The notes under the pieces were generated by a model. It saw nothing but the letters and a program-made list of their open reading frames with translations. It had not been told where the DNA came from and ran no database searches. Of a DNA stretch of 64,000 nucleotides, positions 1 through 64,000 are shown one piece after another. Numbering within the stretch: position 1 is the stretch's first letter; each line of letters starts with the position of its first letter. A program made the translations under genes and the position numbers. The stretch is from Gari tellinella (Eukaryota; Mollusca; Bivalvia; Cardiida; Psammobiidae): NCBI GenBank assembly GCA_922989275.2, contig OV277870.1, forward strand, positions 36,948,356 through 37,012,355, given 5' to 3'.

Positions 1-72
1 CATCAGGATCCAATCTGTTTGCAAAGGTAATCACTGTGGCACATATATCCGCCCCTAGCATGCAGAGTTACC
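1..72 (-). mobile_element. Family B element, cut by the window edge
   Basis: Right arm of a gamma hairpin followed by the reverse complement of the family B left arm (ACAGTGATTACC, GCGGATATAT and AGCATGC read on the minus strand). The rest lies before base 1. Confidence 0.6.
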
Positions 73-268
73 GTGTGCAAGCTTTAGCTGTATGCGGTTT
101 TCATAGGAGCATAGGTTAAGAGATGATTTATGGCTGAAAGGTAATTATAAAAAAAAATATCATTAAGTGATAAATTTTCATCATATTAGCTGTTTGTATT
201 GTCTATTAAAATCCTTGCTTTGCTGGAAATGGGCATACATAATTATACTTTGCAAACAGTACAGACCC

Positions 269-460
269 CAGGGTTCCAGAAAAAGGGAGTATTAAAAAAA
301 CGCAATCTTTATTTCTGCATTAAACCCTATGGTGTAACTACTCATTAGAATATTTTCTACAAGCAAATTTTAATGAGTAGTAACACCATAGGATTTGGTG
401 CTGAAATGAGTGAGAAAATGCTGGATTTGTTCAGTTTACTCCCTCTTATCTGGAGCCCTG
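269..460 (+). mobile_element. Family F hairpin element
   Basis: Starts with a variant of CAGGGCTCCAGATAAG and ends CTTATCTGGAGCCCTG. The centre is the delta-type inverted repeat (CACTACTCATTAGAAT and its complement), with the apex changed to an AT-rich loop in this copy. Confidence 0.75.
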
Positions 461-508
461 CATACCTTGATCAGAAGGCTTTAAGAGCTTAATCTGATCA
501 AGGTATGC
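460..508. repeat. Short perfect-arm palindrome
   Basis: Arms GCATACCTTGATCAGA (460-475) and TCTGATCAAGGTATGC (493-508) surround a 17-bp loop. It abuts the family F copy, which may have inserted beside it. Confidence 0.7.
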
Positions 509-675
509 ATTGTTTTACAATCTCTTACTTTAAAAAAAAAACATTTGAAAAGTTCTCTGTAAACAAATCCAAACTAAAAATGAACTAGAAGTTTTTCCTT
601 TGAGACAATTTAAGTGAGTATATTCACATTACAGATTTTTTCTTGCAAAAATGAGTGAATGAGTGAGTGAGTTGG

Positions 676-835
676 GTTTTACAAACAGTGTACCTGTGAA
701 GAGTACACTAAGTTTTGTACATTGTACAGGATCTGCACTGTTTGTCATTTTGCAATATATTTCAGAAAAAAACCTTCATAGTCATAAATGGAAACTGGAA
801 ATGTTAATTTGAAATTTCATGGATGAATGAGTTAA
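676..835 (-). mobile_element. Degraded family C element
   Basis: Recognisable beta half-core (ACAAACAGTGTACC, CTGCACTGTTTGTCAT) and the C flank (GGAAACTGGAAATG) ending in TTAA. The 5' end is lost and the hairpin is mostly deleted. Confidence 0.5.
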
Positions 836-879
836 ATCATCAATCAATGCAAGTTTACTGAACATCTGATTAACTAATT

Positions 880-1010
880 GCTGGGTAATTTTTCGGACTG
901 CAACAATTGTCGTCTGCTACTGTTCTAGAATTAAATTTTTCTTTTTGATACACCTGAGACGTTACGCTGCATCTCATGAGTATCCGAACCATTTACACAG
1001 ACTATCACAA
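880..1010 (-). mobile_element. Degraded family B element
   Basis: Contains CTGGGTAATTTTTC, TGTCGTCTGCTACTGTTC and part of a gamma core (GACGTTACGCTGCATCTC). Both ends are eroded. Confidence 0.5.
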
Positions 1011-1115
1011 TTCAAACGCCAGCATTTTGTGACTTGATGGATGCATGAAGTTTTGGTTTTGAGATTTACCAAAAAACTTAGAGATCCCCAGATCAAACAC
1101 TGTGTTTCAGGACTA
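992..1115 (+). repeat. Direct repeat, copy 1
   Basis: Shares AGACTATCACAA, TCAAACGCCAGC, TTTTGTGACTTGAT and TTTTGGTTTTGAGATTTACC with 1400-1535. Copy 1 lacks a short segment present in copy 2. Confidence 0.7.
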
Positions 1116-1117
1116 GC

Positions 1118-1571
1118 ACCTTAACCCTTTATCTAATAGCTCATTTCTAATTTTGAAAATAGGTGACTACTTAAAGCAAGTTGAAAGTAAAGCAGAATGT
1201 GCCTGCTTTAAGCTACCAACTGCTAGAATAAAGAAAATATTCCATATGATACATATTCATGATTGCATAAATTGGAACTATTTTCTTCAGCAGAGGAATA
1301 AACTGAATGCGCAAAAAGGCGCTTCTATGGGGGAAATGGTTCAGAGTGCCAAAAATAGGATATGGATCCTGATGAGATGCAGTGTTTCGCAGCGTCTCAC
1401 TAGTGAGACTATCACAACTCAAACGCCAGCTTGCAAAGAGTTATTTTGTGACTTGATCGATGCATGATTTTTGGTTTTGAGATTTACCAAAATGTCTGGG
1501 AGATCCCATGATCAAACGTACAACCACTGTGTTACAAGGCGTAAAAAGGCGTTTATTGGGTAATGGGTTAA
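1118..1571. mobile_element. Family A element with an internal insertion
   Basis: Left end TTAACCCTTTATC and right end GGGTAATGGGTTAA are family A termini. The alpha core at about 1170-1216 is collapsed (its central apex is missing). About 190 bp of B-like sequence plus the direct repeat sits inside the right arm. Confidence 0.65.
1400..1535 (+). repeat. Direct repeat, copy 2
   Basis: Second copy of the sequence at 992-1115, inside the interrupted family A element. Confidence 0.7.
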
Positions 1572-2042
1572 CTACTTGAGGCAGCTCTTTTGAACTTTTT
1601 GTCTACGTGGCTTGAATCCTTCAACTGGATACATTAGAAACTGACAGAGATGTTTGGGCATACTCCAAATTGTAAGCCATTGGCAGCGTCATCAACAAAA
1701 CATATCATAATTTTGTTGATGGCTCGCAGTAGCTGATGATAAGGTCTTTGGCTTTTCAATTACCTGGTGCGCTATTAATAGCTCGTGTTACTATAATTAG
1801 CTAATTGGTCCGGAGGTTATGGTGTGAGTCAGAGATAGTGTCAGTAGATATCTGCAGACCCCCCTTGGGACTTGGCATGGTATGTGAGGTATTCTGATAC
1901 AGTAATGTTCCTCCATACAATGACCACTAGGAATTGCTTACTCCACAGAAGCACCTGGTCGAGTCCCTCTACCTACTCGTCTATATAAGCACCACAAATT
2001 TATATTCATACAACTGGCAGCTTAAAGCACAATGAAAGCAGC
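1572..2042. other. No gene seen
   Basis: Unique-looking AT-rich DNA. I see no coding pattern and no clear repeat. Confidence 0.5.
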
Positions 2043-2275
2043 TTAACCCTTCCCCCCCTTTGAGCGCATTTAATATATTCCTCCACTGAAGAAAATAGTT
2101 CCAATTTATACAGTCATAAACGTGTACCCAAAAAAAAGAGAAATATTTTCTATATCCTAGCAGATGGTAGCTTAAAGCAGGCTGAAAGTAAAGCAGAATG
2201 TGCCCTACTTTCAACCTGCTTTAAGTAGTAATCTTCCCTCAAAACCAAAAACAGGCTATGGGGTTAAAGGGTTAA
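2043..2275. mobile_element. Family A element (TTAA, alpha core)
   Basis: Bounded by TTAACCCTTCCCC and GGGGTTAAAGGGTTAA. The alpha hairpin at about 2172-2226 has lost its apex, so the two arms abut. Confidence 0.8.
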
Positions 2276-2615
2276 AGCATGCATAATTGTTCGGTATGGA
2301 CCGAATTGACCGATTACTCTATGCCAAGAGTGCATACTATATTGACCAACACTGACTGGATCTCATTAGGATCATATTACTTTATTACCTAAAGTTATTG
2401 GAACAATAACTATTGTTGATTTTGTAAATTAAATGTAAGTAAGCTTACATTAGAAGCTGACAGTGTTTCTGGACAATAGTATGATATCTAGGTTAGTTGT
2501 AGATTGTTCTAGCTGATTAACAATAATACTTGACCAGTGCTTAACCCTTGCACTTGTAGCTTGTTTTAGCTGTAAAGGCAGCCCAAAGTGCAAATATCAT
2601 ATATCCATCCTGTGT

Positions 2616-2841
2616 TTAACCTATTACCCCATAAATACACCTTTTATGCCTTTAATTTATTCACCCCATGAAGCAAAATAGTTCCAAATTAAACTATTTT
2701 CTTATATCCTAGTAGAAAGTATTTAACTGAAAGAAAGCTGAAAGTAAAGCTGAATGTGCCTTAAGGCACATTCTGCTTTACTTTCAACTTGCTTTAAGTG
2801 ACTACCTGTCTTCAAAATTAGATTATTGGGTAATGGGTTAA
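2616..2841. mobile_element. Family A element
   Basis: TTAACCTATTACCCC to GGGTAATGGGTTAA with a full alpha hairpin whose apex is GTGCC-TTAA-GGCAC. Confidence 0.85.
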
Positions 2842-2917
2842 AGGAGATTGAACCAGTTCTAGCAAAAAAAACAGTTTCACCGGAGGGCAGTTCCTCAGGA
2901 GGGCAGTATCGAAAGAG

Positions 2918-3140
2918 TTAACACCTTTATCCCTGAAACCTTTAATGGACAATTCCAGTTTCCAATTAAGTCTAGTCCATTTATGACTATTATAGGGCTC
3001 TTTTATGCCATATTTTGAAAATTGGCAACAGTGCAGACCTTGACCAGAGTCTACACTGTTTGCATAGGGCAAGTGTACTCTTCACAGGTACACTGTTTGT
3101 GAATGGAGAGTATACTCATGGCTAGGGTTGAATGTGTTAA
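2918..3140 (+). mobile_element. Family C element, diverged
   Basis: TTAACACCTTTATCCCTGAAAC to GCTAGGGTTGAATGTGTTAA. The beta core is shortened: the GGGCTCC apex is missing. Confidence 0.7.
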
Positions 3141-3483
3141 TGGTTGAGGAGAATGGAAAGGTAAATAATTGATACAGGTGTTTCGCCATCAGTTCTCGCC
3201 CAACCTGATAGATATACCGGCTATGCCTTGTCATTGTTCACTATTCAGATTATTTATTCTGAATGGCTTCATTTGGCTCCAATGAATAAACAAACTTGTA
3301 CTAAGAATCCCCGCAAACATGATGAAACAGCAGTTTGGAGATGCAAGTGTCAGCACAATCCAAGGCAAAACTAAAGCTAGGTAGCTCGTATTTGGGCATT
3401 TTGCTTTACTTTTGGCCTAAATTTAAGCAGTCCAACTATCTAGGAGAGTTTCATGCATTATTAAGGAATTAAACAATTTGTTG

Positions 3484-3666
3484 CAACCCTTTCCCCCTTA
3501 GAAGTGCCTTTTAGCGCATTAATTTATTCTTCCACTGAAGACAATAGTGCAAATTTATACAGTCCTAAAATGAGCGCACTTCAGGCGCATTCTGCTTTAC
3601 TTTCAACCTGTTTTAAGTGGTCAGCTGTCTTCAAAATAAGAAACATGCTATGGAGTAAAGGGTTAA
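3484..3666. mobile_element. Family A element, one core arm
   Basis: Left arm AACCCTTTCCCCCTTAG, right end GGAGTAAAGGGTTAA. Only the right arm of the alpha hairpin remains. Confidence 0.7.
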
Positions 3667-3683
3667 GCAGTCGATCATCTGCT

Positions 3684-3887
3684 TTAACTCTTTGCATGCT
3701 AGTGGCGGATATATCTGCCAGATTGCCTTTGCAAACAGTTTGGATCCAGATGAGACGCCACATAATGCGGCGTCTCATCAGGATCCAAACTGTTTGACAC
3801 TCTGACCCTGAATTTAAAAGAAATTTTGAAAATTCTAATATTAGAACAGTTGCAGACGAAAAAATTACCCAGCATGTAAAGAGTTAA
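3684..3887 (+). mobile_element. Family B element (TTAA, gamma core)
   Basis: TTAACTCTTTGCATGCTAG to AGCATGTAAAGAGTTAA. The gamma core is GATCCAGATGAGACGCC-ACATAATGC-GGCGTCTCATCAGGATCC. The right arm carries GTTGCAGACG, diagnostic of the family. Confidence 0.85.
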
Positions 3888-4700
3888 GCAGTCAACTATC
3901 TAGGAGATTCCATGGATTATCAAAGAATGTAAGAATTTGTTTTTATTCAGTCATCTGCTTTAACAAATAATTGCTATAAATATTATCCCAGTTTGATATG
4001 TTGTATTATCCCGAATTGATGTTGGTGGTTTGCACTATTGACGTGATATTACTTAGGAAAGGATTTATCTTTCATATATCTGTTGAAGACCATGAAAAAA
4101 TGGCATTGCCTGGGAAAAGCTCCTGTTTCCATACTTAACCCTGTCATAAGTGAATATGTGTCATCTACTGAAAATTTATTCTTTTGCAAATTCTAGAATT
4201 GGCTTTGTCTTCTTAATATTTTACAGAAACATGTTCCAAGTGACAAACAGTTTAGATTCTGATCAACCCCAACATTTTGTTGGGTCTATTTTGGTTCTAT
4301 ACTGTTTTCAGAGGTCCTCACTACATGTTTTCAGTATTGAAAGGTTTCGGGTAATAAAAAGGCTACAACTTATGAATTATTAACACATCCTGATGTTAAA
4401 CCCTTTTCTCTATAGCCCAAAGTGCAAGTTGCCTTTAACCAACTGGAACAGATATTTATATTCATCCTCTTCATAATTATAGTGTACACCCAGATCAGAG
4501 GATGTTTGGAGAAGTCATCTGATCAGGATCTGCACTGTTTGCATTAATCTTTTGGGGAGCAAAGAGTAGAAGGTAAACTTGCAATACGGTATTTGAAACA
4601 GATGAGTCCATAATTATTATATATGTTCAGCAAAATAAATGTTATAGGTCTTGGTACTTTACTTTCATCTTGCTTTGTTTCCTGTACTCAACCCCATCAA
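3888..4700. other. No gene; worn repeat fragments
   Basis: Mostly unique AT-rich DNA. A degenerate beta-like half hairpin lies at about 4490-4545 (CAGATCAGAGGA, CTGATCAGGATCTGCACTG). Confidence 0.45.
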
Positions 4701-4951
4701 TTAACTCTTTCCTCCCTGAAACTTTAAATGGACAATTCCAGTTTCCATTTTAGTCTAGTCCATTTCTGACTTTTAAGGGTTGTTTTTGTCAATGTTTGGC
4801 ATTATGACAAACAGTGAAGACCCTGATCAGAGGGCTCCTTTCGGAGCCCTCTGATCTGGGCCTTCACTGTTTGCACAGGACAAGTGTACAATTCACATGT
4901 TCACTGTTTGAAAAGGACGCCTATATGCGGGACTAGGGCTCAAAGGGTTAA
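4701..4951 (+). mobile_element. Family C element, near full length
   Basis: Good reference copy: TTAACTCTTTCCTCCCTG to GGGCTCAAAGGGTTAA, 251 bp. The beta hairpin at about 4809-4876 has the apex GGCTCC-TTTC-GGAGCC. Confidence 0.9.
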
Positions 4952-5390
4952 TACTCATATGTGATGCTTATGTGGAGGAGAAGCTTGGTTAAACAGTCTA
5001 CTATAAGGGGATGGAGGAAAAGGTTCAACACTTTGGGTTTATTGTCTCATCTGAAAGACTGCAAGAACCCAAGGAGTTCTCTCAAAAGCAAAAACCCTTT
5101 CTTAGCTGGAAACCATAATATGTTTATCTTGCAGTGTAGATCCTGATTATAGGGTTCTTTAAACTGTATATTTAACTTTAATTTTTTTGAAACATTTTTT
5201 AAAAAAACCCTAAAAAACCCTTAGAAATCAGCATTAACTGCCATGGTTTGTAATGGTTCTTAAGTGGACTAGTCTGTATTAAAAATATAGCTGATCTCTG
5301 CAATACCATTTATGATAGTCCATAATTATGACATATTCAGCATAAAAAAAGAAAAATAAAGAATTAAAATGTATTAACGAATTATCCCAT

Positions 5391-5605
5391 AACCCATTTC
5401 TAGTATTGCAGATAGGTGAGCACTAAAAGCAGGTTTAAAGTAAAGCAGAATGCGTCTTAAGGTACATTCTGCTTTTCTTCAAGCCTGCTTAAAGCTACTG
5501 TCTGGTAGAATATAAACAATACTTCTTTTGATACATATTCATGACTATAAATTTGAACTATTTTCTTTAGTGGAGGAATAAATAAAAGGTGTAAAAATAT
5601 AATTG
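5391..5605. mobile_element. Family A element, eroded ends
   Basis: CCCATAACCCATTTCTAG arm, alpha core with several unpaired changes, then the long arm ending near GGAGGAATAAATAAAAGG. Confidence 0.7.
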
Positions 5606-5884
5606 GTTTCAAATGCGAGTACAATTTTTTTAAACCAGCCAGTGTTTAGAGTTTGAAGAGGTCAGTAGCTTGGTCTTTCAAGAACTGGCTACTATATTTG
5701 ATGGAATGATAGATGTTCGAGGCTGGCCAGATTAAGTTGTTGGGATTTATGGTCAATTAATTCTCCGACAGATAAATAGTTGTTTTTCCTGGATTATGTT
5801 TGGCCAGGTGATTGATACCAGTCATCTGTTGGCTTTGAAGATACCAGGGCTCCCATTTCTCCCGATTTTTACCCGAAATCTTGG

Positions 5885-6230
5885 GATTTATATCCTCGCA
5901 GATGGTACCTTAAAGCAGGTTAAAGGTAAAGCATAATGTGCCTTAACTCATTACCCAATATGCCTTTTTACGCTAAAGAAAATGGATCCAATTTTTACAA
6001 TCATAAATATGTATCATAATAAATATAAATATTTTCTAAATTCTAGCAGATAATGGTTTAAAGCAGGCTGAAAGTAAAGCAGAATGCGCCTTAATGTGGC
6101 GCATACTGCTTTACTTTTAACCTGCTTTAAGTAGTTACCTATCTTCAAACTAGAAATAGGCTATTGGTTAAGGCGCATACTGCTTTACTTTCAACCTGCT
6201 TTAAGTAAACGCGCTTGAAAAAAAGAAAAA
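5885..6230. mobile_element. Outer family A core split by a second A element
   Basis: The left half (GGTACCTTAAAGCAGG.. GTGCC) stops at 5942. The right half (GGCGCATACTGC.. CTGCTTTAAG) resumes at 6172. Removing 5947-6167 and one TTAA restores an alpha apex of the form GCC-TTAA-GGC. Confidence 0.85.
5947..6167. mobile_element. Inner family A element, 221 bp, nested at TTAA
   Basis: Flanked by TTAA on both sides (5943-5946 and 6168-6171). Has its own alpha hairpin with apex GCGCC-TTAATGT-GGCGC. It sits exactly at the TTAA in the centre of another alpha hairpin. Confidence 0.9.
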
Positions 6231-6639
6231 TTTGAAATCATAGGATTTTTCATAATCATTTTATGGCAGCCCTGTGATAGCAGTCATCTGTTGGCTTTGA
6301 AGGTAACAGCCAGCGAAGATTGGGAATGTAATAATTCTGCCTATAGATGTATCCTACCTGTAAAATCACACAGCCCATTGATCCAAATCTTCAGAAATCT
6401 TCTTTTTATTGTCATAAAATTTTGTTACTATGTTTTCCCAAATATTAAGGTTGCTTCATTCTTTTTATAGATGCTGCAATATTTGAAATAGCTGTTTTTC
6501 AATCTAAGATATGTGGCTGCTTAAAGCTGGCTGTAAATAAAATAAAGTGGAATGCTCCTTGAGCCTTTATAAGATTCCATTTGTCTTCAATATAGAAAAC
6601 AATGTATTGGGGGGATTTAATGTCTAAATTGTCCCCCCC

Positions 6640-6862
6640 CCCCCAACACACACCCCATAGCCTGTTTCTAGTTGTAAAGACAGGGGACCCCTTAAAGCAG
6701 ATTGAAAGTAAAGCAGAATGTGCCTGCTTTAAGCCATCATCTGCTAGTATTAATATAGACATAATTTTTTTTTTTACATATTCATGACTATAAATTGAAA
6801 CTTTACTTCAGTGGAGGAATAAATTAAAGGTGTAAAAATGTGTTTTTATGTAGTAATAAGTT
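6640..6862. mobile_element. Family A element, collapsed core
   Basis: CACCCCATAGCCTGTTTCTAG arm and AGTGGAGGAATAAATTAAAGG arm are present. The alpha core is a single fused arm. A C-tract lies just upstream (6632-6643). Confidence 0.7.
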
Positions 6863-7070
6863 ATTCTAACACACCCCCCACACACCCCTATATAAACAAA
6901 GAAGGAACGTATTTGTGTTTAAATATTCATTAAAACGCACACGCTCTGTAACTTCTTGACGTGACCTCATATGGCTTTGAAAATGCCTACGCCAAAAAAT
7001 GTAGCCCTGTTGCGTCGGTGCAAATTGTGGTTAAATTGAAGTGTTAGAATCGAAATCATAAATTGATAGT

Positions 7071-7191
7071 CCAGTGTTTTATCGTGCAATAAAACACAGG
7101 AAGTCATTGAGATGCTGGTAATCAAATCACTTGATTTAATTACTACACATCTCAACTCCTACCTGTGTTTTATTGCACGATAAAACACTGG
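7071..7191. repeat. Perfect 30-bp inverted repeat
   Basis: The arm starting CCAGTGTTTTATCGTGCAAT (7071-7100) recurs exactly inverted at 7162-7191. The 61-bp spacer contains AATCAAATCACTTGATTTAATT. It is unlike the alpha-delta cores. Confidence 0.85.
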
Positions 7192-7291
7192 TATGAATTT
7201 ATTATTTCTTAAATATGCTGCATCAGTAACTGTTGGATATGGATGGTTTGCACTGATGGCTACTGATGTGGAAGAAATGGTAAAACACAAG

Positions 7292-7535
7292 TTAACACTT
7301 TCAACAAAATAGACCTGTTTAAAATATACCAAGTACATTTGCAAACAGTGTAGACCCAGATCAGAGGGCTCCTATAGGAGCCCTCTGATCAGGGTCTACA
7401 CTGTTTGCTAAGTCAGAGAAGTATTTATTAAACTTCCCAGAATTCCAAATAGACTGCATGGTTCATGTTTTAGTAACTAAAAATGATCCACAAGGGAATA
7501 TAATAACCCACAAGAGTTACTCAGTGTTGAGTTAA
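7292..7535 (+). mobile_element. Family D element (TTAA, beta core)
   Basis: TTAACACTTTCAACA to CAGTGTTGAGTTAA, 244 bp. The beta hairpin at about 7341-7408 has apex GGCTCC-TATA-GGAGCC. The right arm has TGGTTCATGTTTT and CCACAAGGG, shared by all D copies. Confidence 0.88.
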
Positions 7536-7773
7536 GATTGTAGACAGACAGGTACATGGCAAACGCCAACAGCCATCCAAACAATGTAGTAAGGTTTCTA
7601 TCTAGACAGTGCAAGGATGCCAAACAAACAAACATGCTGAACATATCAAGTAGTAATCATGTCTTACATAATGCCAATTGTCAGAGGCTTTCCCCGTAAC
7701 AATGAGACGTGCACTTATTGCCACTGGTATGACCCCCTTGTAATCTACCTACCTGACAAAAATGGTCTACAGG

Positions 7774-7950
7774 ATTCTTTGCATGCTGGAACGGCAAAAC
7801 TGTGATTACCATTGCAAAGAGTTTGGATCCTGATGAGATGCCGCGTTATGCGGCATCTCATCTGGATCCAAACTGTTTGACACTATGTTTCTGTTTTGGT
7901 AAGAAATTTTTAGAAAATTTTAATGTGACAATTGTTGTTGATAGCAATAG
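7774..7950 (+). mobile_element. Family B element, right end lost
   Basis: CTTTGCATGCTGG then a gamma core GATGAGATGCC-GCGTTATGC-GGCATCTCATC. The right arm runs directly into a family F copy. Confidence 0.7.
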
Positions 7951-7955
7951 TTTTA

Positions 7956-8114
7956 CAGGGCTCAAGATAAGAGGTAGTAAACTGAACAAATCCAGCATTT
8001 TGACACGCATTTCAATACCAAATCCTATGGTGTCGCTACTCATTAGAATCATCTCAAAGAGATGCTGAAATAAAGATTTTAGTTTTTGAAATACTCCCCT
8101 TATCTGGAACCCTG
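7956..8114 (+). mobile_element. Family F element, internally deleted
   Basis: CAGGGCTCAAGATAAGAGG to CTTATCTGGAACCCTG. The right half of the delta hairpin is largely deleted. Confidence 0.7.
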
Positions 8115-8339
8115 TATTTATACTTGGTGTTCTAAGAGTGAGTCTTACAGAACTAATTGTCTACTACAATGTCTATAGACATGGCAGTTTGTGGCTTTGT
8201 GGTTGTCTGTTATGGTTACAGTCAACCAAATTTATTTATGCTTTTCGGTGGATTACCACGAAATAGCAGTGGATTATCACTTGGTAATCCACTGCAGTGG
8301 ATTATCACCAATTGCTTTTATTATGAATTTTCCCCGTAG

Positions 8340-8570
8340 GGCTCCCCAAGAATCGTAGTCAATCGTGTCTTATCGTTAAATTCCGGCAGTCCGATTTGTC
8401 GCGAACTACTCACCGGAAGAACACGAATCCAAACTCGGGAGCAACGAAGTAATTCGGATGACGTCAAATCAATAAATAAGTGACGTCATCGTACGCGAAA
8501 CTGTTTAAAAAATGTGTTCGATATAAAGTTGGGGCTCAAAACGGGGTAAATCATTTACTTTCGCTGTCTC
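8340..8570. promoter_or_regulatory. CpG-rich pocket with two CRE octamers
   Basis: Unusually many CpGs for this window. Two copies of the palindrome TGACGTCA, the consensus CREB/ATF site, lie at 8459-8466 and 8481-8488. No TATA box or exon can be assigned. It could equally be part of a transposon. Confidence 0.25.
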
Positions 8571-8652
8571 AATTGTCGAACAATTTCGTTTAAAAAGTGG
8601 CTTAAAAGCATAAATAAATAGAATAATTGTATTTTTTCAGTATAAGATTGAA

Positions 8653-8748
8653 TTTAATCCATTTCGTGAACATCAGACTGTTATATTTTCACTCGTGGAT
8701 TCGCCACTCGTGAAAATATAATGTCTGATGTTCACTCAATGGATTAAT
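8653..8748. repeat. Long foldback hairpin
   Basis: Arms beginning TTAATCCATTTCGTGAACAT and ending its complement surround a four-base centre (TTCG) between GTGGA and CCAC. There are a few mismatches. The core sequence is unlike the other families. Confidence 0.8.
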
Positions 8749-8969
8749 AATATGTAATTGTTCTGATTATAGATGTTCGTGTTTGAATGTTCAGCAGGAG
8801 AAGGGTTAAATGATGATGTAATATGTCATATCATTAATCTCTTAGCCTCAGTGTCTGCTGGCAATTAATTCACATGGAACAAAATATAAATTTGATATAG
8901 CAGAGTACCTGAGATAAAGCGGGTAAAATTCTAACTTTCTTATGTCTCCACTGAACCCTAAATTGTGAC

Positions 8970-9210
8970 TTAACCCATTACCCCATAAATATGCTTTTTA
9001 TGCCTTCAATTTGTTCCTCCACTAGAGAAAATAGTTCCACTTTGTACAGTCATGCATATGTACCATAAGAAATACTTTTTTTATACTAGCAGATGGTACC
9101 TTAAAACAAGCTGAAAGTAAAGCAGAATGTGCCTTTAGGCACATTCTGCTTTACTATCAACCTGCTTTAAGTGGTCATCTATCTTAAATACTAGAAGCAG
9201 GATGGGTTAA
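8970..9210. mobile_element. Family A element
   Basis: TTAACCCATTACCCC to GGATGGGTTAA. Alpha apex GTGCC-TTTA-GGCAC. Confidence 0.85.
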
Positions 9211-9595
9211 AGGAGACATAAAGAAAAAAAAAGTCTTATCTTGAATCCAGGGTGAAATGGTATTCTATGAGGAATTGGTAAATAATGAAAAGACTTCTGC
9301 TGAACAATCCTATATAAAAACCTCTATGAACATTTATCGTTTCTGAACTATTGCATTGTTTAACTCTTTCAACATTAAGTTACTCTTATGGGTTATTAAT
9401 TTCTCCTGTGGATATTTTTAGTTACCAAAACATGACTCCTTCAGGTCTGATCTGAGTCTTTAATGTTTTCAAAAAGTGTCGATATACCGGTCAGCTGTGA
9501 GGAGCAAATAGGAGGATTATTAGTACTATTTTGTACAGGCACATGCAGTTCAAGTTTAATTGAAATAAAAAGTGTTGGAAGTCCTAAAACAATGT

Positions 9596-9819
9596 TTAAC
9601 TCTTTCCCTGCTAGCGGCAGATATATCTGCCACAGTGATTGCCTTTGCAAACAGATTGGATCCAGATGAGACGTCGCGTAACGCGGCGTCTCATCAGGAT
9701 CCAAACTGTTTAGCACTCTGAACATGTTTTGAAAAGAAATTTAGAAAATTCTATTTTTAGAACAGTTGCAGACGACAATTGTTGCAGACGACAAATATTA
9801 CCCAGCATGCAAAGAGTTC
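9596..9819 (+). mobile_element. Family B element
   Basis: TTAACTCTTTCCCTGCTAG to AGCATGCAAAGAGTTCA. The gamma apex is GACGTCGCG-TAA-CGCGGCGTC. The right arm repeats CAATTGTTGCAGACGAC. Confidence 0.85.
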
Positions 9820-10023
9820 AGCATGACAGCATTGTTATAACTACTGTACAGACTTCTTTTGTTTCCCCATTGCTTAACCTAACATGAGTAATTGCTTGAG
9901 ACATGATTTAACAAAATGTTTGTAAGCATACATGTGTTAAATTTAATTTTCAAAAGGGAAAGTCAGTGTTTGACAAATGCAGTTTCTTTGGTTGTCAAGG
10001 CAATTAAAAAGTAATTAAATGTT

Positions 10024-10180
10024 TTAACTCATTGAACCCTTGTGACGAGTATACTTAACATTGATAAACAGCATACCTGTTAAGAGTACATTTGTCCTAT
10101 GCATGCAGAGTTACTAAGACCCAGATCAGGGTCTGCACTGTTTGTCATTCTGCAATATTGCAGAAAAGAACCATAAATAT
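10024..10180 (-). mobile_element. Family C-like element, truncated
   Basis: TTAACTCATTGAACCC, GTATACTTAACATTGATAAACAG and a half beta core (ACCCAGATCAGGGTCTGCACTG). The apex is lost. Confidence 0.6.
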
Positions 10181-10275
10181 TCGTACATGGACTAGTCTAA
10201 ATATTATTGTCAACTATATGTGTGTCTACTGCCTTTCCTTTACCACACATCAACTATATTTTGTTAAAAGTTTAA

Positions 10276-10529
10276 CTTATATTACCCAATAGCCTGTTTC
10301 CACTTTTGAAAACAATTTTCTACTTAAAGCAGGTTGAAAGTAAAGCAGAATGCTCCTCAAGGCGCATTCTGCTTTACTTTCAGCCTACCTTTAAGCTACC
10401 ATCTTTTAAAATATAGAAAATAATTTTTTACGGTACATATAAAGATGACTGTATTAAGTGGAACTATTTTCAACAATGGCGGAATAAATTAAATTTGTAA
10501 AAAAGCGTAGTTATGGGGTAGTGGGTTAA
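10276..10529. mobile_element. Family A element
   Basis: The left end is eroded (ATTACCCAATAGCC); the right end is GGGGTAGTGGGTTAA. Alpha apex GCTCC-TCAA-GGCGC. Confidence 0.8.
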
Positions 10530-11402
10530 GGGTTGAAGTGTCAGTGTTACATATTGTGTAACCGCTGTCGGTACAGATTGTCACATTGAAAGTTTGACCA
10601 GTGAACATCAGGAAAGCTTGATAGTTTTATAGCTGAACAAATTGTACTTAAATGCCTCGGGCTGTCTACTCAAGTTTCAGTTTTACATTTAAAGGTACTT
10701 ACACAAATTAAATTTCCTGTAAAATGTACATGAAGTTATTTAATAAGAAGAAATGAACTGTTTTCCTTGAAATGCTGGAAATTTATAGTACATTAAAACA
10801 TCTCCATCATTAATTTGAAGACTAAACACTTTTGTAAGGATAGGTTGAAACTTATAAATCAGGAATATTTACATTCACACCTTTTAATTCCATTGAAAAA
10901 ATTGATGTTTAATTCGTAAATACGCAATTATTCTAGAGGGCGGGACTTGTGGATATCTTCGCAGAGGAGGCGGGGATTATGGATCTGCTCTCCACAAATC
11001 ATTTTGTTGTGTTGCTTCAGTATTTGTGGTTATGGCTGTTCCTTTCAGGGTACACATTATTAATGTTAACAACATCTAATACGGATTAAACATGCATGCA
11101 TACTAATAAAATGTTCATTTAATATTAGAAATTACAGCAAATATAATGTAAATATAAGAAATTAACTGATTTTTTCCGGCGTTTAAGCAAAATAAACGAC
11201 AGAAAATGATCAGCAAATTTCTTAATTAAAGTAAAGCAGAAAGCTCTTTCATGAGCTTTCTGCAGCCTGTTCTAATTTCGTAAAACATACTGAATATAGA
11301 AGGTCTATAAGAGGGGTTTTACTATATTTTACATTATGATCATAACATCATATAGCTAAAGACGACTTTTCTTAGTGTAGAAATAATTATTACGTAGAAG
11401 TG
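10530..11402. other. No gene; one worn hairpin
   Basis: AT-rich DNA without a coding signal. Two GC-box-like motifs (GGGCGGG, GGCGGGG) occur at about 10938-10975. A broken alpha/E-type hairpin lies at 11230-11265. Confidence 0.45.
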
Positions 11403-11616
11403 TTAACCCTTAGCCTGCCACTCACGACTATAGCTCCATATGCAAACAGCTTGGATCTGGATGAGACGCCGAGTAACTCGGCATCTCATCCAGATCCAAG
11501 CTGTTTGACACTCGGACAACATTTTCAGCAATTTTGAGCAACTTTGAAGCACTTTGAAACTTGAAGCAGACGAGAAATATAGCAGACGACAATTTATTTG
11601 GCGGGCTAAGGGTTAA
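11403..11616 (+). mobile_element. Family B2 element (TTAA, gamma core)
   Basis: TTAACCCTTAGCCTGCC and GGCGGGCTAAGGGTTAA are nearly perfect terminal inverted repeats. The hairpin is CAAACAGCTTGGATCTGGAT..GCCGAG-TAA-CTCGGC. The right arm carries GCAGACGACAAT as in family B. Confidence 0.88.
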
Positions 11617-11931
11617 AAGTGATACATGGGTTAAATCAAGAAGAAAGTAAATCAGATTCTAAGCTCACCGTCGCTTAAAATTGTACTTCAATACAAGATA
11701 GATTGTGTATCAAAATCCAAGCGTATTAAAAAGTTCAATATTTCTGCCTTTACCTTTAAAGTTTTTTTAATGTTGATATATTTGATGAATGTTAACTTAT
11801 GAACCTGTAAAAGATAAAACAGTTTTAATTAGACGTTGGTAGAGAGGGAGATAAAGTATGGATTATCAGACAGGATGCAGGTTTGTACACCATTAGAACT
11901 AAAACATTTAACCTGCCAAGAAATACTCAAT

Positions 11932-12139
11932 GCTTTCAACACCATGGATCTGTTTTAAAATATACTCATTACATTTTCAAATAGTATAGGAGCCCTCTAA
12001 TCTGGGTCTACACTGTTTGCTAAGTATCTTATTCATCAACCAAAAATTCCAAGTAGGCTGGTTCATGTTTTGGTACCTAGAATGATCCACAAGGGAACCT
12101 AATCACCCACAAGAGTTACTTTGCTAAGTGTTGAAGGAG
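11932..12139 (+). mobile_element. Family D element, core deleted
   Basis: CTTTCAACACCATGG to AAGTGTTGAAGGAG. Only the right part of the beta core survives. Confidence 0.7.
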
Positions 12140-12361
12140 TTATCCCTTTCCCCACTATGGGGGACTATAATTATAGTCATTATTGCAAACAGTTTGGACT
12201 CAAATCAGATGCCATGTAAAGCGGCATCTGATCAGGATCTAGTCTGTTTGGCAATCGTTTTGATATGTCTACAGTCATTTTGCCTTAAATCTTGCTTTGA
12301 ACCAACAGTTTGGATATTGATCAGGTCCCACATGATGATAATATAGAAGTGAAAGGGCTAA
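12140..12361 (+). mobile_element. B-like TTAA element, gamma core
   Basis: TTATCCCTTTCCCC to GTGAAAGGGCTAA. Core CAAACAGTTTGGACTCAAAT..CCATGTAAAGCGG. It directly abuts the D copy on its left. Confidence 0.6.
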
Positions 12362-12447
12362 AGCAGATGGAGCTTCTGATTTGAGTCTACACTGTTTGCA
12401 AATGATGTATATACTATAAGGTTCAATGCACTATAAAGTTTACTTTA

Positions 12448-12652
12448 CAGTAAGACCTCTCTATTACGACCAATAAAACGGAGGTTAATTGATTGTTTAA
12501 AAGACAGGTGATAGCTTAAAGCAAGGTGACAGTAAAACAGAAAGCTCCTGTAGGAGCTTTCTGTTTAACTGTCACCATACTTTAAGCATTCACCTGTCTT
12601 AAACACCTAATAATTAACACAATTTAGTGGTCGTAATAGAGAGGTTTAACTT
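12448..12652. mobile_element. Family E element (TA, alpha-like core)
   Basis: CAGTAAGACCTCTCTATTACG to CGTAATAGAGAGGTTTAAC. The core CTTAAAGCAAGGTGACAG.. pairs with its complement around apex AGCTCC-TGTA-GGAGCT. Confidence 0.85.
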
Positions 12653-12955
12653 TAACTCTATCTCAGTAAAACATTGTTGATATATTTTAGCCAGTTTGTC
12701 TAAAACCCTCAAGAAAAAGTAAACACAAATATTGATCGGTGTTTAACAAATTTTTTGTGTCACCGTCATAATCAAGATATTTCTGAAATATGTAAATTAG
12801 ATTTATTTCAAATGTATGAAATTACAGCTAATTCGATAATTGATTTGATCAATTCAAAATCAGAAATGCTATTTTGTCAGATGAGCTATTTTACATGATC
12901 GAACAACAAAACATGTGCTAAACAGCCACTCAGAATGGAATGAAATTACTGTCTT

Positions 12956-13058
12956 CAAGACAGGTGGTTGCTTAATGCAGAAATTAAAGTAATGCAGAAA
13001 GCACCTCAGGAGCTTTCCGCATTACTTTTGTTCTTCATGAAAAAACTTCCTGTCTTTA
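12956..13058. mobile_element. Family I hairpin
   Basis: AAGACAGGTGGTTGCTTAATG.. AAAGTAATGCAGAAAGC pairs with GCTTTCCGCATTACTTT..CTTCCTGTCTT. Ends outside the hairpin are not defined. Confidence 0.65.
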
Positions 13059-13444
13059 TATTTTTGATTTGTTCATTGATTGGCCGATTTACATAAGATT
13101 GACTGTAAAATGTGATTATTAAATCATGCGCTTTCAAATGGTAATTGCTAGCAGGTCATGATTCCTTCTGTATAGGGGTTATATTGCTGACTGTAAAGTT
13201 GTTGTATGCAAAGAATTTCAAGTTTAATTTTTAAGTACATCAACTTTTCTGGTCCTTTGGAATCATTGATTTCAGCGCATTTACAGTTGAAAGTTGAATT
13301 CCGCTTAAGCTGGTGCTAGGGGGCGTGAGCACTGTTGCATATTTAAGTATTGCTCATGAACAGACTCAATTAAACCGAGTCTGCAATTTTCAGTATTTGC
13401 TTTGTTTTCTGTGCTTTCAAAGGATCTCCCCTTATTTAGATTAT

Positions 13445-13692
13445 TTAACCCATTATCCCATAAATACGCATTTTTACACCTGTTATATAGTCCTCCACTA
13501 AAGAAAATATATCCACTTTATGCAGTCGTGAATATGTACCAAAAGAAAAAAGTTCAGTATTCTGGCAGATATTACCTTAAAGCTGGCTGAAATTAAAGCA
13601 GAATGCGCCTAAAGGCGCATTCTGCTTTAATTTCAACCTGCTTTAAAAGGTCACCTTTTTTCATAACTATAATAAGGCTATGGGATATAAGA
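13445..13692. mobile_element. Family A element, right end eroded
   Basis: TTAACCCATTATCCC start. Alpha apex GCGCC-TAAA-GGCGC with both arms changed to GAAATTAAAG / CTTTAATTTC, a paired variant. Confidence 0.8.
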
Positions 13693-13697
13693 GTGTC

Positions 13698-13768
13698 AAA
13701 ACAGTTTGGATCCAGATCAGGCAGCATGTAGCTTGGCATCTGATCTGGATCCAAACTGTCTACAAACC
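13698..13768. repeat. Gamma hairpin without clear element ends
   Basis: AAACAGTTTGGATCCAGATCA and GATCTGGATCCAAACTGT arms around a CATGTAGCTTGG centre. Confidence 0.7.
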
Positions 13769-14099
13769 CCCAGTCAATGTGTGTCAAGCTAAATAGGGTC
13801 AAGGTTAAGTCTTGTGAGCTCTCAAAAGGGTGTTAGGCTATGATAAATTATTTGGTCTTGATTTCAGGTGTGTAATTGAATTTTAATGGTTTTCAAGTAA
13901 ATGTTTAGCATTATTATAAGATCTTCAAAGCAAATTGAGTTTTTGCAATTTGATACCAGTTTATTAGCTGTTACGCTGTCCCAATTATAAGACACTTTTG
14001 TATCGGCAAATTGAAAATTCATGTTACATTGAGTAAGTTAATTACCTGCAAACTTTAAAACCCAAACAGTGATGGAACCAGACACATTCTGGTACATCC

Positions 14100-14171
14100 T
14101 TTGCAAACAGTGTAGACCCTGATCAGAGGGCTCCTGCAGGAGCCCTCTGATCAGGGTCTACACTGTTTGAT
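14100..14171. repeat. Perfect beta hairpin
   Basis: The arms pair perfectly around apex GGCTCC-TGCA-GGAGCC. Flanks do not match families C or D. It is followed to about 14690 by unique AT-rich DNA. Confidence 0.85.
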
Positions 14172-14679
14172 ATACCTTTAAATAGTGTTGGTACAAACTC
14201 ATTAAGAGTCAATGTAAAGTAGTTTATTTATCAGAAAATAGAAGAGACTGGACAATTAAAAATTTAGCACAATAAGGGTTCTATGCTGTCCAATATATAC
14301 AGCTGACATGCTCCGGGGCTATTTTTATTTAAACATTAAAAAAAAATTGTAAACAAGTTTGACACAGATCAGGCAAGTTTTAATATTTAAAAAGATACTT
14401 GTTTTAGATATCTGTCAAATTGATTGTGAGACAACAATTGAACAGATCTCAGAAAATAAAAAATGTGTTTGCAATGTTTGTCATTTTGCAAAATAAAAAA
14501 CACACCAAAAAACTACAAAAACAATAAAACTCACATTTCAATTTCTTACTTTTAGAATTATATATTTGCCCTTGGATGCATGCCTCAAGAGTTTTCTCAT
14601 TAAATTTTAATAATGACGATGGTTTTCATCAAACTTTATTTGAACTATTACACACATTTATGTACACCATCCTATTGAA

Positions 14680-14878
14680 GACACTTTAAGAAGACCTCAT
14701 TTACAGTGTTTACGACAAACAGATGGCAGGTTAAAGTAGGATGAAAGTAAAGCAGAAAGCTCCTCTAGGAGCTTTCTGCTTTACTTTCATCCTGCTTTAA
14801 GTATCAATGACCTGCCTTTATAACACTGAGAACAAGATCCTCTTTGTGAGGTTTAACTGTATTGTTGTTTGTGTTCCC
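14680..14878. mobile_element. E-like element with an intermediate core
   Basis: The hairpin AAAGTAGGATGAAAGTAAAG..AGCTCC-TCTA-GGAGCT combines the alpha stem of family A with the AGCTCC apex of family E. The right end reads TGAGGTTTAACTGTA. The left end is poorly defined. Confidence 0.65.
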
Positions 14879-15119
14879 CTGTTCGAGCATGAAATAAGTC
14901 CATGAAAGAGAACATATTTGTTTACAGTAGAATAATGGAGGCATTCTATTGTAAGATTTAAACTTCAAAGTACAAGATTAGATGAGCATACCCCAGTACT
15001 GTCTGATAGGTTACCCAGCTTAACCCTAACTATGCAAATATTAATTTTCATCTTCTAAATAATGACAGATTGACTCTGAATGACATGTTTTTGTCAGAAA
15101 AAGTTTGCAGATTTATAGT

Positions 15120-15200
15120 TACAAGGCAGATGTACCCTGATCATAGAGGTCTAGTAGGAGCCTTCTGATCTGAATCTACACTGTTTGCAAGTGATGTAAT
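15120..15200. repeat. Worn beta hairpin
   Basis: TACCCTGATCATAGAGG.. pairs imperfectly with CCTTCTGATCTGAATCTACAC. Confidence 0.5.
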
Positions 15201-15334
15201 ACTCGTTTCTGGCACAGAAAGGGTTAGCCCTCATCCTGTTACAGCATGGGATTTGTTCAAAACTGTCTACAAATTGTTTTCTGTAATCTCTTTGTAAACT
15301 AAATTTTTACAATTTTACCTTGCATTAATTGCCA

Positions 15335-15800
15335 CAATTGGTAGTTCAGGTTGCTGGTTATCACAGGATATACTATATCTAATAGAAAACCAATTGGTAG
15401 ATCAGGCTGTTAGTTATCACAGGATATACTATATCTAATAGACAACCAATTGGTAGATGATCAGGCTGTTAGTTATCACAGGATATACTATATCTAATGG
15501 ACAACCAATTGGTAGATCAGGCTGTTGGTTATCACAGGATAGACAACCAATTGGTAGATCAGGCTGTTGGTTATCACAGGATAGACAACCAATTGGTAGA
15601 TCAGGCTGTTGGTTATCACAGGATATACTATATCTAATAGACAACCAATTGGTAGATCAGGCTGTTGGTTATCACAGGATATACTATATCTAATAGACAA
15701 TCAATTGGTAGCTCAGGCTGTTGGTTATCACAGGATATACTATATCTAATAAACAACCAATTGGTAGATCAGGTTGTTGGTTATCACAGGATAACTATAT
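15335..15800. repeat. Minisatellite, nine units of about 55 or 41 bp
   Basis: Each unit contains CAATTGGTAGATCAGGCTG and GGTTATCACAGGATA. Most units add TACTATATCTAATAGACAAC. Two central units (about 15543-15625) lack that segment and are shorter. Open frames across it are only by-products of the repeat. Confidence 0.92.
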
Positions 15801-15947
15801 CTACAGATTATAGAAAGAAAATTCAACCATATATTTCAGCAGTCTACATTTTAAGTATAGATAAAATAGCTGATAATTAGAAATGACATAATAATAATCA
15901 TACATGCATGTATTAGGCATAAGTGAAAATTCATATGCAAAGACATA

Positions 15948-16168
15948 CAGTAAAACCTCTCTATTACGACCACTATAAATAGAAGGCCATTTGGTTGCAT
16001 AAAAGACGCTCAGGTGACAGCTTGAAGCACTGGTGGCAATAAAACAGAAAGCTCCTGTAGGAGCTTTCTGTTTTACTATCACCTTGCTTTAAGCAGTCAC
16101 CTGTCCTAAATACTTAATTATTTGGTCGTAATTTACACAATTTTGTGGTCGTAATAGAGAGCTTTTAT
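15948..16168. mobile_element. Family E element
   Basis: TA, then CAGTAAAACCTCTCTATTACG to CGTAATAGAGAGCTTTTA. Apex AGCTCC-TGTA-GGAGCT. GGTCGTAATT appears twice near the right end. Confidence 0.8.
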
Positions 16169-16517
16169 TTAATTTCGTAAAAATCCAGGGTGCTAGAGAT
16201 AAAATGAGCATTTTGAGGCCATTAGTTTCAACCATGATAGCGAAGAGTATACTCGTGAAAACCATGTAGACCTCTAAAGACAGGTCACAGTAGCTAGTGC
16301 AGAAGAAAATTGTTTCACCAAAAACTGTCTAAATTTGAGAATTTTGCATAACTGTAATTGCTCATTAAGCTGCCACCTGTCAAAATGTCTTCACATGTAC
16401 ATGTAAGTTGAACAGTCACTGAACACAAGCTTAATTGTACTGCAAATGACAGTCAAATTTGTAGTTCAAAAGCCAGTCATTAAAGAATACTGTCTAAAGA
16501 TATGTGTAGTTGATTAC

Positions 16518-16767
16518 TTAAACCTTTGAACCCTAGTCCCGCATATAGGCATCCTTTTCAAACAGTATACATGTGAAAAGTGCATTGTCCTATGCAAACA
16601 GTGAATACCCAGATCAGAGGGTTCCGTAAGGAGCCCTCTGATCTGGGTATTCACTGTTTGTCATAATGCAAAACATTGACAAATAATACCCTTAAAAGTC
16701 AGAAATGGACTAGACTAAAACGGAAACTGGGATTGTCCATTTGAAGTTTTAGGGAGGAAAGAGTTAA
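16518..16767 (-). mobile_element. Family C element, reverse orientation
   Basis: TTAAACCTTTGAACCCTAG to AGGGAGGAAAGAGTTAA. The stem reads GAATACCCAGATC/GATCTGGGTATTC, a paired change from the usual GAAGACCC. It shares its right TTAA with the next element. Confidence 0.9.
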
Positions 16768-17003
16768 ACCATTACCTAATAGATACACCTTTGTAACCTT
16801 TAATTTATTCCACCACTAAAGAAAATAATTTCACTTTATATATTTGTGAATAGGTTTATTAAGCTTTAAGCTTCAATCTACTAGGATATAGAAAATACTG
16901 CATATGGTGCATGTTTATGACTGTATTAAATTGGCACTCTTTTCTTTAAGTGGAGGAATAAACTAGATGCGTAAAAATGCGTATTTATGGGTTAATGGGT
17001 TAA
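16764..17003. mobile_element. Family A element lacking most of its core
   Basis: Starts at the shared TTAA and ends GGGTTAATGGGTTAA. The alpha hairpin is replaced by AAGCTTTAAGCTT. Confidence 0.75.
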
Positions 17004-17061
17004 AACAGGCTAAAAGTAATGCAGAATGCTCGTTAATATTGCTGGACCCTAATATATACAG

Positions 17062-17135
17062 CCTTTGAAAACAGTATGGACCCAGATCAGAGTGGAGCCC
17101 TCTGATCTGGGTCTGCACTATTTGTCATACTGTTT
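17062..17135. repeat. Beta hairpin, apex shortened
   Basis: AAACAGTATGGACCCAGATC and GATCTGGGTCTGCACT arms around AGAGTGGAGCCCTCT. Confidence 0.6.
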
Positions 17136-17274
17136 ATAAGTATCCCTAAAGAGTCAATTTAAAGTGTCATTTGTCAGGAATTAGATTAGTTTATTTGAAT
17201 ATCCAGCATTGTAAGGGTTAATGACTTTTATATAGGGCAGAATAATGACTACTTGTGCACTTTCTATTTACCCT

Positions 17275-17395
17275 TTTCCTGCTAGTAGCATTTGTTGCTA
17301 AAGTTGTTTTGAAAACAGTGAAGACCCAGATCAGACAGCTCCAAAAGGAGCTGTCGGATCTGGAACTACACTTCTGTCTGACACTAGTGTTCACT
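17275..17395. mobile_element. C/D-like fragment with changed hairpin
   Basis: CAGTGAAGACCCAGATCAGA..CAGCTCC-AAAA-GGAGCTG. The beta stem has changed on both arms (GGGCTCC to CAGCTCC). Confidence 0.55.
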
Positions 17396-17475
17396 ATTTC
17401 CTAGGGAATTATTTCTAACTATATCATTAGCCAATGTCATTTGCTCAGATTGTAGATGTTATACATATGGATATT

Positions 17476-17664
17476 TGAACCCCTTACCCCATAGCCTGTC
17501 TCTAGTTTTCAAGACTGATGAGCACTTAAAGCAGGTTGAAAGTAAAGCACATTCTGCTATCCTTACAGCCTGCTTTAACCTACCATCTACATGGATAAAG
17601 AAAACATTTCTTAAGGTACTCATTCCTGTCTGTATAAACTATTTTCTGGAGTGGAGGAATAAAT
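17476..17664. mobile_element. Family A element, shortened
   Basis: CCCCTTACCCCATAGCC start, collapsed alpha core, GTGGAGGAATAAATGAACC end, directly beside another copy. Confidence 0.7.
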
Positions 17665-17917
17665 GAACCCATTACCCCATAGCCTGATTCAAGTTCTTTG
17701 AAGATATGCGACCAATTAAAGCAGGTTGAAAGAAAAGCAGAATGCGCCTTAAGGCGCATTCTGCTTTACTTTATGCCTGCTTTAAGCTATTATCTGCTGG
17801 AATATAGAAAATATTTCTTATAATTTTCATTTGTGACAGTATAAATTAGAACTATTTTCTTTATTAGAGGAATAAATCAAAGGCATTAAAAGGTGTATTT
17901 ATGGGTTAATGGGTTAA
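17665..17917. mobile_element. Family A element
   Basis: AACCCATTACCCCATAGCC to GGGTTAATGGGTTAA with apex GCGCC-TTAA-GGCGC. Confidence 0.85.
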
Positions 17918-18010
17918 AGGTCTTAAACGTGGGTATCTAAGGAGTGGAGGGTTAATTCAGGAGGAGAAGGGTTAATAACCATGCAGTATCTGTACACAAG
18001 CTGGACTATA

Positions 18011-18367
18011 CAGTTCTCCCTCCCTACAACTACAACAGTTCCCTCCTGACAACAAGGCTTACTGCTGGTCCCCAAAACAAGGCAATTATTTCTAACCCTT
18101 TCACTGCTGCAATAACGTCTGCTTAAAATTGCCGTCTGATTTTTTTTTCTCAAAACTACATATAAGTGGACATTTTGACAGAAGAAATATAATGACGAGT
18201 GACAAACAGCTTGAATCCAGATCAGACGCCGCGTTATGCAGCGTCTGGTCTGGATTCAAGCTGTTTTCAAATGTAAGCTAAGTCTTAATTTCCCCTCCCT
18301 CCTTTCGAACAAGACACACAGTGTTAAATTTTCTCCCATTTTGTGTTGTTGTAGGGAGGGAGCACTG
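18011..18367. mobile_element. Family G element (TA, gamma-like core)
   Basis: TA flanks CAGTTCTCCCTCCCTACAAC and GTTGTAGGGAGGGAGCACTG. Inside is a gamma-type hairpin (CAAACAGCTTGAATCCAGAT) and GTCTGCTTAAAATTGCCGTC, which resembles the CAGACGACAATT arm of family B. Confidence 0.88.
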
Positions 18368-18636
18368 TACTATAAATTAGTTCTGCCTGATCAGAGGTCA
18401 TTATAGTAATTTCATGACTTGTTATATAGGGCCCTCAGTATTTGACAGGTGTTCATCGATGTGGTAACAAATTGCCCACCGAGGATGTCTTACTTATATA
18501 GCCTCACTGGTTTGATTGCAATGTTTACATTCAGCCAGAAATCTGTGTAATGTAAGAGGAGGATTTTTTAAGTGACCAAGAAGGATTCGTATAGTAAGGA
18601 AATAAAATAATTTAAACACATGAACAAGTAAATAAT

Positions 18637-18866
18637 TTAACTCTTACAATGCTAGCTGCGGATATATGCGCCACAGTGATTACCTTTGCAAACAGTTTGG
18701 ATCCTGATGAGACGCCACATAATGTGGCGTCTCATCAGGATTCAAACTGTTTGGCACTCTGTTCCTGTTTTTGAAAAGAAATTTAGGGGAAGAAACAACA
18801 TTTTGCAAACGGTTTCAGACGACAATTTTTGCAGACGGAAAAATTACCCAGCATGCAAAGAGTTAA
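18637..18866 (+). mobile_element. Family B element
   Basis: TTAACTCTTACAATGCTAG to AGCATGCAAAGAGTTAA. Gamma apex GACGCC-ACATAATGT-GGCGTC, fully paired. Confidence 0.9.
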
Positions 18867-18979
18867 ACACAAGTCATGAACAAATTATTGTTGGCTTCTG
18901 TAAAATAATGTTGTCTGCATAAACTCTGAAGTTGTTTTAGTATTGTTTATATCAACTGGATACAGGATTCAAGAAACAA

Positions 18980-19044
18980 AGAGTTTGGATATTGATCAGG
19001 TCCCACATTACATGGGGGCCTGATCTGGATCCAAACTTTTTGCA
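18980..19044. repeat. Gamma-like hairpin
   Basis: AGAGTTTGGATATTGATCAG and CTGATCTGGATCCAAACTTT around CCCACATTACATGGGGG. Confidence 0.6.
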
Positions 19045-19052
19045 TAGGTCAA

Positions 19053-19208
19053 AACAGAGCTCCAGAGGGGAGTATTTCAAAATCTTAAATTTTCATTTTG
19101 CATTAAACCTATGGTGTGACTATATTAGTAACACTATAGGATTTGGTGCTAAAATAAGTGAGAAATGTTGGATTTGTTCATTTTTCTCCCTCTTATCTGG
19201 AGCCCTGT
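19053..19208 (+). mobile_element. Family F element, apex deleted
   Basis: CAGAGCTCCAGAGGGGAGTA to CTTATCTGGAGCCCTG. The delta apex is missing. Confidence 0.7.
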
Positions 19209-19399
19209 TAAAATATTGTTTTTGGTGTTGAATTTAAGAGTCACCAATTTTACAACATGTCTGAGGTATCTGTGATTGTATGGATAGAGTGTATGATTTT
19301 AATTGTTATAGAATATGTACAGTCAAATCAGGGTAAGGCAGTCAAGTTTGGAAAACAGAGACTTAAAAGATTAGTGTTATAATGGTTGTATTTACATTA

Positions 19400-19530
19400 A
19401 TTTTACAAACAGTGTATACCCCAATTAGAGGGCTCCTTTAGGATCTCTCTGATGTGGGTCTACACTGTTTGCATGGGACAAGTGTACTCTCTACATGTAC
19501 ACTGTTTGAAATGGACATGATGTAGACATG
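19400..19530 (+). mobile_element. C-like fragment with beta hairpin
   Basis: ACAAACAGTGTATACCCC.. and the C right-arm sequence GGACAAGTGTACTCTC. The ends are eroded. Confidence 0.6.
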
Positions 19531-19559
19531 GCAAGGAGTTCATTGGTTAAATGAGCAGT

Positions 19560-19806
19560 TTACCCTATAGCTGGTTTCTAGCAATGAAGACAAGTGACCT
19601 TTTAAAGCAGTTTGAAAGTAAAGCAGGGTGTGCCTTATTTGGCACATTCTGCTTTACTTTTAGTCTGTTTTAAGCCACCATCGGCTAGAATATAGTAAAT
19701 ATTTCTTATGATACATATTCATGATTTTATATATTGGATCTATTTTCTTCAGTGGAGGAATAAATTAAATGAGTTAAAATGCATATCAGTATGGGGTAAA
19801 GGGTTA
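19560..19806. mobile_element. Family A element
   Basis: CCCTATAGCTGGTTTCTAG to TATGGGGTAAAGGGTTA. The alpha hairpin has a TTATTT apex. Confidence 0.75.
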
Positions 19807-20145
19807 TAAGACTAGTTAGCAGTTTAAAACAAGTCAGATTGAAGTGTGCAGCAGCTTGTGTTTTGTATGTTGTCAGTGTTTAGTGTGGAATGTTAAGTGA
19901 AAATGAAGCTGGCCACGACTGGTGACATTCTGAAATAACAAACCTATTGTCCATATAGACACAAGTGGATAATTGAGCTTGGAGGACCTCTGGTAACTAC
20001 TGGGAGGGCTTGATAATAAGCTATTACAATCCTTGTAGAATTAGTGTGGACAATTTGTAATGAGTCAGGGCTACCATAAGTTGACATGAAAAATCCTAAG
20101 ATTTCCAAATTTGCATTTTTCAAGTGCGATTTTACGAATCATACC

Positions 20146-20285
20146 TTTACCCCATCGCCTGTTTCTAGTTTTGTTGACATGTGGCTGCTTAAAGCAGGCT
20201 GGAAGTAAAGCAGAATGCGCATTAAGGTGCATTCTGCTTTACTTTCAGTCTGCTTAAAGCTACCATGTACTAGAAAAAATCCGAA
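20146..20285. mobile_element. Family A element, long arm lost
   Basis: TTACCCCATCGCCTGTTTC and a near-complete alpha hairpin (apex GCGCA-TTAA-GGTGC), then unrelated sequence. Confidence 0.7.
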
Positions 20286-20451
20286 GATTTAGGAAAAATC
20301 CGGAGAAATGGCATCCCTGATGAGTTATGTGATCTATATCTACATTAGTTGTTCATGCAATAGTTGCTTTAAGCAGGCACCTGACTTAAACATAGTTTAA
20401 TATATGTGATTTGAACATATATGGCTATGGAGGAAAGTGTAATATTTAAGA

Positions 20452-20594
20452 AATAATCTATGGTCTACCGTTGTGACGGTTGGGAGTTGTGGTACGAAGG
20501 AATTGACCACGAAGGCCTGAGTGGTCAATTCCTGCGCACCACAACGACTGACCGTTGTAAAATACCGTTTCACAACGGTAGAACATAGATTATT
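20452..20594. repeat. Foldback element, 143 bp
   Basis: Terminal arms AATAATCTATGGTCTACCGT and complement. Inner arms GGAATTGACCAC/GTGGTCAATTCC and TTGTGGT/ACCACAA. The centre GAAGGCCTGA has CpG-rich surroundings. Unrelated to the alpha-delta cores. Confidence 0.8.
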
Positions 20595-20858
20595 TCGATT
20601 CTAACATGGCCAGATTTAAAGAAATTCATTAGAAAGGAAATCAAATGTTCCATACTTATTTCCTCAGCGGATGCAGTTTTTCAACCGAATAACTTTCTCC
20701 GCGGCATTACAACAATCTAACACACAACAGCTAATTCACATTTACTGATCCACAATCTGGCATAGAACAAACATTACATGAAACAAGACAGAAGAATGGG
20801 AAAATTACAGTAACATGACTCGTTAAAAGTATATGGTCTTTACGGGCTATATGAATTA

Positions 20859-22051
20859 CAGTCGAATACCGTTACCTCGAAGTTCAACGGACCGTGAAAA
20901 AATATCGACGTATCCGAAGTTCGAGCTAATGAGAGTTTCTCATTTGAGATCTGAATCGTCATATTGAAGATGCGTTATACTCGATCCTAGTGTTTATCGA
21001 CAGTTAAATGATTGGTAATTGAAAATAAATGCGTAGGCAAGTAGAATCTGACATAATCTTCAATTCTCTGACATAGTTTTTAACTTGATGAAAGTGGTCA
21101 GTATTTTTAAAAGTAGAGAATCTATACGCGTCTATTAGATATGATATGCGGCAGCGAGTAAACAATTTTAGTATTTTAATACACAAAATGGAAACACAAA
21201 CAGCGACACAAAATAATAGAGGAGATGCCAGAGACAATACACGGCTAATATTTAGAAAATATTTGGTAGATCTACCTGATTTCATCAACATAAACATCCA
21301 GCGCATGAGGTCTACACATCTCATCACACAAACACAGTGACCTGTTTACACTTCCGGTGACGCTAAACCTTAGGAAGCGTAAGTTGTTTACATGTTTAAT
21401 TTTCAAAAGGGTGTGCCCGATTTCGAAACGCCGGCGAATTATTTCGGCGTTTCAAACAGAAGCGGCGTGTTTGAACTGACTTATAATAAAAATAAATCCG
21501 AAATGAAATGTAACATTTGTTTGATCTCACTACACTTATTCGCCGTACGGCACTTTCATTCTGCACTACAGAGAATTTTGTAGTCTGATTTAAACAGCGC
21601 AGCCATAATTGACTCAGATTTGACAGAATCGTCATCGAAAATATGTACGGAAACCTCGTAACCAAAGTTATTCGGGAAATCATTAATAATATTGATACAG
21701 TGCAATTAAGATGGCATTATCTTTCGTGCAGATTGGTGCAATTTCGGACATGTTCACACATTTGGTGCTACAATCAGTCACGGTGGCCGAGAGCCATTTT
21801 CGCACCTCCATTCAATGTTTGCCGAATGTGTGATATGCGGTCACGGTGAAGCAGATATCGACGTAAGGGTGAGAAAAATTGCTATGGTTCTGAAAAATTA
21901 CATCGACGTAACCGATAATATCGACGAAACAATATCGAGCAAATGAGGGATTTACTATATAGATAAAGAAGGAATTCGCCGGGACCGGCGAAAAATATCG
22001 ACGTAAGCGGAGTATCGACGTATCCAATATCGAGGTAACGGTATTCGACTG
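20859..22051. mobile_element. Pogo-like TA element, 1193 bp, non-autonomous
   Basis: TA at 20857-20858 and 22052-22053. Terminal repeats CAGTCGAATACCGTTACCTC are perfect for 22 bp. ATATCGACGTA recurs as a subterminal motif at both ends (20909, 21855 on, 21990-22020), as in binding-site arrays of pogo/Tc1 elements. The CpG-rich interior has several 60-110-residue open frames on both strands, none recognised, and no transposase signature. Confidence 0.8.
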
Positions 22052-22660
22052 TATGTAAGAAATTTAAAAAACATAACATATGAACGCACGAGGTCACGTC
22101 ATGTCATATAACCGTGGGAGGAGCGGGGTAGAGAAGAGCGTTGTAAAACGTCTCAGGTATACCACGATAGACCTGTTCTTTGTTTATAGATACGAATTCA
22201 CGTGTCATGTTAGAATATAATATTGTCTATGTGATAACCTTTGCCAACAGTTCAGATTTAGGGCAGCCCAGCATCTTTTCATGGCTCAAACTGATTGATA
22301 CTCAGATCGCATTGTCTGAATTTATTATACCATGTTTCTCACCTCGAGAAGAATGAGCTGACTAGAATTTCGTGGAGAAGCTAATCATGCAGCCTTTGTC
22401 TAAATTTTTTCACTCCACTAGTCTTTTCTAGAGATGGAAAAAAACTGCTTTTTTTCACTGCAACATGCCTATTTCTGAGGCAATTATTATAAATGTCACT
22501 TGCCCAAATAAGAATCAAGTTGCTCTTGGCTTCGAGCAAGTGGGTAAGAACAGAGACTGAAATTCTGTGGAATAATCATTATAAGTGGGCAGACTTTGTA
22601 AATGAATAAATAACGGGAGAAGGGTTACAGTCTTACAATGTCCATAAAATAAATGTAAAA
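22052..22660. other. No gene seen
   Basis: Mixed AT-rich sequence with a faint B-like trace near 22240-22310. No coding evidence. Confidence 0.4.
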
Positions 22661-22735
22661 TAGTTTGGATTCTGATCAGATGGCAAATTACTTGAAATCT
22701 GATCTGGATCAAAGCCGTCTAATAATGTTTGTCAA
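22660..22735. repeat. Worn gamma hairpin
   Basis: AGTTTGGATTCTGATCAGAT and ATCTGATCTGGATCAAAGC around GGCAAATTACTTGA. Confidence 0.55.
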
Positions 22736-23138
22736 GTCATTTCTAGCAGCTTAATGGTTAAGCAGGTAAGAATAAATTGCATTACATATTCAATGGCATG
22801 CCTGCCTAATGAAGTTGCACTGGAAAGAATGAGGCTGACCTTTAGTATGATGCTAGTGTCATCTGCCTTATAAAAATATGTCGCCAGGTTACAAGGTTCA
22901 AGTACACATGTATGAGTGCTTATAGGCAAAATACCTTGTTGCCCAATTAAATAGGGATTTGTTTTTGCAATATTAATATATATTTGTTATTAAGTTGAAG
23001 TGACTGTTTAGTTGATTGGGGGTCCTCTCTTCTTCAGGGTTACAATGATTTATCAAACCTGTTGAAACACAAGGACAGCTAAACCTGTTAATGACAATCA
23101 CAAAAAAGAATATGAATTTTAACTTTTATACAAATGTT

Positions 23139-23204
23139 GCAGCTTAATACATGATAAAAGTAATGCAGAGAGCTTTCTGCATTACTTTTACCCTGTATTA
23201 TACT
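23139..23204. mobile_element. Family I hairpin, small
   Basis: AAAAGTAATGCAGAGAGC pairs directly with GCTTTCTGCATTACTTTT. Confidence 0.65.
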
Positions 23205-23398
23205 AGAATAAGTAATTTTCTTTAGATGACCATGTTTGTTTATCCAGTGGCTACTCAGTACACAGGTAAATACTGTAATACCTGGATATGTCATTAAGGT
23301 AATGGCTTGTATCTATTACAAGACAATTAATTATGTAAATATGCTTTAAGTAGACCATGAACTAACTGACATGTGTCAAACTTGTGTTCAGGCACCGT

Positions 23399-23642
23399 TT
23401 AACCCTTTACCCCATAGCTTGTTTCTAATTTTGAGAACAGGAGACCACTTAAAGCAGGTTGAAAGTAAAGCAGAATGCGCCTTGCGGCACATTCTGCTTT
23501 ACTTTCAGCTTGCTGTAAGCTACCATCTGCTTAGATATAGAATATATTTATTAGGGTGCATATGTTTGACTGTATAAAGTGAAACTATTTTCTTCAAGGG
23601 AGGAATAAATTAAATGTGTTAAAATGTGTAGTTACGGGTTAA
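23399..23642. mobile_element. Family A element
   Basis: TTAACCCTTTACCCCATAGC to GTAGTTACGGGTTAA. Apex GCGCC-TTGC-GGCAC. Confidence 0.85.
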
Positions 23643-23931
23643 CCCATGTCCTATTATTATTAAGCTGAATTTTTACATTTTTTACAAATGACCAATCTTT
23701 GGTAATCTTCTAAGGGCAGTAAACTGTATGAGTAGTTGCATCAAAGTCCAAGTAACTTAAAGTCATAGATGACGAATTGAGGATGAACATATACATACAG
23801 CATACATGTACAAATGTACACATAAATTAGTTGTTTATCAATTACGACTCAATATGGTGTGATGTCGAACACTAATAATTAAACGATGTCTGCTCAAAAG
23901 AAGATAAATCTGCTTTGCTTTTTGCCTTCTC

Positions 23932-24181
23932 TTAACTCTTTCCTCCCTGAAACTTTAAATGAACAATTCCAGTTTCGATTTTTGTCTAGTCCATTTCTGG
24001 CTTTTAAGAGTTGTTTTTGTCATTTTTGGCATTACTGACAAACAGTGAAGACCCTGATCAGAGGGCTCCTTTCGGAGCCCTCTGATCTGGGTCTTCACTG
24101 TTTGCACAGGACAAGAGTACTATTCACATGTACACTGTTTTAAAAGACGCCTATATGCGGGATTAGGGTTCAAAGAGTTAA
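23932..24181 (+). mobile_element. Family C element, full length
   Basis: TTAACTCTTTCCTCCCTG to AGGGTTCAAAGAGTTAA, 250 bp, very like 4701-4951. Apex TTTC. Confidence 0.9.
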
Positions 24182-24300
24182 TTAGCTTCCATCTGGTAGG
24201 ATTTAGAAAATATTTTTATTGTGAATATTTATGATTGTATAAAGTGGAACTATTTTCTTCAGAGAAAGATATAACTAAAGGGGTAAAAAGGGATTAATAG
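24181..24300. mobile_element. Family A long arm only
   Basis: AGCTTCCATCTGGTAGGAT through ACTATTTTCTTCAG. The core and short arm are absent; the C element sits where they would be. Confidence 0.6.
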
Positions 24301-24579
24301 ACTAGTGTTTGAATTTGCCGATTCAACAACAATAGTTCCAATTGACAAACAGCTAGACCCTGAGCTTATGCTGAGTTATAATGACATCTGAATATAATCC
24401 AAACTGTTTGTACAAGTCTAGAAACATCGGTTGCCTGCATCCAAAACATTAAACCAGTAACCAGTACCCATGAAAAAAATGTCTGAAATTCTTAACAAGT
24501 GGTGACGTTCATAAACAAGAGATAAGTGCCAGAGCTAGAGTATGGCTGAAAAAAGATAAACTTATAACTGTCTGGCACT

Positions 24580-24790
24580 CTGAGTTATGACTGTTTACTT
24601 TGGCAAAATGCTTCCAGTAATAGGGAAAGTTCACATTTTAGACTAAAACCTTTCACCGCCACATTACATCGTCTGTTTAAACTATTTCGGAGAAAAAATA
24701 TTGTCTGCAATTTTATGAAAAATTCAAATGTTTGAAGTTCTGACTCAAGAGATATTTCTACCTGTGACAAACTCTTTTGATCCCTAGCAT
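24580..24790 (-). mobile_element. Worn B-related sequence
   Basis: TTTCACCGCC, ATCGTCTGTTTAAA, TTGTCTGCAATTTTATG resemble the flanks of families B and G. No hairpin remains. Confidence 0.35.
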
Positions 24791-24939
24791 GTATGTTACA
24801 CAGTTACTGATACTTAAGTAGAATGTTTTAAGCATTCATCTGTCAGGATCCAGAAAAAAGGTGTCTAGTACTATCTCCTCCTTTGGAAAATTCAAAGTTG
24901 GTGGAATTTACATGTGATTGTTTAACTGGTGAGAAGGGA

Positions 24940-25426
24940 TAACCCATTTCTCCATTGTTTGTTTCTAGATTTGAAGAAAGGTGGCCACTTAGAGCAGTTC
25001 GAAAGTAAAGCATAATGTACCTTAAGGTGCATTCTGCTTTACTTTCAGCCTGTTTTAACTCTTTGAACCCTAGTCCCGCATATAGGCGTGCTTTTCAAAC
25101 AGTGTACATGTTAATAGTACACATGTCCTATACAAACAGTGAAGACCCAGATCAGAGGGCTCCGAAAGGAGCCCTCTGATCAGGGTCTTCACTGTTTGTC
25201 ACAATGCCAAACATTGACAAAACCAACCCTTTAAAGTCAGAAATGGACTAGACTTAGATGGAAACTGGAATTGTCCATTTAAAGTTTCAGGGAGGAAAGA
25301 GGCTACCATCTGATAGGATATAGAAAATATTTCTAATGGTAACTATTCATGACTTTATGAAAAGGAAATATTTTCTTCAGTGGAGGAATAATTTAAAGGC
25401 GCCGTATTTATGAGGTAATGGGTTAA
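24940..25426. mobile_element. Family A element interrupted by family C
   Basis: Left part 24940-25058 has AACCCATTTCTCC and a full alpha hairpin. Right part 25302-25426 continues GCTACCATCTG to GGTAATGGGTTAA. Confidence 0.85.
25059..25301 (-). mobile_element. Family C element nested in family A
   Basis: Inserted at the TTAA (25055-25058) of the A motif CTTTAAGC. The right-hand TTAA is missing. Beta apex GGCTCC-GAAA-GGAGCC. Confidence 0.87.
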
Positions 25427-25793
25427 GCATTCATATTTAACTAGAGAAGGGTTAAGCATTCTATCATTATTTGAATGGGAAAGAAATATTAAGTATCAAG
25501 GTCAAATGCTATATCTGGATTAAATCATATAGTTAGACTATTGCAGGGTTCTAAAATTACCTTTTCTTTTGTATTGGTACAATTACTTTATCAGCCATTT
25601 ATGTAATGATATCACTTATTTAATTGTTACAGAACTATGCATAAGTTTAAGCTGTTCAAAGTTATTAAGATGGTTTGCAAGCTAAAGATTTACAGGAAAA
25701 AATTGAAACTTATTTTATGAAGTAGTAGGCTTATTATACTGTCAGGCAGCACCTTTCTAGAAGTAAGGAAGGAGTGATATGGGTTGGCAATTT

Positions 25794-25880
25794 GCAGTTT
25801 AATGCAGGACTAAAGTAATGCAGAAAGCTCCTATAGGAGCTTTCTGCATTACTTTTGTTCTGCATTAAGCAATAACCTGT
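25794..25880. mobile_element. Family I hairpin
   Basis: CTAAAGTAATGCAGAAAGC with apex AGCTCC-TATA-GGAGCT, close pairing. Confidence 0.7.
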
Positions 25881-26179
25881 ATTTAGGCATCTGTATGCCT
25901 CTTAATTGAAAAGTACTTTTAGATCAGGTAGACTGTATATAATAATAAATCCATGACTCAAGAACCACTTGTTCCTATTAGCTTCGTGATTGTAGTATGA
26001 ACCAGTCTTTAATACTCCTCCAAGTTAATAGAAGTGGAACATGTTCTTTGAGATTTTGTTGATATGAAAGGTGTGTATGGGCTGGTACCCAGTGGTTCAG
26101 TAATAGCAGTTAGTTCATGGACATGATAGGTGGAGGGTATAGTGATCTAGCTGTCTGCAGGTATTGTACAACTTTTTCA

Positions 26180-26493
26180 CCTTTTACCCTTTCACACCCT
26201 TTCTGTGCTGGAAACCAGTATATGTATATTTTGAAAACAGTGTAGACCCTGATCAGAGGGTAAATCTTTTGACACAATTGGCCCATACTCATAACAATTG
26301 CAAACAGTGTAGACCCAGATCAGAGGGCTCCTAAAGGAGCCCTCTGATCAGGGTCTACACTGTTTGCTAATTTAGAGCAGTATTTATTAAACTACTCATA
26401 ATTCCAATTAGATTGGTTCATGTTTTGGTAACTAAAAAGATCCTAAATGGAATCTAATAACCCACATGAGTTACTTGGTATGGAAAGAGTTAA
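26180..26493 (+). mobile_element. Family D element with part of a second beta arm
   Basis: Complete beta hairpin at about 26299-26366 (apex TAAA) and the D right arm ending GAAAGAGTTAA. A separate beta left arm at about 26234-26262 lies upstream. Confidence 0.75.
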
Positions 26494-27310
26494 AGGAGGA
26501 CCCCTCTGAGCAGGGTCTGCAAATACTAGTTTCAAGCGTTGAAATGATTAAAGGCTTTAGCTAGCCCTCTGATCAGGGTCTGCATGATTAGCTTTTATTT
26601 TAATTTTTCTATTCTAAAAACAGCCTTAAAATCAACATAAACTCATTGATGCTGATTTATTGATATTTATTCATTCAAAGTGCCTGGAATCTAACATTAG
26701 CGGACAATAAAATAATGTGATACTTATTCTACCTGTTGTTAGTGTTTTAATTTTAAAATCATTTGTTTCTAAGTTTATCCAATAACTTGATAAAAATTTG
26801 GCATAGCATCAGAAAAGGGAAGTTTTTAAAAAATATTGTCTTTATTTCATGAACAAATCCGGTATTGTGACAACTTATTGGAATTGTCTTTTCATTAGGG
26901 TATCTCAGACAATCAAAGTCTGCGGAATTCTTGTCTTAATATATTTGCATATAAATACTTACCTTTACTTGTAAGGCTAGCAAATAGAATATAGACAACA
27001 AATTAAACTAGCAAAATACCATGTCAGACAGATTGTATAAGAAAGCAGTTCAGACCCTGATCATACAGCTCCACCAAGAGCTTTACATTCATTCTGCTTG
27101 AAGCATCTTCCGTTATTATATAAACTAGATATTGGGAAAAGGTTCAATACCACAGTGCTTGTAGTGACCATCAGTACTGTTTGTCTAGCTTTAAGCCCTG
27201 AGGGCGGACTGCTTCAATAATGACATGATCTTTATTGCCATATTAGTCTGTCTCAAATAATGTTTGATACTGATAAATGGAATGCCTGTAACAGTCGGAT
27301 AATAGTACTT
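26494..27310. other. No gene; traces of beta arms
   Basis: CCCTCTGATCAGGGTCTGCA occurs at about 26566-26585. Otherwise AT-rich sequence without coding signal. Confidence 0.4.
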
Positions 27311-27312
27311 AC

Positions 27313-27500
27313 GGTAAAATCTCTCTATTACAATCACTAAATTGGGTTAATTAATAGATGTTTACGACAGGTGACTGCTTAAAGCAAGGTAACAGTAAAA
27401 CAGAAAGCTCCTTCAAGAGATTTCTGTTTTTACTTTCACCTTGCTTTGAGCTGTCACTAGTCTTTCATACAATATATTAGCCTTCATTGTAGTCAGTGGT
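27313..27500. mobile_element. Family E element, right end worn
   Basis: GTAAAATCTCTCTATTACAA, core CTTAAAGCAAGGTAACAG, apex AGCTCC-TTCA-AGAGAT (partly unpaired). Confidence 0.7.
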
Positions 27501-27599
27501 CAGAAGCCTTAATGAGTAGTCTATAAATACAGGTGGTTATTTATTGAAGGACATAAGTAATGCAGATGGCTCCTGTAGGATGCTAATAAGGCATGACAC

Positions 27600-27970
27600 A
27601 ATAGTTACAATTTATACAGCCATGAATACCGTACGTTCCATAAGAAATATATGATATTGTATATCCTAGCAGATATTAGCTTAAAGCAGGTTGAAAGTAA
27701 AGCAGAATGAGCTGTAAGGCACATGGTGCTATACTTTCAGCCTGTTTTAAGTGGTCACATTTCCCCAATACTTGAAGCAGGCTATGGGTAAAGAGTAAAC
27801 ATTACAGGGCATTCTACTTTACTTTCTGTTTGCTTTGAGCTACCATCTGCCTGGATGAAGAATATATTTCTTATGTTGTATATTCATGAATCAATTACTT
27901 GGAACTATTTTCTTTATTGGAGTAATAAATTTAAAGTGTCAAAATGTGTATCTATGAGTTAAAGGGTTAG
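27600..27970. mobile_element. Two family A fragments side by side
   Basis: An alpha core with many mismatches (27680-27750), then a second set of A right arm and long arm ending GAGTTAAAGGGTTA. Confidence 0.65.
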
Positions 27971-28393
27971 ACTTAAAGACAATTTCTTTGCGGAAAATTG
28001 TTAGAAATTATACAAGCAGAGTTTAAAAGTCATTAAGTTCATGTGGATATATTTGATTACGGTTAATACAATGCCCTGCAGTATTTGTCCATTGTAACTG
28101 ACTGTCATTTTGTTTTGTTGGAGAAAATCACATTGTAAGATTAAGACTTTAATGGCCATTCTGACCTTTGTGCGATTGTTATCTAATTATAATCAAAATA
28201 TTTATATACCCTTTTCGCACATGTCTCAAATATCACGGCCCAAATCCAGTATTTAATCGGATACAGATTATTTAATGACACGCCTACTTGGGCATAATTT
28301 TGCGGTTGCATAATCCCAGCATTTCCTTGACCGGCTGACCACTACAATCAAACTCATGTTAAGCCGCCACTTTTTAAAAGCATGGAAACTTCT

Positions 28394-28496
28394 AAAGACA
28401 GGTTATTGCTTAATGCAGAACAAAAGTAAACCAGAAAGCTCCATTAGGAGCTTTCTGCTTTACTTTTGTCCTACATTAAACTTCCACCAGTCTTAA
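28394..28496. mobile_element. Family I hairpin
   Basis: AAAGACAGGTTATTGCTTAAT..AGCTCC-ATTA-GGAGCT..TCCACCAGTCTT. Confidence 0.7.
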
Positions 28497-28844
28497 AAAT
28501 GGCAAACTCATTATCTTTTAATGGGTGTTTAATAAAAATTTGACAGTACGTTCCTACAGTGAATTGTCCGTTGTGCTTGCTGGTAATAATGTACCTGTAT
28601 TGTAGTATGATTCGTTATTGCGTAAGGCAGTTACGGACATAATGCACCTACCTGTCACAGCACCTGGACTGACAGTAGCCGGCCAATATGTCATCATGAA
28701 GTATATAATGTGTATTAGGACTCTGAAGTGCATTGACAGGTACCAATTCATGTTTGTTTCATTTTGCTCATGCTTTCATATAAATCATGAGCTGAGAGAA
28801 ATAAAGGATTTAAACTTGAGTTGAAAAAAAAAAATCTACTACAG

Positions 28845-29048
28845 AAAAACTTTTATTAAAACAATTTGAAACAAGGCTAATTTATTGTATAGACGACAGG
28901 TGACAGCTTAAAGCAAGGTGACAGTAAAACAGAAAGCTCCTAAAGGAGATTTCTGTTTAACTGTCACCTTGCATTAAGCTGCGAGTCACCTGCCATAAAC
29001 ATTTAATAATTAACACAACTTAGTGGTCGTAACAGAGAGGTTTTACTG
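28845..29048. mobile_element. Family E element, left end worn
   Basis: GACAGGTGACAGCTTAAAGC core with apex AGCTCC-TAAA-GGAGAT. The right end GGTCGTAACAGAGAGG..ACTG is followed by TA. Confidence 0.78.
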
Positions 29049-29248
29049 TACAACTAAATTAATTTAATTATATCAGGTGCTTTATTGACTAAGGCATATC
29101 TCTTACGGCAGGTGGTTGCTTTCGTTGGGACTTTTCCCCTGCATAAGGCTGCCATTCATATTTCAAAGTTGATTATTTTTCTTTATTTGTCTATTCGAGT
29201 GGTCACTAAAGCACAAGTTGGACTGTAAATATCTATTTAGTATTACAG

Positions 29249-29449
29249 TAATAACTCAATACTATGAACTCGCGTTAGTTCGAACATACCCTACTGCAAA
29301 GTTAAAACTTGGCTTAGCCACGTTTCAACTTTGAAATACGAATATGTTCGATCAATACGAGATCCAGTTATCGAAATTCAACTTATGAAATACTGGTTAG
29401 ATTGATTTCAGTGAGTTTGGAGTAGCTCTATGAGTATTGACTGTAGCTG
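29249..29449. mobile_element. Family J element, copy 1
   Basis: CAGTAATAACTCAATAC and GAGTATTGACTG flanked by TA. The central AAAGTTAAAACTTGGCTTAGCC is shared, inverted, with 48505-48702. Ends resemble pogo-type repeats. Confidence 0.7.
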
Positions 29450-29659
29450 CAATTGTTGTTATAGGTGGATGTTGTAAGTGTGGATGTTTTAACAATAGAT
29501 ATGGATAAGTATTGTGGATTCTATGAATGGACATTGTGTATCAGGTGAAACAGTATTTGTATTACCCCCTTGCTGTCAGCATGTCTTCTGCCGCAATATT
29601 GACATCTGCTTGTATTTTTAATTTTTTTTTTAGATTTTAGGCATCTTTGCTAAAGAGAT

Positions 29660-29832
29660 ATTCAATCTGTGTGTCAACCAGTTTGGTGCCTGATCAGAGG
29701 CAAAGCTAATCGTCCTCTGATGAGGATCCAAATTGTTTGCAGATATTTGTTTACTAATTAACCCATTTATATGTAGATCCTGATGAGACACCACTTTAAG
29801 TTGCACCTCATCAGGGTCTGCACTGTTTGCTT
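29660..29832. repeat. Two gamma-like half-worn hairpins
   Basis: CCTGATCAGAGGC/TCCTCTGATGAGGATCC at about 29675-29740, and TGTAGATCCTGATGAGAC/CCTCATCAGGGTCTGCAC at about 29773-29828. Confidence 0.55.
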
Positions 29833-29911
29833 TTTCATATGAAATGTTCTGCTGTATGGACAAACAGTGTAGTGTCTTTAGATCACACTTGTTACATATA
29901 TAATATAATAT

Positions 29912-30103
29912 CAGGGCTCCAGATAAGAGGTAGTTATTTCAACAAATCAATCATTTATCACTCATTTCAGCACCAAATCCTATGGTGTTACTACTCATTA
30001 GAATCGTCTCGAAGAGACGATTCTAATGGGTAGTGACACCATAGGGTTTAATTCAGAAATAAAGATTTTAAGTTTTGAAAACCTACCCTTATCTGTTGCT
30101 CTG
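29912..30103 (+). mobile_element. Family F element with 6-bp duplication
   Basis: CAGGGCTCCAGATAAGAGG to CTTATCTGTTGCTCTG. Flanked by TAATAT (29906-29911 and 30104-30109). Delta hairpin GAATCGTCTC-GAAG-AGACGATTC style apex with long perfect arms. Confidence 0.85.
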
Positions 30104-30209
30104 TAATATCTATAATGAAACCTTCCTACAAGCACATAGGTGGGTTCATTGCAATAACTATCCTAAAGGGATTACATTGTTGTATCCTAAAGGGCTTTCT
30201 GTGTCATTC

Positions 30210-30457
30210 TTAACCCATTGCCCCATAGCATATTTCTAGTTTTGAAGACAGGTGACCACTTAAAGCAGGTTGAAAGTAAAGCAAAATGTGCCTGAAGGCA
30301 CATTCTGCTTTACTTTCAGCCTGCTTTAAGCTATGATCTGCTAGGATACATGTATTTCTTATGATTCATATTCATGACTTTAAAAATTGGAACTACTTTC
30401 TTCAGTGGAGGAATAAATTAAAGGCGTAAAAAGGGGTATTTATGGGGGAATTTGTTA
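30210..30457. mobile_element. Family A element
   Basis: TTAACCCATTGCCCC to GGGGGAATTTGTTAA. Apex GTGCC-TGAA-GGCAC. Confidence 0.83.
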
Positions 30458-30474
30458 AAGAAGCATTTGAACTG

Positions 30475-30655
30475 TATCCCATTGATTGCCAAGCCTAGCA
30501 TGCTAACGTAACGGCATTACTTTGTAAATCTTTGCAAATGTTTTGGATCTCATCAAGTTTCAAACTGTTTGATGCTCTTCTGTTATTTTGAAGCAAAAAT
30601 TTAGAAATTTTAATTATAGAAAAGTAACGTGACTAAAATTGTTGAATACAAAATA
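30475..30655 (+). mobile_element. Family B element, core mostly lost
   Basis: CTAGCATGCTAACG, TCTTTGCAAATGTTTTGGAT, then one gamma right arm TCATCAAGTTTCAAACTGTTTG written with changes. No right terminus. Confidence 0.5.
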
Positions 30656-30665
30656 CTTACTACTT

Positions 30666-30858
30666 CAGGGCTCCAGATAAGGGGAGTATTTCAAAAACTA
30701 AAATCTTTATTTCTTCTTTAAACCCTATGGTGTCACTACTCATTAGAATCGTCTCGAAGAGACGATTCTAATGAGTAGTAACACCATAGGATTTGGTACT
30801 GAAATAAGTGAGAAAATGTTGGATTTGTTCGGTTTACTCCCTCTTATCTGGAGTCCTG
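30666..30858 (+). mobile_element. Family F element with 6-bp duplication
   Basis: CAGGGCTCCAGATAAGGGG to CTTATCTGGAGTCCTG, 193 bp, flanked by CTACTT (30660-30665 and 30859-30864). Full delta hairpin. Confidence 0.88.
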
Positions 30859-31095
30859 CTACTTAGTGTTCGAAGAGTTTTAAACAGGATATACATGTAC
30901 ATGTATACATGTGTATTTTCCTGTAAGGCAAATCTGATTTCTTATATTCCTGGAAATGAACTATCTCTTGGCTTCTGTATATTTTTTATCAGCCATGATT
31001 TTCTTTATTTGTACTTAAGATATCTTCGTGATAAGCAAACATGTTTATTTTATATTTGTGTTGGCCAGAACGAGTTTACCAGCTAAATTTCTTTT

Positions 31096-31312
31096 TTAAC
31101 TCTTTTCATGCTGGGTGAATTTTTGGTCTGCTACAATTATTGTCGTCTGCTAATGTTCTAAAAAATAGATTTTTCTAAATTTCTTTGCAAACAGGGTCAG
31201 AGTGTCGAACAGTTTTGATCCAGATGAGACACTGCATTATGCGGCGTCTCATCTAGATCCAAACTGTTTGCTCAGATAATCAGGATTCTGGCGCTAAACG
31301 TGTAAAGAGTAA
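31096..31312 (-). mobile_element. Family B element, reverse orientation
   Basis: TTAACTCTTTTCATGCTGGG, ATTGTCGTCTGCTAATGTTC, then gamma core with apex ACACTGC-ATTAT-GCGGCGT. Confidence 0.75.
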
Positions 31313-31326
31313 AGAATGCTCTTCTG

Positions 31327-31576
31327 TTAACCCATTACCCCATAAATACGCCTTTTTACGCTTTTAATTTATTCCTCAACTGCAGAAAATAATTCCAAAT
31401 TATACTTTCATAAATATATCCTTAAGAAATATTTTCTATATCCTAGCAGATGCTAGCTTAAAGCAGGCTGAATGTAAAGCAGCATGTGCCTTAAGGCACA
31501 TGCTGCTTTACTTTCAACCTGCTTTAAGTGGTCACCTAGTATCAAAAGTAGAAACAAGCTATTGGGTAATGGGTTA
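31327..31576. mobile_element. Family A element, full length
   Basis: TTAACCCATTACCCC to GGGTAATGGGTTAA, 250 bp. The stem shows a paired change: GCAGCATGTGCC with GGCACATGCTGC, where others have GCAGAATG/CATTCTGC. Confidence 0.9.
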
Positions 31577-31843
31577 AACTGTCAGTATGATAAAAGACTG
31601 AGGATTGTAACATTCAGGTATTGTTCTAGAACTCAGATTATCAAGACACAGTATGTTTCCATGGATATTCTATCTGTAAATCTTAATCCAGGTGAATCTA
31701 GTATAATTTGTTGATTTTCATCTCTCATAATTATCTTTAACCTTTAACCTTTTCCTAAAAACAAAAATAAATAAACAAAAAAAACCCACATTTTTAATGC
31801 ACTCACCAATTCTTCCATAACAACTACAGTAACTGATGGGTAT

Positions 31844-32120
31844 TTAACCCATTCACCCATAAATATGCCAATTTATGCCTTTAATTTTATTCCTGCACTG
31901 AAAAATATAGTTCCAATTTATACATAGAAAATATTTCTGGTCGTAAATATTTATGTATTTTCTATGTCCTAGCAGATTGTAACTTAAAGCAGGCTGAAAG
32001 TAAAGCAGAATACTTCTTATGGTCCATATATATTCTTGACTGTATAAATTGGAACTATTTTCTTCAGTGGAGGAATAAATTAAAGCCGTAAAAAGGCATA
32101 TTTTTGGGGAAATGGGTTAA
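31844..32120. mobile_element. Rearranged family A element
   Basis: Both ends are of the long-arm type and only one alpha arm remains. It adds a new inverted repeat, CATAGAAAATA/TATTTTCTATG (31923-31968). Confidence 0.7.
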
Positions 32121-32395
32121 AATCACCTACATTTCAGATAATCAGCAGATTATCTATATTTAATGCAGTTTTTCAAGAGTTATGCAGGGTAAAGGGAGAT
32201 GTTTGTCTAGAGTTGCAGATAATATTTGTACCACAGAGTACGTCAGACCAATAGTTCTAATCAGTTTAGATCAAGATTACATGCCATTTAACCCTTTCCT
32301 CCACCAAAGTGCCTAGGGATGTTTTTCCTGTTCCTCCAAAACTTACATCCACCTACCATAATTATGTATGGATGCTTTACACTGCACTAGTAGAT

Positions 32396-32588
32396 AAGGG
32401 CTCCAGATAAGAGGTAGTTTTTTCAACAAATCCAACATTTTCTCACTCTTTTTAGCACCAAATCCTATGGTGTTACTACTCATTAGAATCGTCTCGAAGA
32501 GACGATTCAAATGAGTAGTGACACCATAGGGTTTAATTCAGAAATAAAGATTTTAGTTTTTGAAAAACTACCCTTATCTGGTGCTCTG
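32396..32588 (+). mobile_element. Family F element
   Basis: AGGGCTCCAGATAAGAGG to CTTATCTGGTGCTCTG with a full delta hairpin. The target duplication is not clear. Confidence 0.8.
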
Positions 32589-32620
32589 GATCATCATACA
32601 GTCTATTGGTTATTGAGTTT

Positions 32621-32872
32621 TGCTCTTTCAACACCATGGATCTGTTTAAATAATTATAGATCTACTCATTATATTTGCAAACAGTGTAGATCCTGATCAG
32701 AGGGCTCCTGCAGGAGCCCTCTGATAAGGGTCTACACTGTTTTCTAATTTAGAGCAGTTTTTATTACGCTACCCAGAATTCCAAGCAGACTGGTACATGT
32801 TTTGGTACCTATAATGATCCACAAGGGATACCTAATAACCCCCAAGAGTTACTCTATAGTTGGAAGAGTTAA
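32621..32872 (+). mobile_element. Family D element, full length
   Basis: GCTCTTTCAACACCATGG to GTTGGAAGAGTTAA. Beta apex GGCTCC-TGCA-GGAGCC. Confidence 0.87.
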
Positions 32873-32947
32873 GAGATTCCTGCACTATGCGGCCAGGTCC
32901 TGCATTTGGCAGCCACCTGCCTTGATAGATCTTCATTTATCCATAAG

Positions 32948-33181
32948 TCTTTCAACACTTAGTAAAATTTGTGGGTTATAATGTACCCTTTTAGTTACCA
33001 AAACTTGAACCAGTCTATTTGTAATTGTGGTTACATGTATTTTAATAAATACTGCACTAAGTGGGCAAACAGTGTAGACTCTGATCAGAGGGCTCCACTA
33101 GGAGCCCTCTGATCTGGGTCTTCACTGTCTACAAATGTAATGGGTATATTTTAAACAGGTCCATGGTGTTGAAAGAGTTAA
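32948..33181 (-). mobile_element. Family D element, reverse orientation
   Basis: GTCTTTCAACACTTAG to CCATGGTGTTGAAAGAGTTAA. Apex GGCTCC-ACTA-GGAGCC. Confidence 0.87.
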
Positions 33182-33494
33182 TGTTCTTGTCATTCAAGAG
33201 TTTTAGTATGTAAATGATCATTTCATTGACTGGAGTGACTTGTTTTTGAGGAAGGGTTACAGGGTTTATCAGAGAGTAATTGCTAATTAGTGTGAGAGCT
33301 GGGGGTGGCTTCTGTGTATTACTCGAAGTAATTACTGAAAGCTGGTCAGAATCAGCCCCAGATAAACATAATAATTACCTTTATTATCTACCAAACAACA
33401 TCAGTCACCTAATGGTTTGGGCCCAGATCATGATTCATACTCTGTTATAATTGAATCTGGTTTACTCCTTACTGTGTTGAAGACAAGTATATAC

Positions 33495-33690
33495 ATTATT
33501 TGCAAACAGTGTAGACCCAGATCAGAATGATGGATCATGGTCTTCACTGTTTTCCACGATTTTAAATATGAATGGGCCAAACCACTCATGAGTCAGGCTC
33601 ATTCTGTTTTACTTTCAACCTGCTTTAAGTGGTCACATGTCTTCAAAACTAGAAACAGGATATGGAGAAAATGGTTAACTGTGCTATGGT
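33495..33690. mobile_element. Beta fragment followed by family A fragment
   Basis: GCAAACAGTGTAGACCCAG with a shortened apex, then CATTCTGTTTTACTTTCAAC and an A short arm ending GAGAAAATGGTTAA. Confidence 0.55.
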
Positions 33691-33716
33691 GTATTCTGCA
33701 TCATTTTCATCTACAT

Positions 33717-33966
33717 GAACCCTTTCCCCAATGGAAGCGCCTTTTAGCGCATTTAATTTATTCCTCCTCTGAAGAAAATAGTTCTAATTTATACAGTCAT
33801 GAATATGTATTATAAGAAATCTTTTCTATATTCTAGCAGATGGTAGCTTAAAGCAGTTTGAAAGTAAAGCAGAATATGCCTTAAGGCACATTCTGCTTTA
33901 CTTTCAAACTGCTTTAAGTGGTAACTTATCTTCAATACAAGAAATAGGCTATGAGGTAAAGGGTTA
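33717..33966. mobile_element. Family A element
   Basis: GAACCCTTTCCCC to GGTAAAGGGTTAA. Core arms TTTGAAAG/CTTTCAAA are a paired variant. Apex GCC-TTAA-GGC. Confidence 0.87.
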
Positions 33967-34262
33967 AGTAGTCATCTTGCATTAGAAATTCCTTTGCTTG
34001 GTAATGAAATGGTTGCTCAAACATCAGGAATTGAGAAGAGATGGATATCTGAGCCATGTAAAAAGGTTGATGAGGTGGGGAGCCAGGGTGAATCTGTTTT
34101 TGTATGGGTAACAAGCTAATTAGAAGGTGTCTGTTGTTTTGTACTGAGCAACCTATTGTGATCCTTGTGGCCTTTTGACTTGGAGGCCATGATTGTATTG
34201 ATGGTGTTGCTGCATGTGGAGTTGCCATGGTTGTATGAACAACAAGGGGAAAAGGTCTTTCT

Positions 34263-34415
34263 AATTAACCCATTACCCCATAGCCTGTGTCTAGTTTTGA
34301 AGACAGCTAGGTGACCACTTTCTTTCAAATGCAATTACTTGAGCTCACTTAACCCATTGCCCTATAGCTTGTTTCTAGTTTTGAAGACAGGAAACAACTA
34401 GAAGCAGTTCTACAC
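34263..34415. mobile_element. Two family A short-arm fragments
   Basis: TTAACCCATTACCCCATAGC at 34266 and TTAACCCATTGCCCTATAGC at about 34349. Neither keeps a hairpin. Confidence 0.65.
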
Positions 34416-34571
34416 TGTATGCATAGGAATAGTCCACATGACTGTGTACAGTTAGATAATATGGAACTATTTTCGATCTTGCCATAATTATGATAGCACC
34501 TGAATTTAGCTTGCCGTCACATGGATTCATTGATGAGACTAGCATAGGACAAAATTTAATGTACACTGTTC

Positions 34572-34824
34572 TTAACCCTTTCCCTCATAGAAGCGACTTT
34601 TAGCGTATTTGATTTATTCCTCCGCTGAAGAAAATAGTTCCAGTTTATACCCTCATGCACAATTGCCATAACAAATATTTATATATAGCCTAGTAGATGG
34701 TAGTGTAAAGCAGGCTGAAAGTAAAGCAGAATGTGCCTTAAGGCACATTCTGCTTTACTTTCAACCTGCTTTAATTGATCATCTGCCTTTAATGTTATAA
34801 ACAGGTTATTTGGTAAAGGGTTAA
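34572..34824. mobile_element. Family A element, full length
   Basis: TTAACCCTTTCCCTCATAG to TTGGTAAAGGGTTAA. Apex GTGCC-TTAA-GGCAC, well paired. Confidence 0.88.
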
Positions 34825-35021
34825 AAGGACAAGTTAACTTGCCCATAGGGTTCAATGGGTAAAGTTCACCTATCAAAATTTTTTTTCGGAATTGAAGTTG
34901 TGTTTTTATTTCACAGTGGGAAGAATGTGGTTCCGAGACTCGGCCTATCTCGGGATTAGCAGTACACCTCAAACCGGTTCTCTCTGATAAGCTAATCTGA
35001 TAAGATGGATTGCCGCACTTT

Positions 35022-35200
35022 AACTCTTTAGATGGTAACGGTAAAACAGAGATTACTTATGCAAACAGTTTGGATCCAGATGAGATGCCAAGTAACTTGG
35101 CGTCTCATCTGGATCCAAATCTGTTTGATACACTTGCCTCTATTTTGTAAATAAGATTCAGAAAGTTTGAATTTTGGAAACAGAAACAGGTGATACTTAT
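35022..35200 (+). mobile_element. B-like TTAA element, right end lost
   Basis: TTAACTCTTTAGATGG and gamma hairpin GATGAGATGCC-AAGTAACTT-GGCGTCTCATC. Confidence 0.75.
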
Positions 35201-35237
35201 TGGTGATTTTAAGATTGCATGTTGTTCTAAGAATTTA

Positions 35238-35461
35238 AGTCTTTGCATGCTAGCAGCGGATACAGTCATGTGCCACAGTGATTACCTTTGCAAACAGTTT
35301 GGATCCTGATGAGACGCCGCATGACACGGCGTCTCATCATGATCCAAACTGTTTGACACTCTGACCCTGTTTTGAAAAGAAAATTTGAAAAATCTAATTT
35401 TAGAACAGTAGCAGACGACAATTGTTGCAGAAGAAACAATTACCCAGCATGCAAAGAGTTC
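35238..35461 (+). mobile_element. Family B element
   Basis: GTCTTTGCATGCTAGCAG to AGCATGCAAAGAGTTCA. Gamma apex GACGCCGC-ATGACAC-GGCGTC. Confidence 0.85.
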
Positions 35462-35664
35462 AGACTGGGTGTTGCTACTGTTTTGAACCATGCTGAACTG
35501 GCTTCCTGGGGTAAACACCATGCATGCAGATCTTGGGCAGATAAAACAACACAAAAAATGCTCGATTTAAAAATAAATCTTATTTGAAAAGTCAATGGAT
35601 GACGTTGTTCAAGTAGTTCAGACGTAATGAAGTTTTAGGAAGTGCAGGCAATCTTGTATTAACT

Positions 35665-36932
35665 CATCGACCCCTGAAACTTCACCCTGTAACCCGATAG
35701 AAGCGCCCTATAGCGTATTTGATTTGATCCTCCACTGAAGAAAATAGTTCCAATTTATACAGTCATGAAAATGTATCATAAAAAATAATTTCTATATACT
35801 AGCAGATGGTAGCTTAAAGCAGGCTGAAAGTAAAGCAAAATGTGCCTTAAGGCATAGAGTAATATAAGAAAAGCAGAAAACTGCTTAAGGGTGTTTCAAT
35901 GTCATGACTTTAAGAAATTTTCAAAGTATATGAAAACACTTTATGATGGTTTTGTATTGAAGAGCTATTTAAGATGAATGAAAAAATAAAAAAGTGTACA
36001 TTTTGGTGAACAACAGTTGGCTCCATGGCCATGTAAAATTTACCCCACCCACTTCCTCTTATTTTGTCCTTTTCAAACAGCCCGCTTCAATAAAATCTAT
36101 TTTAAATGAAAACAAATACGATAATTTGGTTTTGTGTTATTTATTTCCTGTCTATGGTAGTATTTCTTCATACAAAAACCAATTTAAGCAAAAAAAAGGC
36201 ACCAAATGTGAAATTTATAAAGCTCTAAATATCATCGATATGGTACCTTTTTGTAAATTTTGTAAGGGGAGATAACTCTTTTTACTTTAATAACTCAACA
36301 TTTTCAACACTGACCTTTCAATTTCTTTTCATATTTTGAACTGCCTTAGCATTGGCTTTCATTTGGTAGAATATAAGAAAAAGTTTAATACTAGAACTAT
36401 TTCATTTTCAAACTTTTTTACTTTTTTTTCATACAATAAAAAATCTAATAAAATCATGCCCTATAAAAAGCATATTTGTGATATTCGAGGATCCATATTG
36501 TTCAAACCTAGTGCATGCTTTGTCTAATTTTGGTTTCTATATGTGAAAATACCACCATAGACATGAAATCATTAATAAAAACCCAAATTACCATGTTTGT
36601 TTTGTTTTGAAATAGATTTTACTGAAGCTTGTACTCTGAAAGGGTAAAATTTGAGAGAAAAAGTCCAAATTTGACATACCTTTTTCAAATCGCTGTAGCT
36701 AAAAAAAAAGGACACCACCATATATATTTTGTTCCATTTTTTCATTCATCATAAATAGCTCTTCGAAAATAACAATGATAGAAAAAAAGTTTAATACTTT
36801 GAAAAAATCGCTTATGACATTGATACACCCTTAAAGCAGAATGATTTAGATGCATTCTGCTTTACTTCAACCTGTTTCAAGCTGTCATCTGTTTTCAAAA
36901 CTAGAAACAATCTATGGGATAAAGGGCTAAAT
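35665..36932. mobile_element. Family A element interrupted by element H
   Basis: Left part to 35888 has AGAAGCGCC and an alpha arm with a worn insert. Right part 36831-36932 has GCATTCTGCTTTAC and GGGATAAAGGGCTAA. Confidence 0.7.
35889..36830. mobile_element. Element H, copy 1 (TTAA, 942 bp)
   Basis: Flanked by TTAA at 35885-35888 and 36831-36834. Ends GGGTGTTTCAATGTCAT and ATGACATTGATACACCC. Imperfect inverted homology extends about 110 bp inward (AAGAGCTATTTA.GATGAATG). An internal frame beginning near 35994 is similar in both H copies but matches no family I know. GGG ends differ from the CYC ends of families A-D. Confidence 0.85.
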
Positions 36933-37079
36933 TCATTCTTCCATTCTCCTGCATTAAAGAGGCTCGCAACCGGATTAAGCATTAAAAACAGTAATTTGTA
37001 AATATGTGTCAAATGCTTATATAAATGGGTATGATTTAGTTTAGGATCATAAATTCTGTTAAAAAATGCAAAGAAGAAT

Positions 37080-37175
37080 AAGCTCTGGTGGGATTCGAAC
37101 CTGTGACCCTCCATGCGGAGACAAACATGAAAAATAAGGAAACACCTTTACCCACTTGACTATGAGTGCTATCTC
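37080..37175 (-). mobile_element. tRNA-derived SINE-like fragment
   Basis: On the minus strand: CATAGTCAAGTGGGTAAAGG (A-box-like) and GGTTCGAATCCCACC (B box). The spacing is stretched by extra bases, so it will not fold as an intact tRNA. No 3' tail or duplication was found. Confidence 0.5.
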
Positions 37176-37779
37176 TATATATGGTAGCGAATTAACGTAC
37201 TTCACTGGTAGCGATTGATAGTACATTATTAGGCTTGGGTTTATGTCTGAGCCCGTGTAGAGAAGCAACAACAACTATACCGTCTACTAGTCGCTATAGA
37301 AAAATGATGGAAAATATCTAAACAAACTAAGATTCGGTGACGATTCTTGAGACTTTTTTTGGACTGATCATATTTTTTTAGTGTCAGAAGCCAAATAATG
37401 CCACAAATTTGCTTTTATTTGAGTATTTTATTTTATTTTGACAAGTACACCATCCGGTTGAGAGTCCCTTTAAGCAGTCACCTTGCTTTATAAACCTCTC
37501 AATGCTTCTCCTAAGTATAGCCACTGAAACCAGCATGTCAGATCATACTTGAGTTGTAAGTTTTCAGTCAAATTGCTTCGATATTTCAGCAACATGATGG
37601 GGTCAAATTCCAACGTGTCAAACAAACAAACACACACTTCCATCGTAATTGAGATTTAAACTGTTGCATTAAAGGTAACTAGTCAGGAATTTAAGACCTC
37701 TGCAAATATCTTAGATCCATATCAGGCATCACATTATTTTCTCCTGAAGTGTTCTCATGGAGGTGACCAGAGGAATGCT
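37176..37779. other. No gene seen
   Basis: Unique AT-rich DNA apart from a short alpha-like trace near 37470-37495. Confidence 0.4.
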
Positions 37780-38031
37780 TTAACCCTTTCTCCCATAGAA
37801 GCGCCTTTCAGCGCATTCAGTTTATTCCTCCGCTGAAGAAAATAGTTCCAATTTATACAGTCATGAACATGTATCATAAGAAATATTTTCTTTATTCTAG
37901 CAGGTGGAAGCTTAAAGCAGGCTGAAAGTAAAGCAGAATGCACCTTAAGGAGCATTCTGCTTTACTTTCAACCTGCTTCAAGTAGTCACCTATTTTCAAA
38001 ACTAGAAACGGCCTATGGGGGAAAGGGTTAA
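37780..38031. mobile_element. Family A element, full length
   Basis: TTAACCCTTTCTCCCATAG to GGGGGAAAGGGTTAA. Apex GCACC-TTAA-GGAGC. Confidence 0.88.
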
Positions 38032-38079
38032 TTTCTGAACTATAGCAGAGGACATATTTGGATTACAAGACATCAACTT

Positions 38080-38262
38080 TTAGTATGCTAGCGGTGAAAC
38101 CATGATAACCTTTTGCAAAACAGTTTGGATCCTGATGAGACGACGCCAACTGTTTGATACTCAGACCCAGTTTTGAAATGAAATTTTGAAAATCTATCTT
38201 TAGAACAGTAGCAGACGACATGTGTTGCAGAAGAAAACATTACCCAGCATGCAAAGAGTTAA
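38080..38262 (+). mobile_element. Family B element, hairpin collapsed
   Basis: GTATGCTAGCGGTG to AGCATGCAAAGAGTTAA. GATGAGACGACGCCAACTGT shows most of the right arm is gone. Confidence 0.75.
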
Positions 38263-38408
38263 TGTAGCTTTCGAAGGGTTAATATACAAGTATACAAACC
38301 TTTTTCACAGAAAAATAAACTTCCGAGTGACCTGGGTGACCCTACTGATGAGTCAAGCCTTTGGATGCCAGAATTATGACATATAAATTATAAGATCGTA
38401 GATAAAAG

Positions 38409-38607
38409 TTAACTCTTTGCTCGTTAACAACGAATTCTTTAATATCATTGCAAAAGTTTTGATCCATGTGAAACACTGAGTAACTCAACTTCTTATCTGG
38501 ATCCAAACTGTTTGCGATTCAGATCCAAATTTTGTGAAGAAATTTTAGAATAAAATCAAATTGAAACGGTAGCAGATGACAATATTACTTTGATTCCAAA
38601 GAGTTTA
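38409..38607 (+). mobile_element. B-like TTAA element
   Basis: TTAACTCTTTGCTCG to TTCCAAAGAGTTTAA with a worn gamma core (CACTGAGTAACTCAAC). Confidence 0.7.
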
Positions 38608-38639
38608 AACCATTAGAGTGTTGAGCAATACTTGCCTTA

Positions 38640-38712
38640 CATTTGCAAACAGCTGAATTCAGATCAGATGCGATGTTACTCGGCATCAAATCTTGGTTCA
38701 ATCTGTTTATCA
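38640..38712. repeat. Gamma-like hairpin
   Basis: CAAACAGCTGAATTCAGATCA and TCTTGGTTCAATCTGTTT around GATGTTACTCGGCATC. Confidence 0.55.
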
Positions 38713-38931
38713 CTCGTCTTAATGTTTCTTCTGTCAAAATGTACAATATGTAACTTCGAGGAAAAAAAGGCATACGATAATTTTAAGCAGACAATATTGC
38801 AACAATAATATTTCATGCACAGATTTAATTTTAAAATACGGGTATGTACTAAACTGAGCTTGAAATAATGAAATTCATTTGTAGAAATACCGGTTAGTTC
38901 AATTTAAGCTACGGAGGAAACATGGAAAGGG

Positions 38932-39159
38932 ATAACTCTATTAACACCATGAACCTGCTTAAAATATACTCATTACATTTGCAAACAGTGTATACCATGA
39001 TCAGAGCATCTGATCAGGGTCTACACTGTTTGCTTATGTTGAGCAGTATCTATTACACTACCCAGAATTCAAAGTAGACTGGTTCATGTTTTGGTAACTT
39101 AAAACATCCACAAGGAAACCTTATAACTAACAAGAGTCACTCAATGTTGAAAGATTTAA
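38932..39159 (+). mobile_element. Family D element, apex lost
   Basis: TAACTCTATTAACACCATG to CAATGTTGAAAGATTTAA. The beta stem is paired but reduced to ATCAGA-GCA-TCTGAT. Confidence 0.8.
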
Positions 39160-39328
39160 ATAGTATGTTTGTTTATCTGTGAAAGATCTGGTTCTGAGGT
39201 GTCAGTGGGAAGAATTAGGGGGTTGTGACTGATCATGGGAAAAAATACAGGAATTTGGTGAAGTGGTTTATCACCACTTTGTTGTGAAATGGGATAGCCC
39301 CGGTAGTGAAAGTGGTAGTTGTCAAATA

Positions 39329-39533
39329 CAGTAAAACCTCTCTAATATCACCACTAAATAAAGTTAATTATTAGATGTTCAGTGCAGGTGACTGCTTAAA
39401 GCAAGGTGAAAGTAAAACAGAAAGCTCCTGTAGGAGCTTTCTGTATTACTTTCTCCTTGCTTCAAGCTGTCACTTGTCTTTCATATGTTCAACTAGCCAT
39501 CTTTTTAATAGTCGTAATAGAGATGTTTTACTG
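39329..39533. mobile_element. Family E element, 205 bp
   Basis: TA flanks CAGTAAAACCTCTCTAATA and AGTCGTAATAGAGATG..ACTG. Apex AGCTCC-TGTA-GGAGCT. Confidence 0.85.
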
Positions 39534-39590
39534 TAAAGAATTTATCAAAGATCTATTTAGAAAAACATTGGTGACTTATCTTGACTTAAT

Positions 39591-39790
39591 TTAACACTTT
39601 CAGCATTCAATACAGTCAGCTGTTGTTTGGGGAAAATGTTTTCTGCTGGTTTTTCTGAATTTGATCAGTTTACATTTTTCAGAAATGGGATTTGGAATTA
39701 AAAACCGTTTGGATCCAGATCTGAGTCATGACATTTTGTGGATCCAAACAGTTTTCAAATGGTCTTAAATACAGGCATTGAAAGAGTTAA
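39591..39790 (+). mobile_element. B-like TTAA element
   Basis: TTAACACTTTCAGCATTC to GCATTGAAAGAGTTAA. Short gamma core CGTTTGGATCCAGATCTG. Confidence 0.7.
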
Positions 39791-39852
39791 ATTACATCAC
39801 AATACACAATGGCAGTGTTTGTAATTCTCTTCAATACATGTCTATAGTGTTG

Positions 39853-40045
39853 CAGGACTCAAGATAAGGGGAGTATTTAAAAAACTAAACATATTATTTC
39901 TGCATTGAACCCCATGGTGTCACAACTCATTAGAATCGTCTCTTCGAGACGATTCAAATGAGTAGTAACACCATAGGATTTGGTGCTGAAATGTGTGAGA
40001 AAATATTGGATCTGTTCAGTTTACTCCCTCTTATCAGGATTCCTG
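39853..40045 (+). mobile_element. Family F element upstream of the first kazrin exon
   Basis: CAGGACTCAAGATAAGGGG to CTTATCAGGATTCCTG. Delta apex GAATCGTCTC-TTCG-AGACGATTC. It ends 182 bp before the exon. Confidence 0.85.
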
Positions 40046-40227
40046 TGAGTCTACAGTGCAGTGTTAAAAGGAGTGAGAGCAACATTTTCAGTAACAATTT
40101 ACTATGATTGAAAGTTCACACATTTCTATGAGGAATAGGTAATGAAATTAACCCTTTTTCTAGTTTGGAAAGTATTAAAAATTACTCGCATTGTAACAAC
40201 TAACGAATGTTTTATTGTGTTTTTCAG

Positions 40228-40584
40228 CAATCCAGTCGCTTGACTCCTTGAATGACCAGATTGTCCAGTTCATCTTTAGCCCCATCAATACCGGAGATGA
40301 TGATCATGAAAAGGAATTAAAACCATTTGAACAAGAAACACTCAAGTCGTCTGTGGTTCTGATACGTCGTCTTCTACATGACGCTCAGTCCAAGTTCCGC
40401 AAAATGGTGGAAGACAACAAACAGCTTGCTGCAAAGATTGACGGGTCGATCAACGCAGCCAATCAGGAAGTCAGTGCCCTCAGACAGGAGCTTGAGGATA
40501 CAAATAAACGATTATCAGAAATAAGTGACACAGAGACAGTGAAAAAAGACATTCAAATAAATGCAGAAGAAACAGGGCAACAGT
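40228..40584 (+). CDS. KAZN: Kazrin exon a: N-terminal coiled coil
   Basis: Acceptor TTTTTCAG|CA, donor T|GTAAGT. 357 bp; enters with two bases of a codon and leaves with one. Begins AIQSLDSLNDQIVQF in frame, then a helical run ETLKSSVVLIRRLL and RKMVEDNKQLAAKIDGS. The latter matches the region where the short mammalian isoform starts. Heptad-like Leu spacing continues to about residue 105. Translating past the donor enters a repeat, so the longer open frame is not real coding. Confidence 0.92.
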
Positions 40585-43500
40585 GTAAGTATTCTGGTAC
40601 CAGCATGGTTTTAATACTGAGAGTACGGGGACCATCAGTGCAGTCAAACCTGTCTTATGTGACATTCAAGGGGAGTACCGAAAAAGGTCACATAAGGCAG
40701 ATGGTCACATTATGTGACCTGCTTGTTTGCAGCGACTCTCTAACCCCTGGAAAACTGCAATCTTGGCTTAAAGCCATGTTTGCAGTTTTCAGAGGTTATA
40801 GAGTCGTTGCAAACAGTTGCCTTTATTAGCAAAATTAAAATGGAACCTAGTTGGGAGCTGCAAATTATTGTCATTAGTTCTGTAACACAGGTTGGGCACT
40901 ATTAGCAGTTTCAACATATAGGAAAATGTGTTGGAAGAAATTGTAGGGTCTCGTTAGACAGGTAGTCGCTATTAGGAGGCAGTTGCTATGACTGTATCAT
41001 GTAAATCCTTTTCAAACAGTGTAGACTAACCATAAGAATGAAAGGACAAAGGTAACTTCTTTGCTTTAAACTACCAACAGTCCTAATGGCTACCAATTTA
41101 AGTTCTGCTTTTGAATGACCCAGGGCTAAAATTCCTCTATCCTAAAACATTTTTAATGCTTACTACAGTGTAGCTCCATTATATCGCGGAAGTTGGGGTC
41201 CACGAAATGAAATCCGCGATGTGGTCGGATCGCGATATAGCCCAATTCTGAGCTGAACTAAATTCTGTTGTATATTCCATTGCCAAACTCTATTATATCA
41301 ATGTCATGCAATAAACACGGTTTATTGGTTGATTACCTTGTTATTTCTTGTCAAAACAAGTCTTTTTATGCACTGTCATATCTAGCATCAGCGTTTTCAT
41401 GTGTATTATACCAAATGCGTACTTTCGTTTTTGACAACGGCCGCCATTTTGATTTAAATGTGGTGTGTATCAGTAAGATTCAGTTACTCGTGGAAATCAC
41501 ACTTAATGCCTATATCGCGATTAGAAAGCGGATAAAATGAGATTTTCTCGGTTGAATTGTCAAAAAACAACGTACCGCAGTGTACAAAATTGAAAGAACA
41601 ATGAAACCAATTTACAGTTCGCAGGTTAAATTTTATTCATTTCTTGGCCGACATTGTTCGAGTACGTTGTTATCAGGTACGAATCGCAGTTATAATTGTA
41701 AGCGTCTGTTGATGTATCAAAATGTGAATGACTGTGATTTTAATGTCTGTGGTTATCTCTCCACTGTTATTAATGCGGATTAGTCGACTTTGATAGTTAT
41801 TACTCAATCAGGTTAGTTTGCTAATTATTGCTAAATAATGAGGGAAACTCGCGCATGCGCGAGTTCACTCAAGACCTATTGTTTGTTTGTTAGTGCACCT
41901 GTCAATCAACGCAGCGGGATGACACACGCGCAGTCCACAGATGGTGATAATTGACACTGATTACGCAATTATAGCGACCTGTTAAAGGAAGATATAATTA
42001 TGAAAGAAACAGAAATTATCGCTACTCGGCTTTTATTGACTTTTAGTATACATATAGGAAAAAATGGGGTCCAAGCCGCGACCGCGATATATTGGCTTTC
42101 GCGAAATAGCGGACCGCGAAGTAATGGAGCTACACTGTATTTTGCACTCTCCAAAGGGGTTCAATTTTCAGAAATGTTACTGTATTTTGAAAGTATTAGG
42201 GTCACATTCTTGCACACATGTTTAGGCCTCTTCATCACAGTTAACCATGATACTGTTTTAGCAAGTTAGAAAAGAGTTGAAATATTTTGATAAAACTGAA
42301 GATCAAATACACCAAGCACCTGCATTTTCCAATGCATTTATCACATTTATTAGCTGTTTATATCTTGGATTTCTATGTAATAGAAGATAAGCCAATGGGT
42401 TGGCTTTATTGATATGATGTTAGGAAATACGATAAAATAATCGCTAGCCTGGCCCGGATACACTGTGGGAGTATTACATTACTGAACTGTTGAGAAAACC
42501 TCAAATTCCTTCACAATAACAGTCAAACTAGTTTTGTGTTGTTGTCAGGGTAATGTTTGAAATTTCTCTCCAAAATGAAATTTAAATTAGTTCAAACATG
42601 TGATACAGCATAAAAAATGTTAAACAACATTATAGAAAGATGAGGGTTAACATTGGATGCTGTTTAACCTTCCTCCTGCTAATACATGTGGTATTAATTG
42701 ATAACAATGCAGATCAGACAGCTCCTGAAGGAGTTGTCTGATACGAGTCTGCACGATTTTCGTATAAAAACATTTCTGACAGAAATCTGCCCGCTTTCCT
42801 TGGGAAAAAATCCTATGTTCATAGTGGGCAGAGTTTCATATATGAATATTCAGTGTGAGAAGGGTTTCAATATCATCCTCACAAAATGTTTTAAAACTGG
42901 TGAACTAGCCTAGGTCTGCATTGTTTTCACTACCCAAAGGTCCTTTTCTTCTGGCAACGACATTGGTTCTTATGCTACACTACATAAATATAATCTTCTC
43001 ACCACCTGTCGATCCAGTTAACGTTTAATTGACATTGTATGCAAATCTGTTTTTTAACCCTTTGAACCCTAGTCCCGCATATAGACGTCCTTTTTAAACA
43101 GTATACATGTGAAAAGTGCACTTGTTCTATGCAAACAGTGAAGACCCAGATCAGAGGGCTCCTTATGGAGCCCTCTGATCTGGGTCTTCACTGTTTGTTA
43201 TAATGCAAAACAATGACAAAAACAACCCTTAAAAGTCAGAAATGGACTAGACTAAAATGGAAACTGGAATTGTCCATTTGAAGTTTCAGGCAGGAAAGAG
43301 TTAAGGAGACTTTATTGAAACAGACTTGAGAGTACAGTGAAACAAGACTTAAACAAACACTAAAAATGGCTTGGATTTGGTGTTCAGGACAGGTGACTGC
43401 TTAAAGCTAGATGAAAGTATAGCAGAAAGCTCCTTTGGGAGTTTTCTACTTTATTTTCATGTAGATTTTATCTGTCACCTATCCCTAACACCATCAGTGA

Positions 43501-46500
43501 GACTTGTTGTGATAGTCGTAATAGATGTGTTTTATTTTACTGTACAGTAAAACCTCTCTAATACAACCACTAAATTGTGTTAATAATTAGGTAACAAAAG
43601 CAGGTGGCTACTTTTAAAGCAAGGTAACAGTTAAACAGAAAGCTCCTTTAGGGGCTTTCTGTTTTACTGTCAACCTTGCTTTAAGCTGTCACCTGTTTTT
43701 TAATTGATCAATTAAGTGGTCACAATAAAGACGTTTTATTGTATCAATGATTTTAAAAATGCCAGGATTTCCTGTGTTTCTACAGCTGGGGTATCATCTT
43801 GGTTAACTCTTTGCATGCTGGGTATTTTTTTTCGTCTGCAACAATTGTCGTCTGCTATTGTTCTAAAAATAGAATTTTCTAAATTTCATTTCAAAACAGG
43901 GTCAGAATGTCAAACAGTTTGGATCCCGATGAGACGCCGCGTTACTGTTTGCAAAATTAATTATTGTAGCATATATCGGCTACAAGCATGCGAAGAGGTA
44001 AACATTATTCAAGATGAACTTGAAATAAAACAGAAATGGTTTATGACTGAATCAGTTTCATCAGCAACATTATGCACCATTTTATGGCATCTGGTTCTAA
44101 ATTCTTTTAATTCTTTGTACACTAGACTTGAAACTTCATTACTTTTGCAAACAGTTTTGATCCTGGTGAGATATATATCAGGGCATCTCAACAGGTTACA
44201 AAATATTTGACACGCTGAACCTACCTGTACTTCGAAATAAATATTTTCAAAAAAGATAATTTTTAGAACTGCAGCAAATGATCATTCCTTGTTGCAGATG
44301 ACAATATTTAAAAAGTTAATTTTCAAAATGAATTTTGTTCTAGTGCTTTTAAGCTGTACAATTGAGAAATTTGTTGCGACTGTTGCAAATTTTTAGTGAA
44401 AAAGGTTTTGATTTAGATGAGACGCTGCATAATGTTTTATCTGATCGGGATCAAGACTGTTTGCCACTCTGACGCAGTTTTGAAAATTGAGAATTTTTAT
44501 ATATTAGTACAGTAGCAGATTACAGTAATTGTTCCAGACAATAATATTAATTAGCATCTAAAGGGTTAAAAGTAGTCATAGTATATACAGTGCTCCCTCC
44601 CTACAACAGCCCTCTGAACAACGAACATTACGTGGCATCTTATCTGGATTCGAGCTGTTTGAAAATGTAGGCTAATTTCCCTCCCTATAACAACTCCCTC
44701 CGAACAACACACACAATCCTTGTCTCTCTTTTGGTGTTGTTGTAGACAAGGAACACTGAAATACTCACTTGTTATTTGCTGACATTATCTATTTGATTGT
44801 TTTAGTCACACCGAGACAGAAAGCTGATGAAGAGAACGAGTTGATAAGACTTCGAGAAGAAAACCAGCGACTTGAAACAAATGTTCGAACACTAACTCGT
44901 GAAGTGAATGAACTACGTAGTCTTAAAGTTGTGAACAGTGAACATCCAAGTTATGGAGAGTTAAAACTAGATCTCATACAGACAAAACAGGATTTGAACC
45001 GAGCAAAGGATGCCTTAGCAGGTAATTGTTACCCCTTACCCCATAGCCAGGGGCCGTTTCATAAAACTTCGTACGACATAAATGGTCGTAAGTTAAAACT
45101 TTAAAATACATTTAATTTCTGCTTTCTCTATCTAACCCTGTCTTGTGACGTCTCTTTGGAATCGTCTTTTCAAGACGATTCCAAAGAGATGTCACAAGAC
45201 ATGTTTATATGAAGAAATAAATAATAATTGAGACTTTTATAATCTGACTTGCGACAACATTTGTTGTACCAAGTTTTATGAAACGGGCCCCTGTTTCTTA
45301 GAAGTTTTGGAGACAGCGAAATAATATTCACTAACCTGGTCGTTCAGAGGAAGTAATTTAACCCTTTTTTTTGGCGAAATTGTGTCGTCTACTTTAACCC
45401 TTTTACAGCCATTGTATTGTTAGCTCAGCTGAGCACAAAGTGCTCAAGGTGAGCTTTTGTGGTCGGTCTTTGTCCGGCGTCCGTTGTCATGCGTCGTTCG
45501 TCGTGTGTCAACAATTTCTTCAAACATCTTCTTCTTCAAAACTACTGGTCTGATTGCCACCACAGGAATGTTCCTTGGGTCAAGCTCTTTCAAAGTTGTT
45601 CAAAGAATTTGAAACAATGCAGAACTCTGGTTGCCATGGCAACCAAAGTGAAAAAATAAGGAAATCTTAAAAAATCTTCTTGTCTGAAACCACAAGGGCC
45701 AGAGCTTAGATATTTAACACATAGCATCATCTATAGGTCCTCTATCAAAGGTGTTCAAATTTTGCCCCTGGGGTCAAAATTGGCCCGCCCCGGGGGTCAC
45801 CATTTTACATAGAGTTATATAATGAAATGTTCAAACATCTTTTTCTCTAAAACCAATATGACCAGAGCTTTGATATTTGGCATGGTATAACTTCTAGAGG
45901 TATTTGACATATTGTTGAATTGGTTCCGTTCCATTGCATATCTGGGTCACTGGAGCTAAAAATAGATTTTTACCATGAGAACTTAAAAAATCTTCTTGTC
46001 TGAAACCATTGTACACTAAGCTTAGATATTTTGCACATAGCATCGTCTACAGATCCTCTATCAAATCTGTTCAAATTTTGTCCCTGGGGTCAAAATTGGC
46101 CCCGCCCCGGGGATCACAGTTTTACATAGAGTTATTTAGTGAAATGTTCAAACATCTTTTTCTCTGGAACCAATATGACCAGAGCTTTGATATTTGGCAT
46201 GGTATAACTTCTAGAAGTCCTTCACATATTTTGTTGAATTGGTTATGGTCTGTTGCATATCTGGGTCACCGGAGCTAAAAATAGATTTTTTCAATGAAAA
46301 CTTAAAAAATCTTCTTGTCTGAAACCATAGTACACTGAGTTTAGATATTTTGCACATAGCATAGTCTACAGGCCCCTCTATCAAAGTTGTTCAAATTTTG
46401 TCCCTGGGGTCAAAATTGGCTCCGCCCTGGAGGTCACCGTTTTACATAGGGTTACATAGGGAAATGGTCAAATATCTTTTACTCAGAAACCAATATGGCC

Positions 46501-49500
46501 AGAGCTTTGATATTTGGCATGATGTAACTTTTAGAGGTCCTTCACATATATGGATGAATTGGTTCTGGTCTGTTGCATATCTGGGTCACCGAAGCTTAAA
46601 ATAGATTTTTTCCAATGAAAACTTAAAAAATCTTCTTGTCTGAAACCATAGTACACTGAGTTTAGATATTTTGCACATATCATCGTCTACAGGTCCTCTA
46701 TCTTAGCTGTTCAAATTTTGCCCCTGGGGTCAAAATTCGCCCCGCCCTGGGGGTCACCTTTTACAAATCTTCTTTTCTGAAATCACGCGACCCATCCTAG
46801 TGTCACCATGGTCAGGTGAGCGATCAAGGGCCATTCTGGCCCTCTTGTTTGCTTTAATATTGTGGCCTGTACAATATGTCTCCAGACATTTCTAAATGAT
46901 TGCCAAGTAGTTAGCAATGTCAGCTGTAGTCGCCTATGACGTGAAGGGATTTATACTCTTTCTAAAATTATATATTTTTTTAGGAAATGAAACTTTTGTA
47001 AGCTACCGGTAGTTAAAATTGATCTGCAGTGATGATCAGTTTATCTCTATTTGATTGGGTGTGTGAACATACCTTACATGTTTTATAAAATTTTGTCTTC
47101 TTCATGTTTTATAAATGGTGAAATCTTGTTCCTGTAAATTTTTATGCATGATGGGAAACAAGCAATGATACTTAATGGTTTCATTTCTACATCTATTGAT
47201 AAAGAAAGCATTTATCTGGATAAGAAAGAAGGGTCCTATACCTTTATGCAGAGGAAACAGTTAATGACTTGATATGTTTTATTTCAGCTTTGAAAGCAGA
47301 CCGAAAGAGATTAAAGGGAGAGAAGTTGGAGCTGTTGAATCAGATGAAAATGCTGTATGGTACATTGGAAGACAAGGAGTCAGAGTTACGGGACTTTATG
47401 CGCAATTACGAGCAGCGGATGAGGGAGAGTGACGAGAGTATAAAACTAGTAAGTCACACTTCATTGACTAACCCTGGCAACAGTGTATTGAAGACCTAAT
47501 CAAACAGTTTTGATCTAGACCAGCACCCACTAGAATCCTGTTAGTGAAAACAGGCAGTTGAGCAAACATTTTTAGCAAACTACAGTAATATTTTACTCAG
47601 TTTTGAAGGAGTTTATGACCCTGCCATGATAGTTTCCCTTTCTGTCCATATGTTTGGCCATTAGAGTTTTTGTTAAATTAACATATAGCAGGGACATGTA
47701 GATGTCCTTAAAGAGCCCACTGATCAGGTTTTAAACTGATTGCAAAATATACATATCGGGTATACAGTAAAAAAAGAAAACAGCCACTTCAACAACCATT
47801 GAATTGAAATAGATGATGTTATAGTCATGTGGCTGCCTAAAGCTAGATTAAGGTAAAAGAGAAAGTACTGATAGGAGTTTTCTGCCTGCTATATGTTGCT
47901 TAACTCTTTCCTCCCTAAAACTTTAAATGGACAATTCCAGTTTCCATTTTAGTCCAGTCCATTTCAGACTTTTAAGGTTGTTTTTTTTTTTCAATGTTTG
48001 GCATTTTGACAAACAGTGAAGACCCTGATCAGAGGGCTCCTTTCGGAGCCCTCTGATCTGGGTCTTCACTGTTTGCACAGGACAAGTGTGTAATTCAGAT
48101 TTACTCTGTTTGAAAAGGACGCCTATATGCGGGACTAGGGTTCAAAGGGTTAAAAGAGCCTCCTGCCTGAACACAGAAAAGTAAATCTGATTTAATGGCT
48201 GTAATAGATGGGGTGTACTGTACAAGTTTACCAAAGTCATAGAAAAGGTTTACCCATTACTCTATAAATATGCCTATTCATGCCTTTAACTCTTTCCTTC
48301 ATTGAAGAAAATAGTTCCAAAAGAAATAGCTTCTATATTCTAGCAGATGGTAGTTTAAAACAGGCTCAAAGTAAAGCAGAATGTGCCGTAAGGCATATTT
48401 TCCTTTACTTTCAACCTGCTTGAAGTGGTCACCTGTCTTCAAAACTAGAAATGAGCTATGGTGTAATATGTTAAATGAATCATTCCAAAAAGATAAATGT
48501 AAGTACTGTAAAACTGGATACGTCGAACTCTCTTAAATCTATCTTACCAGTATTTCATAACTTGCATTTTGATAACCTGATCTCGCTTAAGTCGTACATA
48601 CCCCTATTTCAAAGTTAAAACGTGGCTAAACCACGTTTTAACTTTGAAATATGGTTATGTTCAAACTAATGCGAGTTCGTAGTATCGAGTTTCAATTGTA
48701 TATACGTGATAGTATAATGACTATAGTCTGTGATTATCAGATTCTATGGTACCCAGCGGGTGACTTCAGGGAATAATAATGATCAGAAAAAACCTGCCTG
48801 GGTGGGGTAAACATTGGTTAGTTATCTATTTTAATTTGTGCAGGTTGGTGCCAGCAATATTCAGATATGGCTGTCTGGGAAACTGTGGCTTAGCCCAGGA
48901 TGAAACTATGCACCTGTCTAACAGGTGACAGTAATCTTAAAGGAAAACGGACAGCTGGTGATAAATATCTTTTAAATGAAAGATATTGAAAAAAAATCGC
49001 CTTCTGCCTTTGAAATTTTGAAAAATAATAAAAAATGAAGTAGTTAGAGCCGTTTAAACTTTGTGATATATGACTGTGCAAGCGACCATGGGGGCCGCCA
49101 TTTTGTTTACCTGTGTGACGTAACTAAGGCCTTCCGCGACCTTCCGGTTATAGCGAGTCTAACCGGGAATGCCGTAGAGTGCGCGGAATTTACATCGATA
49201 ACATTAATAAACTGAAATACTGAGAAAAATTGGGCATGTGGAGGAAGGTAAAAACACTTTAGAACTTCAGTGTTACGATTTCGATCCTAAATTATCAGAG
49301 AATGTAATATTAGAAGACAGAGACTACGACGGGTCGGGCGAAGAGAAAGCGCATTTGCCGGACGAATTTGCGACTGCAATACTTGTGTATAAATGCCTAC
49401 AAAGGAGGTTAATACTTGCTGCAGAACAAATGAAATGACGATTGGGTGTCTTGGTGACAATGAGTGCATAGCAGAACCATCAAAATTTCGAGCTATTAGT

Positions 49501-52500
49501 GCTTAATCCAGCCATACTTGAGGTAGCGTATATCAGGCAAATATCATAGGACACCGGAATCGGGCACGGATACTCTTGATAATATTTGCATACTGGTTGT
49601 GAATAAAGGCATCGAAGCCCTGTGACTTTCGAAAAAAGTTTCTCCGATATATTTAGTCTTATCTGTTAATATTTCCGTAAATATTAATCATAAACATCTT
49701 ATGAGCCCGTAAAAGCGCGACTTTATCTATTCCCTGATAAGCGCGGCTTTCCGCGGGTTATCAATTACCTGATGAGAGCGGGTTAGAGCGAGTCCTCTAT
49801 TTAGCGGCTAAAATCTCATTCTTCTACTGAAATTTTACTGTCCGGGTGTCTACACATTTAAAGTGTGTTCAAATATCTTCCGAAATCCCAAATCTAATTA
49901 TAGGGTTGCTACACAATGAATGAATTGCATAAAAAGAGGCTTAGGTCATTAGGTGTGACCTATTGTTGATCGGTGATCTCCGTAAGACGTGCATATGATA
50001 CTGCACGCACTACTCGTCACTTTTCGGAAAGTATGATCTATGTCAACTTATGAAATATGCAGATAAGTTATCACACGAAAGTTTCTAACTGTTCCTGAGG
50101 TCAACATCTAAATATAGTTAACCAATGGAATCGCGGAATTCCATAGAGCACGCTCCACATGCATATGCTATCTACAAAAATATCACAGGGGGATGCCGCT
50201 TGACCGTTGCGTCACACACCGGATGCGGGGGTAATAAAGTTTCGGCTCGGGAATAAAAGCTTTGGCTCATCAAAAGTAAGCATAATCCTAGGCGGTAGAC
50301 AGAAATATCAAACAACTAATTAACCAATCAAACAAATCACATCTGCAGGTCTGTGACAATTCTTTACTGTCCCATCTCGCAACTCGGATTCTCATCTAGA
50401 TCCAAACTGTAAAAATGAAACGATAAAACTCAGCTGTGAATCATTTTGGATCCTGATGAGAACCAAGCTACTCGGCGTCTCATCTACATCAAACGTGTGT
50501 AAAACTGGAAAGAAAGTAAAAATTGAATAATGCAAAGGTGTCAAACAGTTTGGATCCTGATGCAGTGCCGATCTACACGGTGTCTGATCAAAATTCAAAC
50601 TGATTGCGTAGGAATTCACGTGAGAAAAAAAACACTAATATATATCAAACAGTTACGACGCCGAGACACTCAACATTGTGATCGGGATCCAAACTGTCTG
50701 AATTTATACCAAAGGAATATTTCTTCATAAAATGTAAATCTGTTTAGATCTTGATCAGATGGCGAGCTACTCGGCGTCTCATCTTCATCCAAATCGCTTT
50801 TGTAAAACTATAATAAAAAATAATTGAATGTATTCCAAAAGTTTAAACAGTTTGGATCCTGATGCAGTGCCGATCTACACGGCGTCTGATCAAAATCCAA
50901 ACTGATTGCGTAGGAATTCATGTGAAAATAAATTCTTATAGATATCAAACAGTTACGACGCCGAGGCACTCAACATTGTGATCGGGATCCAAACAGTCTG
51001 AATTTACCGGTATATAAAAGGAATATTTCTTTATAAAATGTAAACTTGTTTAGATCTTGATCAGATGGCGAGCTACTCGGCGTCTCATCTTCATCCAAAT
51101 CGCTTTTTTAAAACTATAATGCAAAATAATTGAATGTTCTCTAAGATGTTAAACAGTTTGGATCCTGATGCAGTGCCGATCTACACGGCGTCTAATCAAA
51201 ATTCAAACTGATTGCGTAGGAATTCACGTGCAAAATGTTTTCTAATAGTTATCAAACAGTTGCGACGCCGAGTCATTCAACATTGTGATCGGGATCCAAA
51301 CTGTCTGAATTTATATCAAAGGAATATTTAATTCATAAAAAGCAAATCAGACTCCGAGTTACTGAGTACCTGAGCTATATCATTGCTTTTATTCAGATTA
51401 GACTCCGAGATACTGAGAATCTGAGCTGTATCAATGCTTAGATCCAGATCGGACTCCGAGTTACTCGGCTTTTAATCTGGATCTTAGTTGTTTTGAAATA
51501 CTATTCTATTGTATTCTTTTGTAGACAGCAGGTAAATCGTTACTCCATGCGGCATATATACTTACCATAGTAACATAAATCTAAGTAAAAATATATTGGA
51601 AATATATTGACTTGTATCGTTTTCACCCAATTGCATGCTACTTTTTCAAACTACCATAAAACTCGAATTTAAATCTTAAATTCAAATTCATTTAGGCCTA
51701 TATCTAAAAGTTGTTTGAATTTTTTTCTACAGAAATGACGAGTGTAAAACTACACCCAGAAATAAGAACGATAAAACTAGATCCAATCAAAATCGGATTT
51801 GGACTCAAGTAAGATAGCTCTATCAGATCGGGATCTAGATAATCGCAATGATTAAATTAAGAAAGAAAAAACCGATCTAGATCTACCCGTACAATATGTA
51901 GATCTAGTAATGAGACTTTTTTCATTAAGAATTTCTGTAGCGTTGAATTCCTAAACCGAGACGAACCAGCTAGAAAATGCTGATTTGTAAACGAGTTGGT
52001 AGATCTAAGCCAGTTCAACATTTAGGTCTAGATCAGCACAATACCGCTCTGATTATCAGATATATTTTTTATTGTAGATCTAGATCTATTATTATAATCA
52101 TCAATCAAGGTATTATGGATGTCGCCATACTCTACTGTTAGCCATTTCGCAGCATTGTTTTCCCAGATTTTACAGCTGGGAATTGGAACGGACATTTCTC
52201 TAAGCCGATTAACGATAGCTTCTGATCGTTTCTGGATCTACACGACCTTTCAAGTTCATCATAATCAATATGAATATACCATCTATCTATTATCTTTTTT
52301 TTTTAACTGTATGCGACCTTGAATTAAGCTTGCCGTTACCCTTACTGACGAAGTGTGAAATGTCCGTCCAAGTTACAGTGGTTGAGTGAAAGAGCCAATC
52401 AGCGTTTAGGCCTTTGTGTCGTCACAAAATCGATAAAAATCGAGGGTTCCGAATGATAGCTTTGCCAATATGGCGGCGCCCGTTCCAATTAGCGATAGCT

Positions 52501-55500
52501 TACCTGTATGCAGTAAATCGATCTTTTTCGTACCTTATCGATGAGTAATAATTGCAGGACCTTCATGAATGTTGCTTTTAGGATAAAATCTAGGATCTAA
52601 GACCATATTGTCATCAGCTGTCCGTTTTCCTTTAATAATCTTTTAATCTTACAAGAGTTATGTCCCCTGCAGAAATAAAACATTTTCCTTGTTGAGCATC
52701 ACCAGAATCATGTTTTTTCTTCTTTTTTTCTTAAAAAAAATTAAAATTATATTTATTTCTTTTTATCGGAAGAAACTTTATAGACAATGTCAAACTGTTT
52801 GGATCCAGATAAGAAGCCAAGTTACTTTCACAAAATTAATGCAAGTCATGTAAAGGTTTACCCTTTCTCAGTGCCTTTTAAGCGCATTCAGCTTATTCCT
52901 CCGCTGAAGAAAATAGTTCCAATTTATACAGTCATGAACATGTACCATAAGAATAATTGTCTATATCCTAGCAGATCAAAGCTTAAAACAGGCTGAAAGT
53001 AAAGCAGAATGTGCCTTATGGCACATTCTGCTTTACTTTCAACCTGCTTTACATGCTCGCCTGTCATCAAAATCAAAAGCAAGCTATGGGGTAAAGGGGT
53101 TATAGCAATAAAGGTAGGAATGCATGGAAATGCACATTTTTATCTGTGCATGATGGCTCTGTAGATGATTATCGATTAGGAATACAGGAGTTGAGGCTGG
53201 CTGAATGTGAACTTTGCTGGAAACTAGTGAAGATACTGGTCTGGAGATGAGATAATACCCGACTCATTCCCCTACCATAGGCCTGATAATTTCACTCTAG
53301 TATCATAATGGTTAAAACACATTTTTGACTGGAAGAGATACAGGTAATTACAGTCGAGTGACTATGCACAAGAATGTTTAAAAAAAAAAAAGATTCTAAT
53401 GAGTAGTAACATTATAGGATTTGGTGCTGAAATGAGTTAGAAAATGTTGGATTTGTTCAGTTTACCGGTACTCTTATTTGAAGCCCTGTATAAGTAATGT
53501 ACAATCAGTTTTAGACTCTTTCCATGGTAGATTGTTTTCAAGGTTGAAAGAGGTTGAATGTAAAGCTGATTTCTGTTTTACTTTCTCCTTTACATTTAAC
53601 CTTCTTTAAGCAGCCACCTGTTAGGATGTAGGAAAAGTTAACTAAAATGAGATTTCTACTTTACTTTCAATCTGCTTTATGCAGCCATTAGTCTTAATCA
53701 TAGATATCCAGCTTGTTAAAGTGGGAGGAGTTTATATTATGAATATTCAGCGGGAGAAGGGTTCAACAAACATCTTCACCGACTAAGATGGCCCTGAGAT
53801 TAAACTGCTACTGTATCTTTCTGATATAATCCCTACTTCATTTGTATCAATTACCCATTACTTACATAAAAATCTCCTTGTCTGCAACCTACAGAGAGTA
53901 ATTTTGATTAACCCATTTTATGCGGGATACACTTTTAGGTGTACCACTAGGCAAACAGTTTCGATCTCAGATCAGGCCCCACATGGTGGGGCCTGATCTG
54001 AGATCAATACTGTTTGCAGCCAAGTCAATATTCTATCAGAAACTTCTAAAATCTTTTGCAAATATTTGAGTTATACCGCTGCATATAGGACATTTTAAAA
54101 TGGCCGCCAAATATTACCCAGCATGCAATGGGTTAACCTTTACACTGCTGACTTTCCAAATGGAACTTTCTGTTTTCAAAATAATTACAATCTATAGAAA
54201 AAGAGTGGAAGTACAAGACCATGGCAATGTGGTATTTCTGATCTTTTATTTGCTACGTTTCAATCCCTCACTGGGTCTTTGTCAAGGATAATTACAAATT
54301 AACATTGACTCTTGTAGGGTTTGTTTAAAAGTATGGCAAACAGTGAAGAACCTCATCAGATTAAAATAATTCTTAATGCAAGACTCAACTTGAATTGACA
54401 GATTAATGCAGGATGTGTTAATGCACTACTTTAACCCATTACCTCATAAAAAAGCTTTTTGTGCCTTAAATTTGTTCCTTGAGTAAAGAAAATAGTTCTA
54501 CTTTATACTGGCATGAATTACTTCAGCCTGCTTTAAGCTACCTTCTGCTGGGATATAGAAAATATTTCTTATAATACATATTCATGACTGTATAAAGTAG
54601 AACTATTTTCTTCAGTGGAGAAAGGAATTTAAGGCATAAAAGGGCATGTTTATGATGTAATGGGTTAAAGCAGGCTGAAAGCAGTCACCAGTCAGAATGT
54701 AACCAGGAAACTCAAAGAATCAAAAGAAAATCTTTAAGAATAAGTAAATGGAAATAAAGATGTTTCTATATGTATTTGAAAATAAAATTTGTACATTATG
54801 TATGAATTTAATTTTTTCTCAGTTTAATTTTCCCCCAAAATTATCTAAAATAAAATAAAATAAAATAAAAAGAAATGGCTGAAAAATTCCTGGAGATTGA
54901 TTGCATATTTTTGCTTGGGAAATAATGCGTAGATTGAATTTTCCCCTAGATTCGCTTTCACCTCAGGTCTATTCCTGTTATCTGTAGAAAAATCTGATTT
55001 AAGGTATTTCTAGATGTTTTCATACAGAATTTTTTGTTATTTGTTTTGTGCTATCATAAGTGTGAATCATTTCAAATATTCTGGATATTTTCTATGAAGG
55101 ATTTTGGCCATGATGTTTTGCTGAAATTTTTAGTTGAAATATAATCAGACTTAGTTTGGGTTATTAGCCATTAAATTAGTCTTTAAAGACAGATGGTATA
55201 TGATGTAAGAAGTTTACCGTACCATTTAAAACAGGTTGAAAGTAAATCAAAATGCTCCTTAACCCATTACTCCATAGCCATTTTCTAGTTTTGAAAACAG
55301 ATGACTATTTAAAGCAGGTTGAAAGTAAAGCAGAATGCACCTTAACGGGGTATGGATTAACCCATTTCCCCATAGCCTATTTATTAGTTTTGAAGACAGG
55401 TGACCACTTTGGGAAACTTTCAAAGTATATGAAAACACTCTATGATGGTTTTGTATTGAAGAGCTATTTAAGATGAATGAGAAAATAGAAAAAGTGTACA

Positions 55501-58500
55501 TTTTGGTGAACAACAGTTGGCTCTACGGCCATGTAAAATTTACCCCACCCACTTCCTCTTATTTTGTCCATTTCAAACAGCCCGCTTCAATAAAATCCAT
55601 TTTAAATGAAAACAAATATGATAATTTGGTTTTGTGTTATTTATTTCCTATCTATGGTAGTATTTCTTCATACAAAAACTAATTTAAGAAAAAAAGGGCA
55701 CCAAATATGAAATTTATAAAGCTCTAAATAGCATCGATATGGTACTTTTTTGTAAATTTTGTAAGGGGAGATAACTCTTTTTACTTTAATAACTCAACAT
55801 TTTCAACACTGACCTTTCAATTTCTTTTCATATTTTGAACTGCCTTAGCATGGGCTTTCATCTGGTAGAATATAAGAAAAAGTTAAATACTAGAACTATT
55901 TCATTTTCAAACTTTTTTACTTTTTTTCATAAAATAAAAAATCTAATAAAATCATGCCCTATACAAAGCATATTTTTGATATTCAAGGATCGATATTGTT
56001 CAAACCTGGTGCCTGCTTTGTCTAAATTTGGTTTCTATATGTGAAAATACCACCATAGACACGAAATAAATAATGGAAACCCAAATTATCATGTTTGTTT
56101 TGTTTCGAAATAAATTTTACTGAAGCTTGTACCCTGAATGGGTAAAATTTGAAAAAAAAGTCCAAATTTGACATACCTTTTTCAAATCGCTGTAGCTCAA
56201 AAACAAGGACACCACCATATATTTTTTTTTTCATTTTTTCATTCATCATAAACAGCTCTTCCAAAAAATCAATGTTAGAAAAAAAGTTAAATACTTTGAA
56301 AAAATGGCTTATGACATTGATACACCCTTAAAGCAGATTGAAAGTAAAGCAGAATGCACCGTAATATACCTTCAGCCTGCTTTAAGTTACCATCTATTAG
56401 GATAAAGAACGTATTTTTTGATGTGTGTAACTGTTCAACGTGGAACTATTTTCCTCAGTAAACGGAAACACTAAAGGCGTGAAAAGGCCTATTTATGGGG
56501 TAATTGGTAAGCTGTATCTTGTCTTTTCTCCAGCTTGTTGGTGAGAAGGAGAAATGTGACCGAGAGAAATGGGAGATCATACAGAAGGCGCGACATGCTG
56601 CAGAGCAAGCAGTGTTCTTACAGACCCAGTCAGAGTCACGGGAACAGCATATACAGAAACTGGAGGTGGAGCTTGCAGAGGTGGGTACAACATACATACA
56701 TTAACACATTTAAAGCCTACTGTCTACAAAAATGGACATTGGCAAACAGTGTAGTCCCTGCAGAAAAGCCATGTTACACTATGAAATATGTTTCTGTATG
56801 GACAAACACGTAAATGACTTTAGATAACCCTTGTATATCTACAATGAAATCTTTCAGCAGCCATAAAATGGGTAAATCCATTACCCCATGGCTTGTTTCC
56901 AGTTTTCAAGATAGATGACCACTTAAAGCAGGTTGAAAGTAAAGCAGAATGTGCCTTAAGGCATATTTTGCTTTACTTTCAGTCTACTTTAACCCATTAC
57001 CCCATATTCAATTTATAGGTTTGAAGACAGATAACTACTTAAAGCAGGTTGAAAGTAAAGCAGAATGCGCCTTAGCCTTCTTTAAGCTATTATCTGTTAG
57101 GAGATAGAAAATATTTCTTATGATACATGTTCATCACTGCATAAAAGTAAACTATTTTCTTCAGTGGAGGAATAAATTATAGGCGTAAAAAGGTGAATTT
57201 ATGGGGGAATGGGTTAAGTTACAATCTGCTAAAATATGGAACATATTTCTTGTGGTGCATTCATGATTGTGCATTTGGAACTATTTTCTTCAGTGGAAGA
57301 ATGAAAATTAAGGCGTAAAATGCATATTTATGGGGTAATGGGTTAATATAAGATTTTTCCCCAATACTAAAGAGGTGCTGTATCAATATGATGTTGACAT
57401 CTGTTGGAAACGCTGAATACAAGAAAGGATCAGACACCCACCTATTTATAGGGATTTCAATAATTGAACACTTTAGTCAATAGAGATGTGACAATTTGTT
57501 GTTAGCAATGTGTCTTATCTATTTCAGCTACGAGACCAAATAGCCCGAAGTCGTCTATACACCCTAGACTTGCCTTGTACACCAAAGAGTCTGGATTCCC
57601 ATACACCAACAAGTGATGACTTACCGCCCTATGACACCCCTCCCCCATCAGCCAATGACAGCTCAAAGGAGGAGTGTTTCCATGGTAATCTAACACTTTA
57701 CTCCATAGCCTGTTTCTAGTTTTAAAGACAAGTGACCATGCACTTAAAGCAAGTTGAAAGTAAAGCAGAATGTGCATAAAGGCGCATTCTGCTTTACTTT
57801 CAGCCTGCTTTAAGCTATCATCTGCCAGAATATAGAGAATATTTCTTTTGATACATATTCATGACTGTTTAAATTGGAACCGTTTTCTTCAGTGAAGGAA
57901 TAAATTAAATGCATTAAAATGTGTATCTATGGAGTAATGGGTTAAGTTGTGCTGTTTACAGACTTGTAATTCAAACATTGATAAAATAGGATTATTAAAG
58001 TGAACCTTGAGAAAATTAAAACTGAATAAAAAAGCATGGCAATCTTAAGAGACAAAACCCCACCTGAAACTTATTGTTTTATTTTTATCCTGCAATAAAC
58101 TGCCACATGTATTAAAAACTTATGATTTAATTTGATCAAATAGCTTCTTCAGGGGAAGTCTTGATATGAGCCTACACTGTTTTGAAAATGTGTCTATATA
58201 CGCTTATAGCAGAACAGTTTCAAATATTTTATGTTTGTTTAACACATTCTACCCTAAAGACGAGTATACTCATCATTAACCAACAGTGTACCTTTGGAAA
58301 GTGCACTTTACACTTGTCCTTTGCAAACAGTGTAGACCCAGATCAGATGTTTTCTAAAGAGCCCTCTGAACAGAGTCTGCACTGTTTGTCATTTTGCAAT
58401 ATATTACAAAAACAACCCTAAATAGTCAAAAAGGGACAAGACGTAAGTGGCAAATGGAATAAAAGGGACAAAGGGAAACAGTGAAGACTCTGATCAGATG

Positions 58501-61500
58501 CTGCATAATGCAGCACCTGATCAGAGTCTAAACTGTTTGTTGATAGGAATTTGAATATAAAACAAAATGAAAATGAAAATTTAGAACAGGCACCCTCACA
58601 TCAGAAATGGACTCATCCAAATGCAATTTATAAGCATGGAAGAATCCACTTGGCATAAATGAGTTAAAGTTACAGGGGTGATTGAGTTAACCCATTACCC
58701 CATAGACTGTTTATAGTTTTAAAGAAAGGTCACCACTTAAAGCAGGTTGAAAGTAAAGCATAATGTGCCTTTTGGCGCATTCTGCTTTACTTTCAGCCTG
58801 CTTTAAGCTACACCCTAAAGGATATAGAATATATTTCTTATGGGGCTTTTTTATGACTTTATTAATTGGAACTATTTTAGAAATAAATTGGAGGCGTAAA
58901 AAGGCTTATTTATGGGGTAACAGGTTAAACTGTTTCTGTTGCAGTACCCACCAGCACCCCAAAACTGGGCAACAAACATGACGATGAAGATGTGTTCACC
59001 CCATTAAACCAGTTCCTTGAGAACAACAACAACCATAACTTAAATGACAACAACAAAACCATGGACAGTCTGGACGGCTCTAACGATTCCAAGAAGAAGA
59101 AGAGAATCAGTCTAGGAGGCTCAATCTCAAAGGTTTTCTCTCGTGGCAAGACAAGGCGGTCTCTCGCAATGCCAGTGGAGAGTTCAAACGGTGAGCCATG
59201 GCTGAAACTATACTTTAGGCAAATTAATGGCCAGAAATAATACTATAAGATCATAGATTTATATTGTCACACTTGTCTTTTCATGCTTGATCAAATCCTA
59301 AAACAAGAAAGAAAATCAGGAAATTGATGATGTCTCCAATTATGACTAGTTGTTAGAATCAAGGTTTGGTTTTTGATCTGTCATTCTCGTATTAACTCTT
59401 TGCATGCTAGAGGCGGATATATGTGCCAAAGTGGTAACCTTTGCAAACAGTTTGGATCCTGATGAGATGCCGCTAAACCTGGCGTCTCATCAGGATCCAA
59501 ACTGTTTGACACTCTGACCCTGTTTATGTAAAACTAGGGAAAAGGATGATTATGAATGTTGTTTATTTTTGTTTCAGAATTACCAGCAAACACGAGAATC
59601 ACTCTACTCAATCCAGAGAACTATCAGGAGAAGCTGAAGATAGTGGATCAGCTAAAGATGTGTCACATGTCAACCTGGAAGGCCAATCAGGTCCTAGCAT
59701 GGCTCGAGATTGTCCTCAATATGCCAGTGTATGGCAAAAAATGTGCAACAAACATCAAAAGTGGCAAGGTACACACTAGGGCAGATATCTTTGCTAATAA
59801 ATATGTTTGTGCTGAAAATGGTATGTCCATTGCAAACAGTTTGGAGCCAGATCAACATTTAGACCACTGTATCTTTGGTGGAGTTGTGCCCCTTGACGGG
59901 TTTTCTTGTACTCAAGGCATTCTCATTGAAATTAACCATTAAATAAAACCTATGTTAAAGCAGTTTTGTGATTTAATATAGGTGACTAATTAATGCATAA
60001 CAGAATGAAAGCAGAATGCTCCAGTATTAGATGTCTGCTTTACATTTGTGCTGTATTTAGCTTGCACCTGTATTGTAAACTTCCAAGTTATGTTCTTTTG
60101 AGTAGCTGTATAACCCACTGAGCCCTAGCGAGAAGTATACTCATCATTTAAAAAAAATGTGCACCTGGACCAGGAGCCCTTTGAACAGAGTCTGCACCAT
60201 TAAGTTTGTTCTTTTGCAGTAAACTGTAAAAATTACCATATAAAGTTTGAAATTAATTAGACTCAATTAAAAACTGAAATACATTGACCATTTGAAGTTT
60301 GAGGGTTGAATGAGTAACTACAAATTAAACTTCATACTGTTTGGGAAGTTTAAATTCATGATTTATGTTTGTCAGGTGCTACTGGGTATGAGTGACAATG
60401 ACCTTGGCTCTGCCCTAGAAATAAAGAACCCACTTCACCGCAAAAAGTTACGACTAGCCATTGAGGAGCAGAGGAATCTCACTGAAGGGTAGGTACCATA
60501 TTGCTATTTTCTGGTGAAGTAATGCTTTGGATTCACACATTTGATTTTAACTCTTTCCCCCATTTGTGGAGAATAAAGTGCAATACAGTGTTCCCTCACT
60601 ACAACGGCCCTCCGAACAACGATTCCCTCCTAACAACGACCACTGCCGCAATTCCCTAAACGGAACAATTATGTCTAACACTTTAACTGTTTCAATATCG
60701 TCTGCTTAAAATGGTCGTCTGCTGTTTTCTCAAAGTTACATAATGAACATTTTGACCAAAAAAAACTGAATGACGTGTGACAAACAGCTTGATGCGGCGT
60801 CTGATCTGAATTCATGCTGTTTGCAAATGTACGCCAATTTCCCTCCCTATAATGATTCCCTCCAAAGATCGCACATAATTTTTGTCTCCTGTTGGGTGTC
60901 GTTGTAGAGAGGGAGCGCTGTAGATGCTTTTGTGAGGTAAAAGGGTTAATTTCTCAGCTAAGTCTTTTCTTTCTTCAAACAATCATTCCATATTCTTGAC
61001 TTACAGAATTCAGTATCAAGTCCATAATTTTATTTAACCCATTACACCATTAATATGCCTTTTGTACGCCTTTAATTTATTCCTACACTGAAGAAAATAG
61101 TTCCACATTATGCATTCATGAATATGTATCATGAGAAATATTTTCTATATTCTATTAGATGATAGCTTAAAGCAGATTGAAAGTAAAGCAGAATGCGCCT
61201 AATGGCGCATTCTGCTTTACTTTCAACCTGCTTTAAAAGGTCACCTGGGGCCTCTGTGGCCTAGTGGTAAAGTCACTGTGACTTACATCACTAAGCTCCT
61301 CACGGCTGCGAGTTCGAATCCAAGTAGGGTCGTTCGGTTTTTTCATTTGGGGAAGCCTTCCAGCTGGCTTGCGGAAGGTCGGTGGTTCTACCCAGTTGTG
61401 ATTTGTGCCTGAAAGAGTGCATAAAGGACTTCTGGGGTCTTCCTCCACCTGTAATTAGCTGGACGTCGCGATATGACTGAAATAATGTTGAAGGCGGCGT

Positions 61501-63542
61501 AAAATCAAAACAAATCAAATCAAATTAAAAGGTCACCTATCTTCCATAATAGAAATAAGCTATAGGGTAATGGGTTGAATAAAGAAAATGATTTTGTGTG
61601 TTGGTTTTTTTCAGGGTATGTCCCAAATGTGCAATGTTAGACCACAGTTGGGTGGCGAACATATGGCTGAGAGATATCGGTCTACCACAATACTCAGTTA
61701 TCTTTGAAAGTAACCTCGTGGACGGAAGGATGCTGAACAATCTGTCACGTAAAGATATGGAGAAACATCTCCAGGTCCACAGGAAGTTTTTCCAGTCCAG
61801 TATACTACATGGCATACAGTTACTTAGAAAGCTTGGCTTTGATAAAGAGGTGAGAGCCATGGACAAGACAATAACTTAATTTATCACATAAAACCATCTC
61901 TGGCAGTGTAAAAAAGGCGCTCAATAAATGATAGTGAAATATTAATATTTGGACTCCGCTCAGTCACAAGCGTTGCATAAAGGGAGACGCCAAATGATGT
62001 CATTTGTGACGACGTTACTATAAACATTGTCAAGTTTTGGCGTAAAATACATATGGCGGAGGGACTACAAACTACAGCTTCAGTTGATTTAATAGATTTT
62101 TAAAATTTTATGTGATAAAAAAGAATCTCACACCCGTGCTCATTACGTATATATTTTAATAAACTCATTGACTGAAATAAATATTACACTCACCAAGGCT
62201 TGCATCATATTATTTTAGTCAACTTGTATATTAAAATGAGCATTAATGAGCCTTTGCTCCATAGCCAAAATGTAATATATACATTTCATGTACAAGTAGT
62301 GCACCTGTGAGAGAGTACACTTGTCTTATGTAAATAGTGTAGACCCATATCAGATGGCTTCTAAAGGAGGTATGTGATCAGAATCTGCACTGTTTTCTTA
62401 ACTCTTTGAACCCTAGTCATGCATATATGCGTCATTAGCAAAAAGCATAACTGTGAGGAGTACACTTGTCCTATGCAAACAGCGCAGACCCTGATCAGAA
62501 GGCTCCTTAAGGAGCCCTCTGATCAGGGTCTACACTGTTTGATATTTTGACATATATTGTAAAAATCAATCGTAAAAAGTCTAAAATGGACTAGACTAAA
62601 TTGAAAACTGGAATTGTCTATTTGAGATTGCATGGAGGAAAGGGTTAAATGATCTGTCTGGCAGGAGTCTATACTCTTTTCTGTGGGGAAAGATATCCTT
62701 CTTTTATCAGCAATTGAAATAGATAAGATTGTAGATGTTCATAATAGACAGAGTTTAATGTATGAATATTTAGTGGGAGAAAGTTTTAGGTCGAGATTAC
62801 CATTTACATGCCTTACCATTTAATTTCAGGTTCTTGCTCAACGACGGTCAGACTGTGATAAGGTGTTCACAGATCCTATAGTGTGGACCAACCAGAAGGT
62901 TATAGAATGGGTACAAAACATAGACTTGGAGGTACGCTTCCCAGCAATTCCTTTACCCATTACCCCAAAGATATGCCTTTTAATGATCCCATATGACTTA
63001 GTTGAGGCATATTGTTTTTGTCGTGTCTATCCACAAATTTAATCTTGGCCTTAACTCTAGAACTAGATGTGATAGAGTCTTTATACATGTATATTGTTTG
63101 GGTACTCATCTCAAGAATCTCTTGAGCTCAGTACAATTCATTTAGAGGTCAAATAAGCTTAATTTAACATTTGTCATAATTTGGAACAAAATGTGATAGA
63201 GACTTCATATTTGACAAATGTATTCAACTGAAGAAGCTCAAATTCAAATTTATGCTTTCTTTAAAATCATAAACCTAAAGAGGGATGTTGTAATAATAAA
63301 AACAATTCTCTAATATTACATTACTTGTATATCCGGTGAAGAGAAGGTCAATGAATGTATTGCCATGTATTTCAGGAGTTTGCGGACAATCTCAAGGAAT
63401 CTGGTGTTCATGGGGCATTGATAGTGTTGGAGCCAACGTTCACTGCAGACTCACTTGCCTCATGTCTGGGAATCCCACCGTCCAAGTTGTACATCCGCCG
63501 CCATCTAGCCTCAGAGTTAGAGACTCTAGTCAAACCAGCCAG
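40228..63542 (+). CDS. KAZN: Kazrin gene, 11 coding exons seen, both ends open
   Basis: Joined exons give about 697 residues with all ten introns in phase. Order: coiled coil (about 30-300), Pro/Ser/Asn-rich linker and basic patch (about 300-430), then three SAM domains (about 455-522, 534-604, 621-690). Order and short motifs (VEDNKQLAAKIDG, ALKADRKRLKGEK, FMRNYEQ, VDGRMLN, DPIVWTNQ, SGVHGA) match vertebrate kazrin as I know it. Kazrin is a cytoplasmic scaffold. It is reported to bind periplakin and envoplakin at desmosomes and catenins, and to act in endosomal recycling. Three SAM repeats also occur in liprins, but the coiled coil and motifs favour kazrin. The start exon and C-terminal tail are not in view. 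Introns range from 387 bp to 9.1 kb and are mostly transposon DNA. Confidence 0.93.
41166..42137. mobile_element. Pogo-like TA element, 972 bp, non-autonomous
   Basis: TA at 41164-41165 and 42138-42139. Ends CAGTGTAGCTCCATTA.. and TAATGGAGCTACACTG pair; subterminal ATCGCGG/CCGCGA repeats (41183, 41213, 42085, 42110) are typical of Tigger/pogo ends. A self-complementary CTCGCGCATGCGCGAG lies at about 41848. No transposase is seen. Confidence 0.83.
42664..42760. mobile_element. TTAA fragment with small hairpin
   Basis: TTAACCTTCCTCCTGC, then AGATCAGACAGCTCC-TGAA-GGAGTTGTCTGAT, a beta variant like that at 17340. Confidence 0.55.
43054..43304 (-). mobile_element. Family C element, reverse, full length
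   Basis: TTAACCCTTTGAACCCTAG to GCAGGAAAGAGTTAA. Perfect beta stem; apex GGCTCC-TTAT-GGAGCC. Confidence 0.92.
43335..43542. mobile_element. Family E element, diverged
   Basis: TA then CAGTGAAACAAGACTTAAAC to TTTTATTTTACTG. Core GCTTAAAGCTAGATGAAAG. Shares the TA at 43543-43544 with the next copy. Confidence 0.75.
43545..43741. mobile_element. Family E element, adjacent copy
   Basis: CAGTAAAACCTCTCTAATAC to GACGTTTTATTG, followed by TA. Apex AGCTCC-TTTA-GGGGCT. Confidence 0.85.
43803..44002 (-). mobile_element. Family B element, reverse orientation
   Basis: TTAACTCTTTGCATGCTGGG, TCGTCTGCAACAATTGTCGT, then a gamma core that breaks after GACGCCGCGTTA. Confidence 0.8.
44588..44758. mobile_element. 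Family G element, internally deleted
   Basis: TA, CAGTGCTCCCTCCCTACAAC to GTTGTAGACAAGGAACACTG. Only a gamma right arm (CTGGATTCGAGCTGTTT) remains. Its end is 47 bp before the next exon. Confidence 0.82.
44806..45021 (+). CDS. KAZN: Kazrin exon b: coiled coil
   Basis: Acceptor GATTGTTTTAG|TC, donor G|GTAATT. 216 bp, one-base phase on both sides. Encodes DEENELIRLREENQRLETN and a run ending QTKQDLNRAKDALA. Charged Glu/Arg/Leu heptads show a coiled coil. In vertebrates the matching segment ends RAKEALQ. Confidence 0.93.
45029..45340. mobile_element. Family A remnant split by element K
   Basis: TTACCCCTTACCCCATAGC before 45048 and TGTTTCTTAGAAGTTTTGG after 45291 rejoin into a normal A short arm. 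Confidence 0.7.
45048..45293. mobile_element. Element K, 246 bp, delta-like core
   Basis: Ends CAGGGGCCGTTTCATAAAAC and its complement GTTTTATGAAACGGGCCCCTG shortened by one base. Inner hairpin GTCTCTTTGGAATCGTCTT/AAGACGATTCCAAAGAG shares GAATCGTCT with the delta core of family F. Confidence 0.83.
45420..46850. repeat. Bivalve-type dispersed repeat with 319-bp tandem units
   Basis: Begins TTAGCTCAGCTGAGCAC.. GGTGAGCTTTTGTGGTCGGT and ends GGTGAGCGATCAAGGGCCAT.. GGCCCTCTTG. Inside, CTTAAAAAATCTTCTTGTCT recurs at 45666, 45982, 46301 and 46622, giving units of 316-321 bp. This layout is widespread in bivalve genomes (recollection). Open frames at 46009 and 46398 are repeat translations. Confidence 0.82.
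47288..47448 (+). CDS. KAZN: Kazrin exon c: coiled coil
   Basis: Acceptor TTTATTTCAG|CT, donor CTA|GTAAGT. 161 bp; leaves in phase 0. Encodes ALKADRKRLKGEKLELL, LYGTLEDKESELRDFMRN and YEQRMRES, the most conserved stretch of the kazrin coiled coil. Confidence 0.95.
47765..48220. mobile_element. Family E element interrupted by family C
   Basis: TA, CAGTAAAAAAAGAAAAC at the left, GTAATAGATGGGGTGTACTG, TA at the right. The E core is split at TTAA. Confidence 0.78.
47904..48149 (+). mobile_element. Family C element nested in family E
   Basis: Flanked by TTAA at 47900-47903 and 48150-48153. Beta apex GGCTCC-TTTC-GGAGCC. Confidence 0.9.
48250..48474. mobile_element. Family A element, eroded
   Basis: TTTACCCATTACTCTATAAA to GGTGTAATATGTTAA. 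Alpha apex GTGCC-GTAA-GGCAT. Confidence 0.78.
48505..48702. mobile_element. Family J element, copy 2
   Basis: Central palindrome AAAGTTAAAACGTGGC-TAAA-CCACGTTTTAACTTT style. Right half matches 29249-29330 inverted. Ends ACTGTAAAACT.. and ..AGTTTCAATTGTA. Confidence 0.7.
49238..49438 (+). pseudogene. Possible captured coding fragment
   Basis: A 66-codon open frame with acidic composition (QCYDFDPKLSEN, ILEDRDYDGSGEEK). It faintly recalls the acidic N-terminus of P2X7-like domain proteins expanded in molluscs; that is memory, not a match I can test. No start context or splice site supports a gene. Confidence 0.25.
50390..51490. repeat. 304-bp tandem array built of gamma-like hairpins
   Basis: AAACAGTTTGGATCCTGATG.. 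recurs at 50543, 50845 and 51151. Each unit also has CAGTTACGACGCCGAG..GATCGGGATCCAAAC and TTTAGATCTTGATCAGATGG..CGGCGTCTCATC. Three different gamma hairpins per unit. Flanking parts (50395-50500, 51345-51490) hold more worn ones. Confidence 0.85.
52785..52850 (+). mobile_element. Family B fragment
   Basis: AAACTGTTTGGATCCAGATAAG and GCAAGTCATGTAAAGG; one arm only. Confidence 0.45.
52857..53101. mobile_element. Family A element
   Basis: TTTACCCTTTCTCAGTGCC to GGGGTAAAGGGGTTA. Apex GTGCC-TTAT-GGCAC. Confidence 0.83.
53388..53491 (+). mobile_element. Family F right half
   Basis: GATTCTAATGAGTAGTAACA through TTTGAAGCCCTG, preceded by an A-tract where the left half should be. Confidence 0.7.
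53908..54136 (+). mobile_element. Family B3 element (TTAA)
   Basis: TTAACCCATTTTATGCGGG to CAGCATGCAATGGGTTAA. Perfect long hairpin CAAACAGT.TCGATCTCAGAT..GGCCCC-ACATGG-TGGGGCC. The right arm has ATTACCCAGCATGCAA as in family B. Confidence 0.87.
54431..54667. mobile_element. Family A element, core reduced
   Basis: TTAACCCATTACCTCATAAA to GATGTAATGGGTTAA. Only CAGCCTGCTTTAAGC remains of the hairpin. Confidence 0.8.
54846..54873. repeat. TAAAA microsatellite
   Basis: About five AAAAT units. Confidence 0.85.
55210..55356. mobile_element. Family A fragments
   Basis: TTAACCCATTACTCCATAGC at 55259 with a single alpha arm before and after it. Confidence 0.6.
55357..56514. mobile_element. Family A element interrupted by element H
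   Basis: Left part TTAACCCATTTCCCCATAGC to GGTGACCACTT (55408). Right part TTAAAGCAGATTGAAAG to GGGGTAATTGGTAA (56513). H lies in the TTAA of CTTAAAGCAG. Confidence 0.82.
55411..56327. mobile_element. Element H, copy 2
   Basis: Nearly identical to 35915-36830. The right end ATGACATTGATACACCC is followed by TTAA. The left terminal repeat and its TTAA are deleted. The frame from about 55473 matches the copy 1 frame closely. Confidence 0.85.
56534..56680 (+). CDS. KAZN: Kazrin exon d: end of the coiled coil
   Basis: Acceptor TTTTCTCCAG|CTT, donor GAG|GTGGGT. 147 bp, phase 0 at both ends, 49 residues. Encodes EKEKCDREKWEIIQKARHA and QHIQKLEVELAE. The acceptor lies 21 bp after the end of a family A element. 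Confidence 0.92.
56872..57346. mobile_element. Outer family A element with nested A
   Basis: AAATCCATTACCCCATGGC to GGGGTAATGGGTTAA. Split at CTACTTTAA / TTAAGTTACAATCTG. Confidence 0.88.
56993..57213. mobile_element. Inner family A element, 221 bp
   Basis: TTAA on both sides (56989-56992, 57214-57217). CCCATTACCCCATATTC to GGGGGAATGGG. Core partly lost. Confidence 0.92.
57528..57684 (+). CDS. KAZN: Kazrin exon e: linker start
   Basis: Acceptor CTATTTCAG|CTA, donor CATG|GTAATC. 157 bp, phase 0 in, one base out. Starts LRDQIARSRLYTLDLP, then a Pro/Ser/Thr/Asp-rich disordered linker (TPTSDDLPPYDTPPPSAND). This linker differs from the vertebrate one. Family A sequence begins about four bases after the donor. 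Confidence 0.88.
57689..57945. mobile_element. Family A element next to the exon e donor
   Basis: TAACACTTTACTCCATAGCC to GGAGTAATGGGTTAA. Apex GTGCA-TAAA-GGCGC. Confidence 0.87.
58239..58445 (-). mobile_element. Family C-like element
   Basis: TTAACACATTCTACCC, GCAAACAGTGTAGACCCAG, apex worn. The right arm fades without TTAA. Confidence 0.65.
58470..58545. repeat. Beta/gamma intermediate hairpin
   Basis: AACAGTGAAGACTCTGATCAG and CTGATCAGAGTCTAAACTGTT arms around ATGCTGCATAATGCAGCAC: a beta stem with a gamma-like apex. Confidence 0.75.
58687..58927. mobile_element. Family A element next to the exon f acceptor
   Basis: TTAACCCATTACCCC to GGGGTAACAGGTTAA. It ends 17 bp before the exon, so the acceptor tract AACTGTTTCTGTTGCAG starts in or at its border. 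Confidence 0.88.
58945..59190 (+). CDS. KAZN: Kazrin exon f: linker and basic patch
   Basis: Acceptor TTCTGTTGCAG|TA, donor G|GTGAGC. 246 bp, one-base phase on both sides. Asn-rich FLENNNNHNLNDNNK, then SKKKKRISLGGSISKVFSRG and KTRRSLAMP. The GSIS-VF-RGK-R-SL pattern matches vertebrate kazrin, where this basic region is linked to nuclear targeting and phosphorylation (established for the family, inferred here). Confidence 0.93.
59391..59540 (+). mobile_element. Family B element in intron 6, right arm missing
   Basis: TTAACTCTTTGCATGCTAG, gamma hairpin GATGAGATGCC-GCTAAACCT-GGCGTCTCATC, then CACTCTGACCCTGTTT. Intron 6 spans 59191-59577. Confidence 0.8.
59578..59768 (+). CDS. KAZN: Kazrin exon g: first half of SAM1
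   Basis: Acceptor TTTGTTTCAG|AA, donor AAG|GTACAC. 191 bp; ends in phase 0. Encodes ELPANTRITLLNPENYQEKL, then MSTWKANQVLAWLEIVLNM and YGKKCATNIKSGK. Trp and Leu core positions of SAM helices 1-2 are present. Confidence 0.94.
60376..60488 (+). CDS. KAZN: Kazrin exon h: second half of SAM1
   Basis: Acceptor TTTGTCAG|GTG, donor GG|GTAGGT. 113 bp. Encodes VLLGMSDNDLGSALEI and PLHRKKLRLAIEEQRN. The donor before the in-frame TAG is needed; the alternative GT at 60493 would include the stop. Intron 7 (59769-60375) holds a worn C-like fragment at about 60115-60316. Confidence 0.93.
60586..60920. mobile_element. Family G element
   Basis: TA, CAGTGTTCCCTCACTACAAC to GAGAGGGAGCGCTG, TA. Contains ATCGTCTGCTTAAAATGGTC and a one-sided gamma core (CAAACAGCTTGATGCGGCGT). 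Confidence 0.85.
61034..61579. mobile_element. Family A element interrupted by a SINE
   Basis: TTAACCCATTACACC to GGGTAATGGGTTGA. Alpha apex GCGCC-TAAT-GGCGC. It ends about 35 bp before exon i. Confidence 0.88.
61247..61525 (+). mobile_element. tRNA-derived SINE with 14-bp target duplication
   Basis: Flanked by TTAAAAGGTCACCT (61233-61246 and 61526-61539). A box GTGGCCTAGTGG (about 61256) and B box GAGTTCGAATCC (about 61310) at tRNA-like spacing. The 3' part has GATATGACTGAAATAATGTTGAAGGCGGCG, close to a conserved core of molluscan and other metazoan SINEs (recollection), then an ATCAAA tail. Mobilised by LINE machinery; inserted within intron 8. Confidence 0.92.
61615..61849 (+). CDS. KAZN: Kazrin exon i: SAM2
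   Basis: Acceptor TTTTTTTCAG|G, donor GAG|GTGAGA. 235 bp; enters with one base, leaves in phase 0. Encodes the whole second SAM domain: LDHSWVANIWLRDIGLPQYS, NLVDGRMLNNLSRKDMEKHL, SSILHGIQLLRKLGF. Closest to the vertebrate protein of all exons here. Confidence 0.96.
61850..62829 (+). other. Kazrin intron 9 (980 bp)
   Basis: Unique sequence to about 62235, a worn C-like fragment (62235-62397), then a full family C element and a short unassigned tail. Confidence 0.75.
62398..62647 (-). mobile_element. Family C element, reverse, full length
   Basis: TTAACTCTTTGAACCCTAG to GGAGGAAAGGGTTAA. Apex GGCTCC-TTAA-GGAGCC. It sits at the TTAA at the end of a worn C-like fragment. Confidence 0.9.
62830..62931 (+). 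CDS. KAZN: Kazrin exon j: first part of SAM3
   Basis: Acceptor TAATTTCAG|GTT, donor GAG|GTACGC. 102 bp, 34 residues, phase 0. Encodes VLAQRRSDCDKVF then DPIVWTNQKVIEWVQNIDLE, the first helices of SAM3. Confidence 0.95.
62932..63375 (+). other. Kazrin intron 10 (444 bp)
   Basis: One of the few introns with no clear hairpin element. A short TTTACCCATTACCCC trace occurs at 62951-62966. Confidence 0.7.
63376..63542 (+). CDS. KAZN: Kazrin exon k: rest of SAM3, last exon in the window
   Basis: Acceptor GTATTTCAG|GAG, donor AG|GTAATA. 167 bp; leaves with two bases, so coding continues beyond. Encodes EFADNLKESGVHGALIVLEP, TADSLASCLGIPPSKLYIRR and HLASELETLVKPA. Vertebrate kazrin continues with a tail of roughly 90 residues after the matching point in the long isoform. 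Confidence 0.94.
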
Positions 63543-64000
63543 GTAATATTTCTATGTTGTCCAAGTCCTTCAGATGAGACTTTATAAACTGAGGTCCGAT
63601 GTGTCAGCGCTTTACACTCACCGTCCAAAAGAACCAGAGAACTCTGTTGATAATAAGAGTAGGGCATCACATCGGGGTTTCTGTATCTGCTCCCCACTCT
63701 CTGGGGTGTCCAATTAATGGCAGAAATAGACCCCAAAAAACAAACCAAACCAAAAATGTATATTGAATGGCAATTATGTAGGGTACGAAACTACAGTTAA
63801 TCTTGCATGTTCGAAGCAAGCACTTTGGAAGTAAAATAAAGATCTCTGAAAACAGACAACGGTTTAATGCAGTATAGATAAAATGATCAGGAGCTTCGTG
63901 CAAATTTTTTCCTTGCAATTCACAGTTGCCTGTATTTATGGTATTCTAAGGGTCTTCTATCAAATGGTCAGTTATTTCAAGATTAGCTGCAGGGCTGCCA
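63543..64000 (+). other. Start of kazrin intron 11
   Basis: No exon recognised. An I-like worn hairpin lies at about 63850-63940 (GGTTTAATGCAGTATAG.. TTGCCTGTATTTA). Confidence 0.6.

Follow-up and report, generated by a model that had tools for sequence, protein, structure and literature searches.

Internal hairpin cores shared by short transposons with unrelated ends in the genome of Gari tellinella

The stretch of DNA analysed here, 64,000 nucleotides of contig OV277870.1 of the bivalve Gari tellinella (assembly GCA_922989275.2, positions 36,948,356 to 37,012,355), is called the window in what follows and is numbered from its first letter. It contains, at 61592-61876 on the forward strand, an exon-like stretch with a SAM domain (Pfam SAM_1 match, 1.8e-11) that among solved chains is closest to liprin-alpha, and we take the exons of the window to be those of kazrin. 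Given this exon-like stretch, the numerous hairpin elements compiled in Table 1 lie in or near a gene, perhaps within its introns. No tRNAs were found in the window, and no Rfam match in it was above the gathering score. Repeats of other kinds were also observed, including a minisatellite-like tandem repeat at 15350-15790, another long inverted repeat present in two copies with similar open reading frames (35982-36649 and 55446-56327) and, at 50434-51496, arms of the beta type described below that are repeated ca. 300 bp apart (50542, 50844, 51151) and may form a tandem array that arose from a TTAA element.

Table 1. Hairpin-bearing elements located in the window
Element	Position	Strand	Features
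E	12447-12651	+	TA, CAGTAAAACCTC-type ends, alpha core 12501-12600
E-related	14701-14860	+	A-like stem, E-like apex
E	15947-16167	+	alpha core
E	27311-27494	-	alpha core
E	28842-29049	+	alpha core
E	39328-39534	-	alpha core
E	43334-43534	-	alpha core
E	43544-43742	-	alpha core
A	10281-10528	+	TTAA, alpha core
A	13446-13687	-	alpha core
A	17666-17916	+	alpha core
A	19560-19805	+	alpha core
A	23400-23642	+	alpha core
A	30211-30456	+	alpha core
A	31328-31576	-	alpha core
A	33718-33966	-	alpha core
A	34573-34823	-	alpha core
A	37781-38030	-	alpha core
A	57691-57944	+	alpha core
A	58688-58927	+	alpha core
Hc composite	20066-20319	+	CAGGGCTGCC-type ends, 6-bp duplication ATGAGT, one A end and alpha hairpin inside
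N composite	18010-18368	+	TA, CAGTGCTCCCTC-type ends, TTAA-element side and beta/gamma hairpin inside
N composite, second copy	60585-60921	+	
B	4702-4950	-	TTAA, gamma core
B	16519-16766	+	gamma core
B	23933-24180	-	gamma core
B	25055-25301	+	between two A-element pieces (24940-25060, 25300-25425)
B	43055-43303	+	gamma core
B	47901-48152	-	gamma core
B	62399-62647	+	gamma core
beta	3685-3886	+	TTAA
beta	9597-9818	+	
beta	18638-18865	+	
beta	35236-35460	+	
R	11403-11615	+	TTAA, beta-like core
U	53909-54135	+	TTAA, divergent beta/gamma core
G	7293-7531	+	TTAA-flanked, gamma core
G	26263-26491	+	gamma core
G	32622-32869	+	gamma core
G	32945-33180	-	gamma core
G	38933-39157	+	gamma core
F	269-460	+	CAGGGCTCC-type ends, delta core
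F	7956-8114	-	delta core
F	29912-30102	-	delta core, duplication TAATAT
F	30666-30858	+	delta core, duplication CTACTT
F	32397-32588	-	delta core
F	39853-40044	+	delta core
K	45050-45291	+	GGGGCCCGTTTC-type ends, delta core
eps	29245-29440	-	TA, CAGTTTAAACTCG-type ends, fourth core unrelated to the other three
eps	48510-48699	+	

By a single stem-score rule 78 strong hairpins were counted in the window, a number that rises to 80 when larger loops are allowed; three Markov shuffles gave 1, 0 and 0. A wider sample of the assembly (1,597,604,326 bases in 80 contigs, ca. 1.6 Gb), made up of 24 pieces of 10 kb placed at round coordinates and taken from 16 contigs, 240 kb in total, yielded 212 hairpins, or 0.88 per kb, a density that extrapolates to ca. 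1.4 million hairpins in the genome. Clustering of the 212 by their arms gave 100 of the beta/gamma kind (and 2 similar ones), 68 alpha, 12 delta, 4 eps and 26 others, ca. 6 of the latter being fragments of the same cores as judged by eye; the three mutually unrelated cores alpha, beta/gamma and delta make up 180 of the sampled hairpins. Additional loci comprised eight 3-kb pieces chosen by the delta 9-mer GAATCGTCT, and therefore biased towards delta, and 20 short loci chosen by the terminal repeat of E, all near the start of contig C1. The 9-mer occurs 148,685 times in the genome compared with 15,130 for its reversed control, and the E terminal repeat has 9,316 exact occurrences compared with 0.

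Fourteen consensus elements, constructed from clusters of hairpin sides and their pairings, range from 194 to 363 bp, and all of them have inverted ends and an internal hairpin; those of Q, R, beta, G, U, K and eps derive from only 3-5 copies each. Judged by size only, the 14 would be devoid of coding capacity. The A consensus (252 bp, TTAA) carries the alpha core, and those of B, Q, R, beta, U and G (213-251 bp, TTAA-type ends) the beta/gamma core; by their CCC/CTC-type ends all these TTAA families may be piggyBac-like. E (209 bp, alpha core), T (250 bp) and N (363 bp; these two with the beta/gamma core) are TA elements with CAGT ends; together with eps (198 bp, TA, a core of its own) they may be pogo/Tc1-mariner-like, judging by CAGT-type ends. 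CAGGG ends delimit both Hc (255 bp, alpha core) and F (194 bp, delta core), while K (243 bp, delta core) has GGGGCCCG ends.

A fixed target-site duplication of the MITE type was found overall, being weak or absent in U, beta, Q, F and K. TA is duplicated in 23 of 27 copies of E, in 7 of 8 of N (on both sides) and in the one of eps (1/1), and TTAA in 19 of 33 copies of A, 13 of 19 of B and 4 of 5 of R, more weakly in U (3/11) and beta (2/8) and in none of the 9 copies of Q. A 6-bp duplication accompanies 7 of 8 copies of Hc and, by a longest-match rule, 2 of 12 of F; no target duplication was found in the 6 copies of K. For T, 31 of 149 end pairs are flanked by TA left and right, a figure from a 10-base end search that is too loose to be informative.

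The same hairpin core sits in elements with unrelated ends, and this is real and extends beyond the window. Alpha is carried by A (TTAA), E (TA) and Hc (6-bp duplication), delta by F and K, and beta and gamma, which are one core, by the TTAA families and by the TA families T and N. An earlier note on this DNA, made from its letters, had counted 28 agreements in 34 positions between the arms of A and E; exactly this number was recovered for the inner arm positions, and over the entire arm 41 of 50 positions agree (z 14.6, 0 of 200 shuffles as high). The delta motif GAATCGTCT that the note had pointed out in F and K is indeed common to both, and their likeness in fact covers the entire arm (35 of 49 positions; z 10.2, 0 of 200 shuffles as high). 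The arms of T and Q agree at 31 of 36 positions, and the comparisons of B with beta (z 7.0) and of T with B (z 10.0), again with 0 of 200 shuffles as high in each, place beta and gamma in a single homology group. Among 28 arm comparisons in total, all 16 within-group pairs scored above all 200 dinucleotide shuffles and none of the 12 between-group pairs did so, the nearest being K-E, for which 4 of 200 shuffles were as high.

As regards the flanks, 10 of 728 comparisons were above the null maximum of 23, namely A-Hc (44), N versus R, beta, Q and U (25-38) and TTAA families with each other (24-29). Among the same 728 comparisons no match above the null was found for A-E, for T with any family or for F-K, which lie at chance level. 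In the consensi from the wider sample, the pairs A-E, T-TTAA and F-K are thus not homologous over their full length and the likeness of their cores is not lost, which agrees with the view of the earlier note that cores and ends have had different histories. The flanks of the TTAA families Q, R, beta and U also resemble one another, so that the sharing of gamma is partly a matter of plain common descent. The converse situation, shared ends with different cores, is found in K and the element M described below.

The note had also assigned the gamma stem to B, B2 and B3 (TTAA) and to G, which it took to be flanked by TA. G is instead a TTAA-flanked family: TTAACTCTTTCAACAC marks the element edge in both side consensi of G (4 and 6 sides), and TTAA is present at each end of the copy at 7293-7531 and at the right end of that at 26263-26491. 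The same core nevertheless does occur in TA elements: in the window it is carried by N (18010-18368, 60585-60921), and outside it by the abundant family T. Three copies of G (7338, 33069, 38975) were observed to be similar well beyond the element, including part of a 44-nt palindrome (at 7071-7191 in the window and also upstream of other G copies), and G may be part of a larger repeat. Several apices of B (e.g. 16595-16660, 25132-25199) show GAAA or GTAA loops on one strand.

Two composite families indicate how a core may come to lie within other ends. Hc retains, inside its CAGGG ends, an A side from CCTTTACCCCATAGCC through the hairpin to ca. 15 nt beyond the distal arm, and N retains a Q/R-like side of a TTAA element (flank scores 25-38) that starts at TCTAACGCTTTCAC, its own sequence restarting within ca. 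10 nt of the distal stem edge, all these limits having been placed by eye in the consensi. Each has kept one donor end and lost the other near the stem. Two Hc-labelled sides (L019 8595, L024 2836) have arms that clearly resemble those of A more than those of Hc, and in a small tree the arms of the two families are intermixed, as expected if A was the donor. N and Hc, the two clear recent cases, look like the products of nested insertion and then trimming, and this is their likely origin. In three T elements an A element sits, always in one orientation, at the same TTAA; the T hairpin is there in all three, though damaged in L021, and each of the T ends can still be recognised. This could be an earlier stage of composite formation, and the site may be a hot site or belong to an amplified composite. 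M, known from one complete copy (L023, 6491-6720) and a partial one (L004), has two K-like ends that match K over ca. 50 nt (49 versus 13.6±2.3) and a core that by raw score (39 to G, 8 to K) is of the beta/gamma kind; a TTAA piece inside M (score 18, with 7-24 of 200 shuffles as high) is only suggestive. No captured donor flank survives in E, T, F or K.

At present, a given kind of end mostly goes with one hairpin. Two independent labels, one from the flank and one from the best-matching core, were given to the hairpin sides; 159 of 529 sides were left unlabelled and two small clusters (3 and 4 sides) had no family of their own. The own core was the best one in all labelled sides of T (71), E (22), F (19), K (8), eps (5), Q (17), G (9) and U (6), as well as in 9 of 10 of R and 10 of 13 of beta, and a core of another class was found in none of the 120 labelled sides of T, E, F and K. 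The 40 sides labelled B split into 25 with B and 15 with G as best core, these two cores being nearly identical, the 18 labelled Hc into 13 Hc and 5 A, and the 98 labelled A into 85 A, 11 Hc and 2 other; the latter 2, like the exception in R, are read as neighbouring or nested elements. N-labelled sides gave 22 N, 4 Q and 1 T out of 27, and since N has one TTAA-type side in common with its presumed donor and this side is part of the cluster, the Q-like ones may be TTAA elements. Conversely, recognised ends hold the core in 73 of 77 cases for T, 31/34 for E, 21/24 for N, 37/39 for B, 20/22 for Hc, 19/21 for F, 110/133 for A and 6/8 for K, where both misses are M. The loci chosen by the E terminal repeat hold the E core in 19 of 20 cases, some of them damaged (L039, L043, L050), and the other one holds an N insertion. 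No continuing swap of cores between classes is thus seen among labelled sides. In subsampled trees a branch separates the E arms from the rest (support 98), and another does so for the T arms (79, not significant); a beta/gamma tree of 78 sampled arms, with 37 columns, too few for a rooted history of the cores, has no starred branch, and the TA label needs 4 changes on it.

The element at 14701-14860, outside the labelled sides of this count, is the "14680 element" that the earlier note described as an A stem combined with an E apex, and the description holds. Its arms are nearest to Hc and A (scores 64 and 60), its apex and ends are E-like, and taken in its full length the element matches E (58 bits). 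It looks mixed; this single copy, whose apex is shared by E and the P-type hairpins, may be a recombinant but may equally preserve an old form of the core, and a swap or a further capture may have taken place here.

The mean divergence from the consensus was lower in arms than in flanks in all 12 family sets (e.g. 0.069 versus 0.151 in T, 0.081 versus 0.164 in A and 0.113 versus 0.135 in E), although the sets of Q, R and beta overlap and those of U, K and Hc have only 4, 6 and 9 copies; the hairpin therefore looks retained. Compared with the 26-nt ends, too, the arms diverge less in T, A, B and N, and to a similar degree in E and F. Among copies picked by their ends alone, arm divergence was the lower in 27 of 27 for T, 15 of 17 for B, 16 of 17 for A, 10 of 11 for E and 9 of 9 for N; flank values in these copies (0.216 in T) are probably inflated by alignment, so that the ca. 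2-fold factor from the consensus sets is safer. In independent pairs of middle distance the arm/flank ratio was 0.37-0.77 in eight families and 0.86 in F. In close pairs it was near or above 1 in E, Q, R and beta (6, 3, 3 and 2 pairs), which fits constraint in active source copies with neutral decay after insertion, and 0.41 (0.21-0.65) in T (14 pairs), 0.53 in B (6), 0.54 in F (3) and 0.62 in A (4), which suggests that in these families the arms are also protected or homogenised after insertion.

Across seven beta/gamma consensi, both partners have changed in 9 of 27 base pairs and a single partner in one; 95.8% of cells are paired, and covariation is 0.282 compared with 0.093±0.023 in shuffles (rows being family consensi, with U and M left out). 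An RNA-level role of the stem was rejected: in the copies, G.T and A.C mismatches are equal (315 versus 329), with no strand-specific tolerance of wobble pairs. This equality and the scarcity of G-U intermediates favour a DNA palindrome or copying from arm to arm over an RNA stem. Private changes affecting both arms of a single copy numbered 10, against 3.1 expected, among 520 private changes, so that copying between arms after insertion appears to be rare.

The reading that we favour, with a probability of ca. 0.58, is that a retained hairpin is captured on rare occasions by new transposon ends and is not itself mobile. The genome holds a very large set of MITE-type elements of several end classes, each with a near-perfect hairpin of 32-53 bp, and most of these hairpins are drawn from three unrelated cores. 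A hairpin element, of the TTAA class in the recent cases, would insert into another short transposon; one side of the insert would be lost almost as far as the hairpin base, after which the outer ends would mobilise and amplify the composite. Older captures (E, T, F/K) would keep only the hairpin in common because flanks decay faster than arms. The hairpin would be a retained, probably useful internal module that rarely changes hosts, and does so by capture. We infer the nesting in E, T, F and K, the order of the steps in E, T and F/K, the trimming step and the help of the hairpin in amplification. A bolder proposal, that the hairpin is a selected and transferable amplification module, that any short transposon capturing one of the three cores multiplies, and that transposons of different end classes have acquired these cores on at least four occasions (E, Hc, T, N), amounting by extrapolation to ca. 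a million hairpins in the genome, is put forward only tentatively, and we rather doubt it.

The earlier note had offered two explanations, a mobile or selected hairpin module and template switching. "Selected" fits the slowly changing arms, selection being deduced here from rates only, but self-mobility is not supported. Were the hairpin itself a mobile unit inserting into transposons, the alpha-type hairpins without clearly recognised ends (e.g. 12958-13056, 25790-25880, 28395-28495) could be free copies of it; their whole-element matches to E are weak, however (27-44 bits), and they could be degenerate relatives, most recognised ends hold the core, and direct repeats at the stem edges, counted at exact edges, are 0-3 bases long in the 14 consensi, the longest (3) in Hc, all of which makes such mobility highly improbable. 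As for template switching, the recent cases N and Hc look nested instead, and it keeps a place for the old cases and for the element at 14701-14860. An exchange in trans, in which replication or repair switches template at the hairpin and cores are swapped at the stem edges, would account for homology that in E-A, T-Q and F-K is detectable no further than the stems, for beta/gamma pairs changed on both sides as if one arm had been copied from the other, for the excess of private both-arm changes and for the E-like ends with A-like arms of 14701-14860. That excess is small, however, and the absence of other-class cores from the 120 labelled sides, the E core in 19 of the 20 E-repeat loci and the common branching of E arms, and without significance of T arms, speak against it, so that we consider such an exchange rather unlikely.

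It can also be the case that a single lineage had its ends diverge or be replaced stepwise. Plain common descent of this kind holds within the TTAA class, where Q, R, beta and U have like flanks, but as an explanation for the whole it is improbable: the TA, TTAA and 6-bp duplications, together with different terminal repeats, would imply different transposases, the flanks of A-E, T-TTAA and F-K are at chance, and K and M combine the same ends with unrelated cores. Finally, a likeness by chance or base composition of AT-rich stems has nothing in its favour beyond the low complexity of some arm stretches, and it is refuted by the dinucleotide shuffles, none of 200 reaching any of the 16 within-group scores, as well as by the near absence of hairpins (0-1) from the shuffled window.

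Nothing on point about MITEs that share cores under different ends was found among the open-access papers searched, and arm and end sequence strings were found in none of them; pattern scans of viral and other genome contigs for relatives gave one match, in a viral contig (L001), which is taken as chance. The Pack-TYPE transposons of plants (PMC8903248) are likewise described as non-autonomous elements that gain foreign internal DNA between their terminal repeats, but the DNA captured there is coding, whereas here it is a hairpin from another transposon; the strings "chimer", "nested" and "hairpin" have 0 occurrences in the main text of that paper. The elements of Gari resemble MITEs in their length (194-363 bp), inverted ends, TTAA or TA duplications in several families and very high copy number. 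In ordinary MITEs the ends are the conserved part, and success in copy number is usually credited to the ends and a borrowed transposase; here, by contrast, there is an internal near-perfect hairpin that is the slowest-changing part in most sets and is common to several end classes. The fact that an internal hairpin, found with TA, TTAA and 6-bp end classes, changes most slowly and is shared most widely affects the classification of transposons, since sorting by internal sequence and by ends gives different answers, and if the hairpin helps amplification it would be a feature that works with several transposases. Foldback or palindromic elements, such as the palindromic TTAA repeats of C. elegans, are short DNA elements with long inverted repeats; in the elements described here, unlike these, the hairpin is separate from the terminal repeats, with sequence between them, and occurs with several types of ends. 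Nested insertions of transposons can give composite elements, and N, Hc and the A elements inside T look like cases of it, with the difference that in N and Hc the insert has been cut to one end and the hairpin, and that the composite is itself repeated in the genome.
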